Shown here: positions 1 to 64,000 of the stretch, piece after piece
Layout of the letters: every line of letters begins with the position of its first letter
How positions within the stretch are numbered: the first letter of the stretch is position 1
Assembly (NCBI GenBank): GCA_016187335.1
Contig: JACPJW010000001.1
Coordinates: 192,547-256,546, forward strand
DNA: 64,000 nt
Source of the DNA: Candidatus Aenigmatarchaeota archaeon
GTDB taxonomy: Archaea; Aenigmatarchaeota; Aenigmatarchaeia; GW2011-AR5
Reading direction: 5' to 3'
Made by a program: the position numbers and the translations under genes
The notes under the pieces: generated by a model
What the model was told of the DNA's origin: nothing
What the model saw: the letters and a program-made list of their open reading frames with translations, nothing else
Databases searched by the model: none

Positions 1-372
1 AATCTTTGCTCCCCGCTTTTCCGCGGCGTCAAAAATAGTTTTTGAACCCAGATAATTCACTTTATACATTAGGTCTTCGTCAACATTGCGCGCCTGCGCT
101 ATTGCCGCCAGGTGGAAAACAGCCTTGCATCCCTGCATTGCAATTCTGACGTCTTCCTCGCTCCTGATGTCGCCGGCAATGAACTTTGCCTTCGGATTTC
201 TTGCAGAAACCAAAGGTTTCTGAAGACTCAGGAAAGTCTTTGGAGAATCTTTGCTTTCCTCGAGTTTTGGCTGTGCATTGTCCATAACAATAACTTCATT
301 TCCGTTTTCTACCAGTTTATTGACAAGGTGCGTCCCGATGAATCCGGAGCCGCCTGTCACTAGAACTTTCAT
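1..372 (-). CDS. NAD-dependent epimerase/dehydratase, N-terminal part (cut by window edge)
   Basis: The protein starts [17 protein letters not shown], the GxxGxxG nucleotide-binding motif of extended short-chain dehydrogenases, and later has the family motifs GDIR and VFHLAAIA. Members use NAD(P) to epimerise or dehydrate nucleotide sugars. The C-terminal part, with the YxxxK catalytic pair, lies outside the window, so the substrate cannot be told. The start ATG overlaps the stop of the upstream HAD gene (ATGA, 4 bases), so the two are cotranscribed. After the second beta strand (about residues 32-60) there is an in-frame insertion that at the DNA level (about 198-266) is two hairpins of the repeat family seen elsewhere in this window; that part of the protein is probably a variable surface loop. 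Confidence 0.88.
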
Positions 373-1016
373 TCAATCATCCCCAGAATTTCCTCAAGCG
401 ATTTTATGCTTACTGTTGCCCCGACATCTATTAAATGTTCTCCCCTTTCTATGTTCACGTCAAGGACTCCCGCAGCTTTTGCCGCTTCCGTGTCGTCCGG
501 CCCGTTGCCGACAAAAACGGCTTCATTGCTTTTGGCGCCGAGCATTCTCAGGCATTCGTTTATGCCCTCGGGATGCGGCTTCGGCTTTACTTTGACGCTC
601 AGATCCCTGTTAAAGGCCACGACAATTGCGTCAAATTCTATCCCGTGAGAACGCAGTATGTCGACTTCGTGCTCGGCCATGTGGAAGACGGCATTGGTGA
701 CGATGCCGAGCTTTATGCCCTTTTCCGCAAGCTTTCTCAAAACCCAGCAGTCGCCGTAGGGCTCAAGATGCTTTGTCCTTTCCTCTATGGTGTCGTATTC
801 AACGAATTTTCTCCAGAAATGCTCCGGGTTTATCCCGCCGTCTGTCATGATTTTTTCTTTTTCCGAGAGATTGCCGAACCATATCTTCTCTATGCTTTCC
901 TTCGTGGGCTTTATCCCCAGGTCGGCGCAGCATCTTCTGATCAGCTGTTCCAGATATTCAGGCTTCGTATGAACCAGCGTGCCGTCCAGGTCAAAGATGA
1001 CAGCCTTGATTGTCAT
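369..1016 (-). CDS. HAD-superfamily hydrolase (phosphoglycolate phosphatase-like)
   Basis: A 215-residue protein with the HAD motifs in order: DLDGTL (motif I, residues 9-14, with nucleophile and acid Asp), IVTNA (motif II, near 105), KPKPHP (motif III Lys, near 142) and [14 protein letters not shown] (motif IV, near 165). The cap between motifs I and II is helical, as in small-molecule phosphatases. Motif IV usually begins GD; here the first Asp is Asn, while the following DD pair is kept, so metal binding may rely on the second acid. It precedes the epimerase gene with a 4-base overlap, which suggests a joint role in sugar phosphate metabolism. The substrate cannot be read from sequence. 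Confidence 0.85.
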
Positions 1017-1067
1017 TTTAGTAATCAGGAAAAGAAGGCTTAAAAGCTCTGCGCCGATGTTATTATT

Positions 1068-1256
1068 ATGGCAGAATATCTCGGCCGTATCCAGAGAGAT
1101 TTTAGAAGAGAAGGAAGACCCCTAGAAATAATGCATTTTTCCCTTATGCTTCCTGGGCAAGCAACAGAAAATGCAATGAAGGCTTACGGCGGGGAAATAA
1201 TAGGCTTAGGTTACGGCAACCCTCGCTCTCGCCGTCCGTATTATCAATCCCAGTAA
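1068..1256 (+). CDS. Small hypothetical protein, 62 aa
   Basis: I do not recognise this family. The ORF starts with ATG 22-29 bases after a TATA-like CTTAAAAG (1039-1046), the leaderless arrangement seen for other genes here. The protein is basic at both ends (RIQRDFRREGR near the start, RSRRPYY near the end) with a Gly-rich centre. There are no membrane segments and no Cys pairs. It is divergent from the HAD gene and convergent with Sec61-beta. It could be spurious, but promoter spacing and an open frame between two real genes favour it. Confidence 0.45.
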   Translation: MAEYLGRIQRDFRREGRPLEIMHFSLMLPGQATENAMKAYGGEIIGLGYGNPRSRRPYYQSQ

Positions 1257-1276
1257 AATCTGATGTTCCTTTCTTT

Positions 1277-1435
1277 TTACCCAAGGAACTTCAGGATGAA
1301 AACAAGCGCCGCGAAAACAGCGGATATGGCCACTACATGCACGGGCTTCAGCTTTATCCCTGCTTCCTCAACGTCGTAATACCTTATCAGGCCCGCAGTG
1401 CTCTGCGGCATCGTCTGCTTTTCTTTCTCGGACAT
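1277..1435 (-). CDS. Preprotein translocase Sec61-beta subunit
   Basis: A 52-residue tail-anchored protein. The N-terminal part (residues 10-32, QSTAGLIRYYDVEEAGIKLK) is the signature of archaeal Sec61-beta and is followed by a single membrane helix at residues 33-51. It is the small accessory subunit of the SecYE channel in the cytoplasmic membrane. Length and architecture match the archaeal family. A TATA-like TTATTAAAAC lies upstream on the minus strand near 1465. Confidence 0.9.
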   Translation of the reverse strand: MSEKEKQTMPQSTAGLIRYYDVEEAGIKLKPVHVVAISAVFAALVFILKFLG

Positions 1436-1492
1436 GGTTATCAGGAGAATATTGCCGGGTAATGTTTTAATAATTAATCTGAGGGCATTCCG

Positions 1493-1762
1493 TTAGTGCT
1501 TTTTATTCCTCACGCTGTAGTTGTGCCTTTTCAGGAAATCGGCGCGTGAGCGCAGCTGCTTCCTGTGGTCGTCAAGATTTTTTCTGAATTCGCGCAGCTT
1601 TTCCTCAATAACCGAAGACGCCTCGTCAAACTCATCCAGAAGGTTTTCTTTGTGGTAAGCTATTTCCTTTTTCGTCAGCGAGTTCTGCTTTTTCAGCAGG
1701 TTGTCAAGCTCGCTGATTGCTTCCTGCAAATTCTTCTTAGCTTTCACAAGTTCGGGCCACAT
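1493..1762 (-). CDS. Small coiled-coil protein, 89 aa
   Basis: A charged, Lys/Glu-rich protein beginning MWPELVKAKKN, with heptad-like hydrophobic spacing over residues 5-75 (LQEAISELDNLLKK and later VIEEKLREFRKNLDD), so probably a helical hairpin or coiled coil. I start it at ATG 1762 because the longer frame to 1861 runs into the end of the next upstream gene. No enzyme motif, signal peptide or membrane segment is visible. The function is unknown. Confidence 0.6.
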   Translation of the reverse strand: MWPELVKAKKNLQEAISELDNLLKKQNSLTKKEIAYHKENLLDEFDEASSVIEEKLREFRKNLDDHRKQLRSRADFLKRHNYSVRNKKH

Positions 1763-1799
1763 ATCAGATCTTGATTCTTTGATTAAATTTTTTAGGAAA

Positions 1800-2366
1800 T
1801 TATGGGTCGCCGAATACAGGCGTGAATCTGAGCGAAACTGCGCCGCCGGACGGCGCGGCAAATCTCTGGGAGAATGATGTGCCCCTCAGGAAATTAGAGC
1901 CCAAGCCAGGCTGGAACCTGTTCACAGAAATGCCCCCGGAAATAGCACTTTTGTCGCCAAATTTCGGCTCGATCCTGTTCAAAGAAACGCCTGCGGAGAA
2001 AGGCTTTCTTTCCCCTTCAGCAAAGCTCGGCTCGATCCTGTTCACGGAAATTCCAAGGGAAACCTCGCCTCTCCTTGATTCAAATTGCGGTTCAAGTCTT
2101 CTCACGGATGCTTCCAGAGAAACGTCCCGGCGGGGGCGTTGTTCAAAAACAGGCTCAAGCCTTTTAAGAAAGATGCTCCCGGAAACGCCGCCGCTGAAAA
2201 TGCCGTCGTCAAATCGCGGCTCTGTGCGCCCTATGGAAAATGCAAGTTTAAAGCTGTCATGGGATGCGCTTGCTGCGGATGCAAAAAGAACCAGTGCCAG
2301 CGCAAAGAAGATGATAAAATTAATATGGTACAGGCGGAATTTTGAAGAAATTCTGGACATTCTCAT
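1800..2366 (-). CDS. Secreted protein with short repeated RIEPxF motifs
   Basis: The N terminus (residues 1-34) is a clear signal peptide: basic start, long hydrophobic stretch IIFFALALVLFASAASAS, small residues at the likely cleavage site. The mature part is about six copies of an 18-26-residue unit with core S-h-x-R-h-E-P-x-F (SIGRTEPRF, FLKRLEPVF, SVRRLEPQF, SVNRIEPSF, SLNRIEPKF, SVNRFQPGL), Gly/Ser-rich and likely beta-structured. I know no family with this unit. A surface or wall-associated role is inferred from export and repetition only. At the DNA level the repeats are diverged, so they are old and kept under protein-level selection. Confidence 0.75.
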   Translation of the reverse strand: MRMSRISSKFRLYHINFIIFFALALVLFASAASASHDSFKLAFSIGRTEPRFDDGIFSGGVSGSIFLKRLEPVFEQRPRRDVSLEASVRRLEPQFESRRGEVSLGISVNRIEPSFAEGERKPFSAGVSLNRIEPKFGDKSAISGGISVNRFQPGLGSNFLRGTSFSQRFAAPSGGAVSLRFTPVFGDP

Positions 2367-2423
2367 GAAAAGAATAAAGCAGGAAAGGTTTTTAAGATAA
2401 AAATCAAGCTATTTCGTTTGGTT

Positions 2424-2861
2424 CTATTTTGGATTTCCTAGATTTGCAGGCGTTTTTTTCGCTTTTCTGAGGTAATCAACGCCATAGCCGACTAAGTGAG
2501 CGGCGAATGGAACCAGTATTGTTGATGTAAAATCATTGTTAGTTGTAGCTCCAATAAACGGCGATGCAAGAGGAGCCACTTTTCCGGCATAGTCAACTAA
2601 TTTCCATCTGTCTTCTCTGGCAAGTCTCCAAAGGTATCTTGGAAAATTTTCTCCTTCATGTCTGTTTCTCTTGAAATCGTTATAAACTCCCCATCCTTCA
2701 AAAGCACCGTACAAGCCAAAAGGTTCGGCTACAGAATTCGCAAAACCGTTTCTTACAGGAGCCTGCTGGTTTGCAAACCAATATCCCCCGCCGCCTAATA
2801 TTCCTAAAGCAGAGCCAACTCTTCCTAAATCATGTGTAAATCTAATACCTCGTTTAGCCAT
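2424..2861 (-). CDS. Hypothetical membrane-associated protein, 145 aa
   Basis: Not a family I recognise. Basic start MAKRGIRF, a Gly-rich hydrophobic patch (residues 17-29, ALGILGGGGYWFA) and a hydrophobic stretch near 110-128 (FTSTILVPFAAHLVGYGV). The middle is polar and aromatic. A TATA-like stretch lies upstream (sense CTTTAAATAGTTAC around 2905-2918). Monocistronic by spacing. Several small proteins of this general type occur in the window. Confidence 0.6.
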   Translation of the reverse strand: MAKRGIRFTHDLGRVGSALGILGGGGYWFANQQAPVRNGFANSVAEPFGLYGAFEGWGVYNDFKRNRHEGENFPRYLWRLAREDRWKLVDYAGKVAPLASPFIGATTNNDFTSTILVPFAAHLVGYGVDYLRKAKKTPANLGNPK

Positions 2862-2966
2862 TCAAACCACATCCTTATCTTATTACTACCTTTTAGTAAC
2901 TATTTAAAGATTTCCGTGGCGTAACAAATAATCATTTTCCGGGAAAAAGGAAATAAAAGAAAAAAA

Positions 2967-3239
2967 TTACTTCCACTTGCCTGACCAGTTCCATATCCAG
3001 GCGAAGACCCAGCCAACCGCTGCGCCGCCGGCAAAGGAAAGGACGACGAGCTCAGCTGCCGTAACAGGGTCAAATGCAGCCACCGTTGCAGGAACCCTCA
3101 TGAAATGAAGGCCAAGCTTGAAGTCGACAAGCCACTGGCCAAGCCCTGCAGCAACAAGCGCGGCCCATACAAGGTGCGCTAATGAAGCTGCCGTTCCCAA
3201 GGCAACAGCCGTTCTTTTCGGGTTTAGTTTTTCTGCCAT
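2967..3239 (-). CDS. Small membrane protein, 90 aa, three predicted helices
   Basis: Hydrophobic segments at about residues 13-33, 46-56 and 61-82 (ELVVLSFAGGAAVGWVFAWIW), with basic ends (MAEKLNPKR and SGKWK). I do not recognise a function. It ends just after a short A-rich stretch near 2957 and begins 60 bases from the FBP promoter region, with which it is divergent. Confidence 0.65.
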   Translation of the reverse strand: MAEKLNPKRTAVALGTAASLAHLVWAALVAAGLGQWLVDFKLGLHFMRVPATVAAFDPVTAAELVVLSFAGGAAVGWVFAWIWNWSGKWK

Positions 3240-3301
3240 AAGATTTTTTTACATTTTGTTGTTATTAAAAGCCGGTAACACGGCTTTCCGGAAAAATAGC
3301 T

Positions 3302-3418
3302 ATTTAAACTTGCGCATAAAAGTATGAAAAAGTATGATAATTAAATCTTTTGGTTATCATATATGAAATAGTATGATATGCTCTTGATTTTCTGGCTTTC
3401 CTGGATTGGTGGATCGGC
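3302..3418 (+). promoter_or_regulatory. Promoter region of the gluconeogenic cluster
   Basis: An AT-rich segment before the FBP gene with three spaced copies of a GTATGA word (near 3329, 3339 and 3372) and the partial inverted form ATCATA (near 3357). Repeated words of this type upstream of a metabolic operon suggest a regulator site. The binding protein is unknown. Confidence 0.35.
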
Positions 3419-4513
3419 ATGAAAATAACATTAAGCGCGATAAAAGCTGACATAGGCGCGGTGGGCGGGCACACGAAGCCGAGCATGGAAGTGCTCAATG
3501 CCGTGAAGAAAGTCGTTGCTGAAAAAAAGGAAATCCTCATTGACAGCTACATAGGCTACACGGGCGACGACATACACATTCTCATGAGCCATGTCCGCGG
3601 GCCGAACAATCCTGATGTTCATAAACTGGCCTTTGACGCTTTCATGGAAGGGACGGCCGTCGCAAAGGACCAGGGACTGTACGGCGCGGGCCAGGACCTG
3701 CTCAAGACGGCTTTTTCCGGCAACGTCCGCGGGCTTGGCCCCGGCTCGGCTGAGCTGGAATTTGAGGAAAGGCCTAACGAGGCTGTCCTGCTGATACCTG
3801 CCGACAAAACGGAACCCGGCGCGTTCAACCTGCCCCTGTATTATGCTTTTGTGGAAGTATCGCGCTCGCCGGGCCTGATTCTGAGCGACGACATGAGAAA
3901 AGGCGCGGTATTCACGATAATGGACGTCTCGCACACAGAAGCGGACAAAGTGATTGAATTAAAAACCCCGGAAGAATACATAGAAATCGCTTCGCTGCTC
4001 TTCAATCCGCACAGGTATGTCATTGAAAAAATCCGCTCAAGGAGCAACGGCCAGGATATAGCTGCCGTCAGCACGTCAAGGCTCCACAACATCAGCGGGA
4101 AATATTCCGGAAAGGACGACCCTATAGCTTTGGTGCGCGTTCAGCGTCCTTTCCTTGCAACGGAAGAAGTCGGCGCGATGTTCCGCTATGCCCACTACGT
4201 CGCCGGCGATACGCGCGGCAGCCACAACCTCGCGCTCATGCCCGTGCCGCTCAACACGCCTTCTTCGGTTTATTACTGCAACCCCATAGTCAGCGGGATG
4301 TATTTCTCGATGCACAACGGAAAGTTCACCGCAACGGGCGACGCGTTCGCGGACCCCGTGTTTGACGAGGTGCGCAGGCTTGCTGTCACAAAATCTTTCA
4401 TGATGCGCGACAACGGGTTCGTGATGCCGTCAATGCTCCCGATGGAAGAGATAGAATACACGATACTTGCGGAGAAGCTGAAAGAGCTTGACAGGAGATT
4501 CACGACAAGGTGA
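3419..4513 (+). CDS. fbp: Fructose-1,6-bisphosphate aldolase/phosphatase (archaeal type V)
   Basis: A 364-residue protein matching the bifunctional archaeal FBP aldolase/phosphatase throughout: N-terminal MKITLSAIKADIGAVGGH with the metal-binding Asp and His, DKTEPGAFNLPLYYAF in the middle, and YAHYVAGDTRGSHNLALMPVP near residue 270. The enzyme condenses DHAP and GAP to FBP and then hydrolyses it to fructose 6-phosphate, a one-way gluconeogenic step. Full family length. It is directly followed by phosphoglycerate kinase (stop to start 4 bases) and then GAPDH, so this operon encodes lower gluconeogenesis. Confidence 0.95.
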   Translation: MKITLSAIKADIGAVGGHTKPSMEVLNAVKKVVAEKKEILIDSYIGYTGDDIHILMSHVRGPNNPDVHKLAFDAFMEGTAVAKDQGLYGAGQDLLKTAFSGNVRGLGPGSAELEFEERPNEAVLLIPADKTEPGAFNLPLYYAFVEVSRSPGLILSDDMRKGAVFTIMDVSHTEADKVIELKTPEEYIEIASLLFNPHRYVIEKIRSRSNGQDIAAVSTSRLHNISGKYSGKDDPIALVRVQRPFLATEEVGAMFRYAHYVAGDTRGSHNLALMPVPLNTPSSVYYCNPIVSGMYFSMHNGKFTATGDAFADPVFDEVRRLAVTKSFMMRDNGFVMPSMLPMEEIEYTILAEKLKELDRRFTTR

Positions 4514-4517
4514 TGCC

Positions 4518-5717
4518 ATGCTCAGCGGCTCGATAGTTTTTGACAAGGTTGACATAAACGTGCCTACGGACAATTTGGGCAATATAACGGACACGCAGAA
4601 GATTGACGACGCGGCAAAGTCAATATCGTGGTGTTTCCTCAACGGCGCCCACGCTGTTGTCGTACTTTCCCACCAGGGAAGAAAAAAAGATGAATCCACA
4701 AGAAAGCACTGCGATGCCTTAAGGAAATATTTCCAGAAAGTGGTTTTCACCAAAAGGCACGGCGAGGAAGCCGTGAAGGCAATCGCCGACTCTGAGAGGG
4801 GGACAATAATTGTTCTCGAAAACCTGCGCAGCGACGACGAGGAAAAGGATTACTCGGTTGTCACGGAAACGAACATCTACAGGACTTTGAAAGCCGTGGA
4901 AGAAAAGACGGAAAGAAAGGTCATTTTTGTAAAGGATGATTTTGCGACTTCCCACAGGAAGGACTTGTGCACTTACGGGCTGCCTATGCAGCTGAAGAAG
5001 GAAGGCTACCACGTAATAGCCGGCCCGCTGCTGAGGGAGGAGACGGAAAATTCCAGGGTGACCATGGAAAAGCTGAGGGACGGCAACGTAGTGTGCATAT
5101 GGGGCGGGAAAAAGTTTGAGGATTACCTTAACATTTTCCGTCCATTTTTGGAGAAATACCCTAACTCCATTGTGCTCACATCCGGTCCGCTGTCGCTGCT
5201 GATACACAAGGCGATGGGCAGGGAAATAGGCGAGAACGAGAAATTCTTTGAAATCATCCCGGAGCTTCTGATAGAAGCTGTTCCTCTGGTAAGGAAATTC
5301 AAGGGAAGGATTTTAACCCCTGTTGATTACTACGTGTCCAACCATCACGGCAGGACTATCGTATCGTCCAAGGCTATAGAGGGAGTAATCTACGACATCG
5401 GGCCGAAAACAGTTGAGCTCTATACGAACATAATCAGGGAGAACCCTAATTCCGTTATTCTGGGCAACGGTCCGCTGGGGGAATACGAAAAGGAAGAGAA
5501 CAGGAAGGGCACTATAGAAGTCTATGCAGAAGTTTTCAGGAATGAAAATAAAAACTTCATCATCGGCGGCGGCGGCGACTTCAACGCCATGATGAAGCTG
5601 CTGAAATTAAGGCCCGACGTGATGAGCAACGGCGGAAAAGCATTCTTGGAATGCGTCGTGAAAGGCTCTCTTCCGGGGCTTGAGCCGTGCCAGATTGAGA
5701 TTGCAAAAACGGTGTAG
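4518..5717 (+). CDS. pgk: Phosphoglycerate kinase
   Basis: About 399 residues. Visible family blocks: DKVDINVPTDN and ITDTQKIDDA (3-phosphoglycerate side), VVLSHQGR, the arginine-rich KDDFATSHRKD, then GNGPLGEYE and the nucleotide-side IIGGGGDFNAMM. It transfers phosphate between 1,3-bisphosphoglycerate and ADP. I use ATG 4518, preceded by AAGGTGAT, rather than the longer open frame that overlaps the FBP gene. The sequence is divergent (SHQGRKKDES where SHLGRP is usual) but motifs are intact. Confidence 0.93.
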   Translation: MLSGSIVFDKVDINVPTDNLGNITDTQKIDDAAKSISWCFLNGAHAVVVLSHQGRKKDESTRKHCDALRKYFQKVVFTKRHGEEAVKAIADSERGTIIVLENLRSDDEEKDYSVVTETNIYRTLKAVEEKTERKVIFVKDDFATSHRKDLCTYGLPMQLKKEGYHVIAGPLLREETENSRVTMEKLRDGNVVCIWGGKKFEDYLNIFRPFLEKYPNSIVLTSGPLSLLIHKAMGREIGENEKFFEIIPELLIEAVPLVRKFKGRILTPVDYYVSNHHGRTIVSSKAIEGVIYDIGPKTVELYTNIIRENPNSVILGNGPLGEYEKEENRKGTIEVYAEVFRNENKNFIIGGGGDFNAMMKLLKLRPDVMSNGGKAFLECVVKGSLPGLEPCQIEIAKTV

Positions 5718-5738
5718 TTGAGCGGAAGCGTGTAAAAA

Positions 5739-5993
5739 ATGCGGTGCGGCGGTTATTCAAATACGAATCCGAGGCAAAACAGGCACAGTTATGCAGCACG
5801 CATCCCGGATAATTTACAAAAGAACGCCAAGCCGTTCTATTTTGCCCTTCCAAAATACCAGGTGATAAATTGGATGGGAGAAAGCGGAATCAGGCTGGCT
5901 CCTGAAAATGTGAAAGAAGCAGGAAGCTATGAATGCGTTGCATGGCTGACCAGAGGACAGTTCAGAAAATTCTGGAACAAAGTGGTTGCATGA
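5739..5993 (+). CDS. Hypothetical protein between pgk and gap, 84 aa
   Basis: Unrecognised. An open frame fills the space between phosphoglycerate kinase and GAPDH and ends with TGA overlapping the GAPDH start ATGA, a spacing typical of translational coupling. The C-terminal half (INWMGESGIRLAPENVKEAG) looks like ordinary protein; the N-terminal 30 residues are less convincing, so an internal start at 5871 is possible. No Cys pairs or membrane segments. Confidence 0.5.
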   Translation: MRCGGYSNTNPRQNRHSYAARIPDNLQKNAKPFYFALPKYQVINWMGESGIRLAPENVKEAGSYECVAWLTRGQFRKFWNKVVA

Positions 5994-7006
5994 TAAACGT
6001 TTGCGTCAACGGCTACGGGACAATCGGGAAAAGGGTGGCCGATGCGGCGAAAGCCCATAGCAAGATAAGGCTGGTGGGCGTCAGCAAATATTCCGCAGAC
6101 GCTGATGCCAGTATAGCAAGGATGCAGGGCATAGATGTTTTCGTGCCCAAGGAATCCGCGGGCGCTTTTGAATCAAAGGGAGTGGAAGTGAGCGGCACTG
6201 TTGAAGAATTGCTCGATAAGGCGGATTCTATAGTCGACGCGTCCCCTGACGGGGTGGGCAGGAAAAACAGGGTGGTTTACGAAGAAAAAGGAAAGAAGGC
6301 GGTTTTCCAGGGCGGCGAGGAAGCGGGTATAGGGCTCAGCTTCAACGCGCGCTCCAATTTCGAAAAAGCGCTGAACCAGAACTTTATCCGCGTTGTCAGC
6401 TGCAACACGACGGGATACTGCAGGATCCTGAAGCCGCTGACGGAAAGATACAAAATAAAGCATGTTTTCGCGTCGCTGATAAGGAGAGGCGCTGACCTGA
6501 ACGACGCGAAGGGCTCGCAGCTTAACAGCGTTGAGTGGAAGGCGAAAAGCCATCACGCGTCGGACGTTCAAAGCGTGATCGACGTGCCCATGAGCAGCAT
6601 CGCCTTCAAGGTTCCGCACACCCACTCGCACATCAATTCAATGTTCATAGAGTTTGACGGCGAAAAGCCGGGCAAGGACGACATTTACGAGCTGTTCAGG
6701 AACGAGAGGGTGGCCCTGCTCAATACTGCGGCAACCAGCTCGCAGATAGTTGAAGCCGCGCGCGACCTGGGGCTGAAGCGCTACGACATCTTCATGCCGT
6801 GCCTCCTTGTGAACACATACATGGCTAACGGAAATTCCGTTTTCCTTTCCTTTGCCGTTCCGCAGGAATCCATAGTAGTGCCTGAGAATATTGACGCGAT
6901 AATCGCGCAGAACAGCGCCATGAGCAGGGAAGAATCCATGCGCACCACGGACAAGCTGCTGGGCATACCTGACATAAAGGAAAAGCTGGAAAAGGCTTTC
7001 AGCTGA
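5990..7006 (+). CDS. gap: Glyceraldehyde-3-phosphate dehydrogenase, archaeal type II
   Basis: A 338-residue protein starting MINVCVNGYGTIGKRVADA (Rossmann GxGxxG) with the catalytic block SCNTTGYCRI near residue 140, whose Cys forms the thioester. This is the archaeal phosphorylating GAPDH, distinct from the bacterial class in length and motif context. It interconverts GAP and 1,3-bisphosphoglycerate with NAD(P). ATG 5990 is chosen because the nucleotide-binding fold begins there. Third enzyme of the FBP-PGK-GAPDH cluster. Confidence 0.95.
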   Translation: MINVCVNGYGTIGKRVADAAKAHSKIRLVGVSKYSADADASIARMQGIDVFVPKESAGAFESKGVEVSGTVEELLDKADSIVDASPDGVGRKNRVVYEEKGKKAVFQGGEEAGIGLSFNARSNFEKALNQNFIRVVSCNTTGYCRILKPLTERYKIKHVFASLIRRGADLNDAKGSQLNSVEWKAKSHHASDVQSVIDVPMSSIAFKVPHTHSHINSMFIEFDGEKPGKDDIYELFRNERVALLNTAATSSQIVEAARDLGLKRYDIFMPCLLVNTYMANGNSVFLSFAVPQESIVVPENIDAIIAQNSAMSREESMRTTDKLLGIPDIKEKLEKAFS

Positions 7007-7061
7007 AGCAAGGCAGAAATTATCACTATTCTTTTTTATCTCTTTGGTGCAGATTATCCTG

Positions 7062-7454
7062 ATGGAGCCAGAAGAAATACTGAAAAAATTCCGCGTCATC
7101 GCCGTAGTCGGCTGCTCTCGGAATGCAGAAAAGCCTTCGCACCGCGTGCCGGCTTATCTCAAAGAACGCGGCTACAAAATTATCCCGGTGAACCCGGGCG
7201 CTGAAGAGATTTTGGGCGAGAAATGCTATCCGTCGCTGCTTGACGTGCCGGATGAAATAGATGTCGTTGACATATTCAGGCCGTCCCAGGATGTTGGACC
7301 GGTAGTCGACGACGCGATAAAAAAAGATGTGAAAGTTGTGTGGATGCAGTCGGGAATTATCAACGAAAAAGCCGCCGAGAAAGCAAGGGCGGCTGGGCTG
7401 GCTGTGATAATGGACAAGTGCATGATGATTGAGCATGAAAAGATGGAATCTTGA
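7062..7454 (+). CDS. CoA-binding (YccU-type) protein
   Basis: A 130-residue single Rossmann-like domain: [27 protein letters not shown], then IIPVNPG and VWMQSGI, all typical of the CoA_binding_2 family related to succinyl-CoA synthetase alpha N-domains. The exact role is unknown. I start at ATG 7062 because a T-rich TATA-like TTTTTTATC (7032-7040) lies about 25 bases upstream, as expected for a leaderless archaeal gene; GTG 7047 is an alternative. Its stop overlaps the beginning of the msrB frame, so the two genes are coupled. Confidence 0.88.
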
Positions 7455-7456
7455 CG

Positions 7457-7915
7457 ATGATGATTATGAAAAAGAAGCCGGCGCGCCGGGAAATGAAAAT
7501 GACGGTTTCCGATGACGAGTGGAAAAGGAAACTTCCGCCGGCTTGTTATCACATTCTCAGGGAGAAAGGAACAGAACCGGCATTCATAGGAAAATTTCTG
7601 CACAACAAGGAAAAGGGAGTGTATGTATGCGCAGGGTGCGGCTCTGAGCTTTTTAGCAGCGATACAAAGTTTGAATCAGGCACAGGATGGCCGTCATTTT
7701 TCAGTGCTGTGTCAAAAAATATAGAAACGAAAGAAGACCGAAGCCACAGCATGGTGCGGACAGAAGTTTTATGCAAAAAATGCGGCGGGCATCTGGGGCA
7801 TTTATTCGACGACGGACCAACAACAATCAGACGTGCCAATGGCACGTCGGTTCGTGCGACTGGTTTGCGTTATTGCATAAACTCGCTGGCGCTTGGTTTC
7901 AGGAAGAAGAAATAA
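7457..7915 (+). CDS. msrB: Peptide-methionine (R)-S-oxide reductase with an in-frame insertion
   Basis: MsrB repairs methionine-R-sulfoxide in proteins. Present: two zinc CxxC pairs (CAGC and CKKC), [18 protein letters not shown] and the catalytic Cys in LRYCINS. The family normally has DDGPxPTGLRYC; here about 13 extra residues ([13 protein letters not shown]) lie between DDGP and TGLRYC. The DNA of this insertion contains a perfect 8-bp palindrome hairpin (7830-7848). The catalytic Cys remains in frame. The insertion sits in the loop next to the active site and could affect activity, or be removed if it is an intron, which I cannot show. Start could also be the TTG at 7451 or a later ATG. 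Confidence 0.88.
7830..7848. repeat. Perfect palindrome inside msrB
   Basis: GACGTGCC, loop AAT, GGCACGTC: an 8-bp perfect hairpin inside codons that are absent from normal MsrB proteins. It marks the insertion as a palindromic element that kept the frame. Confidence 0.8.
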
Positions 7916-7917
7916 TT

Positions 7918-8820
7918 TTAAGGTCCTGCAGGCATGGTAATTTGCTGCGCAACAGAATTGTAATTCCTAAGCACCCTTCCAAGTTCACCGTATGCAACTG
8001 CCGCCCTGGCTCTGCTCTGCGCAGCGCGCAAACCTGCACTCCATAAAGTGGCCATTGCAGCTTCAGTTGCTTCATCCTTCATTCTGGCTACGGTTACGCC
8101 CTTGTATCTTCCGCTCAATTCTCCCAAGGTTTTTGTGCTGTACGGTTCTTCTCTTGCTACGGACTCATAAGGTTTTTTTCTGACTACTACTTCTTCCAGC
8201 GCATATCCCTTTCTGGTCCAGACTAGTCTGTAATAAGTTAACTCAGATTCCGTAGATGATTTTAAAAGAATGCCAAAAGGAAATAGTTGTAACGCTTTTT
8301 CCTTTCCTATTTCTGGGCTTAAAATAAACGTTGAATCAGGATCATCATGCACAGGATCGTCCGTACCCCGCTCAAAATATCTTTTTTCTGCCAAAATACT
8401 GTTTATAACAACATCAGGAGCTCCGTCATGAAGATGGAATTTATACACATCAGGATCTGCCAAAGCCAAATCAGGCCTGTTAAAAAATAATGAAAAGAAC
8501 TGACCTTTTTCATAGTGTTCTAATGTAAGAAACGGCTGGCCGTCTCTTGATATACGAACTTGTGACGACACTAAAGATCTATCAATAATTTTTCCCTTTG
8601 GTTTCGTGAGATCCCTTGAATCTTTCAGATCAGCAATGTACTTTGCAGAAAAACCATCTTCAGTCGGTACGGAATCAGCCGCGACATCAAAATATTCCTC
8701 TTTTCTTGCGTCCCCGAATTGAATACCTGCATCGGACAGTTGTTGTAATAAAAACCTGACAGTCCTTACATCCGATCTGTCCACTTTTCTGTTTCTAAGG
8801 AATTTGGTTAAAGTTACCAT
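7918..8820 (-). CDS. Hypothetical protein, 300 aa
   Basis: I do not recognise it. A soluble mixed alpha/beta protein without signal peptide, membrane helices or Cys motifs; the C-terminal third is Ala/Arg-rich and helical (DEATEAAMATLWSAGLRAAQSRARAA). Convergent with msrB. The promoter carries an 11-bp inverted repeat (8838-8872) around the TATA box, so expression is probably controlled. Confidence 0.65.
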   Translation of the reverse strand: MVTLTKFLRNRKVDRSDVRTVRFLLQQLSDAGIQFGDARKEEYFDVAADSVPTEDGFSAKYIADLKDSRDLTKPKGKIIDRSLVSSQVRISRDGQPFLTLEHYEKGQFFSLFFNRPDLALADPDVYKFHLHDGAPDVVINSILAEKRYFERGTDDPVHDDPDSTFILSPEIGKEKALQLFPFGILLKSSTESELTYYRLVWTRKGYALEEVVVRKKPYESVAREEPYSTKTLGELSGRYKGVTVARMKDEATEAAMATLWSAGLRAAQSRARAAVAYGELGRVLRNYNSVAQQITMPAGP

Positions 8821-8837
8821 TAAAATTCAACTTTTCC

Positions 8838-8872
8838 TTTAACTTTATCTTGGAAACTCTTATAAAGTTAAA
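8838..8872 (-). promoter_or_regulatory. Inverted-repeat operator and TATA box
   Basis: TTTAACTTTAT (8838-8848) and ATAAAGTTAAA (8862-8872) form a perfect 11-bp inverted repeat. The sense-strand TATA element CTTTATAAG overlaps the distal arm, so a dimeric repressor bound here would block TBP. Confidence 0.55.
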
Positions 8873-9019
8873 ACATTGGAACACTGTAATTTCTTTGTGA
8901 TGTTGCTGTAAATGAAAATTAAAGTGTGTTTTTTATTCCAGAAAGAAGAAAATAACAAAAAGGTAAAATTTAGATAATCATTTGGCTAAAACTTCGCCGG
9001 CTTCTCCGCGTTTGCATGC

Positions 9020-9484
9020 CTACTTTGCCAGATAGCCGTTGACGATCCCGAAAACGCCGAGGAGCAGGGCGCCTGCCATGAACTGCCACTGGGAGCCGAA
9101 CGCCGGGACGAAAAGGGATGAAACCACGAGGACAAGGCCTGCATAGTCGGAAAGCGGGTTGTGCGCTGCATGGCCGCCTGCGAACATCGCGGCACCGAGA
9201 AGCAGGAGCCACAGCGACATCAGCACAGCGGCGCTGAGAGGGATAACCTCAAAGGCGATTGCCAAGGTTGCCAAAAATCCGAACAAGCCCGCGGACATCC
9301 ATACCGCCATCATTCCTTTCGGCGAGCCCTTCATCTGCTTTCCTACCCACATGTTCAGGATATTTATTACCACGGCGATTCCTATCCACAGCCATGAAAC
9401 GTTGTAGCCGCCCGCTGCCAGGTAATGCGCACCGGCAAATAACAGAAGCAGAACAACGCCCCACGCTGTCAAGGGTGTATTCAT
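9020..9484 (-). CDS. Membrane protein, 154 aa, about five helices
   Basis: Hydrophobic throughout with segments near residues 7-24, 29-47, 60-78, 83-105 and 110-150. Lys-rich loop GKQMKGSPKG. No catalytic motif seen. It resembles small acetate-uptake or YaaH-like proteins only in general hydropathy; I do not assign a function. Divergent from the DUF998 gene. Confidence 0.7.
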   Translation of the reverse strand: MNTPLTAWGVVLLLLFAGAHYLAAGGYNVSWLWIGIAVVINILNMWVGKQMKGSPKGMMAVWMSAGLFGFLATLAIAFEVIPLSAAVLMSLWLLLLGAAMFAGGHAAHNPLSDYAGLVLVVSSLFVPAFGSQWQFMAGALLLGVFGIVNGYLAK

Positions 9485-9578
9485 AATAAAATTATTGGGA
9501 TAAGCGGTATATAAAATTAATCTGCAGGCTAAAGTTTGAGAATTTTGCTATTAATACTGGGTAATTCAAATAATTTTT

Positions 9579-10229
9579 ATGGCATCCAAGGCTGACAAAT
9601 TCCTGCTGCTGTCCGGCATCTTCGGCCCCGTTGTGTTCATTCTTGTCATCTTTGTTTCTGGCATGCTGTACCCCGGATACAGCCACGTAAGCAACGTCAT
9701 CAGCGACCTCGGCGCGGCAGGAAGCCCTGTCAGGGATTTCATGAACATCTTCGGGTTCATGCTGTACGGGATTTCCATTGTGGTCTTCGCTGCTGGCGTT
9801 TACAAATTAAGGGGAAAAAGCCTCCTCGGAAAGACAATATCAGTTTTTTTTCTGCTGGGCGGCATTTCAATGTTCCTGATAGGCGTATTTCCGAGCGATG
9901 CGCCCTGCAGGGAAGGGCCGAGATTCTGCCCTGCCCCGACTTCCGCGGCAGAGATGCACAACATCGCAACTTACAGCACATTCCTTTTCATGTTCCCCGC
10001 ATTTATCCTGCTGGTCATTGACACAAGAAACGAGAAAACGATGAGATATTATTTTGCGGTTGCCGGCGCACTTGGATTGATAATTGCGTATTTCGGTTAC
10101 ACCTGGCTCACGGTCGACAGCTATGAGAAATCCCTCACAGCAGGACTGATGCAAAGAGCTACTTTAGCAGGGCTCTTCTTGCTGATGATGTATACTTCCC
10201 TGAAGCTTCACGGCCTGAAGAAGAAATAA
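9579..10229 (+). CDS. DUF998 family membrane protein
   Basis: A 216-residue, six-helix protein with the DUF998 signature YPGYSHVSNVISDLGAAGSPVRDFMN near residue 30, as in many archaeal and bacterial DUF998 proteins. Function of the family is unknown. Starts 95 bases from the divergent membrane protein gene. A Cys-containing loop lies at residues 105-125 (PSDAPCREGPRFCPAP). Confidence 0.88.
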   Translation: MASKADKFLLLSGIFGPVVFILVIFVSGMLYPGYSHVSNVISDLGAAGSPVRDFMNIFGFMLYGISIVVFAAGVYKLRGKSLLGKTISVFFLLGGISMFLIGVFPSDAPCREGPRFCPAPTSAAEMHNIATYSTFLFMFPAFILLVIDTRNEKTMRYYFAVAGALGLIIAYFGYTWLTVDSYEKSLTAGLMQRATLAGLFLLMMYTSLKLHGLKKK

Positions 10230-10288
10230 CGCTATAGTCTTTTGAAATACCGAAGAGGCTTTAATTGTCGTGTATTGCAGTTGGAATC

Positions 10289-10870
10289 CTAGTGCACCAG
10301 CCTGAACCCGATATCGGTTCCCATCTTTAGCGTGTAGCCCAGCTGTATGTTCAGGTATCCCAGAGTTTCCAGCCAGCGGGCGTTTTGCAGCGGTCCGGCG
10401 TCCACAGCGTCAAAGCCGATGTCCTGTCCAAGCTCAAGCACGTGCTGCTTCGCAGCATGGTCATCGCCGGCAACGAACAGCGTCAGTTTTTCGCCCTTGA
10501 CTTTGCCGGTGGACATGTTGCCGGCAAAAACAGTGTTGAACGCTTTGACGATCTTCGCTTTTGGCGCTTTTTTCTGCAGCTCCTCTGCCCCGCTTGTATT
10601 GAAGCCTAGAGCAAGTTTAAAATCAGGAGTGAGCACATTAGTGACGTCTACGAACGTCTTCCCATTGACTGCATCGCCCATTTCGCGGAGTGCATTGTCA
10701 ACCTCGCTGAAAGGCACGGCAAGAATAATTACATCGCCCCACGAAGCAGTTTCCCTGGCTGCCTTCGGTTCCTTCCCGACAGCGCGGACGTCATAGCCGG
10801 CGCGTTCAAGCCCCTTCTTGAGCGCGCTGCCGACATTTCCTTTGCCGATGATAGCAATTTTTGGTTTCAT
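10289..10870 (-). CDS. NADP-binding oxidoreductase, F420:NADP reductase-like
   Basis: About 193 residues beginning MKPKIAIIGKGNVGSALKKGLERAGYDV, a GxGxxG Rossmann fold. Blocks DVTNVLTP and IVKAFNTVFA are typical of the NADPH-dependent F420 reductase/NADP oxidoreductase coenzyme family, which passes hydride between NADP and a flavin or deazaflavin. F420 dependence cannot be shown. I choose ATG 10870, where the fold begins, over the earlier ATG 10897. Confidence 0.85.
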   Translation of the reverse strand: MKPKIAIIGKGNVGSALKKGLERAGYDVRAVGKEPKAARETASWGDVIILAVPFSEVDNALREMGDAVNGKTFVDVTNVLTPDFKLALGFNTSGAEELQKKAPKAKIVKAFNTVFAGNMSTGKVKGEKLTLFVAGDDHAAKQHVLELGQDIGFDAVDAGPLQNARWLETLGYLNIQLGYTLKMGTDIGFRLVH

Positions 10871-11045
10871 GCCAATCTCCGTTAAGTAATAAGCCATAAT
10901 AAAAATAAAAGGTGACCTGCCGTCAAAGATACGGAGAAGGAAGGTGGCTGACGGCGGGCTTTAATTCGTTTTATAGGAAATAACTGTATCACAGTCTTCT
11001 TCACGCCAGAAATTATTTTATTTCCAGAAACAGTATAATTAGCCG

Positions 11046-11774
11046 ATGACATCAGATTATTGGGAAAGAGAATCGGGTTTTTACGATAGGCAGTGGAAGG
11101 GTTCTCCCGTGTCTGAATTTGATTATGCCTGCACAAAGGACATGCTTTTTCGTTTTCTTGAGCCCTCTATGAATGATAAGATACTGGAAATTGGGTGTGG
11201 CCTTGGGACGTGGACAGAGCTTGTTGGTAGTAAGTGTCGGGCTATAACAGCTGTGGACGTCTCCAAAGAAATGATACGAAAAGCCAAGAAGAATGTAAGC
11301 CTGAAGAATGTAAAGTTTGTTGTTTCGGATTTCCTATCTTTCGGGACAAAGGAAAGATTTAATAAAATATTTGCAGTGCGCTCTTTCGAATACCTTGATG
11401 ATACGAAAGCTGGACTAAGAAAGGTTTGGGGTATGTTGAAGCCAAGTGGAAGATTCGTAATCATAACAAAGTCTAAGCCTTGCGCATGGGAGTTCGTTTA
11501 TCATGAAAGGTGGAAAAGGAGTGGATTCAGACAGAACAAAATTTCTTATACAAAAATGAGAAAATTGCTCCATTCTGTGGGATTTGTTGATGTAAAGATG
11601 CTGCCGGCTATCATTAGATTCCCTATATTCCGCGGGGGAAATAGGGAAATACCCATGATACCCAATTCAGTAGCAAAATATTTACTGGCACCAGGGTTTG
11701 TACTGCGCAGATTTCAACCCCTTATTGTATTCGCGGAATCGTATGCTGCCTATGCTACAAGAGGCGAATCGTGA
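11046..11774 (+). CDS. SAM-dependent methyltransferase (class I)
   Basis: A 242-residue protein with motif I ILEIGCGLGTWTELV (residues 46-60), acidic motif II in AVDVSKEM and motif IV-like FNKIFAVRSFEYLDD. It uses S-adenosylmethionine. The stop TGA overlaps the start of the following glycosyltransferase, so they form one operon, suggesting modification of a glycan, lipid or polyprenyl carrier. Confidence 0.88.
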   Translation: MTSDYWERESGFYDRQWKGSPVSEFDYACTKDMLFRFLEPSMNDKILEIGCGLGTWTELVGSKCRAITAVDVSKEMIRKAKKNVSLKNVKFVVSDFLSFGTKERFNKIFAVRSFEYLDDTKAGLRKVWGMLKPSGRFVIITKSKPCAWEFVYHERWKRSGFRQNKISYTKMRKLLHSVGFVDVKMLPAIIRFPIFRGGNREIPMIPNSVAKYLLAPGFVLRRFQPLIVFAESYAAYATRGES

Positions 11775-12886
11775 TGCGTAATGAGGTATCTGTAATAATA
11801 TGCACGCGCAATAGACCAGACTACCTAAAAAAATGTATCGCTTCAATTCTAAAGCAATCCGTCAAGCCAAAAGAAATAATTGTTGTAGACGACGCTTCTG
11901 ATGAAAGAATTGACTCCATCCAGATGCTAAATGCCATCTTTTTCTCTGTGCGGAATAAAGTCTCTAACCTGCCATCAGGAAATATTGAGATAAAGTACAT
12001 AAGAAATAAGCGCAGACAGGGCGTAGTCAGAAGCAGGAATATTGGCATCGCAGCAGCGAGAAGCGATGTAGTCGCATTCATCGATGACGATGGTTACGCT
12101 CATAAGGACTGGATAAAGGACCTTTTGAAGTGCTATCAAGCTAAAGGTGTAGTAGGCGTCGGAGGCCCTGTCATAGAGGTTGGCAGAGATGTCGAAACAA
12201 AGCCGCATTTCAAAAGACTTTCTTATATAACGAGCCATGGCGACATAAAGCACAACTACAGGGTGAAGAGATTCAAAGACATCAAAAATCTCCGTTCCGG
12301 GGCTGTAAAATTTCTCATGGGCGGTAACATGTCATTCAGAAGGGGTGTTCTCCTGAAACTCCACGGCTTTAATGCACAATACAAAGGCAATTATTACAGG
12401 GAAGAAACCGATATGTGCATGAGGGTTTCAAAGATTGGCAAGATCATCTTTGAGCCGTCTGTCGTAACATATCATAATACTGCAAAATATGGCGGAACAA
12501 GGGATGTCATCAGTTTGGAAAATTTCCTTTACTGGTATTTCAGGAATACTATACTTCTGTTTTTTCGGCATTTCGGCATTAAAAATGCAGCAATAAAAAC
12601 ATGGAGGCAGTTCAAGAAATATTTCGGGGGTGTCAGAAACGGTACAATCAAGACTAACAGGGACTACCTTATAATCGGTGCGTCTTTCAAGATACTGATT
12701 GCGATACTAACAGGCACTATTGTGGGGATACTTGTAGGCTTGGTTTTTGACAAGCCTCTGAAGAAATTAATGTACAAGAACCCTGAATACGCAACATTAA
12801 TCATCATATCCTTAATGGGAACGACATTCCAAATCGTAGACTACAGAAATATAGAAAATATCATTAGGCATTTGGATAAGCCTTGA
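11774..12886 (+). CDS. Family 2 glycosyltransferase with C-terminal membrane segment
   Basis: About 370 residues. N-terminal GT-A domain: VSVIICTRNRPDYLKKCI, VVDDASD, then AFIDDDGYAH (the DxD sugar-nucleotide site), MGGNMSFRR and EETDMCMRV (ED catalytic base region). Residues about 308-328 (ILIAILTGTIVGILVGLVF) form one or two membrane helices that anchor the enzyme. It transfers a sugar from a nucleotide donor. Coupled with the upstream methyltransferase. The GTG at 11771 is an alternative start. Confidence 0.9.
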   Translation: MRNEVSVIICTRNRPDYLKKCIASILKQSVKPKEIIVVDDASDERIDSIQMLNAIFFSVRNKVSNLPSGNIEIKYIRNKRRQGVVRSRNIGIAAARSDVVAFIDDDGYAHKDWIKDLLKCYQAKGVVGVGGPVIEVGRDVETKPHFKRLSYITSHGDIKHNYRVKRFKDIKNLRSGAVKFLMGGNMSFRRGVLLKLHGFNAQYKGNYYREETDMCMRVSKIGKIIFEPSVVTYHNTAKYGGTRDVISLENFLYWYFRNTILLFFRHFGIKNAAIKTWRQFKKYFGGVRNGTIKTNRDYLIIGASFKILIAILTGTIVGILVGLVFDKPLKKLMYKNPEYATLIIISLMGTTFQIVDYRNIENIIRHLDKP

Positions 12887-12909
12887 ATAGTGAATATGAA
12901 TAAATATCT

Positions 12910-13160
12910 GCGGGCTAACGCCCGTAGTATTTTCTTCAGGAAAGCATAGCTTTCCGAAGACTCAAGAAAGCTTCGCTTTCTTCGAGTTGCAGATGTTCAG
13001 AAAGCTGAGCTTTCTGACACCCCAAAAAGCTTCGCTTTTTGAGCGAATGCAGAAGCGTTATAAACGGCTTAAAAGCCGCAGTACAACAAGGACCTAAGGT
13101 CTTTGTGTACACATGGAACCTTCAGTTCCATGCTGTATTGACTGCATTTCATGCAATAAA
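12910..13160. repeat. Array of about nine consecutive perfect hairpins
   Basis: Between the glycosyltransferase and RNase P RNA there is no gene. Instead short perfect hairpins follow one another every 20-35 bases: CGGGC/GCCCG, GGAAAGC/GCTTTCC (12939-12955), AGAAAGC/GCTTTCT (12965-12981), CAGAAAGCT/AGCTTTCTG (12998-13016), CAAAAAGC/GCTTTTTG (13023-13041), CGGCTT/AAGCCG, GGACC/GGTC inside GTACA/TGTAC, TGGAAC/GTTCCA and TGCA/TGCA. Stem sequences differ but pairing is kept. Members two and three, and four and five, match the paired-hairpin family described elsewhere in this window. Confidence 0.8.
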
Positions 13161-13167
13161 AATTAGA

Positions 13168-13580
13168 GGTGACCTGCCGATAGCCTGTCTTTTGTCGGCC
13201 TTCATTCACCGGCGAAAGTTTTTCTTTTCGCCGACGTTTTCTTTTTTGAAAAAGAAAAGGCCGTGCAACATTTGTCTTTGCGTCGTTATAACTTGCACCC
13301 GCGCGCAGCGGGCCGTTTCATCCGGTTTCTCCTTTGACAGAGATAAAGCACAAATCATAAATCATTGTGCGACCGGTATCGTTTCTGTTCCCGCTGTTAC
13401 CTTCAAGGATAGGGCATTGCTGCCTCGCGCTTTCCTTTTCCGGCCGCGCTTTGTGAGCGCAGCGAACAAAGGGTGGGTGGACAGAGCTTCCTCAATCAGA
13501 ACCTGCAAGTTCCGCGCCTTTTCCGAAAAAAAGACGATTCCCCAACACAAGTCCCGACCGGTGGTTGCTGGCAGGTCACC
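13168..13580 (-). ncRNA. rnpB: RNase P RNA
   Basis: The catalytic RNA that trims the 5' ends of tRNA precursors. The ends pair perfectly as P1: GGTGACCTGCC (5' end, 13580-13570 on the minus strand) with GGCAGGTCACC (3' end, 13178-13168). Inside are core blocks of archaeal RNase P in the expected order: GAUUGAGGAAG with CCACCCACC (5' P4 region), ACAGAAACG, GGAUGAAACGGCCCGC and a following GUGCAAGUU. Length about 413 nt is longer than usual (300-370). The extra length includes a type 2-like element at about 13222-13262 (CCUUUU, AAAAGAAAA, CGUCGGCG, AAAAG), related to the rRNA mini-introns. Whether that part is spliced out or kept is unknown. Confidence 0.82.
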
Positions 13581-13617
13581 GTCATAATATACATAGAAGT
13601 GTTAATAAGCGTTGCGC

Positions 13618-14307
13618 TTACACAACAGCCTTGAATAATTTTCCGGGGTTATGAGGAGTTTCCAGATACCCGCTCGCAATAGCCCTTATCAAAGGCGTGC
13701 TTCCATCGCTTCTTGCCAATTCTTCCGCAGGCATCCACCCTATGTTATCAAGTTCTGGTCTTTCTGATTTCAGCAGCGGGGTTTTCTCCGGTTCGCCTTT
13801 GTATTCTATAGAAAATGCGTGCACCACGAATGGGTCTGGCACGAAAATGCCTTTTTCATATATTCCGAATGTCGTATCCGTGCAAAGACCTATATACTCC
13901 ACATCACTTATCCTTCTCATGAAATTGCGGTAAACTTCCTGCCTTGCCTCAAGGAGTGCAACCCACAGTGCCGGCAATTCTTCCCCTCTTCCTATTCTTT
14001 CATTTACTTTTTCAAGAAAACTCTGCTCGTCTGGTTCTAATCTTCTTACACCGTCTGGCCCGTTTTCCAGATAATACCGCAGAAATAATCCGGCATCGTC
14101 TTTCTGCGCCCTACCTATGGGCGTTAATGTCCTTTTGTATAAAATATCTTTCTTTGTACGGTCGCCCACAAGTAAATGACCATGATTGTGAATGAGCAAA
14201 GTGCTTGCTGTCTTGTATTGCCCTTCGCGAAGATCCAAAAACTGCTTGTAAAAACCAGGACTATTCAAATCCATATTCCCAGGTTTCGGAATCCAAAGTA
14301 ATGCCAT
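13618..14307 (-). CDS. Hypothetical protein, 229 aa, possible Nudix-like fold
   Basis: Starts MALLWIPKPGNMDLNSPGFYK; contains strands such as TASTLLIHNHGHLLVGDRT and a C-terminal block ELDNIGWMPAEELARS, which resembles the end of Nudix domains. A canonical Nudix box (Gx5Ex7REUxEExGU) is not present, so catalysis as a Nudix hydrolase is doubtful. Upstream AT-rich TATA-like region near 14325. Function unknown. Confidence 0.65.
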   Translation of the reverse strand: MALLWIPKPGNMDLNSPGFYKQFLDLREGQYKTASTLLIHNHGHLLVGDRTKKDILYKRTLTPIGRAQKDDAGLFLRYYLENGPDGVRRLEPDEQSFLEKVNERIGRGEELPALWVALLEARQEVYRNFMRRISDVEYIGLCTDTTFGIYEKGIFVPDPFVVHAFSIEYKGEPEKTPLLKSERPELDNIGWMPAEELARSDGSTPLIRAIASGYLETPHNPGKLFKAVV

Positions 14308-14494
14308 TAACTCGCACCAAATTTGATTATATTTACTACTTATCAGTTACGTATTTAAGGATTTTACCTGTGTTTGTAATTCACAGCGGATACATTATTA
14401 ACCTACTTTGTACGTTTTATCTCCAAGTTTTTGCCAGCCGATTTCTGTTATGGCTCGGCTTTGTCGCCACTATCATGCTGGCATAGTCTTGTGA

Positions 14495-14587
14495 GACAGG
14501 AAGCCCGTTAAGCTGTACCTGATTAACATCGGCTTCCAGCTGGTAAATCTCCTGCTTATGGGTGCCCTGCTGGCTGTGTGGGTTTAA
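14495..14587 (+). pseudogene. C-terminal remnant of a membrane protein gene
   Basis: A 30-codon frame reads KPVKLYLINIGFQLVNLLLM then GALLAVWV and a stop: a charged entry followed by a membrane helix. It has no start codon and is preceded in frame by TGA (14492-14494); disabled frames lie upstream. The rest of the gene is lost. It overlaps the end of the convergent gene by a few bases. Confidence 0.4.
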
Positions 14588-15102
14588 AGGACCATCACAT
14601 GCTCTTCCGAGAAGTATCTTAATATTATTTCAGAAAGCGGTATGTGGTTGTAGTACCAGTCAATGTCCACAAATACTTTCCTTCTTTCGTCTCCTTTAAA
14701 GACAAACCCGTAGATGTCCCGTTCGCCATGTTCCAATTCCACCTGACCGCCTTGCGTAAGGTCTTCTGTAATAACTCCAACAGAATCACCGCAGACTGTG
14801 CCGATGCAAAAAGCCGGGACGTCCTTCCCTTCATCGTGCAGTCTCTCGGCGTTCTGGCAGTAAATTTCCATAAGCCTAGACTGTTGCTCTCTGTCAAAAT
14901 TTCCGTAAACGGTGTCGGGCCGTAACGCCCTGAGGGCTACGTATAATCCGGACGGTGTTCTCCCTATTCTATACAGGTTAACAGTGCCACCGAAAGAAAA
15001 CTGTTCTGACTGTCTGGTAAACGCCTTCCTAGCAGTATTCAGCATTTCCGGACCGGATTCTATCTCCTTTTTCACCGTTAATGAATGTTCAAAATAACCC
15101 AT
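14584..15102 (-). CDS. Hypothetical protein, about 172 aa
   Basis: Unrecognised soluble protein beginning MGYFEHSLTVKKEIES; the strand-rich centre (FSFGGTVNLYRIGRTPSGLYVALRAL) and acidic C-terminal half (YGFVFKGDERRKVFVDIDWYY) suggest a compact alpha/beta domain. The earlier ATG at 15147 would add 15 residues. A 34-residue Cys-rich gene follows upstream on the same strand. Confidence 0.6.
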   Translation of the reverse strand: MGYFEHSLTVKKEIESGPEMLNTARKAFTRQSEQFSFGGTVNLYRIGRTPSGLYVALRALRPDTVYGNFDREQQSRLMEIYCQNAERLHDEGKDVPAFCIGTVCGDSVGVITEDLTQGGQVELEHGERDIYGFVFKGDERRKVFVDIDWYYNHIPLSEIILRYFSEEHVMVL

Positions 15103-15179
15103 GCGAAAAGGTAGTTTAATAACCTTAAATTGCTTTAGAAAATTCAATCAAAAAGAAGTAAAAGTAAGTAGGTTAAGGC

Positions 15180-15284
15180 CTACTTTCTGAATTCTTTGCC
15201 GCAAAAGCCGCAGAAAGAGACTCCCCTGGCTTTGACTATATGTCCCTTGAAGCCGTCTCCGCAATTATGCAACTTTTTCTTCAT
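15180..15284 (-). CDS. 34-residue zinc-ribbon-like microprotein
   Basis: A short frame reads MKKKLHNCGDGFKGHIVKA then RGVSFCGFCGKEFRK. It has one His/Cys group (LHNC) and a CGFCG knuckle, consistent with a single zinc site. A GGTG element precedes the ATG by several bases. Small zinc-knuckle proteins of this size occur elsewhere in the window (62312-62455). No specific partner can be inferred. Confidence 0.5.
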   Translation of the reverse strand: MKKKLHNCGDGFKGHIVKARGVSFCGFCGKEFRK

Positions 15285-15313
15285 TCCAACACCCCGAAAT
15301 AAATGAATATTCA

Positions 15314-15358
15314 CGAAGAGCAAAGCTCTTCGGAATCCCGAAGAAACTTTGTTTCTTC
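15314..15358. repeat. Paired-hairpin repeat
   Basis: Hairpin CGAAGAG/CTCTTCG (15314-15332), spacer GAATCCC, hairpin GAAGAAAC/GTTTCTTC (15340-15358). A member of the paired-hairpin family. The surrounding 15285-15688 has no gene I can support; it also holds the hairpin GGTAGTCAT/ATGACCACC near 15381 and TATA-like stretches near 15442 and 15517. Confidence 0.75.
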
Positions 15359-15616
15359 GAAGATATTCTGATGTGACGGAAGGTAGTCATGAATGACCAC
15401 CAAATTGCTGAGTAACCCCCAGAAACGCCACACCCAGTGTCCTATATATTATCTTTCCTGATTTATATAGATTTCGGTTCTTAACCTACGACCTTTCCGT
15501 AGTAACTTCTATGACGGTGTTATAAATTGAAGAAAAAAACGTCACAGGCCGAGGAGGAGCAATATAACATCGCAATTATACGCCAACTAACGCTGCATTT
15601 CATCCGACGGCTCGCT

Positions 15617-15659
15617 CAGAAACGGAACGTTTCTGGCGTGTCAAAGAACTCCCGTTCTT
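15617..15659. repeat. Paired-hairpin repeat downstream of 23S
   Basis: Hairpin CAGAAACG/CGTTTCTG (15617-15635), spacer GCGTGTCA, hairpin AAGAAC/GTTCTT (15644-15659), then TGCACA. It lies in the 3' trailer of the 23S transcript. Confidence 0.75.
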
Positions 15660-16133
15660 TGCACATCGCCGTTGTCTTGCAGTTGAGGGTTAGCGCATGT
15701 TTTCGCGATTTTGTGCCTTAGGAAAATTAAAGGCTAGCATTGGCGTAGGAGAGCGTGGGCTGAATAGCTCGCCGAAGCTTGCTACTTACACCCCGCTTCC
15801 ATACCTGGTCGTCTTGCCAGTGCCGACTGCCTATTTTCGAGAGCGGCTTGGGGCTTAGATGCTTTCAGCCCTTATCCGCGTATGGCGTAGCTACCCGGCA
15901 ATGCCTTGTCAGACAACCGGTACACCAGAGGCCACGGAAGGATGTTCCTTTCGTACTTATCCTTCCTTTCTCTCAGGCAAAAGCACCTCCAGCAGATATA
16001 GACCAAACTGGCTCACACCGTTCTGAACCCAGCTAACGTGCCCTTTTAATCTGTGAACTCCAGCACCCTTGGCGGCTGCTGCACCGCCAGGAGAGGACGA
16101 GCCGACAGCGACGCCGCAACGCGCGGGGTCGAT

Positions 16134-16217
16134 TTGTTCTCTGGATTCTGCGATCTAAGTTTGACTACCTCAGGCTATTCCAGCTGAGAATATGTAGACA
16201 ATGTCGCAGATCCGGAT
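16134..16217 (-). other. 23S mini-intron, 84 nt (domain V)
   Basis: It interrupts GAGAGUUCUU | AUCGACCCC, which joined matches the conserved AAGAGCACAUAUCGACCCC. BHB: central helix GUUC/GAAC, bulges UUA and AAA, long inner helix. Not of the two repeat families. Confidence 0.82.
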
Positions 16218-16245
16218 AAGAACTCTCACCCGCCACGACACCATT

Positions 16246-16345
16246 ATAGGGTAAAGTAAACCTATAGCTAGTTGCTATCTAAATCTAACTAAATCTAATT
16301 TGTTAGCAGACCCAGACTGCGACTTAGCTTCCCGGCTTACTTCAT
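16246..16345 (-). other. 23S intron, 100 nt, in the GGGGAUAA region
   Basis: Exons CCCCGGGGAU | AAUGGUGUCG restore the universal GGGGAUAAC-like block of the peptidyl-transferase centre. BHB: central GGGG/CCCU, bulges AUA and AUA, inner helix UGAAGUAA/UUUACUUUA. Confidence 0.85.
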
Positions 16346-17176
16346 ATCCCCGGGGTAGCTTTTTGAGACCGAAGTGCTCATAATCTGAAGCCTTTCGAGC
16401 TTCATTGCGTTCAGCAACCCAAAATTAGCATGAAATTTTCTGACCATCTCCTCGCCGTAAATAGCGAAGGAGTAATTCGATATTGAAGAGCATTTTATTT
16501 CAAGCCCTTCAAGAACCGAAATTATGAACCTCAATGAACTCTCGTCTTTCTGGGTGAAAGTTATCCTCGCCCGCTTGTTCTTGACGTTTGCGGAAGGAAC
16601 ATGGCCTTCCGCGTCGAAGAATCCGGCAATATAGGACTTCTGGATTTCTATATCCGAAGCCCTGATTATCTCCGGAACCGACTTGTGAAGTTTCCCGTCA
16701 ACCATCATACTGATCATGTAGTATAACGGCTTGGACGAGATGTCAAGGTACTTTTCACCTATATGCTTCTGGTACCTTACGTGCGGGGTCACTTCGAAAA
16801 TCCGCTGGAATATATCGCGCAGACTTTCGACCCAAGTTGAGTTTGCAGAATCATAAATCCGCACCCAGTGCTTTCCTTTCGAGCGAATCAAGGAACCGTC
16901 CCGCATTGCGCCTAGAAGATATGCCAATTGCAGTGTTAGTTCTTCTGGCACTTTAACTCGTGTATATGCTGAACCGGTTCCTGATTTGAGGTGCGTTACA
17001 GAACCAATAATTTCAGGATATTTCTCCGCCAGAAAGGAAAGCGGGAAGGAATTCAGTCTTTTCCACTTCCTTATCTTGCTGCTTTCTATGCGAATTTCCA
17101 TCAATCTTGGTTCCAGGATCTCTGCTCTTACCGTAGTGCCGGTTTCCAGAATTCCCTGGAGTAACTTAAATTTCAT
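16337..17176 (-). CDS. LAGLIDADG homing endonuclease in 23S intron
   Basis: A 279-residue protein with two LAGLIDADG helices, LAYLLGAMRDGS (near residue 86) and SYIAGFFDAEGH (near 185), the second carrying the acidic residues that hold metal. Such enzymes cut the intron-less allele and drive intron homing. An N-terminal basic extension of about 80 residues (SKIRKWKRLNSFPLSFL) may bind DNA. The gene lies almost wholly in the intron; its last codons run past the probable 3' splice site into the exon. It resembles the endonuclease at 48569-49180 in 16S (PELAYLLGAMRDxS, FFDAEG). Confidence 0.9.
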   Translation of the reverse strand: MKFKLLQGILETGTTVRAEILEPRLMEIRIESSKIRKWKRLNSFPLSFLAEKYPEIIGSVTHLKSGTGSAYTRVKVPEELTLQLAYLLGAMRDGSLIRSKGKHWVRIYDSANSTWVESLRDIFQRIFEVTPHVRYQKHIGEKYLDISSKPLYYMISMMVDGKLHKSVPEIIRASDIEIQKSYIAGFFDAEGHVPSANVKNKRARITFTQKDESSLRFIISVLEGLEIKCSSISNYSFAIYGEEMVRKFHANFGLLNAMKLERLQIMSTSVSKSYPGDMK

Positions 17177-17183
17177 TGAGGCT
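16366..17183 (-). other. 23S intron with LAGLIDADG gene (boundaries approximate)
   Basis: About 820 nt between exon blocks CUGACC and AAAAGCUACCCC. AAAAAGC is present at both ends, so the exact splice point is ambiguous. GACC/GGUC can form the central helix but a good inner helix was not found by hand. Confidence 0.75.
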
Positions 17184-17361
17184 TTTTGGTCAGAGTAGAA
17201 TATAAGGATTGCTGAACTGGGGTGAACACTTCGCGTTTTCTCATGTCACAGCCAGCCATCCAGGCCAAGCTGCGTATCGCTAGCTCACGCTTTCACGGTT
17301 GGACACCATTCTGTTAGGAGTCCAATCAATGCAGCTTTTGCGCTTGCACTCTACCCTCGAT

Positions 17362-17407
17362 AATCAGGAAACTTTCCGTTTTGATGAAACTTTTCTGAAA
17401 AGTTTCT
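17362..17407 (-). other. 23S type 1 mini-intron, 46 nt
   Basis: Joined exons CCUCGGUCAGAA | AUCGAGGGUAGAG match the archaeal block ending in AAAUCGCGCGUAGAG. BHB: central UCAG/CUGA, bulges AAA and UUA, inner helix GAAACUUU/GGAAAGUUUC. The first AAAAGUUUC and the linker AUCAAAACGG lie between. Confidence 0.9.
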
Positions 17408-17445
17408 TTCTGACCGAGGTGAGCTGCACTTAGAGGGCGTCTGAT

Positions 17446-17488
17446 ATTAAGTCTAGCAGAGCGTTCTTCATTGCTAGCCCTGCAGGAT
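17446..17488 (-). other. 23S probable mini-intron, about 43 nt
   Basis: An extra segment within the hairpin closed by GCGUCUGA/UCAGACGC; archaeal 23S has only about 11 loop bases here. Central helix AAAG/CUUA has one mismatch, so the site is less secure than the others. Confidence 0.55.
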
Positions 17489-17798
17489 ATCTTTTCAGAC
17501 GCGTACCGCCCCAGCCAAACTGCCCATCTGTTACTGTCCCATAGCTATGCTATGGTAAGCAGTAAAGTCGAAAAAGGTCGGTGTTACACTTTCGACTCCA
17601 CGCCACCTTACAGCAGCGCTTCGACGTCTCCCGACTACTCTATACAATCCCGACTTTACCACAACAACAGACTGCAGTAAAGCTCCACGGGGTCTACTCT
17701 TCCCACTGGAGGTCCCTGGCCTAATCACCAGGACAATAGTTTCGCCGAGTTCCAGCCCGGGACAGCGACCACCTCGTTAATCTATCATGCAGGCCAAC

Positions 17799-17926
17799 GT
17801 TTACAGCCCCTTCCTGATATGTTCTTGCGCAGAAAGCGTAAGCTTTCTGGCATCTCAAAGAGCTTTGCTCTTTGCAGATTTCCGCAAGCGCTTTTCTTCC
17901 AAGAAAAGGGCTTCAAGAAAGGGCTT
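17799..17926 (-). other. 23S type 2 intron with nested hairpin pair, 128 nt
   Basis: Exons CCAAUUAAAU | GUUGGCCUGCAUGA restore the 7-base loop of the conserved helix before CCUGCACGA. BHB: central UUAA/GUAA (one A-G), inner AGCCC/GGGCU. It carries CCCUUUUC, GAAAAG, CGCUUGCGG and then a complete paired-hairpin repeat (17830-17872). Confidence 0.82.
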
Positions 17927-17944
17927 ATTTAATTGGCAAGGGAT

Positions 17945-18017
17945 TTAGCGAACCCTCTGTCGCCATGACAGAACGTTGAGTCTCACGCAAGCGCCCTTTG
18001 CAGTGCAAAAGGGGTTT
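17945..18017 (-). other. 23S type 2-like mini-intron, 73 nt
   Basis: Exons AAGGUAGCGUA | AUCCCUUGCC restore AAGGUAGCGAAAUUCCUUG, one of the most conserved 23S blocks. BHB: central AGCG/CGCU, bulges UAA and AAA, inner AACCC/GGGUU. Contains CCCUUUUGC/GCAAAGGG and linker CGCUUGCG. Confidence 0.88.
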
Positions 18018-18039
18018 TACGCTACCTTAAGACCCTCAT

Positions 18040-18081
18040 CACCGACGAAGCACTGTCATCTGATCAGACGTGCTTCAGTCT
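18040..18081 (-). other. 23S probable mini-intron, about 42 nt
   Basis: Extra bases between CCCUAACUCU and AUGAGGGUCUUAAGG, where the conserved form is GUAACUAUAACGGUCCUAAGG. It contains GAAGCAC/GUGCUUC. Exact splice bases not resolved. Confidence 0.6.
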
Positions 18082-18673
18082 AGAGTTAGGGCCGGCCTAC
18101 AGCGGGGCTTAGCCCGGTTGAAACCAGGTTTGACACACCACTAGTGGCCACGACTCACTGACCATAGAAAGCCTTTCGACTTGTCGGTCAGTTACGTTTT
18201 TGTTAAACAGTCGGGTGGCCCTTGTCACTGCGACCTGCTTGTCCCCAAGCAGGCATGCGTTCTACCGAAGATACCGCACTAATTTGCCGAATTCCCTGGG
18301 CTGGATTATCTCGAACACCTTCGCCTTCTCGGCGAGGGGCACCTGTGTCGGTTATTGGTACGAGCAGCCCACACCGTAACCTGCCTGCTTTTTTAAGAGC
18401 TCCGGGAATCGCCCGAACTTCCCTAAAGGGAAGCCGTTCGCATCTTCCTCAGGTTCTCGCCATGATGACACTCCCCCGAGTTCAATGCTTAAGCATGGCG
18501 ACGGCCATGCTCAGGATATCCCGAAGCGTTAGCGGCAGGATAAGTATCGGCTGGTTCCGGAATATTAACCGGATTTCCTTTCCCGCGCGTCTTCCTAAGA
18601 GCACGGTTAGGATCGACTGACCCCCAGAAGATAAACTTTACTGGGGAACCCTTGCCCCTCAGGTGGTAGGGAA

Positions 18674-18986
18674 TTGAGTGCAAGAAGAAGGTGAATTAGC
18701 GACTTTCACGAAGTGCTTTAATGAAATAAATACCTAATGTTAATCCGGATACAAGCTTCGCTGCACCGGTCCAAATAAAAGAAGGGTTACCGGTTGCTCG
18801 ATAAGCCATAATATCGGTAGCTCCGTCTGCTAAAAGACTTACGCTACCGACTGGAATTCCTATAGCAGTAACGTATGGATTCATTTCCTGTGAAATTCTT
18901 TCAATTCTGTCTGGAGGTTTTTGAAATTCCATATGTCACTACTAATAGATGAGAATTTAAAGCCTATCATTCGCTTTTTGGAGCTT
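18674..18986 (-). other. 23S insertion of about 313 nt carrying a protein gene
   Basis: The insertion separates GCGGGAA-like and UUCCCUACC exon arms. GAAGAAG (18984-18990 on the sense strand) and CUUCUUC (18684-18690) could form an inner helix, but no strict BHB was found. Most of it is the membrane-protein gene below with its own promoter. Confidence 0.7.
18696..18932 (-). CDS. Small membrane protein encoded inside 23S, 78 aa
   Basis: Starts MEFQKPPDRIERISQEMNPY, then two hydrophobic segments (about residues 20-36 and 52-72, SFIWTGAAKLVSGLTLGIYF) and a basic end KALRESR. ATG 18932 has a TATA-like CTTTAAATTC about 26 bases upstream on the sense strand, so it can be transcribed leaderless from its own promoter. 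It has no endonuclease features. Its presence in an rRNA insertion is unexpected; either it rode in with an element or the intron tolerates cargo. Confidence 0.65.
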   Translation of the reverse strand: MEFQKPPDRIERISQEMNPYVTAIGIPVGSVSLLADGATDIMAYRATGNPSFIWTGAAKLVSGLTLGIYFIKALRESR

Positions 18987-19183
18987 CTTCCCGCATTTCT
19001 CGCCCTACTAATGCTACTCCCACCAGGATCCTCTTTGCTGCAAGGTCCACACTTCCTCACGGAAACGCTTCTGCCCTCGCAGCACGCCTCCTTACCACTT
19101 GCGATTGCTCACAAGTCCGCAGTATCGGTGGTTTCCTTAGCCCCGTCCATTTTCTCCGCCTTGACTCTCGATGGGTCCGCTAT

Positions 19184-19347
19184 TTCGCGGAAAGCCCCTT
19201 TTTCTTGTAAGAAAAAGTCCCTTGGGTTCAAAAAGAACTTTAACTCGCTTCGCTCGGATATTATTTTTAATAATATAGCGAGCATTAGCGAGCCTTGTGT
19301 CTTTCTTTTCCCAAGGGTTTTCTTTCTTCAGAAAGAAAAGGCTTTCT
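19184..19347 (-). other. 23S intron, 164 nt
   Basis: Exons AACGCGUA | AUAGCGGACC restore the conserved GCGUAAUAGC. BHB is perfect: central CGCG/CGCG, bulges UAA and AAA, inner GAAAGCC/GGCUUUC. Inside are stacked hairpins (UUUUCUUUC/GAAAGAAAA, CCCUUGGG/CCCAAGGG, GCUCGCUA/UAGCGAGC-type repeats). Confidence 0.9.
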
Positions 19348-19660
19348 TACGCGTTGTTTAAATGGTGGCTGCTTCTAAGCCAACATCCCCATTGTCTGAG
19401 AATCAGGACCAGATTCAGTGACACTTAGAAAACACTTTGGGACCTTAACTGCAGTCCGGGTTCGTTCCCTCTCGGATACCAGAATTACTCCGGCACCCTC
19501 ACTCCCGCTCACGCGATAACGGATTCGGAGTTTGACAAGGCAGGTGGGGATCTCTCCCCTTGGCTGTCTAATCAGTGCTCTACCCCGTTATCTGCTAAGA
19601 GCGAGGCTGTCCTGAGAGACATTTCAGGAGGAACCAGCTATCACCAGATTCGATTGGCTT

Positions 19661-19729
19661 TTGGTGTTCGCGAATAGCATACTGAATCTGCGAACAGCAA
19701 ATTCAGAATAGCTTTAGCTATTCTCGAAT
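19661..19729 (-). other. 23S mini-intron, 69 nt
   Basis: Exons GGGGUGAA | AAGCCAAUCGAAU restore GGGGUGAAAGGCCAAUC. BHB: central GGUG/CACC, bulges AAA and AAA, inner UUCG plus GAAUAGC pairing with GCUAUUC plus CGAA. Confidence 0.88.
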
Positions 19730-19835
19730 TTCACCCCTAACCCCAGGTCACCCGAAGGGTTTGGACCACAACCGGTAACAGGCCTCCACCCGCCTTTCGG
19801 CAGGCTTCGCCTTGCCCAGGGCTAGATCATCTGGT

Positions 19836-20738
19836 CGCCCGGTCAGAGAATGAGTTTTATGAGGTTTGTATGAATATCAGATTTTGTTTTGCCCAATTCG
19901 CTTGGCTTTAAGCCATATGAATTGGCAGCGAATTTCAGAAGTTGTGATTTTGGAATTCCCTTCCATAATCCATTTCCGCTAATTTTCACGCCTTCAACAA
20001 AGCCGATTTCCCTTTCAAATTTCTTTATGTTCTCAGGTTTTCTAAGCAACACTGCATCTTTCAGCATTGTTGGCTTGTACCCAAGTTTTTCAAGCAACCC
20101 GAAGTATTGTTTCCTAAGATTTGGATGTTCTGAATAAAGTTTTACGCATCTGTCGAAACGGAAACCGTATCTTGCCTTTCCGATATTGAAGATTACAGTT
20201 CCATCTCCGGTGAATGCGTATCTTAGAAATTGCTTTCCGAGTTCAGAGTTGCTTAAGATGAACTCCGGAATTATTGTTCCCGGATATTTGTTTTCTGCTT
20301 TGTTGTAGGCGAGCGTTCTGTAAGACGGCGAATAACTAATGAGCTCTGCGGCAGCCTTTCTGCTTATTCCACTCTTGACTTCCCATGAACCTTTGTAGAT
20401 TCTTTTTCGAAGTTTAAGATGGAAAATCTCGAAGATGAGCCTTTCAAATTCCGCAACAAGTTCATTGGAGTTAGAAGTGAAAGAAATACTCCATAATCCC
20501 GATTTCTTGTTGCACCAAAGGCTGCCGTCTGTAATCAGAAGCCCTATTAGTTGAGCCATCTTGCCTTGTCTTTCATCAATCTCATTAATTTCGGTTTTGC
20601 CGAAATTTTGATTAATGAAATTTAATTTCATGCTTGTTATTAAGGCGAAGCGGGCTTATCTTGCTTTCGTGTCGAAGACCGAAAGAAAGAATATGTCCCG
20701 CTGAGCCAGATAACAAACCTCTAACTCACTCCCCGACT
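19836..20738 (-). other. 23S intron with LAGLIDADG gene, 903 nt
   Basis: Exons AGACCCGAA | ACCAGAUGAUCUAGCCC restore the conserved GACCCGAAACCGGGUGAUCUA block. BHB: central CCCG/CGGG, bulges AAA and CGA, inner GUC/GAC followed by GAGUGAG/CUCAUUC. Confidence 0.92.
19843..20631 (-). CDS. LAGLIDADG homing endonuclease in 23S intron
   Basis: A 262-residue protein with motifs QLIGLLITDGS (near residue 27) and FLRYAFTGDGT (near 134), each with the catalytic Asp. It is divergent from the other two endonucleases here, in spacing and in its short second motif, so it was probably acquired independently. The ORF nearly fills the intron and stays within it. Confidence 0.9.
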   Translation of the reverse strand: MKLNFINQNFGKTEINEIDERQGKMAQLIGLLITDGSLWCNKKSGLWSISFTSNSNELVAEFERLIFEIFHLKLRKRIYKGSWEVKSGISRKAAAELISYSPSYRTLAYNKAENKYPGTIIPEFILSNSELGKQFLRYAFTGDGTVIFNIGKARYGFRFDRCVKLYSEHPNLRKQYFGLLEKLGYKPTMLKDAVLLRKPENIKKFEREIGFVEGVKISGNGLWKGIPKSQLLKFAANSYGLKPSELGKTKSDIHTNLIKLIL

Positions 20739-21482
20739 TTCGGGTCTTATTCCAGTGACTTCCGCGCTTTCACACGGGGCGCCTCGCTGCCTGCGCGCGC
20801 TCGCTTTCGCTGCGGTTCCCTTAGTTAACCTTGCCACTAGAATAAACTCCCTGGCCCGTTTTTCAAAACGGACACCGCTTTTGTTTCTCTTGCGAGAACG
20901 TTAGGCGGCTAACTGTAGCTGCCAGGTTTCAGGTTCTTTTCAGCACCTATTACGGTTGCTTTTCAGCTTTCCGTCGCCGTACTAATGCGCTATCGGACTT
21001 GACGAATATTTAGGATTGGGTCTGAATGCGACCCGCGTTCCGACTCCAAATCCGAGGAATCGTACTCTGGATACCCGCCGTTGCACTTCCTGCCTTCCCT
21101 TACGCGGCTATCACGCTGTGTCGCGCCCCTTTCCAGGGGTCTTCGGGTCAGCAGGCAAGAGCAGGCACGGGTCCAAACACCACATTGCCCCGCACTCGTC
21201 GCGCAGGGCTTCGGTTTGTCCTGTTCCCTTTTCACTCGCCGTTACTGGGGGAATCGAATTTCTTTCTTTTCCTGCCCTTACTAAAATGTTTTAATTTTGG
21301 GCGTTCGCCCTTCAGAACAGACTTCCGCATCTTTCAGATGCGGGATTTATCTCTGAAGTTGATGCCTATCGGCATTGGGCAATCTCCGGTTCAAAGGCTG
21401 CATGCGCCTACCCGGAGCTTATCGCAGCTTGCCACAACCTTCGTCGCATGTCAAGCCAGGCCATCCTCCTGACAGCTTGGGA

Positions 21483-21519
21483 GCTAGCTATCTTCTTTCC
21501 TAAGGCGTTCGCCGCTAAC
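21483..21519 (-). other. 5' half of the 23S processing stem
   Basis: On the sense strand GTTAGCG, GCCTTAGGAAA and TAGCTAGC stand just before the 23S 5' end. Perfect complements TTTCCTAAGGC (15715-15725), CGCTAAC (15689-15695) and GCTAGC (15733-15738) follow its 3' end. The stem would loop out the whole 5.7-kb 23S region for pre-rRNA cutting. Confidence 0.85.
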
Positions 21520-21603
21520 AAAGCTACACTTTAGGCATAGCTTTGCAAACGGCTAACTATTGCTCCAGCCTCGACCTGTGACTGCATCATATGCGTGAAT
21601 AAT

Positions 21604-21617
21604 CAGTATAATTATTT
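21604..21617 (-). promoter_or_regulatory. Probable 23S promoter (TATA)
   Basis: Sense AAATAATTATACTG, about 85 bases before the processing stem. It is the best TATA box close to the gene. Confidence 0.4.
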
Positions 21618-21619
21618 CG

Positions 21620-22010
21620 CTCTGCATTTCACCAATCAGCACGCTGACCGGCTCATGAAATGAAAGGCAGACTCTGCTTTGAAACAAAATCCGCCGTTTT
21701 TATCAAATGGAAAGCCAAGTTCGCACGTTTTCCTGGATTGGCATGCAAACCTCTGATTTCCTTTCTGCTTTGGCAAACCGTTTTGGTACAACTTTTTTGA
21801 AAAGTTGTTCAGAGAAAGAACAGCATAGCGTCACGGCACAAAACGAGATAATTCTGCGCCACCTACACTGCAACCCGCACGCCCTGTCACGGCGCACAAA
21901 GCCACTCTGAACAGCTTCGGTTAACCAATCAACATGAATGTAAATTTTGAACTTTTCCCTTTTGAAGTTCTACAAATAGCGCAGGATTCCTGACCCTGAC
22001 ACGGTAACCT
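21620..22010 (-). ncRNA. Unassigned structured RNA upstream of 23S
   Basis: No ORF on either strand looks real. A TATA-like CTTTTAATATTTG lies near 22030, the segment is GC-rich on the sense strand like a stable RNA, and it contains a type 1 element (sense AACAACUUUU, AAAAGUUG, ACCAAAACGG at about 21774-21806) and a degenerate second one near 21945. These elements otherwise occur in RNA genes. I could not match it to 5S, SRP RNA or a tRNA by eye. Confidence 0.35.
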
Positions 22011-22082
22011 ACATTATACAATATCAAATATTAAAAGATTTTTTCGTAGATTCGTGGGTTAAATTAAACTACAGAAGAAGAA

Positions 22083-22334
22083 TCATTTGCCGGAAATTAT
22101 GTACGCTAAATATCTTCCCGGACTTGTTGTAACATGAAATATTTCGCCCCCTGCCGGCCCGAAAGTATCATGACTGTATGTTCTTAACGTATCTTCTATG
22201 AGAGTTCTGTCTGCTCCTTTGCTTGCTAAAGGATAAACGAGCGCCGCCGCGCCTAAATTTATTACGATAAGCCCTGTGAGTATCCCTTTGGCAGCGCCTC
22301 TAGCAGCACTGCCTGCAAAACGTTGTAAAGACAT
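22083..22334 (-). CDS. Small membrane protein, 83 aa
   Basis: Starts MSLQRFAGSAARGAAKG, with one clear membrane helix (residues 17-38, ILTGLIVINLGAAALVYPLA) and a polar tail. Short AT-rich promoter (TTATAAGTAAC-like) directly upstream, as for a leaderless gene. Function unknown. Confidence 0.65.
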   Translation of the reverse strand: MSLQRFAGSAARGAAKGILTGLIVINLGAAALVYPLASKGADRTLIEDTLRTYSHDTFGPAGGEIFHVTTSPGRYLAYIISGK

Positions 22335-22417
22335 AGTTACTTATAAGTAATTACATATTTATATACTTTCGCATTGTTCGCCCGTGATTATAAATATCCC
22401 TTCGCCGAAATAAATTC

Positions 22418-22657
22418 ATGCCCCGCATCGGCGAAGGCTTCGGCACTATCAACGCGTTCCTGCTCACCCTGCTGATTATATTGGGAGTCTCTTTCTTCCT
22501 TATTCTTCTCGGGCTTGTTTATTTTGTCATAAACCTGTGGATAGTAAAATTCGGCTCAGCGTTGCTGGGATACAGCCCTGACAGCAACTTCGCGATTCTT
22601 GCCGCGGCTCTGCTCACCGTCGCAGGCATTGTTGGCGGCACTTGGATGAGAAGATAA
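22418..22657 (+). CDS. Small membrane protein, 79 aa
   Basis: Two long hydrophobic segments (residues 11-42 and 53-74) separated by a short polar loop GYSPDSN. Divergent from the preceding gene. TATA-like TTATAAATATCC lies about 25 bases before the ATG. No functional motif. Confidence 0.65.
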   Translation: MPRIGEGFGTINAFLLTLLIILGVSFFLILLGLVYFVINLWIVKFGSALLGYSPDSNFAILAAALLTVAGIVGGTWMRR

Positions 22658-22733
22658 TGTTAGATATTGCTGACAATTCAGTCTCAAAATCCATTAAGAA
22701 TTTCTTCAGGAAGCGAGAAGAAGGAAGGATGAA

Positions 22734-23222
22734 TTATCTCACTTGTACTCGTCTTTCATAGTACGGGGCGTAGCCGAATTCAAGGTGTCTTAACAAATCG
22801 CACGGATTCGTCAAAACAGACTTGTCGTCAATCCTTGTGGTTGAACTCAACATAACACCTTTGCGTCTTGGATCCTCCCAAGTTCTGTTCAGGGACGGAA
22901 CATAAATCAGGAATGGATGAATTTCCTTAGCATGAAACTCATATCTTCTTCCTGCAATTGTTCCGTATTGAATGTGATTAAGATAATAAAGAAAGGTATC
23001 AGGTCTTCCAACTATCGGGTAGTAGAGATCGTAACCCTCCACCTCTAGGTACCTCTCCCCATCGCTTATAGACTTCGGAGGACATCGTCTGTCAAACGTT
23101 CTAGCTATCACAGGATTGGATTCCTTGTAAGGCGGTGTCTTAGCATGATCGGCAGAAACAGGACCTGCCATCAAGAGCAGAGATGATAATAACAATCCGA
23201 ATTTCGCTAATCTGCTAGTCAT
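22734..23222 (-). CDS. Secreted protein, 162 aa
   Basis: Signal peptide at residues 1-24 (MTSRLAKFGLLLSSLLLMAG, cleavage after VSA). Mature part polar and aromatic with two Cys (RRCPP and TNPCDLL) that could form a disulfide. I know no family. Overlaps the end of the upstream membrane-protein gene by 8 bases, so they form an operon. Confidence 0.65.
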   Translation of the reverse strand: MTSRLAKFGLLLSSLLLMAGPVSADHAKTPPYKESNPVIARTFDRRCPPKSISDGERYLEVEGYDLYYPIVGRPDTFLYYLNHIQYGTIAGRRYEFHAKEIHPFLIYVPSLNRTWEDPRRKGVMLSSTTRIDDKSVLTNPCDLLRHLEFGYAPYYERRVQVR

Positions 23223-23499
23223 ACAATCCTCCTCTCATAATATCGAACACAATCAGCAGCAGCCCGAGAAACAAAATCACGTTGCCGTACAAATCCCACG
23301 GCTTCGGGAACGTCTGCGTCAGCGCCGTTGCTTTAAGCATTCCTCCAATTACGGCAGCCACAACGCCCGCGGCAGCCACGGGATATTTCTGCTTTTTTTT
23401 CTTGGCCCAGTTGAAGCAGTTTTTGCATTTCAGGGAGATGGCATTCCCAAGGCCGAGTTCGAGGGTGCCGGCGTCCTTGCTGCGTTTTTTCCGTGCCAT
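23215..23499 (-). CDS. Small membrane protein with CxxC, 94 aa
   Basis: Basic start (MARKKRSKDAG), CKNC near residue 25, a lysine stretch and two membrane helices (about 40-56 and 72-88). Operon partner of the secreted protein downstream. Function unknown. Confidence 0.65.
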   Translation of the reverse strand: MARKKRSKDAGTLELGLGNAISLKCKNCFNWAKKKKQKYPVAAAGVVAAVIGGMLKATALTQTFPKPWDLYGNVILFLGLLLIVFDIMRGGLYD

Positions 23500-23533
23500 A
23501 AGAAAAATTGGGAAAAGCGGGATATAAAGTTGA

Positions 23534-24511
23534 TTATTTTGCCGGCTCCGCGTAGCGGATATATATTTCGAAGAACTTCCTGAAAGTATCCTTGAAATGC
23601 CGCAGCATGAGCCGCTTCAATTTGTCCTCATGCCCGTTGTCAAATGCCGTAAGAGCCGACATATAAGCGCGCCGCGATGTTTTTCTGATAATAAGCGGCG
23701 GATAGCCGCTGTTTACAAGAATCACGTTTATCAGGAATCTCCCGACCCGGCCGTTGCCGTCCTCAAAGGGATGTATTTTCTCGAAACGTCCGTGAAAAAT
23801 CGCGGCTTTCTCCAGAGGATGAAGCCCTGAATTGTTGTACCATTCAATCAGTTTTCCCATTTCCTTTTCCACGTCTTCCGGCGGGGTTGTGGGGACTTCC
23901 CTTTCTGCCCGGAAAATAACATTCGGTATCCTCTTGTAGCCGGTCCTTGTGTCTATGTCTCTCATAAGGATTCTATGCATCCTTATGATGTCCTTCTGGG
24001 TTATCCCTAATTTCCGCCTCATTATAAGCTCGACGACGGCTCTGGAATTTCTTGTTTCGTATATCTCGCGCAGCGGCTTCCCGGGCACTGTCTCCTTTTC
24101 GAACATCACTATGGCGACGTCTTTCAGCGTCAGCGAATTGCCCTCTATTGCATTGGAATCGTAAGTGAAGTTGGCCGTGAACCGGTCAAGAATATCCTTT
24201 TTGCGTGCCTTGTCCAGTTTTTTGAGCAGCCTTGCGTAGCCAACCCCGGCGGCTTCTATCTTCCTCATCTCTTCGCTGGAAAAAATATAGCTGCCATTGT
24301 AATGCTTCGTTGCCCACTTTCCTGCCATATCCTTTTCCTTTTCGGAAAGGAAGGCGCTGTATTTCCTTGCCAGCGCACCGGAACCCTTCCTCTCGTCACC
24401 TTCCTCCAGGCGCTTTGTTATGGTCGTCACGGTGCCGTCGGGAAGCCGTATGGAGTGCGCCAGGTACGCGTATTTTCTTCCGCCTATCCTCTTCCATGAA
24501 ACCCTGACCAT
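23534..24511 (-). CDS. Fic family protein (predicted AMP-transferase)
   Basis: A 325-residue protein with the catalytic loop HPFEDGNGRVGR near residue 239, fully matching HPFx(D/E)GNGRxxR. Fic domains transfer AMP, usually from ATP, to Ser, Thr or Tyr of target proteins. The inhibitory motif (S/T)xxxE(G/N) is present as SNAIEG near residue 118, making it a self-inhibited class II type. An N-terminal extension (SWKRIGGRKYAYLAHSIRLPDG) resembles a small DNA- or RNA-binding strand region. The promoter sits within a 13-bp inverted repeat, suggesting autoregulation. Confidence 0.92.
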   Translation of the reverse strand: MVRVSWKRIGGRKYAYLAHSIRLPDGTVTTITKRLEEGDERKGSGALARKYSAFLSEKEKDMAGKWATKHYNGSYIFSSEEMRKIEAAGVGYARLLKKLDKARKKDILDRFTANFTYDSNAIEGNSLTLKDVAIVMFEKETVPGKPLREIYETRNSRAVVELIMRRKLGITQKDIIRMHRILMRDIDTRTGYKRIPNVIFRAEREVPTTPPEDVEKEMGKLIEWYNNSGLHPLEKAAIFHGRFEKIHPFEDGNGRVGRFLINVILVNSGYPPLIIRKTSRRAYMSALTAFDNGHEDKLKRLMLRHFKDTFRKFFEIYIRYAEPAK

Positions 24512-24519
24512 AAGGTGTC

Positions 24520-24563
24520 TTAACCTTACAAATATTTAAGCTTATCTATTTTTGTAAGGTTAA
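24520..24563 (-). promoter_or_regulatory. 13-bp inverted repeat flanking the fic TATA box
   Basis: TTAACCTTACAAA (24520-24532) and TTTGTAAGGTTAA (24551-24563) are perfect inverse complements. The TATA element (sense CTTAAATATT) lies between and into the proximal arm. This looks like an operator for a dimeric regulator. Confidence 0.65.
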
Positions 24564-24685
24564 TCAACAGAATAGGCCGCGGCTCCCTTCAGGCGCGAAT
24601 CTCCTTTCAGGACAGAAAACGCTTGCCGTTCCTCCGGCGGGAAGATGCCGGCTTCCTTCACCGTTTCTGCGCTTCCTGGGCGCAC
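24560..24685 (-). CDS. Possible 41-residue protein
   Basis: A GTG-started frame reads RPGSAETVKEAGIFPPEERQ then AFSVLKGDSRL to a stop. Composition is protein-like but no ribosome site or homology is visible, and it runs into the fic operator. Possibly a remnant of a longer gene. Confidence 0.25.
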   Translation of the reverse strand: MRPGSAETVKEAGIFPPEERQAFSVLKGDSRLKGAAAYSVD

Positions 24686-24727
24686 GGGAGGGCATATGAA
24701 AAATATGGAAGGGGTGGGGTATAAAGG

Positions 24728-26719
24728 TTAGCGCGTGGCAAAGAATTTTCTTATCTCCAATTCAGGTCTTTCTGTGACGACAAAATCCCAGTTTCGTGGA
24801 AACATATTCCTAAATCTTCTCGAATTGAGTCTTTTGTCGCCGAAGACGCATATGCCTATATCTCTTTCTGTCCTTATGCATCTTCCAGCTGCCTGCACAA
24901 CCTTCCTCATTGCAGGATAAAAGTATCCATAATCCATGCCTTTTTTGAAGCGCTGCTCATAATAATCAATAAGCGCCTGCGAAGCTAAACTCGGTTTTTC
25001 CAATGGTATCCCTATTGTTATGACACCATTGAGCTTGTCACCAGGAAGGTCTATACCTTCACTAAAAGAGCCTGCTAAAACTCCGAACAAAACAGCACCT
25101 TTTTCATATTGCGCGGCAAATTCTTCTTGAAGCTTCTTTCTCTCTTCCTTTGTTGCGCCTTGCACTTCAACAAACATAGGCTTCTGTATATTTTCCTTGG
25201 ATATTGCGTATATCTCTTTCATAATCTTATAGCTCGGAAAAAATACTGCAACATTGCCTTTTATCGCTGCCGTGCATAATACCACAGTTCTGGCTATGCG
25301 TGCATAATTTTCAGGGGTTCGTTCAGTGTACTTGGTCGTAATTTCAGTTGTAATAATGTTCATCCTATTTTCTTTTGGAAAGGGTGACGGGTAACTTTTT
25401 AAGTCGGTCCTTTCTTCTTCCATGCCAAGAAGATCCCTGTACATTTCCATAGGGGACAAAGTTCCGGACATAAGTATTGTTGAATAAGATTGCGATATTA
25501 TGTTTTTCGAAGCAACAGAAGGATCCATGCAGTTATAGAAAACGGATATATGATCCTTACCGAATATTCTTTCTCTGGAGACTATTCTAGCGTATCCGTA
25601 GTCATCACCCAGCCAGTTCTCAAGAAATGTGACTATCTTTTCAATGAATGACTTCCTTTTGTCTTCCAGAACTTTTTGGCATGCTCTTGAGAGCGAAACC
25701 ACTGCGGCTTTATAACCGCACAGTTTCTCTATCCTTTCTACGATATCGCTTTTCTGGATAAAGGATTCATTCGCTGCAAGAAGTTTTTGCTTTGCCAGGG
25801 ATTTTACAACGTCTTCTATGCAATCGAGGTAGTCCTTGACATGTAGCCCAAATCTATCGCTCTCCCTCTTCGCAAGTTCTATTGTCCGCGTTGATATCTT
25901 TGACGACAGATTTTTTCTTATCCGGTCTGGCAGATTATGAGCCTCATCAACGATTATTATGGAATTTTCCAGTGACTTGTTAAGTCTTTTGAAAAATTTC
26001 CTTTCATTTGATGAGAATATATGAAAATAATCCGCCACTATTACGACACTCTTTTTTGCCGCCTCCATCAGAAGTTCGTAAGTGCAATAAGTGTGCCCCG
26101 CAAGTTTCTTGGCGTCCTCGGAATGCAGCGGTTTATTTCCGATCTGAATTATCATCTGCTGGGCGCCGTAAGTTACCTCCTTGACCCTGAAATTATTGTA
26201 ATACTTGCACTGCCTATTGCTTACCATGCCATGGCAGAAATTGGAGAACATCGTGCTGTCAAAATCCTGGACATCATGAGAGCAAAGCCATTTCTTGCCG
26301 ATTATATCGACGGCTGGAATGCCAAGCTGCTGCATGGTCTCTATTGCCATCTTGTGCTGGCTGAGCCTTGATGTAAGAAAAAAAACAGTTTTGCCGTTTT
26401 CTTGGGCATATTCAACTGCGGGAAACAGGGAAGCTATGGTTTTTCCCAGCCCTGTGGGAGCGTCAGCGATAAGGTGCCTTCTTTCTTGCAATGCCATTTT
26501 TACGTCACTAATCATTTCTTGCTGCGAGGGCCTTACAGACAAATAAGGAAATGACATTAACTTGTGCTCTGATGGAATATTCGGTTCAACTTGCAGTTCT
26601 TTTACAGCTTGTTCTTCCCCTGCTTTCCTAGTCATATTGCACGGGAGGCAGAAGCCTTTATGTCGAATGGGCCTTCCGCATGACTGGCAGTTAAGCAGCT
26701 TTTCTACGCTATCATCCAT
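24728..26719 (-). CDS. Rad3/XPD-like superfamily 2 helicase with Fe-S cluster
   Basis: A 663-residue DNA helicase. It has an N-terminal zinc knuckle (CQSC at residue 14 and CLPC near 28), Walker A DAPTGLGKT near 90, the DEAH box VDEAHN near 270, and C-terminal motifs LMSGTLSPM and QAAGRCIRT. Four Cys between Walker A and DEAH (KWLCSHD, NFCHGM, RQCKYY, TYCTYE) fit the XPD/DinG iron-sulfur domain. It unwinds DNA 5' to 3' in repair. It shares a promoter region with a divergent RecB-like nuclease, also with an Fe-S pattern, which suggests joint action. Confidence 0.92.
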   Translation of the reverse strand: MDDSVEKLLNCQSCGRPIRHKGFCLPCNMTRKAGEEQAVKELQVEPNIPSEHKLMSFPYLSVRPSQQEMISDVKMALQERRHLIADAPTGLGKTIASLFPAVEYAQENGKTVFFLTSRLSQHKMAIETMQQLGIPAVDIIGKKWLCSHDVQDFDSTMFSNFCHGMVSNRQCKYYNNFRVKEVTYGAQQMIIQIGNKPLHSEDAKKLAGHTYCTYELLMEAAKKSVVIVADYFHIFSSNERKFFKRLNKSLENSIIIVDEAHNLPDRIRKNLSSKISTRTIELAKRESDRFGLHVKDYLDCIEDVVKSLAKQKLLAANESFIQKSDIVERIEKLCGYKAAVVSLSRACQKVLEDKRKSFIEKIVTFLENWLGDDYGYARIVSRERIFGKDHISVFYNCMDPSVASKNIISQSYSTILMSGTLSPMEMYRDLLGMEEERTDLKSYPSPFPKENRMNIITTEITTKYTERTPENYARIARTVVLCTAAIKGNVAVFFPSYKIMKEIYAISKENIQKPMFVEVQGATKEERKKLQEEFAAQYEKGAVLFGVLAGSFSEGIDLPGDKLNGVITIGIPLEKPSLASQALIDYYEQRFKKGMDYGYFYPAMRKVVQAAGRCIRTERDIGICVFGDKRLNSRRFRNMFPRNWDFVVTERPELEIRKFFATR

Positions 26720-26770
26720 TATCTGTATTTCGGATAAATTCTTTAAATAGAATTGAGGGAAAATTTCTGT

Positions 26771-27649
26771 ATGTCTATGAATTCTTTCTGGCGCAGCAAG
26801 TTCGCATGGTCAAATTCGCGCCATAACCAGTGGGCAGAATGCAAAAAACAGTATTACTTTAATAATATCAAGAAGTACGATGGTCTACCGAATGATCCCG
26901 GCCGGGAACTGCTGTGGCGGCTTTCAGAACTGCAGAAAATGCCTTTTTTGAAAGGCCGCCTGATTCACGAAGCCGTAAAGCACCAGATTTCCAACCACAA
27001 CGCAGGGCGCGGCGTGGATGCAGATATCGCGAAAAATTTTTTCCTGTCGCAGTTTGACAGCACTGTAAAAGACATGAACCTTGTTATAACAGAAGCCGCA
27101 AACGGCTTTCCTCCGGGCGAAAAAGAAATAAACGATATAAGAAAGGACGGAATAAAACAGATAGAAAATTTCTGCAACATAATATGGAATAATTACAAAG
27201 GCGTCAGGTGCCTTGGCCACGAAAAGAACGAGGAATTTTTTCTTGACGGCATAAAAGTAAGAATAAAATATGACCTTCTCACGGAAAAGGACGGGATGCA
27301 TGTCATTACGGACTGGAAAACCGGGAGTTCCGGCTTTGACGACGTAGATGAAAATATCCAGATAGGCACTTATTTTACCTGGCTGAATAAAACAAATGGA
27401 ATTTCCGCCGGCATGATAAAGGGCGAAGTCGTGTACCTGAAGTCGTGCGACACTGAGATAGCGGAAAAAACCGATGCCGACATTAAGAAAATCGAGGAGT
27501 TTATCAAGAAAGACTCGGCGGAAATGCTGTCGGTAAGAAGCGAAGAGGACTTCCCTGCATCTCCAGAACCGAAAAGATGCATCGGGTGCAATTTCCTTTC
27601 CGTATGCAAGGAAGGGAAAGAAGTCATTAGTTCTTTAAAGAGCCAATAA
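26771..27649 (+). CDS. RecB/Cas4-like PD-(D/E)XK nuclease with Fe-S cluster
   Basis: About 292 residues. The order of features matches RecB-type nucleases: a first Cys in QWAECKKQYYF, a conserved His in GRLIHEAVKH, catalytic KYDLL then HVITDWKTG, and C-terminal CIGCNFLSVC supplying three more Cys for an Fe-S cluster. Such enzymes degrade or trim DNA ends. I start at ATG 26771; the TTG-started frame begins at 26753. Divergent from the helicase gene, 51 bases between the starts. Confidence 0.88.
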   Translation: MSMNSFWRSKFAWSNSRHNQWAECKKQYYFNNIKKYDGLPNDPGRELLWRLSELQKMPFLKGRLIHEAVKHQISNHNAGRGVDADIAKNFFLSQFDSTVKDMNLVITEAANGFPPGEKEINDIRKDGIKQIENFCNIIWNNYKGVRCLGHEKNEEFFLDGIKVRIKYDLLTEKDGMHVITDWKTGSSGFDDVDENIQIGTYFTWLNKTNGISAGMIKGEVVYLKSCDTEIAEKTDADIKKIEEFIKKDSAEMLSVRSEEDFPASPEPKRCIGCNFLSVCKEGKEVISSLKSQ

Positions 27650-27760
27650 ATGGCACAATACTGCAGGTTTTTACTTCCCCATGATTTCCAGACCAGTAAA
27701 ATTCACTTTTTGGTTGTAGTATAAAACCTTTAAAAGATTGCCCCAGAAAAGAATACTAGA

Positions 27761-27800
27761 TATGACCCCCAGTCTTGCACCCTCTTCGGAGGGGCGACAC
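27761..27800. terminator. Nested hairpin after the NYN gene
   Basis: CCCAGT, a loop, CCCTC TTCG GAGGG, a loop, ACTGGG: a stem with an inner hairpin. On the plus strand it is followed by TTATTTTCTTT, so it may end the nuclease transcript. It also resembles the nested hairpins at 43888-44000 and 62733-62786. Confidence 0.45.
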
Positions 27801-27805
27801 TGGGC

Positions 27806-28357
27806 TTATTTTCTTTCCTTTATGCATTTCATTACGACTTCATCCATAAGAACTGAAGAACTGCATACCTTTCTGAGAAAGTTGGATCTGCTGACCAAAA
27901 AATACGCGTTTTCCACTTTCTTGCCTAATTTTTGCACTTTTCTAATAGCAGGGACAAAATCACCGTCACCGCTTACAAGAATAGCAGTATCATATTTATT
28001 TTCGTAAGCGAAAGATAGCATGTCGGTAGCTATGTATATGTCATCTCCTTTGACCGAAAATTCAATAGTCCCGTCGGGTCTGTGTGTTTTTCTCATATTA
28101 GCCAATATAACATGAAAATCCGGTATTTTCCTTAATTCGGAGAAGAATCGTTGCTGCTTCCAGTAAACATCCTCATTATAACCGCGATCCAAGGGTGCAT
28201 TGTAGTAGTAAGTGCCTATTAGCAGACGTTCTTTCCGTAATATTTCTATTAGCTTTGAAAAATCTATTTCGTTGTCGTGAAGAGAAAAGGTATCTTTCAC
28301 ACTATGATAGAAGTTGCTGCCGTCAATAAAAATTACTATCCGCTCTTGATTTGTCAT
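27806..28357 (-). CDS. NYN-domain protein (LabA/DUF88 type)
   Basis: A 183-residue PIN-like nuclease domain: VIFIDGSNFYHSVKD (first Asp), GDDIYIATDMLSFA, and AILVSGDGDFVPAIRKVQKLGKKV, the NYN signature with conserved Asp residues for metal-dependent RNA cleavage. Often associated with RNA processing or toxin-like functions. Confidence 0.9.
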   Translation of the reverse strand: MTNQERIVIFIDGSNFYHSVKDTFSLHDNEIDFSKLIEILRKERLLIGTYYYNAPLDRGYNEDVYWKQQRFFSELRKIPDFHVILANMRKTHRPDGTIEFSVKGDDIYIATDMLSFAYENKYDTAILVSGDGDFVPAIRKVQKLGKKVENAYFLVSRSNFLRKVCSSSVLMDEVVMKCIKERK

Positions 28358-28403
28358 TGCTTATCCTTATAGAATTACAACTATAAAATTTATAGTTATT
28401 ATT

Positions 28404-28540
28404 TCCCCATCATCTTCCTGTAGAACTCTTCGTCTTCACATCCTCGGCCCTTCTTTCATGGCCTTGATGCCTTTGACATCGCTTGCTTGAAAAACAGGGC
28501 AGCGGCAGCAGACGGCAGGAGCCATTTTCTGCTCAAGAGC
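28404..28540 (-). pseudogene. Gene fragment, copy A
   Basis: Reads SDVKGIKAMKE, then after a frame change EEFYRKMMGK and stop. A near copy lies at 30602-30725. No intact version is in the window. The duplication and frameshift mark it as debris. Confidence 0.6.
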
Positions 28541-28545
28541 GGCTT

Positions 28546-28740
28546 TCAAATTCTTAAACGTCGTCTTCTGGGTTTTCTTCTTAGATGTCTTCGCACTATT
28601 CTTCCAAGCTTCTTATGTTTTTTGACTTTCACTGGTTTTTTCCATGTAACTTTTAAGTTACCCTTTGGAATAGGACCTATAGTGCCTACTTCTCCTTCCA
28701 CTTTTTCAATCCCTTCCAAAACTTTTTTGATTTGTTTCAT
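28546..28740 (-). CDS. Very basic small protein, 64 aa
   Basis: The C-terminal half is mostly Lys/Arg (VKKHKKLGRIVRRHLRRKPR). It resembles nucleic-acid-binding tails. It lies between two gene fragments, so it may itself be a leftover. Confidence 0.4.
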   Translation of the reverse strand: MKQIKKVLEGIEKVEGEVGTIGPIPKGNLKVTWKKPVKVKKHKKLGRIVRRHLRRKPRRRRLRI

Positions 28741-28742
28741 TA

Positions 28743-28800
28743 TCTCTGCACCTCATTACATTCAGGGCATCTTACGAACTGGTAGCGGGCTTTGAAGTTG
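28743..28800 (-). pseudogene. C-terminal fragment of the 31719-31949 zinc-ribbon gene
   Basis: Encodes CNFKARYQFVRCPECNEVQR and a stop, nearly the same as the end of the intact protein at 31719-31949 (FKARYKFFRCPECNEIQR). No upstream part is present. Confidence 0.7.
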
Positions 28801-28844
28801 CAGTTTTCTGTAATCCTTAAAAAGACCCGATTTATTTCTTATAA

Positions 28845-30140
28845 ATGCAAGAAGGTATCAAGGTGCTTTTGGGTAAATCTGTTCGAGAGGGAAAGAAAAT
28901 ATATTGGGAGCCCAAAAGGGAGAAAAACCCGCACCTTGTTGTTGTCGGCACTAGCGGTTCTGGGAAAACCGAAACCTTGCGTTCTATAATCCTTGAACTG
29001 AAACGCCAGAACGTCCCGTCCATTATTATCGATTTCCATGCTGAATTTAGGGATGTTGCCGATCAGGTAATAAACTTGCGGGACCTTACAATAAATCCAC
29101 TTGAAATTGAGCTTGGAAGGAGACCTCAAGATGTTGTTTATGAAGTCGCAAACATAATGAAAAAGATATTCAGCCTGGGGGACCAGCAGGAAGCCCTTCT
29201 CAGACAGGCAATCAGAAGATGCTACGAAGACAATAGAATAAACATACTAAACCCAGTTTATTCGAACATGAAGGCGCCTCCTTTTATGGACATAAAGGAC
29301 AAGATAAACGAAATCTATGATGAAAGCGATTCTATTTCAAGAAACACCCTGTTTTCTCTAACTAATAGAATAGAAGCTCTATTTGAGGTTGACATATTCT
29401 TTAAGGAAAATACTATAATACCTTTTGATACTATCATAAGGAAAACCACATCTATAGAGCTTAAGGATTTCCCAACCGAGGATATAAAGTCTGTCATAGC
29501 CGAATTTTTCCTAAACAAGCTCATCTACTATCTCTACAAGGCTGGGAAATCGGATTCAATGCGTCTTCATTGCGTCATAGATGAGGCTCATAGGCTTACA
29601 TATGAAGGGTCCCCGCTTGACAGGTTGCTGAGAGAATCTAGAAAATATGGCACCGGCATAATCCTGTCATCTCAGAGACCTAGCGATTTCAGCGAAACCA
29701 TTCTGGCAAATAGCGGTGGTATAATAAGCCTTCAATGCAGTCTGGAAAAGGATGCCAAGTTCGTGGCGCGGCAAATGAACCTCGACTTCATAGATGTGAA
29801 AAACTTAACCGATGTGGGATCCGGCTTTGTTAAGTTTTCCTCGGACAACGTAAGCCGAAAGATAAAAATACAACATATAAATGAAAGACTGACAGAAGAA
29901 GAAAAATCTGAGATCGAAAGGAAACTCAGGCAGTTCGAAAGGTTGGTAATAAAGGTCGAGGAAAAGAAAAAAAGAAAAGTGAAACCAAAGAAACGAAGAA
30001 AACTAAGGCCAGCCAAAAAAATTCTAAAATCCAAAAAATCTAAAAAGGAAAAAACTAAAAGACTGACAATTTGTAGGAATTGTCTTTATGGAAACGAAAA
30101 AGACGCCTTATATTGTACGGAATGTGGTGCTAGATTATAA
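28845..30140 (+). CDS. HerA/VirB4-like ATPase with zinc ribbon
   Basis: A 431-residue protein. ATPase domain: Walker A VVGTSGSGKTETL near residue 32, Walker B CVIDEAHRL near 243, and the arginine-containing block SRKYGTGIILSSQRPSD. This is the HerA/FtsK-type fold used in DNA end processing or translocation. A lysine-rich linker (about 365-400) leads to a C-terminal zinc ribbon CRNC...CTEC. Neighbours are nucleases and a helicase. Its last bases overlap the end of the convergent 30135-30599 gene. Confidence 0.85.
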   Translation: MQEGIKVLLGKSVREGKKIYWEPKREKNPHLVVVGTSGSGKTETLRSIILELKRQNVPSIIIDFHAEFRDVADQVINLRDLTINPLEIELGRRPQDVVYEVANIMKKIFSLGDQQEALLRQAIRRCYEDNRINILNPVYSNMKAPPFMDIKDKINEIYDESDSISRNTLFSLTNRIEALFEVDIFFKENTIIPFDTIIRKTTSIELKDFPTEDIKSVIAEFFLNKLIYYLYKAGKSDSMRLHCVIDEAHRLTYEGSPLDRLLRESRKYGTGIILSSQRPSDFSETILANSGGIISLQCSLEKDAKFVARQMNLDFIDVKNLTDVGSGFVKFSSDNVSRKIKIQHINERLTEEEKSEIERKLRQFERLVIKVEEKKKRKVKPKKRRKLRPAKKILKSKKSKKEKTKRLTICRNCLYGNEKDALYCTECGARL

Positions 30141-30599
30141 CTTGTTACCACATTTCTTGCAGAATTTACTGCCTTCTTTATTTCGTATTTTACAGTTTAA
30201 ACAGATATAATTTTCAATTAAGGATTTTTTCAATTCCTTAAAATCAATAAATCTTTCCATTTTCTTATCTTCAATTCTTTCAAACTTTTTCTTATGTTTT
30301 TTTGAATGATGTATAAGCATCGTTATGTCAGCTAAAGTAATAAAAATAAATATCATAAAACTAGCAGTGTAAATCATTTCGTTTGATTTTGTAATAAGAT
30401 ACATAATAAAAAAAGAGCCAAAGGCATATGCTGCTCTTCTGTACTCGCCTAAATATAAATAGCCCGCGCCGATAAAGGAAAAAAATAATTGTAAAATTAA
30501 CGCTATCCAATATTTTTTGTTAGAAAGCCGAAGTATGTCAGATTTAGGACGGCTCTTTACAATCTCATGATATTTATCATACAGATATCCTTGTTTCAT
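30135..30599 (-). CDS. Membrane protein with C-terminal zinc ribbon, 154 aa
   Basis: Three hydrophobic segments between residues 30 and 95, a Lys-rich cytoplasmic stretch (HHSKKHKKKFERIEDKK) and a zinc ribbon CLNC...CKKC at the end. The first part resembles TM2-domain proteins. Function unknown. Confidence 0.7.
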   Translation of the reverse strand: MKQGYLYDKYHEIVKSRPKSDILRLSNKKYWIALILQLFFSFIGAGYLYLGEYRRAAYAFGSFFIMYLITKSNEMIYTASFMIFIFITLADITMLIHHSKKHKKKFERIEDKKMERFIDFKELKKSLIENYICLNCKIRNKEGSKFCKKCGNKL

Positions 30600-30601
30600 T
30601 C

Positions 30602-30725
30602 ACTTCCCCATCATCTTCCTGTAGAATTCCAAGATCCTCCGGCAACATCCTGACTTCTTTCATGGCCTTGATGCCTTTGACATCGCTTGCTTGAAAAACA
30701 TGGCAGCGGCCGCAGAAATCTTTAC
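30602..30725 (-). pseudogene. Gene fragment, copy B
   Basis: Reads CGRCHVFQASDVKGIKAMKE in one frame and EFYRKMMGK with stop in another. Duplicate of 28404-28540. Both copies stand just upstream of an accessory gene, suggesting insertion by recombination between repeats. Confidence 0.6.
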
Positions 30726-30737
30726 ATGAATAATGAA

Positions 30738-31688
30738 CTAGTATAGCCCTAGATTTTCTTCCATTCCTTTTAGTTCCCTCTTCTTTTCTATCAAATTCAT
30801 AATATGTATAGGTTCGTAAATTTTTAGCTTATCAGAAAAATGTTTATCTTCTGCGGAAGCAATATTTAATATCTTTTTTATCGCTTCTTTAGGTACTACA
30901 ATCCTTGGCAAAGAATTCCATCTATTAAAAGCGAATTTCAACCTCATTACTGCTCTTTCTATCATTCCGGAAAGTTCAACTTCAAATACGTACGTAGGTA
31001 CTCCACTAATCTCTCTTTTCCATACAACATCAATATTTTTGTCTTCATGTGAGAGATTTATAGGATACTCTAATTCGGTATGATAAAACTGAAGCTTACC
31101 GATTTCAGCTATAGTGTTTTGCAAATCTCTATGTGATAGAGTTCCTTTAGATGTAATATGTTCTACAGCAATGTATTTTGGTGAGCTTTCCATTACAGTC
31201 ATTGGTTGGGAAACTACAGGTTGAATAATAGTTGAGCCTCGAAACAGATCTGTGGTCTTTGTGCCAAAAGTGCTCTCTGCTAGCTCGAAAAGACGTATTG
31301 ACTTTTTGATATCGAGTAATTGAAAGCCAACTTGCCAATTAAGTCGAAAGTCTGAAATATCTATTTTATCAGTTTTCCATTTGTCTCTTGATAAAGTTTT
31401 TAAAATTTGGATCCTGAATCTCAGAGGCCATATAACTTCTTTATTCTTTTTCTCTTCTTCCCAAACAGGGTTTACATTATCTATATACTTGTCTTTTACC
31501 CTTCCGATGCCTATAATGCCCTTTACCGGGCTTGTTGCGTAAAACCATATAAAATCTCCAACATTCAAAGAAGAAAAGTCTGATTGATACCTCGGCTTCA
31601 ATCCCCATAAAGGTACAGGATGTGAAAGTGCAGTTTCCCAGTTCTTAATTACTCCGATAACTAACCAATTATTGAATTCTTTATTCAT
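30738..31688 (-). CDS. EVE-domain protein fused to a PD-(D/E)XK-like nuclease
   Basis: 316 residues. The N-terminal 150 match an EVE (PUA-like) domain: NWLVIGVIKNWETAL, NVGDFIWFYAT and GIIGIGRVKDKY. EVE domains read modified bases. The C-terminal half has NIDVVWKR then TYVFEVELSG, a D-(x)n-ExE arrangement like restriction nucleases. Known EVE fusions act as modification-dependent restriction enzymes, so this probably attacks modified foreign DNA. It adjoins a type I restriction-modification operon on the same strand. Confidence 0.75.
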   Translation of the reverse strand: MNKEFNNWLVIGVIKNWETALSHPVPLWGLKPRYQSDFSSLNVGDFIWFYATSPVKGIIGIGRVKDKYIDNVNPVWEEEKKNKEVIWPLRFRIQILKTLSRDKWKTDKIDISDFRLNWQVGFQLLDIKKSIRLFELAESTFGTKTTDLFRGSTIIQPVVSQPMTVMESSPKYIAVEHITSKGTLSHRDLQNTIAEIGKLQFYHTELEYPINLSHEDKNIDVVWKREISGVPTYVFEVELSGMIERAVMRLKFAFNRWNSLPRIVVPKEAIKKILNIASAEDKHFSDKLKIYEPIHIMNLIEKKRELKGMEENLGLY

Positions 31689-31718
31689 GCCATATAAGTT
31701 ATTTCTAAAGCTTAAAAA

Positions 31719-31949
31719 CTATCTTTGAATTTCATTACATTCAGGACATCTAAAGAATTTATAACGTGCCTTGAAGCCGCAGGAGAGGCATTTCATTTCT
31801 TCTCTGGAAGGTGGTGCGATTTCTATATCCCTTTCTTCCATCATATTTTCTGGTCTAACCATAAGTTTACTAAATGAGTATTTGCTCATATGCATTTTTT
31901 GTCTTTGTTTCCTATTAGCAGCTCTTGATGCTATGCTTTTTCCACCCAT
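31719..31949 (-). CDS. Small zinc-ribbon protein, 76 aa
   Basis: C-terminal CLSCGFKARYKFFRCPEC, one zinc ribbon, after a basic N-terminal half (ASRAANRKQRQK). Its C-terminal part is duplicated at 28743-28800. Ends close to HsdR. Role unknown; could bind nucleic acid. Confidence 0.7.
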   Translation of the reverse strand: MGGKSIASRAANRKQRQKMHMSKYSFSKLMVRPENMMEERDIEIAPPSREEMKCLSCGFKARYKFFRCPECNEIQR

Positions 31950-31957
31950 AATAACAC

Positions 31958-34900
31958 CTATTTACTAAAATTGAAAATACTTTCTCCTTCGCCATAATAA
32001 TTATCAAATACGTGTTGAAAAGCTATTTCACATTTATTTTGATAATCTTTTTGGTTATATGAAGATTCTGGAAGTCCTTTATCAAGCTCTATCTCAATCT
32101 CTCTTTTGACTTTGGCACGTGTTTGTTGTTTTTTTCTCCAGTCGATTGCAGCCAGTCCGTCATGTTTTAACTTATATAAAAGTTCTTTAGCTACATTCTT
32201 TACTTGATTCTTGTCTTTTTCTGTGAGCTTTGGCTTTTTGAGTTTGTCAAATAGCGCAAGTTCTTCCTGTGTGAGACCTTCGACTACGGCTCTTCTGTCT
32301 TCTTCTTCTAGGTTGTTGCTGAATTTGACGAGTTCTTCAAAGAATCTTTCTTGGTTGAGTGAGCCTGAATTGTATTCGTCTATGAGTTGTTGGAATCTTT
32401 CTTGATAGTCGATTCTCATGCTGTTGAGACGTATCATTTCTTTGAGTTTAAATGTTAGGATGTTTTTGAGTCTTTCAATATCTGCGTTATTCTTTTTCTT
32501 TTCAAATTGTTTTTTCAAGGCTTCAAAGTCTATTTTGCTCAAGTCGATGGTTTTTGTCTTGGCTGATTCTTTGATGACATAACCTTTGGATGCGATTGAT
32601 TTGTCAAGAACTAGTTGGATGTCGTGCATTACCGCTGTGATGTTTACTTCTGGGTCGAGTGAGCATATTTCTTTAATCAAGTCTTGATATAGTGCAATGT
32701 CTGTGCTAAATTCTGATGCGTCTTTATGTGGAAGAATTGCGCTGAATGTTTTAATGGCGATGTCTGCTTTTTGCAAGAAGTTCTTCTTTATGTTATCATT
32801 TATGACGAGAACTGATAGTGCTTCATCAAGGAGTGCGTTCTTTGCAAGACCTTTGGCTTCTATGATTTTGTCGTGTTTGACTCCTTGGTCTATCAAGAAA
32901 TTGTTGAGTTCCTTGATGTAGTCTTTCAAAGCTGCTACGAGCTTGTCTTTTGATTGGATTGGAAGGTCTATTTGGCCGCCTACTGTTGGTGCAGCATAGA
33001 TTGCGAGTGCTTTCTTCAAGTTCCTAAATACGTTGATGTAATCGACGATGAATCCTGCTTGTTTCTCTTTGAAGACTCGGTTTGCTCGTGCGATTGCTTG
33101 CATGAGCGTGTGGTTCTTCATTGGTTTGTCAAGGTAGATTGTTGATAGTGATAGCACGTCAAATCCTGTCATCCACATATTGCAGACAAAGACTATTTTC
33201 AACTCACTGTCTGCATCTTTGAAGATGGTTGCAAGGTCTTCATTAACCATTCGTTTTCGGTGTTTAGAGATTTCAAGGCCTTTTTCTTTGAATTTCTTAA
33301 CTTCGTTCTGCTCTTGGCTGATGACAACGGCCATGTCAACCTTCTCGAGAGCAGCAATTTTCTCTCTGAGTGGTTTGACATCTTCGTATTTTGCCTTTTC
33401 TGCTTTCTTTTTGAGCTTGCCAACGTATTTTTTCCAATAATATTGAACTTTGTCATACATCTTTACTGTAGTGGACTTGTCAATTGACACTATCATGGCC
33501 TTTCCTTCGTAACCTCTGTTGATGAAATGGTTGACAATGTCTTCTGCGATTGCATTGAGACGGTTTTCTCTTGTGATGATATGATATTCTCTGGCAAATT
33601 CCTTTTCAAGTTTCTCTTCTTGCTGTTCATCCAGCTCTGCATTTTCGATGGTGTTATAGATGTCGTCATTAAGTTCTGGATTGATGAGATGCATTTCTGG
33701 AACTCTATTTTCATAGTATAGCGGGACTGTTGCTTTGTCTTCAACACTGGCTCTGAAATTGTAGATACTGACGTAATCGCCAAAAACTTCTTTTGTTCTT
33801 TCTTCTTTACCATAAGGGTCAAGTGGCGTTCCAGTGAATCCCAAGAATGCGGCATTTGGTAATGCATTTCGCATATTTAGAGCAAGAATGTCGTATTGTG
33901 TTCTGTGAGCTTCATCTGTAATGATAACAATGTCGTCTCTATCCGAGAGCTTCGGATAGGTCTCTCCTTTTTCAGTTCCGAACTTGTGAATGAGCGTGAA
34001 AACAAGTCTGTGGTCTTCTTTCAAAAGCCTCTTCAGATTCTCTCCACTCTCCGCCTGTACTTTTTCTTCTGTGACAACCCCTGAATTTTGGAAGTTTCTG
34101 TAAATCTGTGTATCAAGCTCTTGACGGTCTGTAACAATGACAAAAGTGAAGTTGCCTTCAAATTTTCTCAAGACTTTTTGAGTGAAGAATATCATGGAAT
34201 AGCTCTTTCCAGAGCCTTGCGTATGCCAGAAGACACCAAGCCTTCCCTTGTTCTTCTTCCTGTTTTTGAATGCTTCAATAGCATTGTTGACACCTAAGAA
34301 TTGGTGGTTCTTAGCAATTATCTTGACTTGTTTGCTTTCGATTGTTGAGAAGAGAATGAAGTTCTCCAAAAGGTCAATGAGCCTGTTCTTCTCGCAAGTT
34401 CCATTGATGATTCTATCCAAAGAAACTATACCTATTTCCTTCTCTGTATCAACTTTCTTCCATTCAGAGAAGTGCTCGTAGCCACTAGTGATGCTTCCTA
34501 TCTTTGCCTCTCTGCCGTTGCTGATGATGATGAAAGCATTGTACCAGAAGATCTGCGGGATAGTATCCTTGTAATCAGTGATATTATCATCAAATGCCCT
34601 CTTGACATCCGCACCACGGGCTTTGAGCTCTATCACAACAAGAGGTAGGCCATTCACGAATAAGATAAGGTCAGGCCTTCTCGTATAGACTTCGCCGGTG
34701 ACCCAGAATTGTGAGGCAAGGAAGAAATCGTTCTTCTCTGGATTGTTGAAATCAATAACTTTAACTGTTCTGTATTCATACCCGCCCTTCTTGTTCTTTG
34801 TCTTGATTTTCACACCATCTTTCAAAAGCTTGTGCACTTCATGATTCGCTTTCACCAAAGACAGCCTGCTTCTGTCCTGTAACAATTGAGCAAGAACATC

Positions 34901-35107
34901 CTTCTTCGCATCATCAGACAAGCCATCATTCAATTTTTCAATAGCCTCTGACAATTTCTTGACAAGCACAACATCAGACTTTGTATCCCTCCCCAAGGTC
35001 TGCGGGAACTTTTCCTCATAGCAATTTAAATGCTCAATACCCAAATCCTTCACAAAAACGTCAATAGCGGACTGCTCAACCAAAGCGTCCTCTGAGTACT
35101 CGGTCAT
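31958..35107 (-). CDS. hsdR: Type I restriction enzyme, R subunit
   Basis: A 1049-residue endonuclease-translocase. N-terminal nuclease: RPDLILFVNG and VVIELKARG (D...ExK). Then Walker A HTQGSGKSYSM near 310, DEAH box ITDEAHRTQYD near 407, and helicase motif VI-like QAIARANRVF near 690. It pumps and cuts unmethylated DNA when joined to HsdM and HsdS. Full length. The start ATG overlaps the HsdS stop by 4 bases. AT-rich codon use differs from the GC-richer housekeeping genes and fits transfer. Confidence 0.95.
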   Translation of the reverse strand: MTEYSEDALVEQSAIDVFVKDLGIEHLNCYEEKFPQTLGRDTKSDVVLVKKLSEAIEKLNDGLSDDAKKDVLAQLLQDRSRLSLVKANHEVHKLLKDGVKIKTKNKKGGYEYRTVKVIDFNNPEKNDFFLASQFWVTGEVYTRRPDLILFVNGLPLVVIELKARGADVKRAFDDNITDYKDTIPQIFWYNAFIIISNGREAKIGSITSGYEHFSEWKKVDTEKEIGIVSLDRIINGTCEKNRLIDLLENFILFSTIESKQVKIIAKNHQFLGVNNAIEAFKNRKKNKGRLGVFWHTQGSGKSYSMIFFTQKVLRKFEGNFTFVIVTDRQELDTQIYRNFQNSGVVTEEKVQAESGENLKRLLKEDHRLVFTLIHKFGTEKGETYPKLSDRDDIVIITDEAHRTQYDILALNMRNALPNAAFLGFTGTPLDPYGKEERTKEVFGDYVSIYNFRASVEDKATVPLYYENRVPEMHLINPELNDDIYNTIENAELDEQQEEKLEKEFAREYHIITRENRLNAIAEDIVNHFINRGYEGKAMIVSIDKSTTVKMYDKVQYYWKKYVGKLKKKAEKAKYEDVKPLREKIAALEKVDMAVVISQEQNEVKKFKEKGLEISKHRKRMVNEDLATIFKDADSELKIVFVCNMWMTGFDVLSLSTIYLDKPMKNHTLMQAIARANRVFKEKQAGFIVDYINVFRNLKKALAIYAAPTVGGQIDLPIQSKDKLVAALKDYIKELNNFLIDQGVKHDKIIEAKGLAKNALLDEALSVLVINDNIKKNFLQKADIAIKTFSAILPHKDASEFSTDIALYQDLIKEICSLDPEVNITAVMHDIQLVLDKSIASKGYVIKESAKTKTIDLSKIDFEALKKQFEKKKNNADIERLKNILTFKLKEMIRLNSMRIDYQERFQQLIDEYNSGSLNQERFFEELVKFSNNLEEEDRRAVVEGLTQEELALFDKLKKPKLTEKDKNQVKNVAKELLYKLKHDGLAAIDWRKKQQTRAKVKREIEIELDKGLPESSYNQKDYQNKCEIAFQHVFDNYYGEGESIFNFSK

Positions 35108-36396
35108 GCTCCCACCTCGGACACCTTGATATCAAGCTCAGAAACGTCCAAATCGCCGGAAATTAATTTAGGAAGAAGAAGGTCACGAGTGGTAGCAAGA
35201 TTTTGATTCTTCAGTTGAAGATTATCTATATCCTGATACATGCTTGAAACTATTTGAGAATACACCTCAATCGTTTTCTGATCTGGCATCACAAACTTAT
35301 ATTCACCAATTGGTTCAGATTTTAAATGCAATACATTGACGCCATTTGCAAATTCTTTTATGGTGATACCAAACGAAGAATAATTCAACAAACCAAAAAG
35401 CCAAGATTTGTCGAGCCCGTTCTTTGGGTTCATCTTGACTACATCCATAGAAATTATAATTGTGTTCTCTTTCAATTTTGGGATTCTTGCAGCTCTTGCA
35501 ACAATTTCTCTATTCTGGGTCATGTCTGTGACAGCAAGAACAATATCCCCGCACTTCACAATATGCTTCTCCTTGAAGTCACCTTCAAATCTCTTCACGC
35601 CGTCATACCGGAATCCACCACCTCTCTCAAAACATTTCAAATTGACAAAAGCGATTTTCCCATCATCAACAAGATTTTCACTTTTATAACTCAAACCCTT
35701 TTGAATATCAACAATATCGTAGACCCTCTTCACTTCCCATCCTTCTGGTATATCTCCGAGATCAGACTTAACCATCTTCACTTTCTCATGCCCAGGGAAC
35801 TTGAACTTCACAAACCACTCATCATAAATGAGCTTTGCCATGGATTCAAGAAGTTGGATGCGACGAGAATTGTTTTCAAGTAACTCGTAGTAACTTGAAG
35901 CAATATTTGCAATCTTTTCTTGGGACGCCCTATTAGGAAATCTAATTTTAATCCTTCTAAAATCTTTAAGAACAACTCTGGGAATAGCAGCTCCGGTTGT
36001 AAACGTGTTTTTCATGTATGATTTTGTTGTATAACAATCTAAATAGAAATATAGATATTTTGGACTTATTTTTTTAGGATCTGGTCTTATTATAGCAACT
36101 GAGGATAGAAGAACAAAGTGTGGCTTTGTTTTAAGAAAGCAAACTGTGTCTATTGCAGTAGCGCCATCCTTAGAGATTAATATATCTCCTTTTTCCGGTT
36201 GGCAACCTTGTCTAATTAACTTTTTGAAATCATCCTCAGATATTAACCTACAAGATGGGATACTAACTCCAAAACTATTTAGGTCTTTTACTGAGGCCAT
36301 TGGAAATCCTGTTTCAACACTTTTTGGACTAAAATGTGAACCGTCAGTAATTCGTTCACAAACTTCCTCTAAAGCAGACTCTTCAAACATTTTCAT
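35104..36396 (-). CDS. hsdS: Type I restriction enzyme, specificity subunit
   Basis: 430 residues with two target-recognition domains, each followed by a conserved helix: first about 1-150 then [27 protein letters not shown], second about 215-365 then [23 protein letters not shown]. The half domains choose the two parts of the recognition site. Overlaps HsdM by 14 bases. The ATG at 36390 is an alternative start. Confidence 0.93.
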
Positions 36397-37894
36397 TCTC
36401 CAATAATTTATTCACATTCTCCGATATTTGTTCTTCAAGCTTGTGCGCTTCCTCATTCAGCTCTTCGAGCTCTTCATTCATCTCTTCGAGTTTTTCTTTA
36501 AAATCATAGTCATCTTCTTTCTGTTCGGTCACGCCAACGTATCGTCCAGGATTCAAAGACCAGCCTTGCTCTTCGATCTCTGCAAAAGATGTAATTTTGC
36601 AAAGACCTTGAACATCTTTGTATTTCTTTGCTCCATTTTCTTTGCGATAGCTTCTTACGATGCCTGCAATTTGGTCTATTTGTTCTGGCGTGAATTCCCT
36701 GTGTGCCCTGTCAATCTGCTTGAAAATGTTTCTGGCGTCAATGAAAAGAATCTTTCCTTTCCTGTCTGTTTTTGCTTTGTTTTTGTCCAAGAACCATAAT
36801 GTGCACGGCAAAGTCACCGTATAGAAGAAGTTTCCTGAAATCGCAATCATCACATCTATTGCGTTCTGCTGAATTAGTTTCTTTCTGATTTCTGCTTCTG
36901 CACCGCGGGCATCGGCTGCGGAGTTGGCCATGACAAATCCTGCACGGCCTTTCTCGTTCAATGCAGAATAAAAAAGCTGAATCCAAAGATAGTTTGCATT
37001 GTCTGTCGATGGCAAGCCAAAAGGCCAACGCGCGTCTCCTTTGACTTTTTCATAATCAACCCTATCTACGTTGAACGGCGGATTAGCCATGACAAAATCG
37101 AACTTACCGACGACTTTATGAACATCTTCATAGTAGGTATTGGCTTCTCTGATGTCTCCAGACAATCCATGTACTGCAAGGTTCATCTTGCACAATTTGA
37201 CTGTTCCAGTTACCCGCTCTTGACCGTAGATGGATAATTCTTCTGAGGGATTCTTCTTTCTCTCTTCAACGAAGTGAGCACTCTGCACAAACATACCTCC
37301 TGAACCACATGCTGGGTCAAGAAGCTTTCCGTGGAATGGCTCAATAACTTCAACAATTAGTTTGACCAGTGATGTTGGTGTGAAAAACTCACCACCTTTC
37401 TGGCCTTCTTTCATAGCAAATTTGCCAAGGAAATACTCGTAGATTTTACCGAAAGCATCGCCTTCTGTTACTGCAAGCTTATCAGGAGAAAAGGCTTTGA
37501 GGAGTGTGACGAGTAAATCATTTGTGAATTTGGAATATCCTCTCGGAAGTGTTCCTTTTAAATCAGGATTGGCTTCTTCGATGGAATCCATAGCACTGTC
37601 AATAGCTTGACCTATATCGCTGCCTTCTGATAAACCCAAGAGATATGAATATCTGGCTTTCTCTGGTAGATAGAGGACACCTTCTGCCTGATAATCGAGT
37701 TTACCAACCTGTCTCCGTGAACCTTGTCTTTTGCCTTCTAACTCTTTTTGTTTCTTGGTGAACTTGAAATCGGCATGACGGAGGAAAACTAGGCCAAGGA
37801 CTGGGGTAGAATATTCGGCAGAACTCAATTTGGAGTTGGCTCTTAAATTATCTGCAATATCCCAAAGCCTTTTTTCTGTTTCGCCGTTAGTCAT
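36383..37894 (-). CDS. hsdM: Type I restriction enzyme, N6-adenine methyltransferase
   Basis: 503 residues. SAM-binding motif [13 protein letters not shown] near 190 and catalytic NPPFN near 265, in the order of HsdM proteins; the N-terminal helical domain and acidic coiled-coil tail are also typical. It methylates adenines at the site named by HsdS. First gene of hsdM-hsdS-hsdR. Confidence 0.95.
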
Positions 37895-37906
37895 TTTATC
37901 TCCTCG

Positions 37907-38602
37907 CTATATAACGCCTGTTTCTTTCATGCTTGTATAGCCTTTATTTCCAATTATTATATGGTCCAAAACTTCTACACTCATCACAGTTCCTAGTTTT
38001 CTCATTTGATTTGTTAATTGTATGTCTTCATCGCTTGGGGTTGGGTCTCCAGAGGGGTGATTATGAATAAATATTACGGCGGCAGCCGATTCAACCAGAG
38101 CCTCTTTAAAAATCTCTCTTGGATAAACGGCATTAGAGCTAATGGTTCCTGTGAAGATACTCTTACATTTCAATAAGTTATGTCTAACATCTAAAAACAA
38201 TACATAGAAATGCTCCTTTTTTGAGCTCCGGAGCCTTTTCATCAATAATTTCGCTGCATCAGAGGAGGTTTTGATTTTTTGTATTTTCTTGTTTGAATAC
38301 GTATCAAACCTTTTCATGAGTTCGAAAACTGAAACTATTTGACACGCTTTAGCGTCTCCAATACCGTAAATATTTTTTAATTCAGTCACGCCTATTTCTG
38401 AGAGTTTACTTAAATCGTATTTAGCGAGAAGCTTATTGGATAATTCCAACACATTGTCTTGTTTTGTACCAGTCCTAAGGAGTATTGCTAATAACTCACT
38501 GTTATTGAGCGATTGGGGCCCAAATCTAATAAGACGTTCCCTTGGTCTTTCAAATTCAGGCATGTCTTTAATCCGTATTTTATAGAACATTTTTCCTTTC
38601 AT
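37907..38602 (-). CDS. radC: RadC family JAB-domain protein
   Basis: 231 residues: an N-terminal helix-hairpin-helix part (LKNIYGIGDAKACQIV) and a C-terminal JAMM/MPN domain with FIHNHPSGDPTPSDED, the HxHx7SxxD zinc site. Despite the name, a repair role is unproven; RadC genes travel with mobile and defence regions. It is just upstream of hsdM on the same strand. Confidence 0.92.
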   Translation of the reverse strand: MKGKMFYKIRIKDMPEFERPRERLIRFGPQSLNNSELLAILLRTGTKQDNVLELSNKLLAKYDLSKLSEIGVTELKNIYGIGDAKACQIVSVFELMKRFDTYSNKKIQKIKTSSDAAKLLMKRLRSSKKEHFYVLFLDVRHNLLKCKSIFTGTISSNAVYPREIFKEALVESAAAVIFIHNHPSGDPTPSDEDIQLTNQMRKLGTVMSVEVLDHIIIGNKGYTSMKETGVI

Positions 38603-39240
38603 CTATGCACCTTTCTCTCCCTCACATACTCACAAAGCCCGCATTCTTTATTAGGCTTAGGCTCCTCCCCTTCCAAACACTTAACAGCATCCTTGAAAAC
38701 TTTTAACGCTTTCTTCGGGTCGGTTTTCACCTTCACAGCATGCACCCTAAACGGTATTCCTTCGTGGAGTTCGCCAAAATCAGGATAGTAATAAACTATG
38801 TAGCCGACGCCGTTGGTCTGGTGCCCGTTCTCGTTCAGCAGCAGCGAGTAGCAGTCCATCTGAAGTTGGTAGGCATCGTTCATTTCGTTCCCGGACTTTA
38901 GGGCAAATCCTTTTGTCTTGTGATCCAGCGGCGCGTGGTCGCCGTCATCAAGAACCAAGCATTCATCCAATCTGCCACTCAAAACATTGCCGCCTATTTC
39001 TGCTTTGAGTGATTTTGGTAAGAATTCTATCAGTTTGCCGGGAACCTTGCCTTCCAAGAACGGCGGTATTTTTCCGTGCGGCCTGTAGCGGTTCATGTAT
39101 TCTTTTATCACGCGGTCAAGGCCGTTCATGATGGTTGCCATCGGTGTGCCGGGAGTGTCTATGACCTTGTTCATGGACAGCCAGAAGCAGAGCGGGCAGT
39201 TGAGGAAGAAGTTCAGGGAGGTGGGGGAGAGTTTGATCAT
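38599..39240 (-). CDS. RecB/Cas4-like PD-(D/E)XK nuclease, about 213 aa
   Basis: MIKLSPTSLNFFLNCPLCFW then LSGRLDECLVLDDGD and APLDHKTKG (D...DxK catalytic residues), ending in CGLCEYV. The N- and C-terminal Cys pairs suggest an Fe-S cluster as in Cas4. Coupled to radC by ATGA overlap. No CRISPR array or cas1 is in the window. Start ATG 39240 chosen; 39249 also possible. Confidence 0.85.
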   Translation of the reverse strand: MIKLSPTSLNFFLNCPLCFWLSMNKVIDTPGTPMATIMNGLDRVIKEYMNRYRPHGKIPPFLEGKVPGKLIEFLPKSLKAEIGGNVLSGRLDECLVLDDGDHAPLDHKTKGFALKSGNEMNDAYQLQMDCYSLLLNENGHQTNGVGYIVYYYPDFGELHEGIPFRVHAVKVKTDPKKALKVFKDAVKCLEGEEPKPNKECGLCEYVRERKVHR

Positions 39241-39258
39241 TTTCATCACTTAACATTT

Positions 39259-39711
39259 TTAACTTTCTTTCTTATCAAAAAAGTAATCCCATTTATCTCT
39301 ATATTTATTTTTTAATTTCCTTAATCTGCTTAATTCTACAACTGTTCTATTCCCTTTTGGATTTCTGTAAATTATAGATTTTTCGCCAAGTTCTTTATGT
39401 TCATTTTCTAACTCGGTGGATGGAACTATATATACTTCTGGTAAACATTTTAGGTCATTTATTTTATTCAAGAATGAAATAAAAATCAGAAAATGATTTT
39501 TGTGTTTTCTATTCCAATTATCTATTGGGAAATTACTCGTACCTCTAAGACCTTTTACATCTGCTGTTAATGTTTCACCGTTTTTATCAATAACGATATC
39601 TATAGATTTTTTATTACCTAATGTAAGATATGCATTTACATTCATTCTATATAATATGGAAAGGACATAGTATTCTGATGCTAAGTTTGTATTTTGTCCC
39701 GTATCTCCCAT
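39259..39711 (-). CDS. Possible restriction-like nuclease, 150 aa
   Basis: Contains KSIDIVIDKNGETLTADVKGLRG, which fits D-(x)n-(D/E)xK. Low GC, very different from core genes. Placed among nucleases of a defence island. The assignment rests on one motif. Confidence 0.55.
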   Translation of the reverse strand: MGDTGQNTNLASEYYVLSILYRMNVNAYLTLGNKKSIDIVIDKNGETLTADVKGLRGTSNFPIDNWNRKHKNHFLIFISFLNKINDLKCLPEVYIVPSTELENEHKELGEKSIIYRNPKGNRTVVELSRLRKLKNKYRDKWDYFFDKKES

Positions 39712-39739
39712 TAAATCACATCTTTCTTAGCTATTAAGC

Positions 39740-40444
39740 TCACCTAGCTCTATTAATTATGAATTTTTTTTCTTCTAACCGTAAGTTATATTTTTCCTTG
39801 TTATGCCTTTCTATTTCTTTGCCTTTATTGATGCAAAGACTATTGAGAAACGAGTTTATACTTCTTTTACTAGATTTTGGTTTTTTTCTTAGAAAATCTT
39901 TCAGTTTTTCAATATATTCGTCGTACACTTTTGCTTTCAACTCATCGCTCATGAGTTTATTATACCACATTGTAAGCAAAATTCTAGAAACTGCATTGGT
40001 TTCCTTCCCAGAGTAATGGTCTCGTTTTATAAAATCTTTTGCAAGTGATATCGAAAGTTCTTCTAGCAACTCTTTTAATTCCTTTTTCTCGATTCCGGAA
40101 TTGTCAAATTCTCTATCAAACTTGTCTTTATGATTCCATATGTCTACAACAAAAATTTTTTTTATTGTTTTAGGCATGTTTAACTCATCAGCAAAGGTAC
40201 CGGAAAATTTTTTTCCAATTATATTCATATCTGAAATTAGTTTTCTAACGCCATTCTGATGTATCCAATTTTTACAATTAATTATTAGAGTTTCTTTTTT
40301 ATTAGAAGCTAAGACATCTATGTCTGACCAACCAAATTGTTTTTTACTTTCACGTTTAATCCTTAAAGGGAAATTACGCTGCGTTAGATATCCATTATTT
40401 CTACACCATGCTTCAGTAATATCTTCAACATAAGAAAATACCAT
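39740..40444 (-). CDS. Possible restriction-like nuclease, 234 aa
   Basis: GWSDIDVLASNKKETLIINCKNW has the D-(x)n-xxCK pattern of Mrr-like nucleases, with E...D upstream (EDITEAWCRNNGYLTQRNF). The C-terminal half is helical and Lys-rich. Probably a DNA nuclease of the island; substrate unknown. Confidence 0.6.
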   Translation of the reverse strand: MVFSYVEDITEAWCRNNGYLTQRNFPLRIKRESKKQFGWSDIDVLASNKKETLIINCKNWIHQNGVRKLISDMNIIGKKFSGTFADELNMPKTIKKIFVVDIWNHKDKFDREFDNSGIEKKELKELLEELSISLAKDFIKRDHYSGKETNAVSRILLTMWYNKLMSDELKAKVYDEYIEKLKDFLRKKPKSSKRSINSFLNSLCINKGKEIERHNKEKYNLRLEEKKFIINRAR

Positions 40445-40547
40445 TTTTTCACCTCTACAACCTCTTCCTCAATCATTATTACAATTTCATAGTCTCACCA
40501 CCTTTTACTGACCTCTCGAAAAATTGGAGTCTTTCGAGATGAAGACT

Positions 40548-41057
40548 CTATTTTATCGGAAATAATTTAATTACTGAGCCGCTTGCACGTCGCTGACGCG
40601 CCGGATTATCTAATTTTGAAACAGCAACGGCATCTTTACCATTGCTTAAATATTTTAGATTTTTAAATGGAAATACGAATGCACGTAATGATCCATCTTT
40701 ATTTCCAACAACTATTCCTATCCAAGCATCAGTTTTCCATGCTTTCATGGAATTTTTTATTTGTTTTGATCCTATAGGAATCGTGGGTACAAATTTTTTA
40801 TATGTTTTTGAGATTCTTGCCTTCACTGAAATACCAATAATTTTATTTTTCTGAAAAATTTTTCCTCTAGAATCAATAGCAAATAAATCAAAACCGATGT
40901 TACGTGCTCTTACTACATTAACGCCTTTTTTAGATAACAAATAAGTTATAAAACTTTCTCCAAAATCTCCAGAATGAATTGCTTCGCTACCTATATTTGG
41001 ATTATTCTTCCAAGCTTTTTTACCAGCAATGGACATTTTGTTTTTCATACTCTGCAA
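40548..41057 (-). CDS. Possible restriction-like nuclease, 169 aa
   Basis: GDFGESFITYLLSKKGVNVVRA, then GFDLFAIDSRGKIFQKNKIIG and ISVKAR: the E-(x)n-D-(x)n-(S/E)xK order of PD-(D/E)XK folds as in Holliday-junction resolvase relatives. Third small nuclease-like gene in a row with low GC. Confidence 0.6.
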   Translation of the reverse strand: MQSMKNKMSIAGKKAWKNNPNIGSEAIHSGDFGESFITYLLSKKGVNVVRARNIGFDLFAIDSRGKIFQKNKIIGISVKARISKTYKKFVPTIPIGSKQIKNSMKAWKTDAWIGIVVGNKDGSLRAFVFPFKNLKYLSNGKDAVAVSKLDNPARQRRASGSVIKLFPIK

Positions 41058-41093
41058 CCGATTTCACAATCTTCGCTCAATCATATTACGATT

Positions 41094-41744
41094 CTATAAC
41101 CTCGCCACCCTGCCCGCATCAGTAAGCTGGTAGCCCTTGCCTTCTGCGACTTCTATGAGGCCCATGTCCTTCAGCGCCTTGATGCTGCGGTATGCCATGG
41201 CGCGCGTGATTCCTAATTTGTCTGCGAGCTCTGCAACGTTCTGGTTGTCCTCTATTTCTTCTAAAATTCGGAGCTGGCTTTTTGTGACTTTGAAGGGCAG
41301 TATGGGCAATATAACAGGGTTTTTGCTCTCCCATGGAACATAAAATATCTTCTTTATGCGGTCCCAGCGCTTGTAAGCCGCGAGTAGGACGCCGAGGGCT
41401 TTCGGCTTCTTGCCTGAGGTGATGTTTATGTAAATCTCATCCTTGTTCGGGATGGCATCAATAAGCTCCACGACCTCTGTTGCAGATGATACGGCGTCCA
41501 GGTGGTCAACGGATTTTTCCTTGATCTCGATGACCTTGCCGAGCGTTCTCTTTATCTCAGCCACGGACTTTTCCTGCAAATCATCCTCGGGCTTTCTGTC
41601 CTTGATAAGGTATATCCTGTCGGCAGACAGCTTGTTCGCAAGAAGAAAAATGGAGTCGGATGTGTGCACAGTACTGACCAGCACCCTTGCCATATCCTCG
41701 TCTTTTTCCTGAACGCTTATATCGTTTACAGTATAATTTTCCAT
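41094..41744 (-). CDS. Csa3-like regulator (CARF domain + winged HTH)
   Basis: 216 residues. The N-terminal CARF-type Rossmann domain shows VLVSTVHTSDSIFLLAN and the ligand-loop signature IYINITSGKKPKALG; the C-terminal HTH is LRILEEIEDNQNVAELADKLGITRAM. Csa3 proteins respond to cyclic oligoadenylate or nucleotides and control CRISPR or defence genes. Here it stands beside the nuclease island with no CRISPR locus in view. ATG 41744 is 26 bases from a TATTTAAAG TATA box, so it is probably leaderless. Confidence 0.85.
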   Translation of the reverse strand: MENYTVNDISVQEKDEDMARVLVSTVHTSDSIFLLANKLSADRIYLIKDRKPEDDLQEKSVAEIKRTLGKVIEIKEKSVDHLDAVSSATEVVELIDAIPNKDEIYINITSGKKPKALGVLLAAYKRWDRIKKIFYVPWESKNPVILPILPFKVTKSQLRILEEIEDNQNVAELADKLGITRAMAYRSIKALKDMGLIEVAEGKGYQLTDAGRVARL

Positions 41745-41749
41745 GATAT

Positions 41750-41790
41750 TGTATACTATTTTGATATATCTTTAAATATTTCGGTATACA
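41750..41790. promoter_or_regulatory. Inverted repeat in the Csa3-like promoter
   Basis: TGTATAC (41750-41756) and GTATACA (41784-41790) are inverted copies on each side of the TATA region of the Csa3-like gene and the divergent 41810 gene. Likely operator for the regulator. Confidence 0.55.
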
Positions 41791-41809
41791 TTAACTACGT
41801 GGGGGTTTG

Positions 41810-42037
41810 ATGGCTTCGGCAATGGCAGTGCGGACATCGGAAAACAGGATAAGCAGTCTGCAGGCGGAAAAGAAGCGGCTCATGTGGCACAATCACAGGA
41901 TATACTGCTCTGAATGCAGAAAGTATTATCCCGAAGGCAAATGCAAAATAAGGATAAATTTCGGGGAGGGCGGCTGGTGGTTCGACGATATTGAAGCGAA
42001 ATGCCCGAAAGGCCATTCATTCATCGTGCATGATTAG
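41810..42037 (+). CDS. Small zinc-finger protein, about 75 aa
   Basis: YCSECRKYYPEGKC and later AKCPKGH give a possible CxxC...C...CxxxH zinc site, with a basic helical start. Divergent from the Csa3-like gene and sharing its operator. Start may be 41807, 41810 or 41825. Confidence 0.6.
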   Translation: MASAMAVRTSENRISSLQAEKKRLMWHNHRIYCSECRKYYPEGKCKIRINFGEGGWWFDDIEAKCPKGHSFIVHD

Positions 42038-42128
42038 GTGATTTCATGCAGCCCTGAAGCCAAAATATTATGGGGCGCAAAGCACGGGCCGAAAAGAAAG
42101 ATGCTCATGTTGGCGGTGTGGTGATATT

Positions 42129-42347
42129 ATGATATGCGCTCTTTGCCCGAAAGGTAAAAGAGAAGTTATGGATGACAGCACTAACGTGGACCCTCGCGGC
42201 AGAAACCATATTCATGTCTTGCAGGTAAACAAGAAAGGCAAGATCGTCTGGGGAATGTGCTATCTTGACAAGTTAGTGCCTTTCAGCAGGTTTGAGGATT
42301 TTACTGCTGATGTTTCCTGTCTGATTAAAGAAACCAAGAAAAAATAA
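42129..42347 (+). CDS. Small Cys-containing protein, 72 aa
   Basis: Begins MICALCPKGKREV (CxxC) and has two further Cys. Strand-rich middle (NHIHVLQVNKKGKIVWGMCY). Its stop codon abuts the 3' end of the tRNA-Ala half on the other strand. Confidence 0.55.
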   Translation: MICALCPKGKREVMDDSTNVDPRGRNHIHVLQVNKKGKIVWGMCYLDKLVPFSRFEDFTADVSCLIKETKKK

Positions 42348-42438
42348 TGGACTGGTCGGGACTTTCACCAACTTTGCTTCCTCTTTTGATCAAACTTTGG
42401 AGCAGCAAAGTTTGCTTTGAACCCGAAGCCTCCTGGCT
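42348..42438 (-). tRNA. tRNA-Ala 3' half with a T-loop intron (split tRNA or truncated copy)
   Basis: Sense order: AGCCAGGAGGCU, T-stem UCGGG, loop UUCAAA, intron (42415-42362, 54 nt), U, CCCGA, acceptor CCAGUCC and A73. The intron has a BHB with central UUCA/UGAA, bulges AAG and AGU, and a type 1 core (AAACUUUGC, CAAAGUUUG, AUCAAAAG, GCAAAGUU). No 5' half is upstream; the ATPase gene ends 13 bases away. Compared with the intact tRNA-Ala, the T-stem differs but still pairs (UCGGG/CCCGA against CUGGG/CCCAG), which argues for a functional RNA rather than debris. Confidence 0.7.
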
Positions 42439-42450
42439 ATAATGTCGCAT

Positions 42451-43833
42451 CTATTTCACAAAGCCCTGCTTGATATCGCCGATGTCAAAAAGCAGTACAT
42501 TGTTTTCCCTGATTCTTTTGCTGAAACTCCTGGCAAAGACGGCATAGTAGTCTTTTCTGTCTTTTTTGAAAAGCTCAACCTGCTCTGATTTTTTCTTTAA
42601 GCCGCTTATTACAGCGTTAGGATCAGCATTGTCTTTCCATTTGCATTCGCAGAACAGCATTTCTTTTGTTTTTTTGTTGAAGGCTACCATGTCCATTTCT
42701 TCCTGCCTGCTCCACCATCTGCCTATATTTGTGGCGCTGAAAGGGAGCCTGCCCTTTGCATTGGCTTCTATCAGAAACTCCCTGCATACGCCTTCGAATG
42801 CCTTTCCCACAAATGCCGTGAAATTACTCCTTACGCTTTCCGTTACAGGCCCGGAATTCTCTATTTCCAGATAAGACATGTTAGGGTACACAAAACGGAA
42901 CCAGAAATTGAAGAAATTGTCATTTATGAAATAAAGGGTCTTCTTGCTTTTCGGCTTCATCTCTGTGACAGGATTTTCCTTCTTTATGAGCCCCATGCCT
43001 TTTTCAAGCACGTTCAGGAAGTAACTGAGCGAGGTCTGCTTTATGCTTATCATGTCGGCTATCTCATTTGTCTTTGTCCTTCCTTGTGCTATTAGCTTCA
43101 TTATATTGAAGTATGTCGCAGGATTCGGAAGCTCTGTTCTTATGAGCATATCAGGCTCGTTGTAAAGCGCGCCTCTTTTTGAAAGTATGCTCGCCTCTAT
43201 GCTTTTTATCACATCCACCTTCGCATCCGCTTCCAGGAGATATTTTGGCGTCCCTCCGAATACTGCATAGATTTCCACTAATTTTTCTGCCGGAACAGAA
43301 GGGAACCATTCGAACAAATGCCTGAATTTGAGCGGCTCCAGGTCTATCTGGCCTGTGCGCCTGCCGTAGAGCGGTGCCGAATACTCGAAAAGCTTGTGCA
43401 TCATTCCTATCGAAGAGCCCATGACAGCAAGGAAAACTCCTGATTTCTTGTGGTGGCTGTCTATCTGCTTCTGAAGAATCGAGGGTACAGATTTGTTTAT
43501 AGTCAGGAATCGCTGGAACTCATCAATCACGATAACAGTCCTTTCCTGCATTCCAAGCATGCGGTCGAAAATCTCGTCCCATGCCGGCTCTCCAATAAAA
43601 CTCAGTCCGAATTTTTCGTTAAGGTTTCTTGCAAAAATCAGCCTGAGCTCCTTGTCATCTATGTCAGGCACAAAGAAGTAGAGCGCTTTCTTTCCTGATA
43701 TGAACTTTTCGATAAGGGCTGTCTTGCCGACACGCCTCCTGCCTATTACTGATATGAACCTGAAGCCATCGTTCTTGTGCTCTTTGGCAAGAAACCCCAG
43801 CTCGTCCGCCCTGTTTATAAACTTTATTGTCAT
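42451..43833 (-). CDS. Archaeal AAA ATPase with C-terminal nuclease-like domain
   Basis: About 460 residues. MTIKFINRADELGFL is the usual start of archaeal ATPases of this type; Walker A VIGRRRVGKTALI near 25, Walker B TVIVIDEFQRF near 105. A winged-helix part (TNEIADMISIKQTSLSYFLNVL) follows, then the C-terminal DUF234-type domain with MDMVAFNKKTKEMLFCECKWK (D...ExK). They are abundant in archaeal genomes and their role is unclear. Start ATG 43833 is 26 bases from a TTTAAATA box, hence leaderless; it lies within a palindrome. Confidence 0.9.
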   Translation of the reverse strand: MTIKFINRADELGFLAKEHKNDGFRFISVIGRRRVGKTALIEKFISGKKALYFFVPDIDDKELRLIFARNLNEKFGLSFIGEPAWDEIFDRMLGMQERTVIVIDEFQRFLTINKSVPSILQKQIDSHHKKSGVFLAVMGSSIGMMHKLFEYSAPLYGRRTGQIDLEPLKFRHLFEWFPSVPAEKLVEIYAVFGGTPKYLLEADAKVDVIKSIEASILSKRGALYNEPDMLIRTELPNPATYFNIMKLIAQGRTKTNEIADMISIKQTSLSYFLNVLEKGMGLIKKENPVTEMKPKSKKTLYFINDNFFNFWFRFVYPNMSYLEIENSGPVTESVRSNFTAFVGKAFEGVCREFLIEANAKGRLPFSATNIGRWWSRQEEMDMVAFNKKTKEMLFCECKWKDNADPNAVISGLKKKSEQVELFKKDRKDYYAVFARSFSKRIRENNVLLFDIGDIKQGFVK

Positions 43834-43854
43834 GACAATTATTGTGATGACAAT
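43826..43854 (-). promoter_or_regulatory. Two palindromes at the ATPase start
   Basis: ATTGTCATGACAAT (43826-43839) is a perfect palindrome containing the start codon; ATTGTGATGACAAT (43841-43854) is a near copy. Two adjacent dimer sites at the start of a leaderless mRNA suggest strong autorepression. Confidence 0.65.
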
Positions 43855-43887
43855 AATATTTAAAGCTATCGTACTCCCGGCGAGCAT

Positions 43888-44000
43888 GTGAAAAGAACTT
43901 TGTCTCCACCACATAAATGTGGTGGCTTCATTATTACCAAAGTTCTTTTACACGCCACATTCCACCTGTATTACCACCGTTTAAAAACGGTGGAATGTGA
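43888..44000. repeat. Two nested hairpins beside tRNA-Ala
   Basis: First: GTGAAAAGAACTTTG (43888-43902) with CAAAGTTCTTTTACAC (43938-43953), enclosing CCACCACAT/ATGTGGTGG (43906-43925). Second: CACATT with AATGTG (43956-44000), enclosing CCACCGTTT/AAACGGTGG (43974-43994). Not coding. It lies between the ATPase start and the 3' end of tRNA-Ala. Confidence 0.75.
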
Positions 44001-44010
44001 GTGTTTCAAT

Positions 44011-44310
44011 GGACTGGCTGGGATTTTCAGAACTTTTCACCGTTTTCCTCGAAGAACATCAGTTCTTCGGGATCTCGGAGAACTATCGTTCTCCACAGAT
44101 GATCAAACTTTTGTGAAAAGTTCGTTTGAACCCAGAGCCTCCTGCTATCTTGTTTGCCTCTTTTGATCGAACTTTGGAGTAGCAAAGTTCGTTGCAAAGC
44201 AGGCGATCTTCCTTCTCCGAACCCTTTTTGCTTCGCAAAAATCGTTCACGGAAAAACTTCTTTCCGTAGACGCTTTCTTTTTAAGAAAGGGTCTGTTGAT
44301 CTACCAGCCC
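44011..44310 (-). tRNA. tRNA-Ala(UGC) with three introns
   Basis: Exons 44310-44293, 44211-44193, 44147-44126 and 44024-44011 join to a 73-nt tRNA: acceptor GGGCUGG/CCAGUCC with the alanine identity pair G3-U70, D-stem GAUC/GAUC with GG in the loop, anticodon loop UUUGCAA, T-loop UUCAAAU. Intron 1 (D-loop, 81 nt, 44212-44292) is type 2 with further hairpins; its splice bases are inferred from the mature fold only. Intron 2 (position 37/38, 45 nt, 44148-44192): central UUUG/CAAG, bulges CAA and AUA, hairpin CGAACUUUG. Intron 3 (position 59/60, 101 nt, 44025-44125): perfect BHB, central UUCA/UGAA, inner helix of 11 bp, carrying a paired-hairpin repeat (44051-44095). Confidence 0.88.
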
Positions 44311-44329
44311 GTGGCTAAAGCATAATATC

Positions 44330-44352
44330 CTAGGGCTTAAATAAATTGGTTT
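44330..44352 (-). promoter_or_regulatory. tRNA-Ala promoter
   Basis: Sense CCAATTTATTTAAGCCC gives a TATA box about 30 bases before the tRNA 5' end. Confidence 0.55.
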
Positions 44353-44473
44353 AAAATTGCCTGAAACAGCATCATATCCTTTAAATATTCACCCAATACA
44401 TAGGACATCCTATAAACTTTCTTAAAAGAGAATTAGAGAATTTAACCAAAGAATCTGTATTCAAAGTGATACC

Positions 44474-45754
44474 ATGGTAAAACGCCTCATTGTTCATTTC
44501 AAGGACGTGTTTTCCCCGCTGCGGCTGCGCGACCTGCGGCTTTACTGGCTGGGGCAGGTCATATCGCTCATCGGGATATGGATGCAGGCGACCGCGCAGT
44601 CGTGGGTCGTCTGGACGCTCACTGGAAGCACCGTGGACCTGGGCGCGGTCGCGATGCTGGGCCTGCTGCCTTTCTTGCTCCTCGCGCCCTTCACTGGTTC
44701 CATCGCCGACAGGGTCGACAGGAGGAAGCTGCTGATACTGACGCAACTGGTGGCGATGACGCTCGCCTTCGTCCTTGCCTGGCTTGTCCATACCGATGCC
44801 GCCCAGCTCTGGCACATATACGTCCTCGCGCTGCTGCTTGGTATTGTGAACTCCTTTGACAGCATCGCCAACCAGGCTTTTGTCAGTGACCTGGCCGGCA
44901 GCGAGGTCAGGAAGGCCGTTATCATAAACAACATGCTGTTCCAGCTGAGCAGGATGCTGGGCCCTGCGCTGGCCGGCATTGTCATCGCGGCGGCCGGAGC
45001 GGCTGCGGCTTTCTGGTTCAACGGCGTGACGTTCCTGGCGGTCATAGCAAGCCTGCTCGCGATAAAGGCCCACCAGCAGGTGCGCGTCGAAAGCAAGGGA
45101 AAGGCATTGGACGATTTCAAGGAAGGGCTGCGCTTCCTGCGAAGCAGCCCGGTGCTGACGGGCCTTGTATGGATAGTGACCATAACGACTTTCTTCGTCT
45201 TCCCGACAATGTTCATCCTGCCCGCTGTAGCGACTAATGTGCTCGGGGGCGACGCTTCCACTTTGGGCCTTTTAATGGCTTCTTCCGGCGCGGGAGCGCT
45301 CGTCGGATCGTTGTTCATAGCGCCGCTCGCGCAGAAGATAAGAAGAACCGGCCTGATGCTGGCCGCGGCTTCTGTATGGGCCGGGCTGTGGCTGACCGTG
45401 TTCTCTTTCAGCAATATTCTCCAGGTATCCATGATAGCATTGTTCTTTAGCAGCCTGCTGATACCTGTAATATTCACGACAGCCAACGCGCTGCTGCAGC
45501 TCATGGCGCCGCCTCATATGAAGGCGAGGATGATAAGCATCCTCATGCTGATAGGCCTCGGCATGCAGCCTGTGGCTTCGTACCTGCTGGGATATTCCGC
45601 AGCCATTCTGGGCATCCAGGCAGCGCTGCGGCTCAACGGATTATTGATGATAACAGCTATTGCCGCCCTTCTTTTCTTTGATTCTGAACTGCGGAAATGG
45701 GAAACTGAAATCACGGTCGAGGGAAAAGGACATCCTGCCGCGGCAGGGCATTAA
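44474..45754 (+). CDS. MFS transporter (EntS/MFS_3 type)
   Basis: 426 residues with about 12 membrane segments and an N-terminal LRLYWLGQVISLIGIWMQATAQSW typical of the MFS_3 exporter group; the loop GSIADRVDRRKLL after helix 2 is the MFS motif A. Probably exports a small molecule or drug by ion exchange; substrate unknown. GC-rich codon use. Preceded by AAGTGATACC as a weak ribosome site. Confidence 0.9.
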   Translation: MVKRLIVHFKDVFSPLRLRDLRLYWLGQVISLIGIWMQATAQSWVVWTLTGSTVDLGAVAMLGLLPFLLLAPFTGSIADRVDRRKLLILTQLVAMTLAFVLAWLVHTDAAQLWHIYVLALLLGIVNSFDSIANQAFVSDLAGSEVRKAVIINNMLFQLSRMLGPALAGIVIAAAGAAAAFWFNGVTFLAVIASLLAIKAHQQVRVESKGKALDDFKEGLRFLRSSPVLTGLVWIVTITTFFVFPTMFILPAVATNVLGGDASTLGLLMASSGAGALVGSLFIAPLAQKIRRTGLMLAAASVWAGLWLTVFSFSNILQVSMIALFFSSLLIPVIFTTANALLQLMAPPHMKARMISILMLIGLGMQPVASYLLGYSAAILGIQAALRLNGLLMITAIAALLFFDSELRKWETEITVEGKGHPAAAGH

Positions 45755-45836
45755 GTTTTGAAAATTCTATATTTGTATTTTTGCTTCCATAATTTTTACG
45801 TGATTGCATGGCAAAATTCCGCGGCGGTGATTGAAA

Positions 45837-46643
45837 ATGAACATTCCTTCTGTTGTTCTGAACAGCGGCGCAAAGATGCCGCAGCTCGGCTTGGGAACAT
45901 GGGACCTCCGCGGCTCTGAATGCGTTCGTGCCGTGAGGGATGCGCTGGACGCGGGTTACCGCCACGTAGACACCGCCTCGCTCTACGGCAATGAAAAGGA
46001 AGTGGGTTTAGCAGTGAAAAAAAGCGGCGTGCCGAGAAAGGATTTGTTCATTACCAGCAAGATATGGAACGATGAGCATGACGACCCCGAAGCGGCCCTG
46101 GAGGCGTCGCTGAAGCGGCTTGGAACGGATTACGTTGATTTGTACCTGATACACTGGCCTGTTCCAGAAAGGAACGAAACGTGGCGCGCGTTTGAGGGCT
46201 TTCTTAAAGACAAACGCTGCAGGTCCGTAGGCGTGAGCAATTTCACGGTGCGGCATCTTAAGGAATTATTGAATAAAAGAAACGTTGTCCCCGCCGTAAA
46301 CCAGATAGAATTTTCCCCGTTCCTTTACCAGAAAGACATCCTGCAGTTCTGCAACGAAAGTAAAATACGGCTCGTGGCGTCAAGCCCGCTCACGCATGGC
46401 AGGAAGCTGAAGCATGCCGTGATTGCTGCTCTGGCGAAGAAATACAGCAAGACGCCTGCTCAGATAGTGCTGCGCTGGCACATCCAGCACGGCATCGTGC
46501 CGATACCGAAATCAAAAAGCAGGGAACGGATAGAAGAGAACGCAGCGATTTTTGACTTTTCAATCAGCAGGGAGGACATGGCTTTGCTGGACGGCTTGGA
46601 CGAGGGCTACCACTATTATGCCGACCCGGGCGACGAGCCTTGA
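45837..46643 (+). CDS. Aldo/keto reductase
   Basis: 268 residues. The catalytic tetrad is visible: Asp and Tyr in VDTASLYGNEKEVG, Lys in FITSKIWN, His in YLIHWP; NADP-binding IPKSKSRERIEEN near the end. It reduces aldehydes or ketones with NADPH. ATG 45837 is preceded by GGTGAT. Confidence 0.93.
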   Translation: MNIPSVVLNSGAKMPQLGLGTWDLRGSECVRAVRDALDAGYRHVDTASLYGNEKEVGLAVKKSGVPRKDLFITSKIWNDEHDDPEAALEASLKRLGTDYVDLYLIHWPVPERNETWRAFEGFLKDKRCRSVGVSNFTVRHLKELLNKRNVVPAVNQIEFSPFLYQKDILQFCNESKIRLVASSPLTHGRKLKHAVIAALAKKYSKTPAQIVLRWHIQHGIVPIPKSKSRERIEENAAIFDFSISREDMALLDGLDEGYHYYADPGDEP

Positions 46644-46708
46644 GGGCTGCATCTTGTATATCCTCCGCTACCGAAAAGGGTTTTAATCCTGTTTTTCAAG
46701 AAAGTTGC

Positions 46709-46846
46709 ATGAAAAAGCAGGTTCTGAAGCGCATGCCTGAAGAAACGCAGAAAGTGCATGCCGCTGATTTTGAAAAGGAAAAGAAGAAACTGGAACAGAG
46801 CTTCAAAAAGAAAGAAATGCCCTTCCGCCTGTTCTGGGTGAAGTGA
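46709..46846 (+). CDS. Small basic protein, 45 aa
   Basis: MKKQVLKRMPEETQKVHAAD, a helical Lys/Glu middle, ending PFRLFWVK. A TATA-like GTTTTAATCC about 26 bases upstream suggests a leaderless gene. Unknown function. Confidence 0.5.
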   Translation: MKKQVLKRMPEETQKVHAADFEKEKKKLEQSFKKKEMPFRLFWVK

Positions 46847-46929
46847 AAATATCTACTATTTCTGTTAAAACCTGTAGATAGCTTCGGCTAAATCGTATCG
46901 ATAAAAAAATCCAGCTTTCTTTGCGTTTT

Positions 46930-47000
46930 GGAAAAAATAGCGCGCAAAGGTACAGGTAGTTCCGGGTTACGTCCCGGAACTCACGGAGCCGCAGCTCCGA
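46930..47000 (-). terminator. Hairpins and T-run ending the 16S transcript
   Basis: On the sense strand CGGAGC/GCTCCG, then AGTTCCGGG/CCCGGAACT (9 bp), then a stretch ending TATTTTTTCC. Placed about 140 bases past the 16S 3' end. Confidence 0.5.
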
Positions 47001-47015
47001 TGAATTGGCATTCTA

Positions 47016-47131
47016 TCTCATGGCCCTCTTTTGATGAAACTTTTTTGAAAAGTTTCAGAGGAAAGCACACTGACTGTCGCAGAACCCTTTCGGATTCTTT
47101 TGATAAAACTTTTCTTGAAAGAAAAGTTTTT
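47016..47131 (-). repeat. Two solo type 1 elements directly after 16S
   Basis: Sense: immediately after CACCUCCU comes AAAACUUUUC, GAAAAGUUUU, AUCAAAAG; 60 bases on, GAAACUUUUC, AAAAAGUUUC, AUCAAAAGAGG closed by CCUCU/AGAGG. They keep the hairpin and AUCAAAA part but lack exon joins, so they are not introns of 16S. Confidence 0.75.
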
Positions 47132-47248
47132 AGGAGGTGATCCAGCCGCACGTTCCCGTACGGCTACCTTGTTACGACTTAGCCCTCCTTGCAGACAATT
47201 GATTCGACTTATTCAGCATAAGCCTCACCAAAAGTCCACTCGGATGGC

Positions 47249-47280
<32 letters not shown>

Positions 47281-47294
47281 CATTCAGCGAAAGA

Positions 47295-47484
47295 TTCCAC
47301 GATTATGAGATCATCATAGTGCTGCTTCTACTCGACCAAAGACATCCGCCCATACTTTTAATCACCAGACCGCTACGGATTTCTTTCCGTAGACGCTTTC
47401 TTTTTAAGAAAGGGTCTTCATAGTCAAGCACTTCTTCTGTCTTTGATTTTGTAGCGCCAAAAAATCATTTGGATCTCACATCCA
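47295..47484 (-). other. 16S intron 10, 190 nt, with nested type 2 core
   Basis: Exons GUAAGCGAAGGUCAUCA | UCUUUCGCUGAAUGCG rebuild the conserved hairpin before the decoding helix. BHB: outer GCGAAGG/CUUUCGC, central UCAU/GUGG, bulges CAU and AAU. A 37-nt type 2 core (47381-47417) inside is identical to one in tRNA-Ala (44258-44294), so an element has inserted into this intron. Confidence 0.85.
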
Positions 47485-47843
47485 TGATGACCTTCGCTTA
47501 CTAGGGATTCCGGCTTCACGTGGGCGAATTGCAGCCCACGATCTGAACTAGGCGCCGGTTTGAGAGATTGGCTTCACCTCACGGTGTTGCATCCCATTGT
47601 CCGACGCATTGTAGGCCGCGTGTAGCCCCGGAAATTTAGGCCATACTGACCTGCCGTAGACCGCTCCTTCCTCTGGCTTAGCGCCAGCGGTCCCGCTAAA
47701 GTGCATGCCCTGCGTACAGGACATTCGCAACTAGCGGCACGGGTCTCACTCGTTTCGTGACTTAACACGACACTTCACAGCACGAGCTGACGACGGCCAT
47801 GCAGCACTTCTCAGTTTGTTAGGTAACCCCTTTAGAGTGACCC

Positions 47844-48416
47844 TCATTCTACTGTCTTCCCGGGTGAGGTCTCCAGAGAGGAATCCTCATATTTCCAAAG
47901 AATGCGTTTGCCTTCATTCTTTCTTGCCACACTACGCGCGGATTCAAGGTCGCGCAATGTTTCCCTTATTGTGCTTGGCATCAATCTTAATCCAAGGCAC
48001 AATTCTCCTATGCTCCACCACTTATCATTTTTTCTGATCAACGCAACTATCTTCTCTTTCGTTGAAGCTTTGTTGCGCATGAAGCCGCCTTTCATCCCTT
48101 CTCTTTCCAAGAGAAGCTTCGCCCATTGATTCTTAATCGGTTCCGCAAATTCCCCTGCAATGGAATAAATCTCCCTGAAAGCATTCCTATGCAGCTTGAA
48201 GCCGATGTTTTCTCTTTTGACGAACTTTTTGCTTGCCCAGCCATGCGCTTTGCAGACCTCAAAAATAGTGTTAAGCTGATTTCTGTTTCTGCTTGACTGA
48301 ACAAGCACAGGCGACTCTTCAGCTATAAAGCTGAATTCAAACTCGATTAGTGGAAGGAGTATAGAAGCTGTAAGTTTTTGCCTTTCTTTGCTCGCTCGTA
48401 AACACTTATCATCCAT
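47844..48416 (-). CDS. 16S intron-encoded protein with winged-helix C terminus
   Basis: 190 residues. The middle (WASKKFVKRENIGFKLHRNAF, then IYSIAG and KLLLEREG) and the C-terminal helix-turn-helix (STKEKIVALIRKNDKWWSIGEL, then TIRETLRDLES) look like a DNA-binding protein. A clear LAGLIDADG motif is absent, so it may be a degenerate endonuclease or a maturase-like protein. It begins in the intron and its last nine codons run into the 16S exon. Confidence 0.7.
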   Translation of the reverse strand: MDDKCLRASKERQKLTASILLPLIEFEFSFIAEESPVLVQSSRNRNQLNTIFEVCKAHGWASKKFVKRENIGFKLHRNAFREIYSIAGEFAEPIKNQWAKLLLEREGMKGGFMRNKASTKEKIVALIRKNDKWWSIGELCLGLRLMPSTIRETLRDLESARSVARKNEGKRILWKYEDSSLETSPGKTVE

Positions 48417-48469
48417 AGTACTGTATACTTTGGATGATTTATTGGTTTCCGTACTCGAGTATTCCTCTT
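47871..48469 (-). other. 16S intron 9, 599 nt
   Basis: Exons CAACGCCAGGA | ACCUCACC restore the conserved CAACGCGAAGAACCUUACC block. BHB perfect: central CCAG/CUGG, bulges GAA and AGA, inner AGAGGAAU/AUUCCUCU. Confidence 0.92.
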
Positions 48470-48489
48470 TCCTGGCGTTGAATCCAATT

Positions 48490-48529
48490 TTCGGCCCAAG
48501 CCAATGATATACGTTTCACTGAACTCGGT
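48490..48529 (-). other. 16S intron 8, 40 nt
   Basis: Exons GCGGUUU | AAUUGG restore GGUUUAAUUGG. BHB: central CGGU/GCCG (one U-G), bulges UUA and AAA, inner CCGAG/CUUGG. Only 40 nt, with no repeat-family core. Confidence 0.9.
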
Positions 48530-48568
48530 AAACCGCAGCCTCCACCCCTGGTAGTGCTCCCCCGCCAA

Positions 48569-49180
48569 TTAGGGGAAAGTAATCCCATCATTTAGCAGCT
48601 TCAATCTGAGCTGCTTATCCTTGTGCCAACTTCCGATGTTTTTGCAGAAGTATAGAAGATTGTTCTTCCTTGTCAGCCTGAATTCCCAGACATTACCGCA
48701 AAAGGTAATGTTTGTTGGCTGGCAACTTTGATCAATCAAAACCTGTCTAATGAATTCCAAAGATTCCCTGTTTTTCTGGCTGAACGAGATGTATTTCTGT
48801 TTCGCTGTATCTGGTTTCTTTGGAAGTCCTCCTTCTGCATCAAAGAATCCTTTCAAATAGTGAATTTGAATTTTCACTTTCTGTTCCTTTATGCATTTTG
48901 GAGTATCCCAGAATTCCTGCGGTGTTTCGAAATCGGATATATCGAGAATTTTTTCAACATAGCTTCTTCCGTTAATCCTCAGTATTTCCGTTCCGTTTGC
49001 ATGTTTTGTTATGGTGCCGCGAGCTTCAAACTCTTTATGGAAAAGAGTTTGCAAAAGGCGTAACCATGATGTCTCTCTTTGTGCTATTTTAATTTCGTAG
49101 TTTTTTCCTTTCCTGACATCTATGGATGCGTCTCTCATAGCACCTAACAGATACGCAAGTTCTGGGCTGACAGGCTTCAC
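48569..49180 (-). CDS. LAGLIDADG homing endonuclease in 16S intron
   Basis: 203 residues with LAYLLGAMRDAS (near residue 8) and YLKGFFDAEGG (near 108), both with catalytic acids. No N-terminal extension. Related to the 23S endonuclease at 16337-17176, so one homing enzyme lineage has reached both rRNAs. Its stop codon lies exactly at the 3' splice region of the intron. Confidence 0.92.
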   Translation of the reverse strand: MKPVSPELAYLLGAMRDASIDVRKGKNYEIKIAQRETSWLRLLQTLFHKEFEARGTITKHANGTEILRINGRSYVEKILDISDFETPQEFWDTPKCIKEQKVKIQIHYLKGFFDAEGGLPKKPDTAKQKYISFSQKNRESLEFIRQVLIDQSCQPTNITFCGNVWEFRLTRKNNLLYFCKNIGSWHKDKQLRLKLLNDGITFP

Positions 49181-49232
49181 TCTATAACTTTGGCAGCAGG
49201 GATATTTAAGTGTGGTATCGGGGTTACTTTCT
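48569..49232 (-). other. 16S intron 7, 664 nt, between A919 and U920 (E. coli)
   Basis: Exons ACUUAAGGGAA | UUGGCGGGGG. BHB perfect: central AGGG/CCCU, bulges AAA and AAU, inner GAAAGUAA/UUACUUUC. The site falls in the 907-926 universal primer region and equals the known archaeal intron position 919. Confidence 0.95.
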
Positions 49233-49362
49233 TTCCCTTAAGTTTCAGCCTTGCGGCCGTAATCCCCAGGCGGCCCGTTTAACGCCTTCGCTTCGGCACC
49301 ACGGATCCACGAAGGATTCGTGACACCAAACGGGCAACGTTTACAGCTAGGACTACCGGGGT

Positions 49363-49444
49363 CTTTAGGACCCTTTTGCGATTTTATTCGCGGTAGCGTG
49401 ATTTCCGTAGACGCTTTTACGCGCTTGCATGCGTAAAAGGGTCT
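49363..49444 (-). other. 16S intron 6, 82 nt, type 2, between 793 and 794
   Basis: Exons GGAUUAGAU | ACCCCGGUAGUCC restore the universal 806R primer site. BHB perfect: central UUAG/CUAA, bulges AUA and AGA, inner GACCCUUUU/AAAAGGGUC. Contains GCGUAAAAG and CGUCUACGG. Confidence 0.95.
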
Positions 49445-49455
49445 ATCTAATCCCG

Positions 49456-49488
49456 AATGAACTCGACTAAGATTTTCGTCTTAGTTCG
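49456..49488 (-). other. 16S intron 5, about 33 nt
   Basis: Extra hairpin AACUAAGA/UCUUAGU between GGGAGCGAAU and CGGGAUUAG, where archaeal 16S reads GGAGCAAACGGGAUUAG. Exact splice bases not resolved; no strict BHB found. Confidence 0.6.
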
Positions 49489-49544
49489 ATTCGCTCCCCT
49501 AGCTTTCGTCCCTCACCGTCGGACCCGTTCCAGCCAAGCGCCTT

Positions 49545-49588
49545 ACGTGGAAACTTTTCCGTTTTGATTGAATTTTTTGAAAAGTTCA
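49545..49588 (-). other. 16S intron 4, 44 nt, type 1
   Basis: Exons CUGUGGCG | AAGGCGC restore the universal GUGGCGAAGGCG. BHB perfect: central GUGG/CCAC, bulges CGU and GUA, inner GAACUUUUC/GGAAAAGUUU. Linker AAUCAAAACGG present. Confidence 0.95.
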
Positions 49589-49792
49589 CGCCACAGGTGG
49601 TCCCCTACGGATTAAAAGATTTTACCCTTACCCGTAGAGTACCCTTGGCCTCTCCCGGTCCCAAGCCCGATAGTATCTCCAGCAAGCCTTACAGTTTGCT
49701 GCAAGATTTCACCAAAGACACATCGAGCCGGCTACGGACGCTTCAGGCCCAATAAACGTGACTACCCCTCGTGGCGCGGTTATTACCGCGGC

Positions 49793-49843
49793 ATCCAGAT
49801 CCTTTTCCGTCAACGCTTTTGCGTCTTCAGACGTAAAAGGGTT
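49793..49843 (-). other. 16S intron 3, 51 nt, type 2, in the 530 loop
   Basis: Exons GCCAGCC | GCCGCGGUAA restore the most conserved 16S block (between 523 and 524). BHB: central CCAG/CUGG, bulges CCA and AUG, inner ACCCUUUU/AAAAGGAU. Contains GCAAAAG and CGUUGACGG. Confidence 0.95.
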
Positions 49844-49882
49844 GGCTGGCAACCGTCTTGCCCACCACTTATTCCTCCACCT

Positions 49883-49937
49883 ATGTAATCCTTTCTTCCG
49901 TTTCTTTCGCAAGCGTTTTCTTTTCGAAAGAAAAGGC
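49883..49937 (-). other. 16S intron 2, 55 nt, type 2
   Basis: Exons CUCCACUGUAAAA | AGGUGGAGGAAUAAG match the helix-17 hairpin GUGUAAAAAG seen in methanogens. Central GUAA/UUAC, bulges AAG and AUA, inner CCUUUC/GAAAGG; one unpaired A makes the BHB slightly relaxed. Linker CGCUUGCG. Confidence 0.85.
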
Positions 49938-50004
49938 TTTTACAGTGGAGAAAAGACAGCGCTAAGCGCTGCCACTCAGGGTTCCCTTGTCAGGCTTTCA
50001 CCCA

Positions 50005-50054
50005 GTTTGCGAACTTTTCAGTTCCGTTTTGATGGAACTTTTCTGAAAAGTTCC
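50005..50054 (-). other. 16S intron 1, 50 nt, type 1
   Basis: Exons ACCUUUGCAA | UGGGUGAAAGCC restore the conserved CAAUGGGCGAAAGCC. BHB perfect: central UUGC/GCAA, bulges AAG and ACU, inner GAACUUUUCAG/CUGAAAAGUUC (11 bp). Internal GAAAAGUUCC and AUCAAAACGG. Confidence 0.95.
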
Positions 50055-50060
50055 TTGCAA

Positions 50061-50093
<33 letters not shown>

Positions 50094-50407
50094 CGTTCAT
50101 GTCTCAGAACGCATCTCCGGGCTATCGCTCTCACGACCCGTACGGATTACAGCCTTGTTGAGCAATTATCTCAACAACAAGCTAATCCGCCGCAGTCCCA
50201 TCGTTCAGTGCATTGCTGCTTTCAGCGAAGATGCCTTCCAGCAATTATCGCCTATCGGGTATTATTCCCACTTTCGCAGGATTATCCCCGTCTGAACGGC
50301 AGGTTAACTACGTGTTACTGAGCAGTGCGACGAGGTCTTGCACCTCACGTCTCGCATGGCTTAGCCGAACCCTGATAAAGGTAGTCTCCGGCGGGATCAA
50401 CCGGAAT

Positions 50408-50795
50408 TGTGCGGGAAAACACAAACCCTTGTGGTTATGTGTCCCTACCATTTGATAGAGTCTTGCCTACCCATACCTTTGTTCACTTGTAAGCATGCTT
50501 ACCAGCTCATATTTATCATGCAGCGGAAGTGTTTCTTCACGAAAAAGGCTGTTGCCTTAAAATCCGAAACGACGCCTTGCTGTCATGAATAATCATTTCA
50601 GTTTTGACTCATCCGCTTTTTACAGCAGAATGTGCCGCGTAATTATTATCCAGTCAAAAGCGTTCGTAAGAACTGCTTCGCTTTAACGAGCAAGCCAGCT
50701 AGCTAGAAGTATAGTTGCCAAACTATGCCCGTCTCAATACTTTCAAGGCACGATTCTTAGAACCGCACCACACCATCAATAAATAAAGAAGGGAA
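50408..50795 (-). other. 16S 5' leader, no gene seen
   Basis: About 390 nt between promoter and 16S. It has hairpins such as GTAAGCATGCTTAC (a palindrome, near 50491), GCATAGTTTGGCAACTATAC-type arms near 50715, and CTAGCTAGC. No tRNA or ORF of quality on either strand. Confidence 0.5.
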
Positions 50796-50805
50796 CTATT
50801 AAAAG
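50796..50805 (-). promoter_or_regulatory. 16S promoter TATA
   Basis: Sense CTTTTAATAG. It is the strongest TATA-like element upstream of 16S; the transcript would start near 50770. Confidence 0.5.
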
Positions 50806-50970
50806 GTTTTTGGTTGCCCGAGCCAGAACAAGTTTTGCAGCGGCATTATCCCGCGGATTTTTCTCAATAAATTGGGGACAAAACCTCTTATACTTAACTT
50901 TTTCAGCGGAAGCATTTGGTATAGTTAGGTTTTTATTCTTGCGTTAAGGAATTTTTTTGTAAGCACAAAC

Positions 50971-51010
50971 CTGGTGATGAAACCGGAGAAACAAATCGGG
51001 TTCTGAAACA
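50971..51010 (+). ncRNA. Possible K-turn or box C/D-like element
   Basis: GUGAUGA (box C, 50974-50980) and CUGA (box D, 51003-51006) enclosed by CUG/CAG and flanking AACC/GGUU. The spacing of 22 nt is too short for a double-guide C/D RNA; it could be an L7Ae-binding K-turn. It lies upstream of the ATP synthase promoter. Confidence 0.3.
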
Positions 51011-51027
51011 GTGAAGCGGATAAATAG

Positions 51028-51078
51028 GAATATATAATTATAACTTGTTTCACATACATGGAGAACTGAGGGTTCTCC
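51028..51078 (+). promoter_or_regulatory. ATP synthase operon promoter and leader hairpin
   Basis: GGAATATATAATTATAAC (51028-51045) is a strong TATA region. A hairpin GGAGAAC/GTTCTCC (51060-51078) starts the transcript, leaving a leader of about 90 nt before atpH. Confidence 0.65.
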
Positions 51079-51167
51079 TGTATAGCTGCTCGTGGCGTAA
51101 GGCGCCTTATAAGGTTATTTACCTGGCGGACAAAGAAAATCTGTGTGATGGCTGATGGTGTTCTGGC

Positions 51168-51482
51168 ATGGAAGAAGAAATGCTGCTTGAGATAAAGAAA
51201 GCGGAGGAGAAAGCGGAGGAAATAGTGAGGGAAGCCGAGAAAAGAAAGGGTGAAATGATAAGGGAAGCCGGGCTTGAAGCGGCAAGGTACAGGGAACGGG
51301 AGATAGAGAAATTAAAAAAGCAGTCAGAAGAGCTCATAGCCAGGGAATCGGAAAAAATTTCCGCCAGAAGCAGGGCAATGATAAAAAAAGCGGAGGAAGA
51401 CGCGAAAAATCTGGGCCCGGACAAAAGGAAGTCGGAGGAAGCGAAAAACTACCTGAAAAAAGAATTCAGGGACCTGTTTTGA
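51168..51482 (+). CDS. ahaH: A-type ATP synthase subunit H
   Basis: 104 residues, almost all coiled coil (LLEIKKAEEKAEEIVREAEKR), the peripheral-stalk subunit H that pairs with subunit E. First gene of H-I-K-E-C-F-A-B-D. Stop and next start are 9 bases apart. Confidence 0.9.
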   Translation: MEEEMLLEIKKAEEKAEEIVREAEKRKGEMIREAGLEAARYREREIEKLKKQSEELIARESEKISARSRAMIKKAEEDAKNLGPDKRKSEEAKNYLKKEFRDLF

Positions 51483-51491
51483 GGAGAGAAG

Positions 51492-53327
51492 ATGTTTTAC
51501 CCGGAAAGGATGTCAAAAGTCACCGTAGCGGCGTCGAAGGCCCACATAAACGGCGTGATAAACACGCTCTACGAACTTAGGGCCCTTCATATCGAGGAAT
51601 ACATGCCGCGTAAAGAGGGGGACCTTCCTATAGGCTCGCCCCTGGAGGACGCCGAGCAGATATCGGAGCTTCTTGTCGACATACACTCGCTGAAAAGGAT
51701 TTTCCCTTACGCCGCGGGAAAGAAAAAAACCCCGGGCAGCCTGAAGAAATTCGCAGCCTTTGTGAAAAAAATAAAGTCTGGCGCCGATTCCGTAAACCGG
51801 AAATTAAGGGAGCTGGATGAAAAAATAAAATCCAACGACAGGGAAATGGAAGACCTGGAGTTCCTCTCAAAATGCGGCATAAACGACCCCGAGATTCTCA
51901 CGGAATACAAAACGCTGCAGATGGTTTCCGGGTATGTGGGCAATCCGGAAAAGCTTTCCGTCAGCGGGGCCGCTGTTTTCCTCGGCAATGACCGCAAGAA
52001 TGCGCCCGTCGTGGTGTTTTTCCGGAAGGAAAACAGGAGCGGGGTTGCGGAAGCGCTGGAAAAGGCAAGGTTCAATGAGTACAAAATCAGGTCGAAGCCG
52101 GCTGGCGGCGTGAAAGCGGCGCTGGACGCGGCAGGAAAAAAAAGAAGAAGTTTTTTGGAGGAAAGAAAGAAGCTTCTGGATGACCTGGAAAGCATCGGAA
52201 AGAAAAACTCTTCTTTTCTTAATGGCATAGAGGAAAGCCTGCTCTCGATGATACAGCGCGCGGAATCGCCGCTCAAATTCGCAGCGGGCAAATATGTCTT
52301 CATAGTTCAGGGATGGATTCCCGAAAAGAACGCGGGAGCGCTCGCTGAAAGGATAAGGGAAATAAGCCCGAACATTTACCTCAAGGTCGAGGAGCCCCGT
52401 GGCGACCACGGCGCTGAAGCTGCGCCGACAAAAATGAAGAACCCCAAGATTGTGAATTCGTTTGAATTTTTCCTTAACCTGTATTCGCTGCCGAAATACG
52501 ACGAGATCGACCCGAGCTTCCTTATATTCCTCACGTTCCCGCTTTTCTACGGCATGATGCTGGGCGACATAGGCTACGGGATTGTGCTTCTTGTCATCGC
52601 ATCGGTCCTGCGCTTCCGAGTCAAAAAAATCCGCGCGCTGATGGACGTGACCATACTGTCTGCGCTGTCAACGATATTTTTCGGCTTCATCTTCGGCGAG
52701 TTTTTCGGTTCGGAGCAGGTTTTCGGGTATCACCTTGTTCCCTACCTTCACAGGCTTGAGAACGTCAACGGGCTCATCGTTGCTTCAGCGGCACTGGGCT
52801 TTTTTCACGTAAATGCCGGCATCATTCTTGGATTTGTCAACGAGCTCAGAAGCCACGGCGCCGTGAAGGCTGTGACTGCAAAGCTGTCCTGGCTTGTGTT
52901 TGAAGCGGGGCTGATTATTTTTGCCCTCAACTCCATGAAGTTCATAGAGGTCAATGCATACATCCCCGGGGCTCTCATGGCCGTGTCTGTTATAGGCCTG
53001 CTGAAAGGCGAAGGGTTCCGCGGCATCATAGAAATACCGTCCCTGATAGCCAACATTTTGTCGTATTTGCGGCTCACCGCAATAGGGCTTGCCTCTGCGT
53101 CGCTTGCCATTGTCGTGAACAAGATGGCGGGAAGCATGTTTGCTGCGGGCGGGTTTTTATTTTTTGTCGGGGTCATCGTGCTTGTGATCGGCCATACCAT
53201 AAATCTCGCCCTGGGCATAATTGACGCGTTCCTGCAGTCGCTGCGCCTTCATTATGTGGAGATGTTCACAAAATTTTACCACGGCGAGGGAAAGCCCTAC
53301 AAGCCGTTCGGGGCTGGAAAGAAATGA
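51492..53327 (+). CDS. atpI: A-type ATP synthase subunit I (a)
   Basis: 611 residues. Cytoplasmic N-terminal half with coiled coils, then about eight membrane helices from residue 345 (PLFYGMMLGDIGYGIVLLVI). The ion-path arginine region is in ILSYLRLTAIGLASASLA near residue 515. Stator membrane subunit that feeds ions to the K ring. Confidence 0.93.
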   Translation: MFYPERMSKVTVAASKAHINGVINTLYELRALHIEEYMPRKEGDLPIGSPLEDAEQISELLVDIHSLKRIFPYAAGKKKTPGSLKKFAAFVKKIKSGADSVNRKLRELDEKIKSNDREMEDLEFLSKCGINDPEILTEYKTLQMVSGYVGNPEKLSVSGAAVFLGNDRKNAPVVVFFRKENRSGVAEALEKARFNEYKIRSKPAGGVKAALDAAGKKRRSFLEERKKLLDDLESIGKKNSSFLNGIEESLLSMIQRAESPLKFAAGKYVFIVQGWIPEKNAGALAERIREISPNIYLKVEEPRGDHGAEAAPTKMKNPKIVNSFEFFLNLYSLPKYDEIDPSFLIFLTFPLFYGMMLGDIGYGIVLLVIASVLRFRVKKIRALMDVTILSALSTIFFGFIFGEFFGSEQVFGYHLVPYLHRLENVNGLIVASAALGFFHVNAGIILGFVNELRSHGAVKAVTAKLSWLVFEAGLIIFALNSMKFIEVNAYIPGALMAVSVIGLLKGEGFRGIIEIPSLIANILSYLRLTAIGLASASLAIVVNKMAGSMFAAGGFLFFVGVIVLVIGHTINLALGIIDAFLQSLRLHYVEMFTKFYHGEGKPYKPFGAGKK

Positions 53328-53345
53328 TATTTTTGATGTTTTTTG

Positions 53346-53386
53346 ATGTTTTTTGATTAAACTTTTTTCGAAAAAGTTTAGGAGGT
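53346..53386 (+). promoter_or_regulatory. Type 1-like hairpin abutting the atpK ribosome site
   Basis: TTTTTTGATG repeats lead to the hairpin TAAACTTTTTTC/GAAAAAGTTTA (53358-53380), followed at once by GGAGGT (53381-53386) and ATG 53395. In the mRNA the element is in the reverse orientation to the rRNA introns. It may tune translation or stability of the c-subunit message. Confidence 0.6.
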
Positions 53387-53394
53387 AGAAAAAA

Positions 53395-53610
53395 ATGGTT
53401 GAAACAATAGCGGCGGTCGGGGCGGCGGTTGCAATAGGCGTGACGGCTCTGGCTGCGGCATGGGCGGAGAAAGAAATAGGCACAGCGGCCATAGGCGCGC
53501 TGGCAGAGAAAGAAGAGCTATTCAGCAAGGTGCTGATACTTACGGTAATACCTGAAACTATCGTAATTTTCGGCCTTGTTGTTGCGCTCCAGATATTGAG
53601 CGCTGCCTGA
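53395..53610 (+). CDS. atpK: A-type ATP synthase subunit K (c)
   Basis: 71 residues, two membrane helices. The ion-binding Glu is in the second helix (LTVIPETIVIFGLVVALQIL). Single-hairpin type, not duplicated. This proteolipid forms the rotor ring and is needed in more copies than its neighbours. Confidence 0.93.
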   Translation: MVETIAAVGAAVAIGVTALAAAWAEKEIGTAAIGALAEKEELFSKVLILTVIPETIVIFGLVVALQILSAA

Positions 53611-53692
53611 TGCGGCAACAAGCTTTTTGTTGTCCGCATTCTGAAAACCGGAGGTTTTCAGAAATCTCAGGAGTATCTGCTTTCTGCAGATT
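53611..53692 (+). repeat. Hairpins between atpK and atpE
   Basis: TGCGGCAACAA/TTGTTGTCCGCA at 53611-53639, then CTGAAAACC/GGTTTTCAG (53641-53661), spacer AAATCTCA, then ATCTGC/GCAGAT. The last two form a paired-hairpin repeat. Together they could stabilise or end part of the atpK message. Confidence 0.65.
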
Positions 53693-53718
53693 TAGGACAC
53701 TTTTGGCAGCAGTAGAAG

Positions 53719-54285
53719 GTGATTGAGATAGAAATCCGGAAGGTCGTGGAAGAGGTCATAAGCGAAGCGAAGAGAAAAGCCGAAGAAATACTGGAAGAAG
53801 GCGGCAGGGAAAGGGAAAGGATCCTCTTCGAGGCGAGAAAGGAGGTTGAAATGAAAAAAGATGAGATGCAGAAAGAGGCAGACCTGGCTGTAAAAAAAAT
53901 TGAAACGATCGAGGCGACAAAATCCAGGATGGACTCAAAGGAAATACTGCAGAAGACCAGGATGAAAATAATAGAGGACATTTACAGGGAGTTCTACGGC
54001 GGGCTGGATGTCGAAGGCACGCTGAAGTCGATGCACAGCATAGGCATCAAAAGCATAAAGAATGCGGGGGCTGTGTACGTATCCGAAAATGACTTTGAAG
54101 CCGCGAAAAGGATTTTCCCGGACGTGAAGAAAAGCGGGATAAAAGGCGGAATCGTCATAGAAAGCGCCGACGGCAGGGAGAGCGTCAACCTGAGCATGGA
54201 AGTCATTGACGAGATTTTCAGGAACAGGACGTTCCCGGGCGTTTATGAAATTCTTTTTGGAGAGAGGAAGGCGAAGGCAAAATGA
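53719..54285 (+). CDS. atpE: A-type ATP synthase subunit E
   Basis: 188 residues: an N-terminal helical arm (VEEVISEAKRKAEEILEEGG) and a C-terminal globular domain, the peripheral-stalk subunit. GTG start at 53719. Ends with ATGA overlap into subunit C. Confidence 0.9.
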   Translation: MIEIEIRKVVEEVISEAKRKAEEILEEGGRERERILFEARKEVEMKKDEMQKEADLAVKKIETIEATKSRMDSKEILQKTRMKIIEDIYREFYGGLDVEGTLKSMHSIGIKSIKNAGAVYVSENDFEAAKRIFPDVKKSGIKGGIVIESADGRESVNLSMEVIDEIFRNRTFPGVYEILFGERKAKAK

Positions 54286-55349
54286 TCAGAAAAGCGCCGC
54301 CCGGGAAGAAGTCCGGAGGAAAGAAAAAGGGCGCGAAGCTGAGATTCGGGACATACCCTTACACGGCAGTGAGGGTTCTTGCCATGAAGTCGGCGCTTCT
54401 CGGGAAGGACGATTACATGAGGATGCAGAAAATGGGCATGAACGAAATCATAAGGTTCCTTGCCGAAGGCGAATACAAAAGCGAGATAGAAATCCTTTCA
54501 AAGAGTTTCCGCGGCATTGAGCTGGTGAATTTGTCGCTGAACCTGAACCTTGCGGCGACCGTCAACAAGCTCCTGAGGATATCCATACATGACGAAGTCA
54601 AGGGGATGATAAGGCTCTACTCCAACAAATGGGTCGTCAGCAACCTCAAGACCGTCTTGCGCGTAAAGATGAACGCCCTTGACAGCGGTTACATAAGGTA
54701 CGGGATAATACCAATAGAGCCGGCAACTTATGAGTTCTGCAGGGCTCTTTACGAATCCGAGCCGAGGGCAATGGCAAGGGAGATTGAAAAGATAATGTTT
54801 ATTGACGCTTCAGAAACTGAAAGCCTGCTGCAGGAAGGAAACCTGATGTCCCTGGAAAATGCGCTTGACAGGGAATACTACAAAACGCTTTACGCTGCTT
54901 CAAGGAACGTGAAGTCAAAATTCATAAAGGAGTTCCTGCAGAATCTTGTTGAGCTCATGAATATAAGGAACGTCGTCAAGCTCAGGATATCCGGTGTTGA
55001 CAGGAAAACCGCCCTGGATTTCGTTATCGGCGACAGGAGCAGGCTCGTATCAAAGCTTCTTGACGCTTCTGATGCAGAAAAAATCAGGGGCGTTCTCGGG
55101 GAAAGCAGGTACTCCGCGCTGAGCAAAGGAATCGAGGAGGACATTGCGAACCTTGAAAATAACCTGGAGAACTTCCTGCTCCGGTATTCGTCAAAGCTGC
55201 TCCATTCAAAGCAGATGTCGATATCGCCTATATTCGGCTACCTGCTCGCGAAGGAGATAGAAATCCGCAACCTCAGGCTGATGCTCAACTCGCGCGATGC
55301 CGGGCTTGAGGAGGATTTCGTGAATAAAAACCTGATAATTTCCGCGTGA
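54282..55349 (+). CDS. atpC: A-type ATP synthase subunit C
   Basis: 355 residues, helical, homologous to V-ATPase d. Family blocks YPYTAVRVLAMKSALLG, FRGIELVNLSLNL and GYLLAKEIEIRNLRLML. Couples the central stalk to the K ring. Confidence 0.9.
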   Translation: MIRKAPPGKKSGGKKKGAKLRFGTYPYTAVRVLAMKSALLGKDDYMRMQKMGMNEIIRFLAEGEYKSEIEILSKSFRGIELVNLSLNLNLAATVNKLLRISIHDEVKGMIRLYSNKWVVSNLKTVLRVKMNALDSGYIRYGIIPIEPATYEFCRALYESEPRAMAREIEKIMFIDASETESLLQEGNLMSLENALDREYYKTLYAASRNVKSKFIKEFLQNLVELMNIRNVVKLRISGVDRKTALDFVIGDRSRLVSKLLDASDAEKIRGVLGESRYSALSKGIEEDIANLENNLENFLLRYSSKLLHSKQMSISPIFGYLLAKEIEIRNLRLMLNSRDAGLEEDFVNKNLIISA

Positions 55350-55381
55350 TGATTTTTGTTAAAAAGTTTGGAGGGTATGAT

Positions 55382-55687
55382 ATGGAGATAGCCGTAATCG
55401 GAAGCGAGAGTTTTATTTTGGGCTTTCATATAGCGGGCGTAAGCAAGGGCTTCGTCGTCGAAAAGGACACGGCAAACAGGACGTTCGAGTCTGTAATGAA
55501 TACCGAAGGGGTGGGCATCGTTGTGATGGACAAAAGCACTTTTGAGATGCTGAGCGAAAGGAACAAAGAAACGGCAATGACGAAAGTCAAGCCGACTGTC
55601 GTGACATTGTCGCACGACGTCGGGGGGGAAAGCAACCTGCGCCTGATGATAAAGCGCTCCCTTGGCGTCGACCTGTGGAAAGATTGA
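55382..55687 (+). CDS. atpF: A-type ATP synthase subunit F
   Basis: 101 residues: MEIAVIGSESFILGFHIAGVSK, then GIVVMDKSTFEML, the Rossmann-like V-ATPase F fold of the central stalk. ATG 55382 follows GGAGGGTATGAT. Confidence 0.92.
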   Translation: MEIAVIGSESFILGFHIAGVSKGFVVEKDTANRTFESVMNTEGVGIVVMDKSTFEMLSERNKETAMTKVKPTVVTLSHDVGGESNLRLMIKRSLGVDLWKD

Positions 55688-55696
55688 GTGGTGATT

Positions 55697-57421
55697 ATGG
55701 CAAGAATATACCGCGTTTCCGGCCCTGTCGTGATAGCCGAAGGCCTTGACGCAAAGATGTATGACGTGGTGAAAGTAGGAGAAGGCAGGTTAGTCGGCGA
55801 GGTCATCCAGATAAAAGGCGACAAGACGACCATCCAGGTTTATGAAGACACATCCGGCCTTAAACCAGGCGAGCCTGTCGAAAACACGGGCCAACCGCTT
55901 GCTGTTGAACTCGGACCGGGATTGCTGAGAAGCATTTACGACGGAATACAGCGGCCGCTCCCGGCGCTGCAGCAAATGATGGGTGATTTCATCTTGCGCG
56001 GTGCGTCCGTGCCGCCTTTAGACAGGAAAAAGAAATGGCACTTCGTTCCGAAAAAGAAAAAAGGCGATGAAGTAAAGCCCGGTGATATTCTAGGCGTCGT
56101 CAAAGAAAGCGAAGTCATTGAGCACAGGGTTCTTGCGCCGGGTGTTTCAGGAAAGCTTGCAGAAATTAAAGAGGGGGATTTCACTGTTGAAGATGCTATC
56201 GCCGTTGTTGATGGCAAGGAAATAAAAATGTACCAGAAGTGGCCGATAAGGATCCCGCGAGCAGTGAAGGACAAATTAATGCCTAATGAACCTTTGCTGA
56301 CAGGCCAGCGCATCATAGATGGTTTGTTTCCTGTTGCTAAAGGCGGCACTGCTTCAATGCCCGGTCCTTTCGGCGCGGGAAAAACGGTAATGGGTCATTC
56401 CCTCGCGAAGTGGAGCGATGTTGATGTTTTCGTTTACATAGGATGCGGGGAGCGCGGCAACGAGATGACGGAAGTGCTGAAGGATTTCCCTGTCCTTGTT
56501 GATCCTAAATCAGGCAAGCCGCTGATGGAGAGAACAGTTTTGATAGCGAACACTAGCAACATGCCTGTTGCCGCAAGGGAAGCGAGCATATACACCGGCA
56601 TCACTATTGCCGAATACTTCAGGGATATGGGCTATGATGTCGCGCTGATGGCCGACTCAACTTCGCGATGGGCCGAAGCGATGCGCGAGATATCATCGCG
56701 CCTGGAAGAAATGCCGGGCGAGGAAGGCTATCCGGCTTACTTGTCTGCGCGCCTGTCGGAGTTTTATGAAAGGGCCGGCAGGGCTGTCCTGCTCAACGGG
56801 AACAATGGTTCAGTAACGGTCATAGGCGCCGTGTCGCCGCCTGGCGGCGACTTGTCAGAGCCCGTCACCCAGGCAACGCTGCGCGTCACAAAAGTTTTCT
56901 GGGCGCTCGACGCAAGGCTCGCAAACCGCAGGCACTTCCCTTCAATCAACTGGCTGAATTCCTACAGCCAGTACGAGGAAATGATAAACGAATGGTACAA
57001 GAAGAACGTTGCAATTGACTGGCCGGATTACGTGAAAGAAATCAAAAAAATCCTCACGGAAGAGGAAAAGCTGCAGGAAATCGTGCAGCTTATAGGAAGC
57101 GACGCCTTGCCGGAAAGAGAACAGCTGACGCTGGACATCGCGCGCCTGATAAGGGAATTCTTCCTGCAGCAGAGCGCGTATCATGAGGTGGATTCGTACA
57201 GCGACCTGAAAAAGAGCTACAGGATCATGAAATCAATAATGTATTACGCCGAGCAGGCAAGGCTCGCGCTCAAGGCGGGCGTGCCGGTCAAGCAGCTGCT
57301 GGCAATAAAGGCGAAGTCAAAGATCGGCGAGGCGAAATTCAACAAGGATTACGAGAAAATTCTGGGCGGCGCCGAAAAGGAAATCAGCTCAGAGGTTGAA
57401 AGCCTGATAAAGAACAAATAG
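55697..57421 (+). CDS. atpA: A-type ATP synthase catalytic subunit A
   Basis: 574 residues. Walker [14 protein letters not shown] near 230; the non-homologous insert near residues 115-185 typical of A/V-type A subunits; catalytic Glu region [13 protein letters not shown] and [14 protein letters not shown]. Site of ATP synthesis or hydrolysis. ATG 55697 follows GGTGATT. Confidence 0.96.
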
Positions 57422-57429
57422 CGGAGGTT

Positions 57430-58818
57430 ATGATTGTGGACGTTGAATCGCTGAAAGAGTACAGGACTATTGCAAGCGTAGCGGGGCCTTTGATATTCGT
57501 TGAGAAAACGCATCCCGTCGGCTACGGCGAGCTTGTAAGCATAACAATGCCTGACGGCGGAAAAAGACTAGGGCAGGTTCTTGACACGTCCAGCGATATT
57601 GTAGTTGTCCAGAGCTTTGAGGGGACAAGCGGCATAGACAGGACTGCAAAGGTGCGGTTTCTCGGCGACGTCATAAGGCTCAAGGTGGGCGAGGAAATGC
57701 TCGGCCGCGTCTTTGACGGGACAGGAAAGCCGGTTGACGGAAAGCCCGAGATAATTCCCGAGGAAGAGTCAGATATAACAGGCAGCGCGATAAACCCGTA
57801 CTCCAGAGCATCGCCGGAGGAGTTCATACAAACCGGCATATCGACAATAGATTTCATGAACACGCTTGTCAGGGGCCAGAAGCTCCCTATTTTCTCCGGT
57901 TCCGGCCTGCCTCACAACGATATAGCGCTGCAGATAGCAAGGCAGGCAAAAGTCTTGGGCCACGAAGAAAAGTTCGCCGTTGTCTTTGCGGCTATGGGCA
58001 TTACCAACGAAGAGGCGAAAAAATTCATAGCAAGCTTTGAGGAAACAAACTCGCTCGAGCGCGTCGTTGTGTTCCTTAATCTCGCTAACGACCCGGCCAT
58101 AGAAAGGCTGATAACGCCGCGCCTCGCGCTGACAGCCGCGGAATTCCTGGCTTACAAAAAGGGCATGCACGTGCTGGTTATACTTACTGACATGACAACT
58201 TACTGCGACGCGCTGAGGGAAATAAGCGCGGCAAGGGAAGAAATACCCGCAAGGCGCGGATATCCGGGGTATATGTACACGGACCTCGCGACGATATACG
58301 AGCGTGCGGGCATGATAAAGGGAAACAAGGGGAGCATAACGCAGCTGCCTATCGTTACCATGGTGGGCGACGACATAACGCATCCGATTCCCGACCTTAC
58401 GGGTTACATCACTGAAGGGCAGATTGTGCTTTCCCGCGAACTGCACAGGCGGGGAATTTATCCTCCTATTGACGTGCTGCCTTCTTTATCACGCCTTATG
58501 AACCAGGGCATCGGCAAAGGGAAGACCAGGGAGGACCACAGGCAGGTAAGCGACCAGCTGTACGCGTTTTACGCCGAGGGCCGCGACCTCAGGAGCCTTG
58601 CATCCATCGTGGGCGAGGAAGCGCTTTCGGAAAGGGACAAGAGGCTTCTTGCGTTCGCGGAACAGTTTGAACTGCGCTTCGTCAACCAGGGAATAAGGGA
58701 GGACAGGAGCATTGAGCAGACAATGCAGCTGGCATGGCAGTTGCTGTCAATGCTTCCGGAAGAGGACCTGACAAGGATTTCTTCCGAATTCAAGGCGAAG
58801 TATTACCCGAAAAAATAA
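57430..58818 (+). CDS. atpB: A-type ATP synthase regulatory subunit B
   Basis: 462 residues; begins with the barrel domain, then [20 protein letters not shown] in place of a true Walker A, and [17 protein letters not shown]. Non-catalytic partner of A in the hexamer. GGAGGTT precedes the ATG. Confidence 0.96.
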
Positions 58819-58834
58819 ATGGTACGGGAAAATT

Positions 58835-59464
58835 ATGGCAGCAATGAACGTGAAGCCGACCAGGTCCGAGCTTATCAAGCTCAGGAAAAGCATAAAGCTG
58901 GCCGAGTCAGGGTACAAGCTCCTGAAAAAGAAAAGGGACGGCCTTATTCTGGAGTTTTTTAACGCATTGAAGGACGCAAAGGACGTGAGAAAGGAGCTGA
59001 ACGAAAAATACAATATTGCGTACAAAAAGCTGCAGCATTCCATAGCTTTGGACGGGATCGTGGAAATAAAGACGCTGTCAATGGCGCTGAAGGAAAGGCC
59101 GTCGGTGGAATTGGAAGTAAGGAACGTGATGGGCGTCAGCATACCTGTCATAAAGCACGGGACCATAAGGAAGAGCCTGATGGAGCGCGGATACGGCCTG
59201 TTCTCGTCGTCAATAAGGATGGAGGAAACTGCCAAGTCCTATGAAGAGCTTCTGGAGCTTATTGTGAAGACCGCGGAAACGGAAACAAAGCTGAGGAATA
59301 TTCTTATTGAGATAGAAAAAACGAAGAGGAGGGTGAATTCACTGGAGTACATAGTGATTCCCCGTCTGAAGGAAGCTGCCGCCTTCATCGCCTTCCGCCT
59401 GGAAGAACTGGACCGTGAGAACATTTTCAGGCTGAAGAAAATAAAGCAGAAGATAACCGTTTGA
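58835..59464 (+). CDS. atpD: A-type ATP synthase subunit D
   Basis: 209 residues: VKPTRSELIKLRKSIKLAESGYKLLKKKRD and the C-terminal helix RVNSLEYIVIPRLKEAAAFI, the signature of V/A-type D, the rotor shaft. Last gene of the operon. Confidence 0.95.
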   Translation: MAAMNVKPTRSELIKLRKSIKLAESGYKLLKKKRDGLILEFFNALKDAKDVRKELNEKYNIAYKKLQHSIALDGIVEIKTLSMALKERPSVELEVRNVMGVSIPVIKHGTIRKSLMERGYGLFSSSIRMEETAKSYEELLELIVKTAETETKLRNILIEIEKTKRRVNSLEYIVIPRLKEAAAFIAFRLEELDRENIFRLKKIKQKITV

Positions 59465-59482
59465 TGATTTCTGGATGATATT

Positions 59483-59866
59483 ATGAGCCACGGGAAATTC
59501 GCCACTGCAATCAATTGCATAGACGGGCGATGCCAGGTTCCTGTATCTGCCTGGATGAAAGAACATTTTGGAATTGATTATGTCGACAGAATAACCGAGC
59601 CGGGACCGGACAAAGTGCTTTCAGGCGGCTCCGCGGAAAATATAGAATCAATAAAGCGCAAAGTGATGGTTTCCGTAAATGCCCACAAATCCCGTGTAAT
59701 TGCAATTGCAGCCCATCACGACTGCGCGGGCAATCCCGTTTCCATGGAAGACCACTGGGAACAGCTGAGAAAATGCGTCGTGATTGTGAAATCATGGAAG
59801 CTTCCTGTGAAAGTAGTCGGTCTCTGGGTAAACGAAGAATGGAACGTAGAAGTTGTTGATGCCTGA
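59483..59866 (+). CDS. Beta-carbonic-anhydrase-like protein
   Basis: 127 residues. Zinc ligands of beta-class enzymes are visible: CIDGR near residue 12 and HHDCAG near 78 (CxDxR and HxxC). The protein is short, lacking part of the usual fold, as in a small archaeal group whose activity is untested. May be cotranscribed with the ATP synthase genes. Confidence 0.8.
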   Translation: MSHGKFATAINCIDGRCQVPVSAWMKEHFGIDYVDRITEPGPDKVLSGGSAENIESIKRKVMVSVNAHKSRVIAIAAHHDCAGNPVSMEDHWEQLRKCVVIVKSWKLPVKVVGLWVNEEWNVEVVDA

Positions 59867-59908
59867 AATTCAAAGATAAATTAAAACGTAAGCAAGCCGT
59901 TTCCTGGT

Positions 59909-60313
59909 TTACGTCAGCAATTTCTTTTCCAGCAGTTCCTTTACGTAAATGTCCATATTTTCCAGTTTTTCCAGTTCGTTGTATGAAACCCACCTGAATT
60001 CTGTGTTGTCGTCGTTGAGCTTCGGTTCGCCATTAATTTTCCCTAAATACGTTAACCGGACAACATGCCTTCCCGGCACGCGCAAAATATCCTGCGCAGC
60101 AATCAATTTAGGCTCCTCTTCAAGAACAAGCCCTGTCTCTTCCTTTACCTCGCGCTTTAAGTTCTCTAAAAGCGTCTGGCCGGGATTGATTCTTCCGCCG
60201 GGAATGTCCCACCTTGCGCCGACTTCGGGGTATTTGTCAGCAGATCTTTTTACTATCAGGTATTTTCCTTCCCTGTTCTTCAGCAGTATCTTGACGCCGA
60301 CTTGCAGTTCCAT
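59909..60313 (-). CDS. Nudix hydrolase
   Basis: 134 residues. Nudix box GRINPGQTLLENLKREVKEE followed by TGL: REVKEETGL is intact, but the first Glu (Gx5E) is Gln. Metal binding by REVxEE is kept, so activity is likely. Hydrolyses nucleoside diphosphates linked to another group. ATG 60313 chosen where the fold begins. Confidence 0.88.
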   Translation of the reverse strand: MELQVGVKILLKNREGKYLIVKRSADKYPEVGARWDIPGGRINPGQTLLENLKREVKEETGLVLEEEPKLIAAQDILRVPGRHVVRLTYLGKINGEPKLNDDNTEFRWVSYNELEKLENMDIYVKELLEKKLLT

Positions 60314-60358
60314 GACATCACAACCCTTTTGTTCACTTCGTTCACAAAATCCTTGCAA

Positions 60359-60399
60359 ACAGAATCGAAAGATTCTGTTGCACAGCAGAACTTAGTTCT
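60359..60399. repeat. Paired-hairpin repeat
   Basis: Hairpin ACAGAATC/GATTCTGT (60359-60378), spacer TGCACAGC, hairpin AGAAC/GTTCT (60387-60399). The second hairpin overlaps the end of the reductase gene by a few bases. Confidence 0.6.
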
Positions 60400-60928
60400 G
60401 TTTGTGACGGAAAAGTTGCTTCACAACCTTGTAATGAAGCTGCACTTCATTTTTGGATAATTTTTTTATTTCAATGAAACGCAGCTTTGCCTCAAAATCT
60501 GAATCAGCAAAAAGCCTTATTCCCTTGCCGAGGACAACAGGCTCCACATCAAGGTAAATTTCGTCAACAAGCCCTTCCTTCATGAAAGAAGCGTTGAGCG
60601 TTCCGCCGCCGCCTATGAACGCTGTTTTGAATCCTTTTTTTTTCAAAAACCGCAAAACCTCTTCCGGCTTCTTATTGGTAAAAACGACTTTATCGCCCCA
60701 TTTGTTTTCTATTTTTTGCTTTGTCATAACAACGTTAAAGCAAGAATAAGGGAAAGTGCCGTCCTTTACGCTAATCTCATATGTTCTTCTTCCTATAATC
60801 ATATTGCCGCATTTTTTCATCAGTTTTTCAAAGCTTTTCCAGGAATTCTTAGAAACAAACCATACGTCATCGTCTTCTTTGGCGATTAAGCCGTTAGCGG
60901 TCATCGCCATGTATAAAATGACTTTCAT
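60392..60928 (-). CDS. RibD C-terminal-like reductase
   Basis: 178 residues: MKVILYMAMTANGLIAKEDD, IIGRRTYE and FIGGGGTLNASFMKEGLVDEIYL, the dihydrofolate-reductase-like fold of the RibD C-terminal domain. Uses NADPH; a riboflavin role is possible but such stand-alone proteins have varied substrates. The C-terminal codons contain part of a hairpin repeat. Confidence 0.88.
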   Translation of the reverse strand: MKVILYMAMTANGLIAKEDDDVWFVSKNSWKSFEKLMKKCGNMIIGRRTYEISVKDGTFPYSCFNVVMTKQKIENKWGDKVVFTNKKPEEVLRFLKKKGFKTAFIGGGGTLNASFMKEGLVDEIYLDVEPVVLGKGIRLFADSDFEAKLRFIEIKKLSKNEVQLHYKVVKQLFRHKQN

Positions 60929-60932
60929 CAAA

Positions 60933-61205
60933 TCACAGCTTTACGTCAAATCCCTTGAAATTGCCCAGAGCCTCTTCCCATGTAACGCTGACGTCGTCTA
61001 TCTTCGCCCTCGGGGGGCCCTGCCTTATTTTCTCCACCAGCTGCTCTATTTTATCTTCATGGCCTTCCACAATCACTTCCACCCTGCCGTCGTCCAGGTT
61101 TTTCACAAAGCCGTTTAAGCCGAGCAGTTCAGCGTTCTGTTTCGTAAAAGAGCGGAACGAAACGCCCTGAACCCTTCCGCTGATATAAATGCAGCATCTC
61201 TTCAT
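60933..61205 (-). CDS. acyP: Acylphosphatase
   Basis: 90 residues with ISGRVQGVSFRSF (phosphate-binding loop and catalytic Arg) and GFVKNLDDGRVEV (catalytic Asn). Full family length. Hydrolyses acyl phosphates such as acetyl phosphate. Ends 5 bases before the reductase gene. Confidence 0.95.
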   Translation of the reverse strand: MKRCCIYISGRVQGVSFRSFTKQNAELLGLNGFVKNLDDGRVEVIVEGHEDKIEQLVEKIRQGPPRAKIDDVSVTWEEALGNFKGFDVKL

Positions 61206-61289
61206 GGAATAATGTTGCAGCCGAAAACATAAAAACGGAAGAAAGAATTTGAGGAGCTGCTCGGGTTGCTTCCAGCGATTGCAGTGAGA

Positions 61290-61589
61290 CTAAGCCTGTT
61301 TTCTCTTTTTCCTCTTGATTTTTACCGAGCCGTCTTCAACCTTAACTTCAAGCTCATCTGCCTTGACGTTTTCTGGCAGCGACATGCTTCGCCTGAATTC
61401 TTTCTGGAACGCCTCTTCTTTGTAAAAACCTTTTCTCTTCTCCACTTTCCTTCCTTTCTTCTCCGCTGAGATATTGATGAAGCCCTTGTCTATTGAGACC
61501 TTTATCTCGTCCCTGCTGAATCCCGGCGCCGCTATGTTTATCTCCTCGGGCTTTTCTTCCCAGTAGAATCTGAACGGCTTCTTTGCCAT
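61290..61589 (-). CDS. Small heat-shock protein (Hsp20/alpha-crystallin)
   Basis: 99 residues: INIAAPGFSRDEIKVSIDKGFINISAE then EFRRSMSLPENVKADELEVKVEDG, the alpha-crystallin domain with a short N-terminal arm (MAKKPFRFYWEEK). An ATP-independent holdase. No C-terminal IxI motif, so oligomers may be limited. ATG 61589 chosen. Confidence 0.9.
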   Translation of the reverse strand: MAKKPFRFYWEEKPEEINIAAPGFSRDEIKVSIDKGFINISAEKKGRKVEKRKGFYKEEAFQKEFRRSMSLPENVKADELEVKVEDGSVKIKRKKRKQA

Positions 61590-61658
61590 AAAAACACCAG
61601 AAAATATTCTTGAGGATAAAAATAAATTGTTATTTTTGGTCAAACTTTCCTTCTTTGA

Positions 61659-61683
61659 TTAAACTTTCTTTTAAGAAAGTTTA
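61659..61683 (-). repeat. Solo type 1 element after tRNA-Leu
   Basis: Sense: directly after the tRNA 3' end, TAAACTTTC, loop, GAAAGTTTA then ATCAAAG. Same layout as after 16S. Confidence 0.7.
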
Positions 61684-61854
61684 TGCGGGAGACGAGATTC
61701 GAACTCGCGAAGCGAATCGTCACCTTTTCCGTGCACGCTTTTGCACAGCAAAAGGGTGCTAACGCACTACCCGTTTGCGAACCTTCCCTTTTGATTGAAC
61801 TTTTGGGAAAAGTTCACCTCAAGGTAGCCCCTTTGGCCGCTTGGGTACCCCCGC
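61684..61854 (-). tRNA. tRNA-Leu(GAG) with two introns
   Basis: Exons 61854-61817, 61772-61760 and 61714-61684 give an 82-nt type II tRNA: acceptor GCGGGGG/CUCCCGC with A73, D-stem CCC/GGG, anticodon loop UUGAGGG (GAG), variable arm GCG UUA CGC, T-arm GCGAG UUCGAAU CUCGU. Intron 1 (37/38, 44 nt, 61773-61816) is type 1: central UUGA/GCAA (one A-G), inner GAACUUUUCCC/GGGAAGGUUC, linker AUCAAAAGGG. Intron 2 (variable arm, about 45 nt, 61715-61759) is type 2: CACCCUUUU, GCAAAAG, CGUGCACGG, AAAAGGUG; its splice sites are less certain. TATA-like GCTTAAATAA lies upstream. Confidence 0.88.
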
Positions 61855-61925
61855 AATGCATTAAAATTATTTAAGCTCCCTTTGGATGCAAAAGTATTTT
61901 ATGGCAAAATACAAAAGTATGATTA

Positions 61926-62270
61926 ATGAGCGATTTAACCGCTACATTAGAACCGCCTTATAGGATGAAAGAGCCTGAAAAAAAAATAGAAGCGAAATTC
62001 CCGTATGAAACCGTGATTGGGGGCAAAACAGTAACGGTTGTGGGGGGAACAGTGCTGGGTGAACATGGTGGATACAGAAGGGTAAGATTGTATATAAGAG
62101 GGTGGCATGATATTGACTCTCTCGCAGTTATGCATAAAGGTCATACTGGGGAAGAAACTGTAATTGAAAGATATGTATTAGTACCTGTTCTGACTGTTAA
62201 CGTATTGCCTGTGCTGCCTGTTGAATGCCCTGTTATTGGAAAATTATACGAACCTGCTGGCAGAAGATAA
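61926..62270 (+). CDS. Hypothetical protein, 114 aa
   Basis: A beta-rich, Val/Gly-rich protein (TVTVVGGTVLGEHGGYRRVR). ATG is about 27 bases from a TATA-like ATTTTATGG. No signal peptide, no recognisable family. Confidence 0.55.
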   Translation: MSDLTATLEPPYRMKEPEKKIEAKFPYETVIGGKTVTVVGGTVLGEHGGYRRVRLYIRGWHDIDSLAVMHKGHTGEETVIERYVLVPVLTVNVLPVLPVECPVIGKLYEPAGRR

Positions 62271-62311
62271 AAACATACGTAATAAAAACAGAAATCATGA
62301 GCAAATTTTTC

Positions 62312-62455
62312 TCAGCACTTCTCGCACATCGTGCCGCAGTGCATGCCTGATTTGCTTGATTTGTAGCCGCAGTGCACGCACATGTACATATCCTTCGGCT
62401 TCGCTGCCTTTCTTGATGCTTTCCTTGCTTTGGATGCCTTTCTTCTCTTTGCCAC
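62312..62455 (-). CDS. Small basic zinc-ribbon protein, 47 aa
   Basis: Basic Ala/Lys N terminus (AKRRKASKARKASRKAAK) then CVHCGYKSSKSGMHCGTMC and a final Cys: two zinc knuckles. GTG start 62455 is preceded by AAGGTGAT at correct spacing. Likely binds nucleic acid. Confidence 0.75.
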   Translation of the reverse strand: MAKRRKASKARKASRKAAKPKDMYMCVHCGYKSSKSGMHCGTMCEKC

Positions 62456-62538
62456 CAGAATCACCTTGAAATAAAATTGGAAGAAATCTTCTTAAGCGGG
62501 AATTTCAAGGAAAGGTATCACTCGGAAGATGTGAAAAA

Positions 62539-62718
62539 TGCTCCCGCCGGGATTTGAATGCCCGGATCCTTTCAATCTCTAAAGGATCTCCCGGGTCTCC
62601 GGCTTTCTTTGATATCATTACAAAGCGTTTCTGCTTTGCTCTAACCTTTCAAAGATCGGCTGATTTTTCATGCCGTCGCGAAAGGCCGGAATCCTTGGCC
62701 GGTCTAGACTACGGGAGC
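62539..62718 (-). tRNA. tRNA-Glu(UUC) with two introns
   Basis: Exons 62718-62679, 62604-62590 and 62558-62539 give a 75-nt tRNA: acceptor GCUCCCG/CGGGAGC, anticodon stem CCGGC/GCCGG with loop CUUUCGA (UUC), T-arm CCGGG UUCAAAU CCCGG. Intron 1 (37/38, 74 nt, 62605-62678): central CUUU/AAAG, bulges CGC and AAA. Intron 2 (53/54, 31 nt, 62559-62589): perfect BHB, central CCCG/CGGG, bulges GGA and CAU, inner GAUCCUUU/AAAGGAUC. Neither intron has the type 1 or type 2 core. Confidence 0.92.
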
Positions 62719-62732
62719 ATTTTTGTCAAAAT

Positions 62733-62786
62733 AACATGCTCTAATATGAATCCACGTTTTTAGTCGTGGATTTTTATGTGCATGTT
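62733..62786. repeat. Nested hairpin upstream of tRNA-Glu
   Basis: AACATGC (62733-62739) pairs with GCATGTT (62780-62786), enclosing ATCCACG/CGTGGAT (62750-62771). Same layout as the nested hairpins beside tRNA-Ala. Confidence 0.7.
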
Positions 62787-62790
62787 ATCT

Positions 62791-62907
62791 CAGATACGCT
62801 GTATTTTATCTACCGTCTAATTCATGGAGAGCGAAGCTCTCCTGAATTTCTCATAGGACTTCATGAGAAGTCCTTTGCAGAAAAGACGGTAGTTTTCAAC
62901 GTATCTG
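62791..62907. ncRNA. Candidate structured RNA with paired-hairpin module
   Basis: CAGATACG (62791-62798) pairs with CGTATCTG (62900-62907) and TACCGTCT (62811-62818) with AGACGGTA (62884-62891). Inside are GGAGAGC/GCTCTCC (within 62821-62846), spacer TTTCTCA, AGGACTTC/GAAGTCCT (62855-62874) and TTGCAGA. The paired hairpins thus form two arms of a junction. Strand unknown; no ORF. Confidence 0.5.
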
Positions 62908-62915
62908 AAGATAAA

Positions 62916-63329
62916 CTATGGAGAAACGTTTTTAATATGCTTGCGGGCGGCCTTTTTCTTCTTAAGAAGCGCCTCCTGTTTTTGTATGAGCACCTCTTGC
63001 TTTTTCATCTTCTTTTTTATCAGTTCCTCCTGCTTTCTGATCCTTTTTTCCATCAGTTCGGCCCTTTCCTTCAGCCGCTTGGCCGTGATTTCGCCCAGTT
63101 CCTGCGTCTTTATCAGGGTCCATGCAGCAAGCATGACAAGAATAGTGACAATGAAAGCTGTCATGAACTTTGCCGACACGCGCTCGCTGGGGGGTATTAT
63201 TGTCTCTATCCCGCTTCTCAAGGCATCGTTCCAGAACAAGCCTACGACAAACGCCAGGGCCGTGATTATGGCGCTGGTAAGCATCCCGTGTATATCGCGC
63301 TTCCGTGCATGCTCTTCCAGAGTTGCCAT
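62916..63329 (-). CDS. DUF5654 membrane protein
   Basis: 137 residues: two membrane helices (about 17-34 and 55-76, with GLFWNDALRSGIE between as in DUF5654) and a long Lys-rich coiled coil (ELMEKRIRKQEELIKKKMKK). Common in archaea; function unknown. Confidence 0.8.
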   Translation of the reverse strand: MATLEEHARKRDIHGMLTSAIITALAFVVGLFWNDALRSGIETIIPPSERVSAKFMTAFIVTILVMLAAWTLIKTQELGEITAKRLKERAELMEKRIRKQEELIKKKMKKQEVLIQKQEALLKKKKAARKHIKNVSP

Positions 63330-63351
63330 GATTATTCCTTGCGGCGCTTGA

Positions 63352-63945
63352 TTAAATGCTTTGCTGCCGTACTGCTTCCGTAATGTGAGCCGCGGCTATT
63401 CTTGACCAGTTCTCAAGGTTGTGCTTCTTCAGGCCTTCCAGAGGCACCAGTTTTCCTTCCAGGATGTCTTTTTCCCTGACGGCAATCTTGGAGCTGCCTT
63501 TGACAACATAGCATACGCCAAAGTGAACCTTGCCCACGTCGTTGCTGTCGTCGTTGATAAAGCCAAGGGGTTTCGGGCTGAAGCGGCCGCGATAGCGGAC
63601 CTCTTCAAAGAATTCCCGTTCCAGGGCCTTGCCAATTATTTCAGAAATTTTGCCGTCCTCTTCCCTTATATGCCCGCCGACGCCGATGCTGTACAAATTG
63701 TGCAGCCTTGCTTCGCCGCTGTTTTTCAGGCGCTGCATCATAAAAACCCTGGTTCCGTGGATAAAAATAATGTAAGGTATTATCTGCTTCAGTGAAGGGT
63801 CTTCTTCTACTTCATCCCTGTTTTTGAAGAAAGCATGCCTTTTGATTTCCTCAAGCAATTTTTCGTTCCCTTCGTAAGGAATAAACCCCTGGAAATCCTT
63901 CTTGAGCAGGAATTTCCTCGGGACGACCATTATTTTTTCTTGCAT
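63352..63945 (-). CDS. Nudix hydrolase-like protein
   Basis: 197 residues. GVGGHIREEDG...ALEREFFEEV carries the Nudix helix (REFFEEV) with slightly altered spacing. An N-terminal extension VVPRKFLLKKDFQGFIPYEG is shared with a group of predicted phosphoesterases. Substrate unknown. Confidence 0.8.
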   Translation of the reverse strand: MQEKIMVVPRKFLLKKDFQGFIPYEGNEKLLEEIKRHAFFKNRDEVEEDPSLKQIIPYIIFIHGTRVFMMQRLKNSGEARLHNLYSIGVGGHIREEDGKISEIIGKALEREFFEEVRYRGRFSPKPLGFINDDSNDVGKVHFGVCYVVKGSSKIAVREKDILEGKLVPLEGLKKHNLENWSRIAAAHITEAVRQQSI

Positions 63946-63979
63946 ATTTTTCCGCCAGCGCTTTATCTCATAATATTTT

Positions 63980-64000
63980 TCTTTCCGTGCACGCTTTTTT
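63980..64000. repeat. Start of a type 2 element at the window edge
   Basis: CTTTCCGTGCACGCTTTTTT matches the linker CGTnnACGG and the A-rich arm of type 2 elements (sense on the minus strand). The rest lies outside the window. Confidence 0.45.

What the first reader, a model, noticed from the sequence alone, without database searches (positions are those of the whole stretch)
15739..62718. Mass invasion of stable RNAs by tiny spliceable introns
Seen directly: 16S is 3276 nt and 23S about 5744 nt; three tRNAs carry two or three insertions each and a tRNA half carries one. For most insertions a BHB motif (4-bp central helix, two 3-nt bulges) can be drawn and cutting after the second bulge base restores the universal exon sequence. 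In 16S the ten insertions sum to 1808 nt, leaving 1468 nt. Archaeal rRNA and tRNA introns cut by the BHB endonuclease are known, but about 30 in 64 kb, most of them 31-130 nt and from shared sequence families, is exceptional and suggests an expanding mobile intron system.
Basis: partly seen in the sequence, partly recalled or inferred. Interest (0 to 1): 0.95.

Follow-up and report, generated by a model that had tools for sequence, protein, structure and literature searches.

The report
Dispersed hairpin repeats become archaeal introns
An uncultured archaeon has about thirty mostly tiny, probably removable inserts in its ribosomal and transfer RNA genes in one 64-kb stretch, and about half of them belong to short hairpin repeats that are also scattered between its ordinary genes, which hints at how such introns arise.

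Summary
The window is from an Aenigmatarchaeota (DPANN) genome. Its 16S carries 10 insertions and its 23S 12; three tRNAs and a tRNA 3' half carry 8 more. 18 of 22 rRNA insertions have a bulge-helix-bulge with 4 of 4 central pairs (swapped introns: 21%). A congener independently confirms two tRNA junctions by empty sites and has an extra intron that this genome lacks. So these are very likely genuine BHB introns that are gained and lost within a genus; splicing itself was not tested. 15 of the 30 introns (13 of the 23 mini-introns) hold one of two hairpin repeats that are dispersed genome-wide (88 and 29 exact copies; reversed-pattern control 0). Family B lies mainly in structural RNAs (23 of 29). 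Family A lies mostly elsewhere, often against stop codons, and those copies show no BHB excess. Family B occurs in 58 of 145 genomes of the phylum. My reading: a tiny palindromic repeat spreads at DNA level and becomes an intron where it lands in a structural RNA; its mover is unknown. Puzzle: the only splicing endonuclease found lacks the catalytic lysine.

The parts
47132..50407 (-). 16S rRNA gene with ten introns
   Evidence: Rfam RF01959, 1072.6 bits; alignment
15729..21492 (-). 23S rRNA gene with twelve introns
   Evidence: Rfam RF02540, 1886.1 bits; alignments
50005..50054 (-). 16S intron 1, 50 nt, family A
   Evidence: BHB central 4/4, score 24
49882..49938 (-). 16S intron 2, 57 nt, family B (looser search)
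   Evidence: BHB 4/4, score 20
49793..49843 (-). 16S intron 3, 51 nt, family B
   Evidence: BHB 4/4, score 18
49545..49588 (-). 16S intron 4, 44 nt, family A variant
   Evidence: BHB 4/4, score 24
49457..49490 (-). 16S intron 5, 34 nt
   Evidence: BHB 4/4, score 18
49363..49444 (-). 16S intron 6, 82 nt, family B
   Evidence: BHB 4/4, score 22
48569..49232 (-). 16S intron 7, 664 nt, holds a LAGLIDADG ORF (48569-49180)
   Evidence: BHB 4/4, score 22; PF14528 E 1.5e-9
48490..48529 (-). 16S intron 8, 40 nt
   Evidence: BHB 4/4, score 14 at the exon-restoring cut; a cut shifted by 6 nt scores 15
47871..48469 (-). 16S intron 9, 599 nt, with a 190-aa ORF (47844-48416) that runs into the exon
   Evidence: BHB 4/4, score 22; no Pfam match at E<=0.01
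47295..47484 (-). 16S intron 10, 190 nt, holds a family B core identical over 37 nt to 44258-44294
   Evidence: BHB 4/4, score 16; repeat D3
19836..20738 (-). 23S intron 1, 903 nt, holds a LAGLIDADG ORF (19843-20631)
   Evidence: BHB 4/4, score 21; PF14528 E 1.1e-9
19661..19729 (-). 23S intron 2, 69 nt
   Evidence: BHB 4/4, score 15
19184..19347 (-). 23S intron 3, 164 nt, family B-like
   Evidence: BHB 4/4, score 23
18673..18996 (-). 23S intron 4, 324 nt
   Evidence: BHB 3/4, score 22
18038..18081 (-). 23S intron 5, 44 nt
   Evidence: BHB 3/4, score 19
17945..18017 (-). 23S intron 6, 73 nt, family B-like
   Evidence: BHB 4/4, score 23
17799..17926 (-). 23S intron 7, 128 nt, holds a family B core
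   Evidence: BHB 3/4, score 18
17446..17488 (-). 23S intron 8, 43 nt
   Evidence: BHB 3/4, score 15
17362..17407 (-). 23S intron 9, 46 nt, family A
   Evidence: BHB 4/4, score 24
16362..17237 (-). 23S intron 10, 876 nt; LAGLIDADG ORF 16337-17176 reads through the next 16-nt exon into intron 11
   Evidence: BHB 4/4, score 15, tied with a cut one base off on each side; PF14528 E 8.2e-7
16246..16345 (-). 23S intron 11, 100 nt
   Evidence: BHB 4/4, score 16
16134..16217 (-). 23S intron 12, 84 nt
   Evidence: BHB 4/4, score 18; two neighbouring cuts score 18 and 16
61773..61816 (-). tRNA-Leu(GAG) intron 1 (37/38), 44 nt, family A; absent from G001
   Evidence: central 3/4, score 19, tied with a cut one base off; empty site; spliced tRNA fits the template
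61716..61758 (-). tRNA-Leu(GAG) intron 2 (variable arm), 43 nt, family B
   Evidence: BHB 4/4, score 24
62605..62678 (-). tRNA-Glu(UUC) anticodon-loop intron, 74 nt
   Evidence: BHB 4/4, score 22
62559..62589 (-). tRNA-Glu(UUC) T-loop intron, 31 nt; absent from G001
   Evidence: BHB 4/4, score 23, tied with a cut one base off; exact empty site in the syntenic gene of G001
44213..44294 (-). tRNA-Ala(UGC) D-loop intron, 82 nt, family B; no canonical BHB
   Evidence: cut set by the uninterrupted D loop of tRNA-Ala(GGC); no canonical BHB there
44147..44192 (-). tRNA-Ala(UGC) anticodon-loop intron, 46 nt, family A subtype
   Evidence: central 4/4 and 5 outer pairs but score 13; a cut that does not restore the tRNA scores 16
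44024..44124 (-). tRNA-Ala(UGC) T-loop intron, 101 nt
   Evidence: BHB 4/4, score 25
42362..42415 (-). T-loop intron of a tRNA 3' half, 54 nt, family A subtype
   Evidence: BHB 4/4, score 22
13165..13582 (-). RNase P RNA (ends by my reading) with a family B-like copy in its 3' part (13258-13229); candidate intron, cut not defined
   Evidence: RF00373 at 13525-13252, 48.4 bits, below the gathering score of 84; hairpin search
47099..47130 (-). family A copy directly after the 16S 3' end, not an intron by the BHB test
47030..47056 (-). second family A copy in the 16S trailer
61654..61683 (-). family A copy directly after tRNA-Leu
53352..53380 (-). family A copy outside the RNA genes
   Evidence: not inside an ORF kept, though a 160-aa ORF (53157-53639) overlaps it

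Best explanation
The 30 insertions are archaeal BHB introns, cut by EndA and joined by RtcB. About half (15 of 30; 13 of the 23 mini-introns) hold one of two tiny palindromic repeats that are dispersed over the whole genome. Family A is a hairpin, NN-AACTTT..AAAGTT-N'N', followed by ATCAAA. Family B is a long hairpin with one C.C mismatch, followed by NCGGAAA. The repeats spread at the DNA level by an unknown route into spacers, hairpin loops and structural RNA genes. Copies in spacers are tolerated as they are. Copies in tRNA, rRNA, SRP RNA and perhaps RNase P RNA survive mainly where the transcript can form a BHB: a third arm pairs with the first arm, and the intron's 3' end pairs with exon 1. 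They then persist as introns. SHOWN by sequence: the insertions, the BHB excess, the genome-wide families, their covarying arms, no BHB excess in copies elsewhere, and reciprocal presence and absence in a congener. INFERRED: that splicing occurs, that movement is at DNA level, and the direction from spacer to intron. UNKNOWN: the moving enzyme, and how the third arm and exon match arise. The large introns with LAGLIDADG ORFs probably move by ordinary homing.
For: 4/4 central pairs in 18 of 22 rRNA introns against 21% for swapped introns. Reciprocal intron polymorphism with exact junctions in the syntenic tRNA-Glu, and an empty site in tRNA-Leu, of G001. 88 copies of A and 29 of B in the genome, reversed-pattern controls 0 in this genome. 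Arms covary: 84 of 88 (shuffled 13.4) and 27 of 29 (shuffled 5.3). BHB score against shuffled downstream sequence: copies in structural RNAs median z 1.75 (A, n=17) and 1.72 (B, n=23); other copies -0.01 (A, n=60), -0.31 (B, n=6), trailers and flanks 0.14 (n=11). 5 of 17 family A copies in structural RNAs have an identical core outside them. Tandem and nested copies. At least three copies outside RNA genes are cleanly absent from G001. One EndA and one RtcB gene.
Against: No RNA data. EndA lacks the catalytic lysine, whose alanine substitution is reported to abolish cleavage in two archaeal enzymes (PMC12397907, passages read). No moving enzyme: Y1 transposase was not found in this genome, and no other transposase family was searched. 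No general target-site duplication. How a repeat acquires its third arm and exon match is not explained. Only 7 of 17 (A) and 11 of 23 (B) structural-RNA copies pass p<=0.05 on their own, and 6 of 60 other A copies do too. Context labels were read by eye. 15 of the 30 window introns belong to neither family even by the looser search (19 by the strict patterns). Related copies persist at the same place in G001 in at least two cases, so not all are recent.
Confidence: 0.6

Rival explanations
1. True intron transposition at the RNA level: an excised intron is reverse-spliced into another RNA, copied to DNA and recombined. Spacer copies are old, decayed insertions into mRNA.
For: Identical family cores at unrelated sites; all 12 pattern copies in the window's RNA genes are in sense orientation, none antisense (6 of the 7 genes checked hold copies); intron transposition is proposed for Thermoproteales tRNAs with mechanism unknown (PMC4090602, passages).
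Against: Copies outside RNA genes keep a paired hairpin but no BHB excess, the opposite of what decayed introns should keep; tandem 27-30-nt units and nesting in hairpin loops. Reverse transcriptase was not searched for.
Confidence: 0.2
2. The hairpins are functional RNA elements (3' UTR, processing or stability signals) kept by selection after stop codons and RNA 3' ends; resemblance to intron hairpins reflects shared binding by a protein, not mobility.
For: 19 of 60 copies of A outside RNA genes lie within 15 nt after a same-strand stop codon, while 5 of 60 end within 15 nt of an opposite-strand stop; copies directly follow 16S and several tRNAs; related elements persist at the same place in G001 at C2:401782 and C2:520265.
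Against: Clean absence at three orthologous places in a congener; nested and tandem copies; copy number 88 here, 24 in the half-complete congener and 0-6 in the other relatives searched; one copy lies inside a 384-aa ORF.
Confidence: 0.15
3. Classical homing: LAGLIDADG endonucleases spread the introns, and mini-introns are deletion remnants.
For: Three of four large-intron ORFs match LAGLIDADG models; co-conversion of a small hairpin intron is reported in Thermoproteales (PMC4496867, passages).
Against: Homing goes to the same site; families A and B sit at many unrelated sites, including tRNAs, SRP RNA and spacers.
Confidence: 0.04
4. The insertions are expansion segments or artefacts and stay in the ribosome.
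For: No RNA data exist here.
Against: Insertions interrupt conserved stretches; BHB excess; exact empty sites in tRNAs; all 14 other relatives' 16S genes compared have insertions relative to L006.
Confidence: 0.02

Closest known systems
Archaeal BHB introns of rRNA and tRNA (Thermoproteales)
   Same: BHB at junctions; small hairpin introns under 50 nt beside LAGLIDADG introns in 16S (PMC4496867, passages); several introns per tRNA at non-canonical positions (PMC4090602, passages)
   Different: Other phylum; about half of the introns hold repeats that are also dispersed outside RNA genes; SRP RNA also interrupted
[quoted passage not shown]
   Same: Near-identical introns in different tRNAs; mechanism unknown (seen only as cited in PMC4090602)
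   Different: There described for tRNA introns; here the family also lies outside structural RNAs, without BHB excess
tRNA introns of wetland Asgard archaea
   Same: Most tRNAs interrupted, many introns at odd positions (PMC11291895, passages)
   Different: No dispersed repeat family is mentioned in the passages read
Eukaryotic introners (mobile spliceosomal introns)
   Same: A dispersed repeat family that becomes introns at unrelated sites
   Different: Different splicing machinery; no transposase or target-site duplication found here; comparison rests on general knowledge and a mention in PMC11782384 (passages)
REP/RAYT and IS200/IS605-derived palindromes
   Same: Short dispersed hairpins in spacers (recalled)
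   Different: No Y1 transposase found in this genome; copies lie as introns in RNA genes
Archaeal group I introns in rRNA
   Same: rRNA hosts; one is listed for an Aenigmarchaeota LSU gene (PMC6125680, passages)
   Different: No group I match in this window

Membership tests
Archaeal BHB introns | BHB motif at both junctions | tested here: met
   rRNA: 4/4 central pairs in 18 of 22, null 21%; tRNA introns: BHB in most, Ala D loop not, Ala anticodon loop weak
Archaeal BHB introns | Removal restores the conserved exon | tested here: met
   alignments, exact empty sites in G001, 9 tRNAs rebuilt by splicing
Archaeal BHB introns | Splicing endonuclease EndA and ligase RtcB | tested here: inconclusive
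   both genes present but EndA lacks the catalytic lysine
Archaeal BHB introns | Excision in vivo, circular intron RNA | not testable with these tools
   no RNA reads available
LAGLIDADG homing introns | Intron-encoded homing endonuclease | tested here: met
   for 3 of 4 large-intron ORFs; the mini-introns are too short to encode one
Group I or group II introns | Catalytic RNA core | tested here: not met
   no such Rfam family at gathering score or E<=10
REP/RAYT, IS200/IS605-derived repeats | Y1 transposase in the genome | tested here: not met
   PF01797: 0 in own genome (91% complete) and G001; 8 of 30 genomes searched have it
Introner-like intron-generating repeats | One repeat family both dispersed and spliceable at unrelated sites | tested here: inconclusive
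   dispersal and shared cores shown; spliceability inferred from BHB only
Introner-like intron-generating repeats | Transposition mechanism (transposase, target-site duplication) | tested here: inconclusive
   no general duplication; only Y1 was searched as transposase

The most novel reading that the evidence does not exclude
Archaeal 'introners': a palindromic repeat of about 30 nt spreads through an archaeal phylum at the DNA level and manufactures new BHB introns in rRNA, tRNA and SRP RNA (perhaps RNase P RNA), spliced by an endonuclease whose catalytic lysine has been replaced in its whole lineage, perhaps by lysines of a loop before the catalytic histidine.
Probability: 0.35. Interest if true: 0.92.

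Novelty: new variant of a known kind. Interest (0 to 1): 0.78.

Why it matters
How archaeal introns arise and jump between genes is an open question (a 2014 review calls the mechanism of tRNA intron transposition unknown; PMC4090602, passages). A repeat family that sits outside RNA genes without splice signals and in structural RNAs with them may show the before and after of intron birth in one genome, and a congener shows gains and losses. It also makes a splicing endonuclease without its lysine a direct biochemical test case, and helps to explain why tRNA detection fails in this genome (ARAGORN found no tRNA in the window; Rfam's tRNA model passes its cut-off at 12 places in the whole genome).

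Tried and rejected
1. My first BHB scorer had the central helix on the wrong side and gave poor scores; corrected, and only onward is used. 2. Three 23S length differences first taken as insertions are variable-region length. In one search the L022 reference was cut at the wrong place, L023 and L024 were in the wrong orientation, and L002 and L004 were too (seen); the calls rest on L006 for 16S and on L022, L025, L026, L027 for 23S. 3. The test 'at least 3 of 4 central pairs' does not discriminate (71% for swapped introns). 4. MAFFT alignments of the two repeat families were poor because arm lengths vary; no covariance model was built and patterns were used instead. 5. A first tRNA rebuild ranked by BHB score gave mixed results and was replaced by a tRNA template (10 rows, of which I reject one, in the 16S trailer). 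6. Y1 transposase as mover: not found here. 7. Target-site duplication: none in general. 8. Spacer copies as mRNA introns: no BHB excess. 9. Viral carriage: 14 and 3 contigs of 2.9 million matched; 4 of the 14 obey the arm rule; not followed up. 10. Trans-split tRNA-Ala: no clear 5' half. 11. Literature: the listings of ten searches (two searches returned none) showed no paper on BHB introns of Aenigmatarchaeota, on BHB introns in RNase P and SRP RNA, or on an EndA without its lysine; the library is open-access only, and six papers were looked at in passages. 12. In one search the partial 16S matches L016, L017, L018 and L021 were left out.

Full report
WHERE IT IS. The window is G000:C2:192547-256546 of a 1.01-Mb archaeal genome, 90.8% complete. 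Its EndA protein is closest to Candidatus Aenigmatarchaeota (DPANN); the nearest named relative is NC_groundwater_1120, 90% identical. I take that genome to be handle G001: its EndA contig C87 and the named contig have the same length, 21,184 bases.

THE OBSERVATION. Rfam places 16S at 50407-47132 and 23S at 21492-15729, both minus and about 26 kb apart. Alignment to relatives gives ten 16S insertions that sum to 1808 nt and, after correction, twelve in 23S. tRNA-Leu(GAG) has two, tRNA-Glu(UUC) two, tRNA-Ala(UGC) three and a tRNA 3' half one. ARAGORN finds no tRNA in the window. Of the 30 insertions 23 are 31-130 nt.

BHB. I scored the motif as a 4-bp helix between exon 1 and the intron's 3' end, 3-nt bulges on both sides, and flanking helices (this geometry is recalled). 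Allowing cuts to move by 3 nt and change length by 2 nt, 18 of 22 rRNA introns have 4 of 4 central pairs. With introns swapped between sites the mean is 21% and the highest of 1000 shuffles 48%. Three of the 22 starting cuts came from the BHB scan itself; without them it is 15 of 19 against 22%, at most 58%. All 22 have at least 3 pairs, but swapped introns reach 71% there, so that says little. The Ala D-loop insertion has no canonical BHB, and the Ala anticodon-loop one is weak.

INDEPENDENT JUNCTIONS. In G001 the syntenic tRNA-Glu lacks the 31-nt T-loop intron at exactly the predicted cut and carries instead a family B-like intron in the D loop that is absent here; both exon joins are exact. 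The tRNA-Leu of G001 lacks the 44-nt family A intron at exactly the BHB cut, while the rest, including intron 2, is identical over 142 nt. Caution: this Leu match lies at the end of a contig (4544-4685 of 4685) and could come from a close strain through the assembly; the Glu comparison is internal.

ACROSS THE PHYLUM. Against the intron-free 16S of L006, all 14 other relatives' 16S genes compared had 2-17 insertions of at least 20 nt, and the window's had 10 (four partial genes were left out, and small insertions may include variable-region length). None of those 14 holds family A or B by the patterns used.

TWO FAMILIES, GENOME-WIDE. Family A: NN-AACTTT-loop-AAAGTT-N'N'-ATCAAA. Family B: XYZ-CCC-TTT..AAA-GCG-Z'Y'X'-NCGGAAA. 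Exact pattern matches in this genome: A 88; B 39 rows, 29 after I removed overlapping rows; the reversed patterns give 0. Over all 30 genomes the reversed control gave one match (G012). The two bases before the A core pair with the two before ATCAAA in 84 of 88 (shuffled mean 13.4, maximum 25), and the three before the B core pair with the three after GCG in 27 of 29 (shuffled mean 5.3, maximum 13). The patterns left these positions free, so this is real covariation. A has 24 matches in G001 (56% complete) and 0-6 in the other relatives searched. B, with a slightly stricter pattern, occurs in 58 of 145 genomes drawn from the phylum, controls 0.

SHARE OF THE WINDOW'S INTRONS. By the strict patterns 11 of the 30 introns hold a copy (5 A, 6 B); by the looser hairpin search, 15 of 30 do, and 13 of the 23 mini-introns. 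The other half are unrelated or too diverged.

WHERE THE COPIES LIE. By my reading and of the window, B lies in structural RNAs in 23 of 29 cases (one of them, in RNase P RNA, breaks the arm rule and may be chance). A lies in structural RNAs in 17 of 88, in their leaders, trailers or close flanks in 11, and elsewhere in 60. Of the 60, 19 start within 15 nt after a same-strand stop codon, 5 end within 15 nt of an opposite-strand stop, and 14 lie within a called ORF of at least 80 aa on either strand, some of them probably spurious ORFs. Some copies are tandem (unit 27-30 nt) or nested in the loop of another copy. In the RNA genes of the window all 12 pattern copies are in sense orientation. SRP RNA holds a family B insertion of about 120 nt with a BHB. 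RNase P RNA holds a B-like copy, with no cut that I could define.

INTRON OR REPEAT. I scored the best BHB around each copy against shuffled downstream sequence. Copies in structural RNAs: median z 1.75 (A, 17) and 1.72 (B, 23). Copies elsewhere: -0.01 (A, 60), -0.31 (B, 6), 0.14 (trailers and flanks, 11). On their own 7 of 17 and 11 of 23 structural copies pass p<=0.05, and so do 6 of 60 others, so the difference is between groups. Four core sequences are shared exactly between structural-RNA and other copies, involving 5 of the 17. Of 29 copies compared with G001, 4 gave no alignment, at least 3 (C2:892627, C2:99467, C2:407951) show a clean empty site, at least 2 (C2:401782, C2:520265) have a related element at the same place in G001, and most others lie in spacers too diverged or cut to judge.

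tRNAs. A splice-and-fit search around the clusters rebuilt nine tRNAs with 1-3 introns each (Ile-GAT, Pro-CGG, Ser-TGA, Cys-GCA, Arg-TCG, Ser-GGA, Leu-GAG, Ser-GCT, Arg-TCT) and one false row. tRNA-Ala(GGC) lies elsewhere with one 73-nt intron and an uninterrupted D loop, which sets the cut of the Ala(UGC) D-loop intron.

MACHINERY. One EndA and one RtcB are found here. Aligned to M. jannaschii EndA, Tyr115 and His125 (numbering recalled) are kept in 64 of 64 sequences, but Lys156 is Ala in 56, Thr in 5 and Ser in 1 of the 62 proteins of this group (this genome and 61 loci, nearly all titled Aenigmatarchaeota or archaeon), with Lys only in two outside loci. The search finds close relatives only, so this is the lineage of this protein; one relative, G022, has a second, longer member of the family whose residues I did not check. 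Alanine at this lysine is reported to abolish cleavage in two archaeal enzymes (PMC12397907, passages read). Lysines that M. jannaschii lacks are kept nearby: K143 in an insertion before the histidine (62 of 62) and a basic residue at 150 (62 of 62). That paper describes loops with a conserved lysine near the active site in enzymes of broad specificity, so replacement by a loop lysine is a testable guess.

MECHANISM. Best reading: the hairpin repeats move at DNA level into spacers, loops and RNA genes; RNA-gene copies persist mainly where they can form a BHB, as introns. The mover is unknown: no Y1 transposase here, no general target-site duplication. RNA-level intron transposition is weakened by the lack of BHB excess in other copies, but not excluded. 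LAGLIDADG homing explains only the large introns.

KNOWN AND NEW. BHB introns of 16S, 23S and tRNA, small hairpin introns and intron-rich tRNAs are known (PMC4496867, PMC4090602, PMC11291895, passages read). A review states that the mechanism of tRNA intron transposition is unknown (PMC4090602). The tie to a repeat family dispersed outside RNA genes, SRP RNA as a further host, and a lysine-less EndA did not appear in the listings of ten searches of an open-access library.

Noticed in passing
G000:C2:410532-410810 (L001 1474-2082 minus): EndA lacks the catalytic lysine in all 62 sequences of its lineage (Ala 56, Thr 5, Ser 1); Tyr and His kept. Residues invariant there but not in M. jannaschii include K143, R169 (also in one outside locus) and W183.
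   Followed up: partly
L140 1161-1551 (G000:C2:74695-75085): SRP RNA with an insertion of about 120 nt of family B and a BHB.
   Followed up: partly
window 13165-13582 minus: RNase P RNA interrupted by a family B-like copy; a second B pattern match at 13473-13437 does not obey the arm rule and may be chance.
   Followed up: partly
window 16337-17176 minus: LAGLIDADG ORF reads from 23S intron 10 through the 16-nt exon into intron 11 and stops there.
   Followed up: no
window 42347-42440 minus: tRNA 3' half whose exons equal the 3' part of tRNA-Ala(GGC) at C1:28537, with a T-loop intron the full gene lacks; partial copy or half of a split tRNA.
   Followed up: partly
G000:C2:738999-739023: Family A copy flanked by an exact 16-nt repeat of a tRNA 5' part (GCCGAAGTGGCTCAGT), as if by duplication at insertion.
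   Followed up: partly
G000:C2:888712-888736: Family A copy inside a 384-aa ORF whose frame stays open across it.
   Followed up: no
L250, L255, L256, L257: Four IMG/VR viral contigs carry family B copies that obey the arm rule; possible viruses of this phylum.
   Followed up: no
window 44258-44294 and 47381-47417: 37 nt identical between the tRNA-Ala D-loop intron and the 16S 190-nt intron.
   Followed up: yes
G022:C50:15116-15592: A second EndA-family protein (418-aa frame, 72.8 bits) in one relative; possibly a two-domain type with a separate history.
   Followed up: no
window 15729-21492 and 47132-50407: 16S and 23S are unlinked, about 26 kb apart, same strand.
   Followed up: no

Follow-up and report, generated by a model that had tools for sequence, protein, structure and literature searches.

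What the three introns of a single archaeal tRNA gene are made of, and how they came to be there, is the question raised by the minus strand of a 64,000-nucleotide stretch of DNA from a tiny, uncultured Aenigmatarchaeon. This stretch, here called the window, corresponds to C2:192547-256546 of a 1.01-Mb two-contig assembly that is 90.8% complete. A sequence-only reading had proposed a tRNA-Ala(UGC) gene with introns in the D, anticodon and T loops, and our analysis agrees with this: four minus-strand exons join to GGGCTGGTAGATCAACGGAAGATCGCCTGCTTTGCAAGCAGGAGGCTCTGGGTTCAAATCCCAGCCAGTCCA, which ARAGORN calls as tRNA-Ala(tgc). ARAGORN finds nothing in the unspliced gene. The gene is built as follows.

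44010-44310, minus strand: tRNA-Ala(UGC) gene of four exons and three introns (ARAGORN on spliced exons; match to the tRNA-Ala of relatives)
44295-44310, minus strand: exon 1, GGGCTGGTAGATCAAC (boundary from D loops without introns in Ala(GGC) and relatives)
44213-44294, minus strand: D-loop intron, 82 nt (comparison with intron-free D loops; ARAGORN)
44193-44212, minus strand: exon 2, D loop to position 37 (ARAGORN on spliced exons)
44147-44192, minus strand: anticodon-loop intron (37/38), 46 nt, relaxed splicing motif (ARAGORN on spliced exons)
44125-44146, minus strand: exon 3, positions 38 to 59 (ARAGORN on spliced exons)
44024-44124, minus strand: T-loop intron (59/60), 101 nt, strict bulge-helix-bulge (BHB) motif (BHB layout scan)
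44010-44023, minus strand: exon 4, the 3' side of the T stem, acceptor CCAGTCC and A73 (ARAGORN on spliced exons)

The joined exons contain the G3-U70 pair and the UGC anticodon that had been read from the sequence, and they give a standard tRNA in ARAGORN, as is expected of archaeal BHB tRNA introns. BLAST with the spliced exons matches them to the tRNA-Ala genes of relatives. Some details of the sequence-only reading had to be adjusted: the tRNA is 72 nt and not 73 nt long, and the gene runs from 44310 to 44010 instead of 44011, with the discriminator A73 one base further. The anticodon-loop junction after 44193 (37/38) was placed rightly, whereas the canonical BHB rule cuts the T loop after 44125 (59/60) rather than after 44126. 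The D-loop junction had been put after 44293; we place the end of exon 1 at 44295, since GATCAAC|GGAAGATC is what D loops that lack an intron read, both in the paralogue Ala(GGC) at C1:28537 and in relatives. ARAGORN accepts either D-loop junction, and the choice therefore rests on this comparison. A second, intron-free tRNA-Ala(UGC) gene, which the same reading had named as counterevidence, was not found, nor was any other Ala(UGC) gene, in 5'-end searches and BLAST with the spliced tRNA over the 90.8% complete assembly. The sole further Ala gene from this BLAST was Ala(GGC), with one anticodon-loop intron. For annotation it matters that ARAGORN in default mode misses the tRNA-Ala(UGC) gene and labels the nearby tRNA-Leu(GAG) as tRNA-Phe.

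Another tRNA-Ala 3' fragment, found by eye at 42348-42437 of the window, directly follows an ATPase/DUF234 gene and holds a T-loop intron of the HP1b type described below. Its possible identities are a split tRNA, the remnant of an attachment site, or a pseudogene. The first of these was rejected, as no 5' half was found among all GGGCTGGTA sites of the assembly.

The T-loop intron has the textbook BHB with an 11-bp inner helix that had been claimed for it: the T stem CTGGG/CCCAG, a central helix UUCA/UGAA and the 3-nt bulges AAC and AAU are all found. We scanned for this layout, requiring a T stem, a helix of 4 bp, two bulges of 3 nt each and 4 bp or more of inner helix, and it occurred at 7 places in about 217 kb, each followed by an acceptor-like end; there was none in the reversed control and none in the congener contigs scanned. 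The 4-bp helix between exon loop and intron end covaries, being UUCA/UGAA in Ala, Arg and Ile, UCCA/UGGA in Phe, and UUCG/CGAA in Trp and two family-B introns. The T-loop intron has this 3-4-3 motif, but a strict BHB was not found for the D-loop and anticodon-loop introns of the same gene; a central helix UUUGC/GCAAA was read by eye in the latter. A splicing endonuclease that might process these motifs is present, with EndA at C2:410532-410810 in a 202-aa frame. Its identity is 90% to Candidatus Aenigmatarchaeota NC_groundwater_1120, 52% to two further Aenigmatarchaeota and 29-49% to the other archaea tested. It is similar to the catalytic subunit of N. equitans, with which it shares a Lys-rich insertion missing from the M. 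jannaschii enzyme, and analogous loops have been linked to relaxed substrate use (PMC12397907).

An inspection of the intron sequences and their matches indicated that they contain short palindromes that recur throughout the genome. Targeted stretches totalling about 217 kb served to study the contexts of these repeats, and genome-wide numbers come from a covariance-model search. One such repeat, HP1, is NNAACTTTT..AAAAGTTNN+ATCAAAA, that is, two variable bases, AACTTTT, a short loop, AAAAGTT, two bases complementary to the first two, and the tail ATCAAAA. There are roughly 95 copies at E<0.01, or about 95 per Mb, and the window alone has 8 occurrences of the hairpin core against 0.15 expected from dinucleotide shuffles. 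In the model alignment the seven inner pairs are invariant and the two outer pairs vary on both sides; the outer pairs are complementary in 61 of 64 strict copies in the sampled sequence (10.8 expected by shuffling). A second repeat, family B, reads CCCTTT..hairpin..AAAGCG with three covarying pairs and an (A/G)CGGAAA tail. It has 27 matches in about 217 kb, and its outer triplets are complementary in 23 of 26 strict copies (4.6 expected). HP1 is nested within family B at C2:903791, C2:525032 and C1:53603. The copies in the tRNA-Ala(UGC) introns, together with the arms of the T-loop inner helix, are these.

44261-44294, minus strand: family-B element AGACCCTTTCTT..AAGAAAGCGTCTACGGAAA, at the start of the D-loop intron (family-B pattern, triplet covariation)
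44161-44191, minus strand: HP1b hairpin CGAACTTTG..CAAAGTTCG with ATCAAAA, in the anticodon-loop intron (the Ala fragment has a near copy in its T loop)
44100-44124, minus strand: HP1 hairpin CGAACTTTTCACAAAAGTTTG with ATCA, in the T-loop intron (covariance-model match C2:236641-236670)
44113-44123, minus strand: 5' arm of the 11-bp inner helix, GAACTTTTCAC, shared with the local HP1 hairpin as its 5' arm (BHB layout scan)
44077-44094, minus strand: first hairpin of the paired-hairpin repeat, GGAGAAC..GTTCTCC (related copies at C2:894272, 81583, 554808 and 77642)
44051-44068, minus strand: second hairpin of the paired-hairpin repeat, GAAGAAC..GTTCTTC (BLAST and reading of the matched loci)
44030-44040, minus strand: distal third arm of the inner helix, GTGAAAAGTTC (BHB layout scan)

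The paired hairpin had been seen as a guest nested in the T-loop intron. That two element types are combined there holds, but the description falls short, as every intron of this gene holds a dispersed hairpin copy, whether HP1, family B or the paired hairpin. BLAST with the T-loop intron gives a copy 94% identical over 114 nt in the tRNA-Phe T loop, along with many shorter matches at other loci. The two T-loop introns nevertheless differ in the pairing block, which is altered jointly with the exon.

HP1 is found by inspection as T-loop introns in Ala, Phe, Ile(UAU), Trp, Arg and Ile(GAU), as D-loop introns in Thr, Arg, Trp and others, and as anticodon-loop introns in Leu and Ser, with HP1b in Ala; the isotypes of all tRNAs other than tRNA-Ala(UGC) were read by eye. 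Its cores also make introns in 16S and 23S rRNA, again by inspection. Within the window the following copies lie in other RNA genes.

61773-61816, minus strand: HP1 three-arm intron, 44 nt, in the anticodon loop of tRNA-Leu(GAG) (gene 61683-61855; absent from the congener G001)
50025-50054, minus strand: HP1 core of a short 16S rRNA intron, third arm downstream (pattern match and inspection)
49560-49588, minus strand: HP1 core of a second short 16S rRNA intron (pattern match and inspection)
17377-17406, minus strand: HP1 core in the intron-rich 23S rRNA gene (pattern match and inspection)

The 23S gene (15729-21492, 5.8 kb) and the 16S gene (47132-50407, 3.3 kb) are both lengthened by several introns. 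Three of the rRNA introns have LAGLIDADG frames (16337-17176, 19843-20631 and 48569-49180), and several others are short hairpin introns.

Most HP1 copies lie outside RNA genes and have no third arm. Many are intergenic, and some of these stand directly after stop codons or tRNA 3' ends; the orientation of intergenic copies relative to genes is too noisy to use. Two open frames span HP1, a multicopper-oxidase-like frame at C2:888710 and another at C2:18590, and in both it would be read through in frame.

Tandem HP1 arrays with a period of about 40 nt and 3-4 copies each were seen in Methanobrevibacter curvatus (L102, L124) and in L175. Multi-intron tRNAs are frequent in the present genome. The tRNA-Trp at C2:821240-821560 has apparent D-loop, anticodon-loop and T-loop introns, and its anticodon intron combines family B with a possible box C/D RNA. 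A tRNA from C2:431502 on has anticodon-loop and T-loop introns and, by eye, the anticodon UAU (Ile), which is unusual in archaea. At C2:738831-739025 the 16 nt that begin a tRNA (GCCGAAGTGGCTCAGT) are present twice, with HP1 in between; the second occurrence starts the complete gene, and the tRNA-Ala of G007 has a like layout of 16-nt first exon, D-loop-intron remnant and complete gene. As both repeats start exactly at tRNA nucleotide 1, they could reflect an RNA-mediated step of gain or loss.

What sets the intron form of HP1 apart is a third arm. We examined whether the sequence past the ATCAAAA tail re-pairs with the first arm over 11 positions, and it does so at 10-11 of the 11 in 13 HP1 copies. 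Eleven of these are in tRNA or rRNA genes or the Ala fragment, one is just 3' of a tRNA and one is elsewhere. The usual intron form thus consists of HP1 plus a third arm, and two mutually exclusive foldings would therefore be available to it, the local hairpin and the BHB inner helix.

Comparison with G001, a syntenic member of the same genus with roughly 65-82% nucleotide identity over long matches, bears on whether the hairpins were inserted. The tRNA-Leu(GAG) of G001 is without the 44-nt intron, reading TTGAGG|GGGTAG continuously with the 104 nt downstream identical. Its tRNA-Phe is without the T-loop intron (GGTCCAAATCCC) and has an identical variable-region insert, and its tRNA-Ile(UAU) is without the T-loop HP1 intron. 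HP1-based introns in three tRNAs are thus absent at the G001 sites, as an introner-like family would have it. At the G001 gene junction TGAATG, the present genome has about 50 nt with HP1b. Altogether the element is absent in G001, with intact flanks, at at least 14 of about 20 comparable syntenic sites, a count that leaves out a few non-orthologous anchors; a multicopy repeat with empty sites in a relative is what is expected of a MITE. At C1:7954 (compared with L308, G001) HP1 is kept in both, and the paired hairpins next to it show compensated changes between the two genomes in each stem. A target duplication is not seen at the tRNA-Leu insert, and 2-4 bases are ambiguous at the T-loop sites. 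HP1 copy number at E<=1e-4 ranges from 0 to 58 within one family.

The tRNA-Ala of G001 was not found in its 56% complete assembly, and the Ala introns were therefore compared in other relatives. Among these, tRNA-Ala(UGC) is intron-free in G009 and G037, has an anticodon-loop intron only in G006 and G016, and has D-loop and anticodon introns of other sequence in G008. The T-loop intron is absent in all relatives checked, which supports, without proving it site by site, that it was probably gained here rather than lost elsewhere. For single presence/absence sites, precise loss in G001 could be an alternative.

We take it as probable that mobile palindromic repeats become tRNA introns because EndA removes them. 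The tRNA-Ala(UGC) transcript would be cut at three places by EndA and its exons rejoined. The introns would be, or be built on, short palindromic repeats (HP1, family B and the paired hairpin) that move, presumably by insertion, within this Aenigmatarchaeota lineage; that they are mobile-repeat copies is well supported by repeat identity and the clean empty sites. A repeat inserted into a tRNA or rRNA loop would survive because it can be removed as a BHB intron. In the form usual in RNA genes, the third arm downstream of the ATCAAAA tail would re-pair with the first arm into the BHB inner helix, and the last four bases of the intron would pair with the exon loop. As for the mobiliser, a Y1 transposase (PF01797) is absent from this assembly and from G001, both incomplete, and neither another mobiliser nor a partner autonomous transposon for HP1 was found. 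Mobilisation of the REP/RAYT kind was rejected on the lack of a Y1 transposase in the assembly. A viral origin was also rejected: the strict HP1 pattern has no match in IMG/VR, and a looser one has 10 matches, in AT-rich contigs of uncertain provenance.

The nearly identical Ala and Phe introns at the same T-loop position might instead reflect transposition from intron to intron, as proposed for Thermoproteales, where such transfers are reported (PMC4090602), with the intergenic hairpins being escaped introns and not the source. The near confinement of the third arm to RNA genes would fit this. We consider it unlikely, however, given that most HP1 copies lie outside RNA genes without that arm and that the two-arm core is widespread in other archaea. 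The exact pattern AACTTTTnnnnAAAGTTTGATCAAAA was found in at least 115 stretches, and the 80 among the matches listed are all archaeal, with hosts in Methanosarcinales, Methanobrevibacter and relatives, ANME-1, Altiarchaeota, Micrarchaeota, Woesearchaeota, Diapherotrites and Aenigmatarchaeota. Of 134 copies among the matches listed, ARAGORN puts 10 in tRNA genes with introns and 7 no more than 60 nt from a tRNA, so that the two-arm core there is mostly outside tRNA genes.

The strict invariance of core and tail, the covariation of the outer pairs and the several copies that abut stop codons or tRNA 3' ends would also suit conserved functional RNA motifs, for instance signals for 3' ends or for processing, that had arisen repeatedly and been taken up into introns without being mobile. 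Such immobile motifs are very improbable in view of the sites that lack the hairpin in the congener with flanks intact, the variable copy number within one family and the exact insertions in tRNA loops; some intergenic hairpins may nonetheless be conserved for a regulatory role. Finally, the three-intron gene might be a decaying pseudogene, the normal Ala(UGC) gene being located in sequence that the assembly lacks, as the incompleteness of the assembly and the nearby Ala 3' fragment could suggest. With all exon helices intact, a perfect T-loop BHB and so many other multi-intron tRNAs in this genome, that is barely credible.

The preferred reading, mobile hairpins retained as removable introns, points to where archaeal tRNA introns may come from and suggests that tRNA and rRNA loops could be safe harbours for short repeats wherever EndA is permissive. 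The repeat family, the intron form and the empty sites are found side by side in two congeneric genomes, and gain, splicing and movement are therefore directly testable. A far broader and doubtful extension is that archaea have domain-wide introner-like elements. These would be very small hairpins whose third arm can switch; they would move as RNA, the excised intron being reverse-spliced and then copied back into DNA, and form a general source of new tRNA and rRNA introns.

No description of repeat-built archaeal tRNA introns was found in the open-licence literature, where the motif strings occur in one paper only, an unrelated one on Marinobacter genetics. A three-intron archaeal tRNA as such is a known kind, with tRNA-Pro(UGG) of Pyrobaculum islandicum as the precedent (PMC4090602), and what is new is the material of the introns. 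That single gene likewise has several introns, of which one is canonical and two are non-canonical, and a T-loop BHB, whereas here the host is an Aenigmatarchaeon and the intron cores are dispersed repeats found in intergenic, ribosomal and coding sequence as well. Transposition of tRNA introns in Thermoproteales (Fujishima 2010), as far as it is described in PMC4090602, is similar in that nearly identical introns share a position in different tRNAs, as Ala and Phe do here; it differs, within that description, from the present case, in which the shared sequence also occurs outside RNA genes, a congener has empty sites and the exon-pairing block covaries. Rickettsia palindromic elements (PMC10969869) are also short palindromes inserted in many unrelated genes; some of them are read through in frame, as may hold for two HP1 copies here. 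The hairpins studied here are unrelated in sequence, shorter, archaeal and, in RNA genes, apparently removable as BHB introns. REP/REPIN sequences with RAYT transposases (PMC3116915) share the short dispersed hairpins and a conserved motif beside the stem. They differ in their transposase, no Y1 enzyme having been found in this assembly. We know of no intron role for REPs. Introners, which are mobile spliceosomal introns (PMC11782384), are alike in being a repeat family that creates new introns, with the difference that here removal would be carried out by EndA at BHB motifs in tRNA and rRNA and not by the spliceosome.
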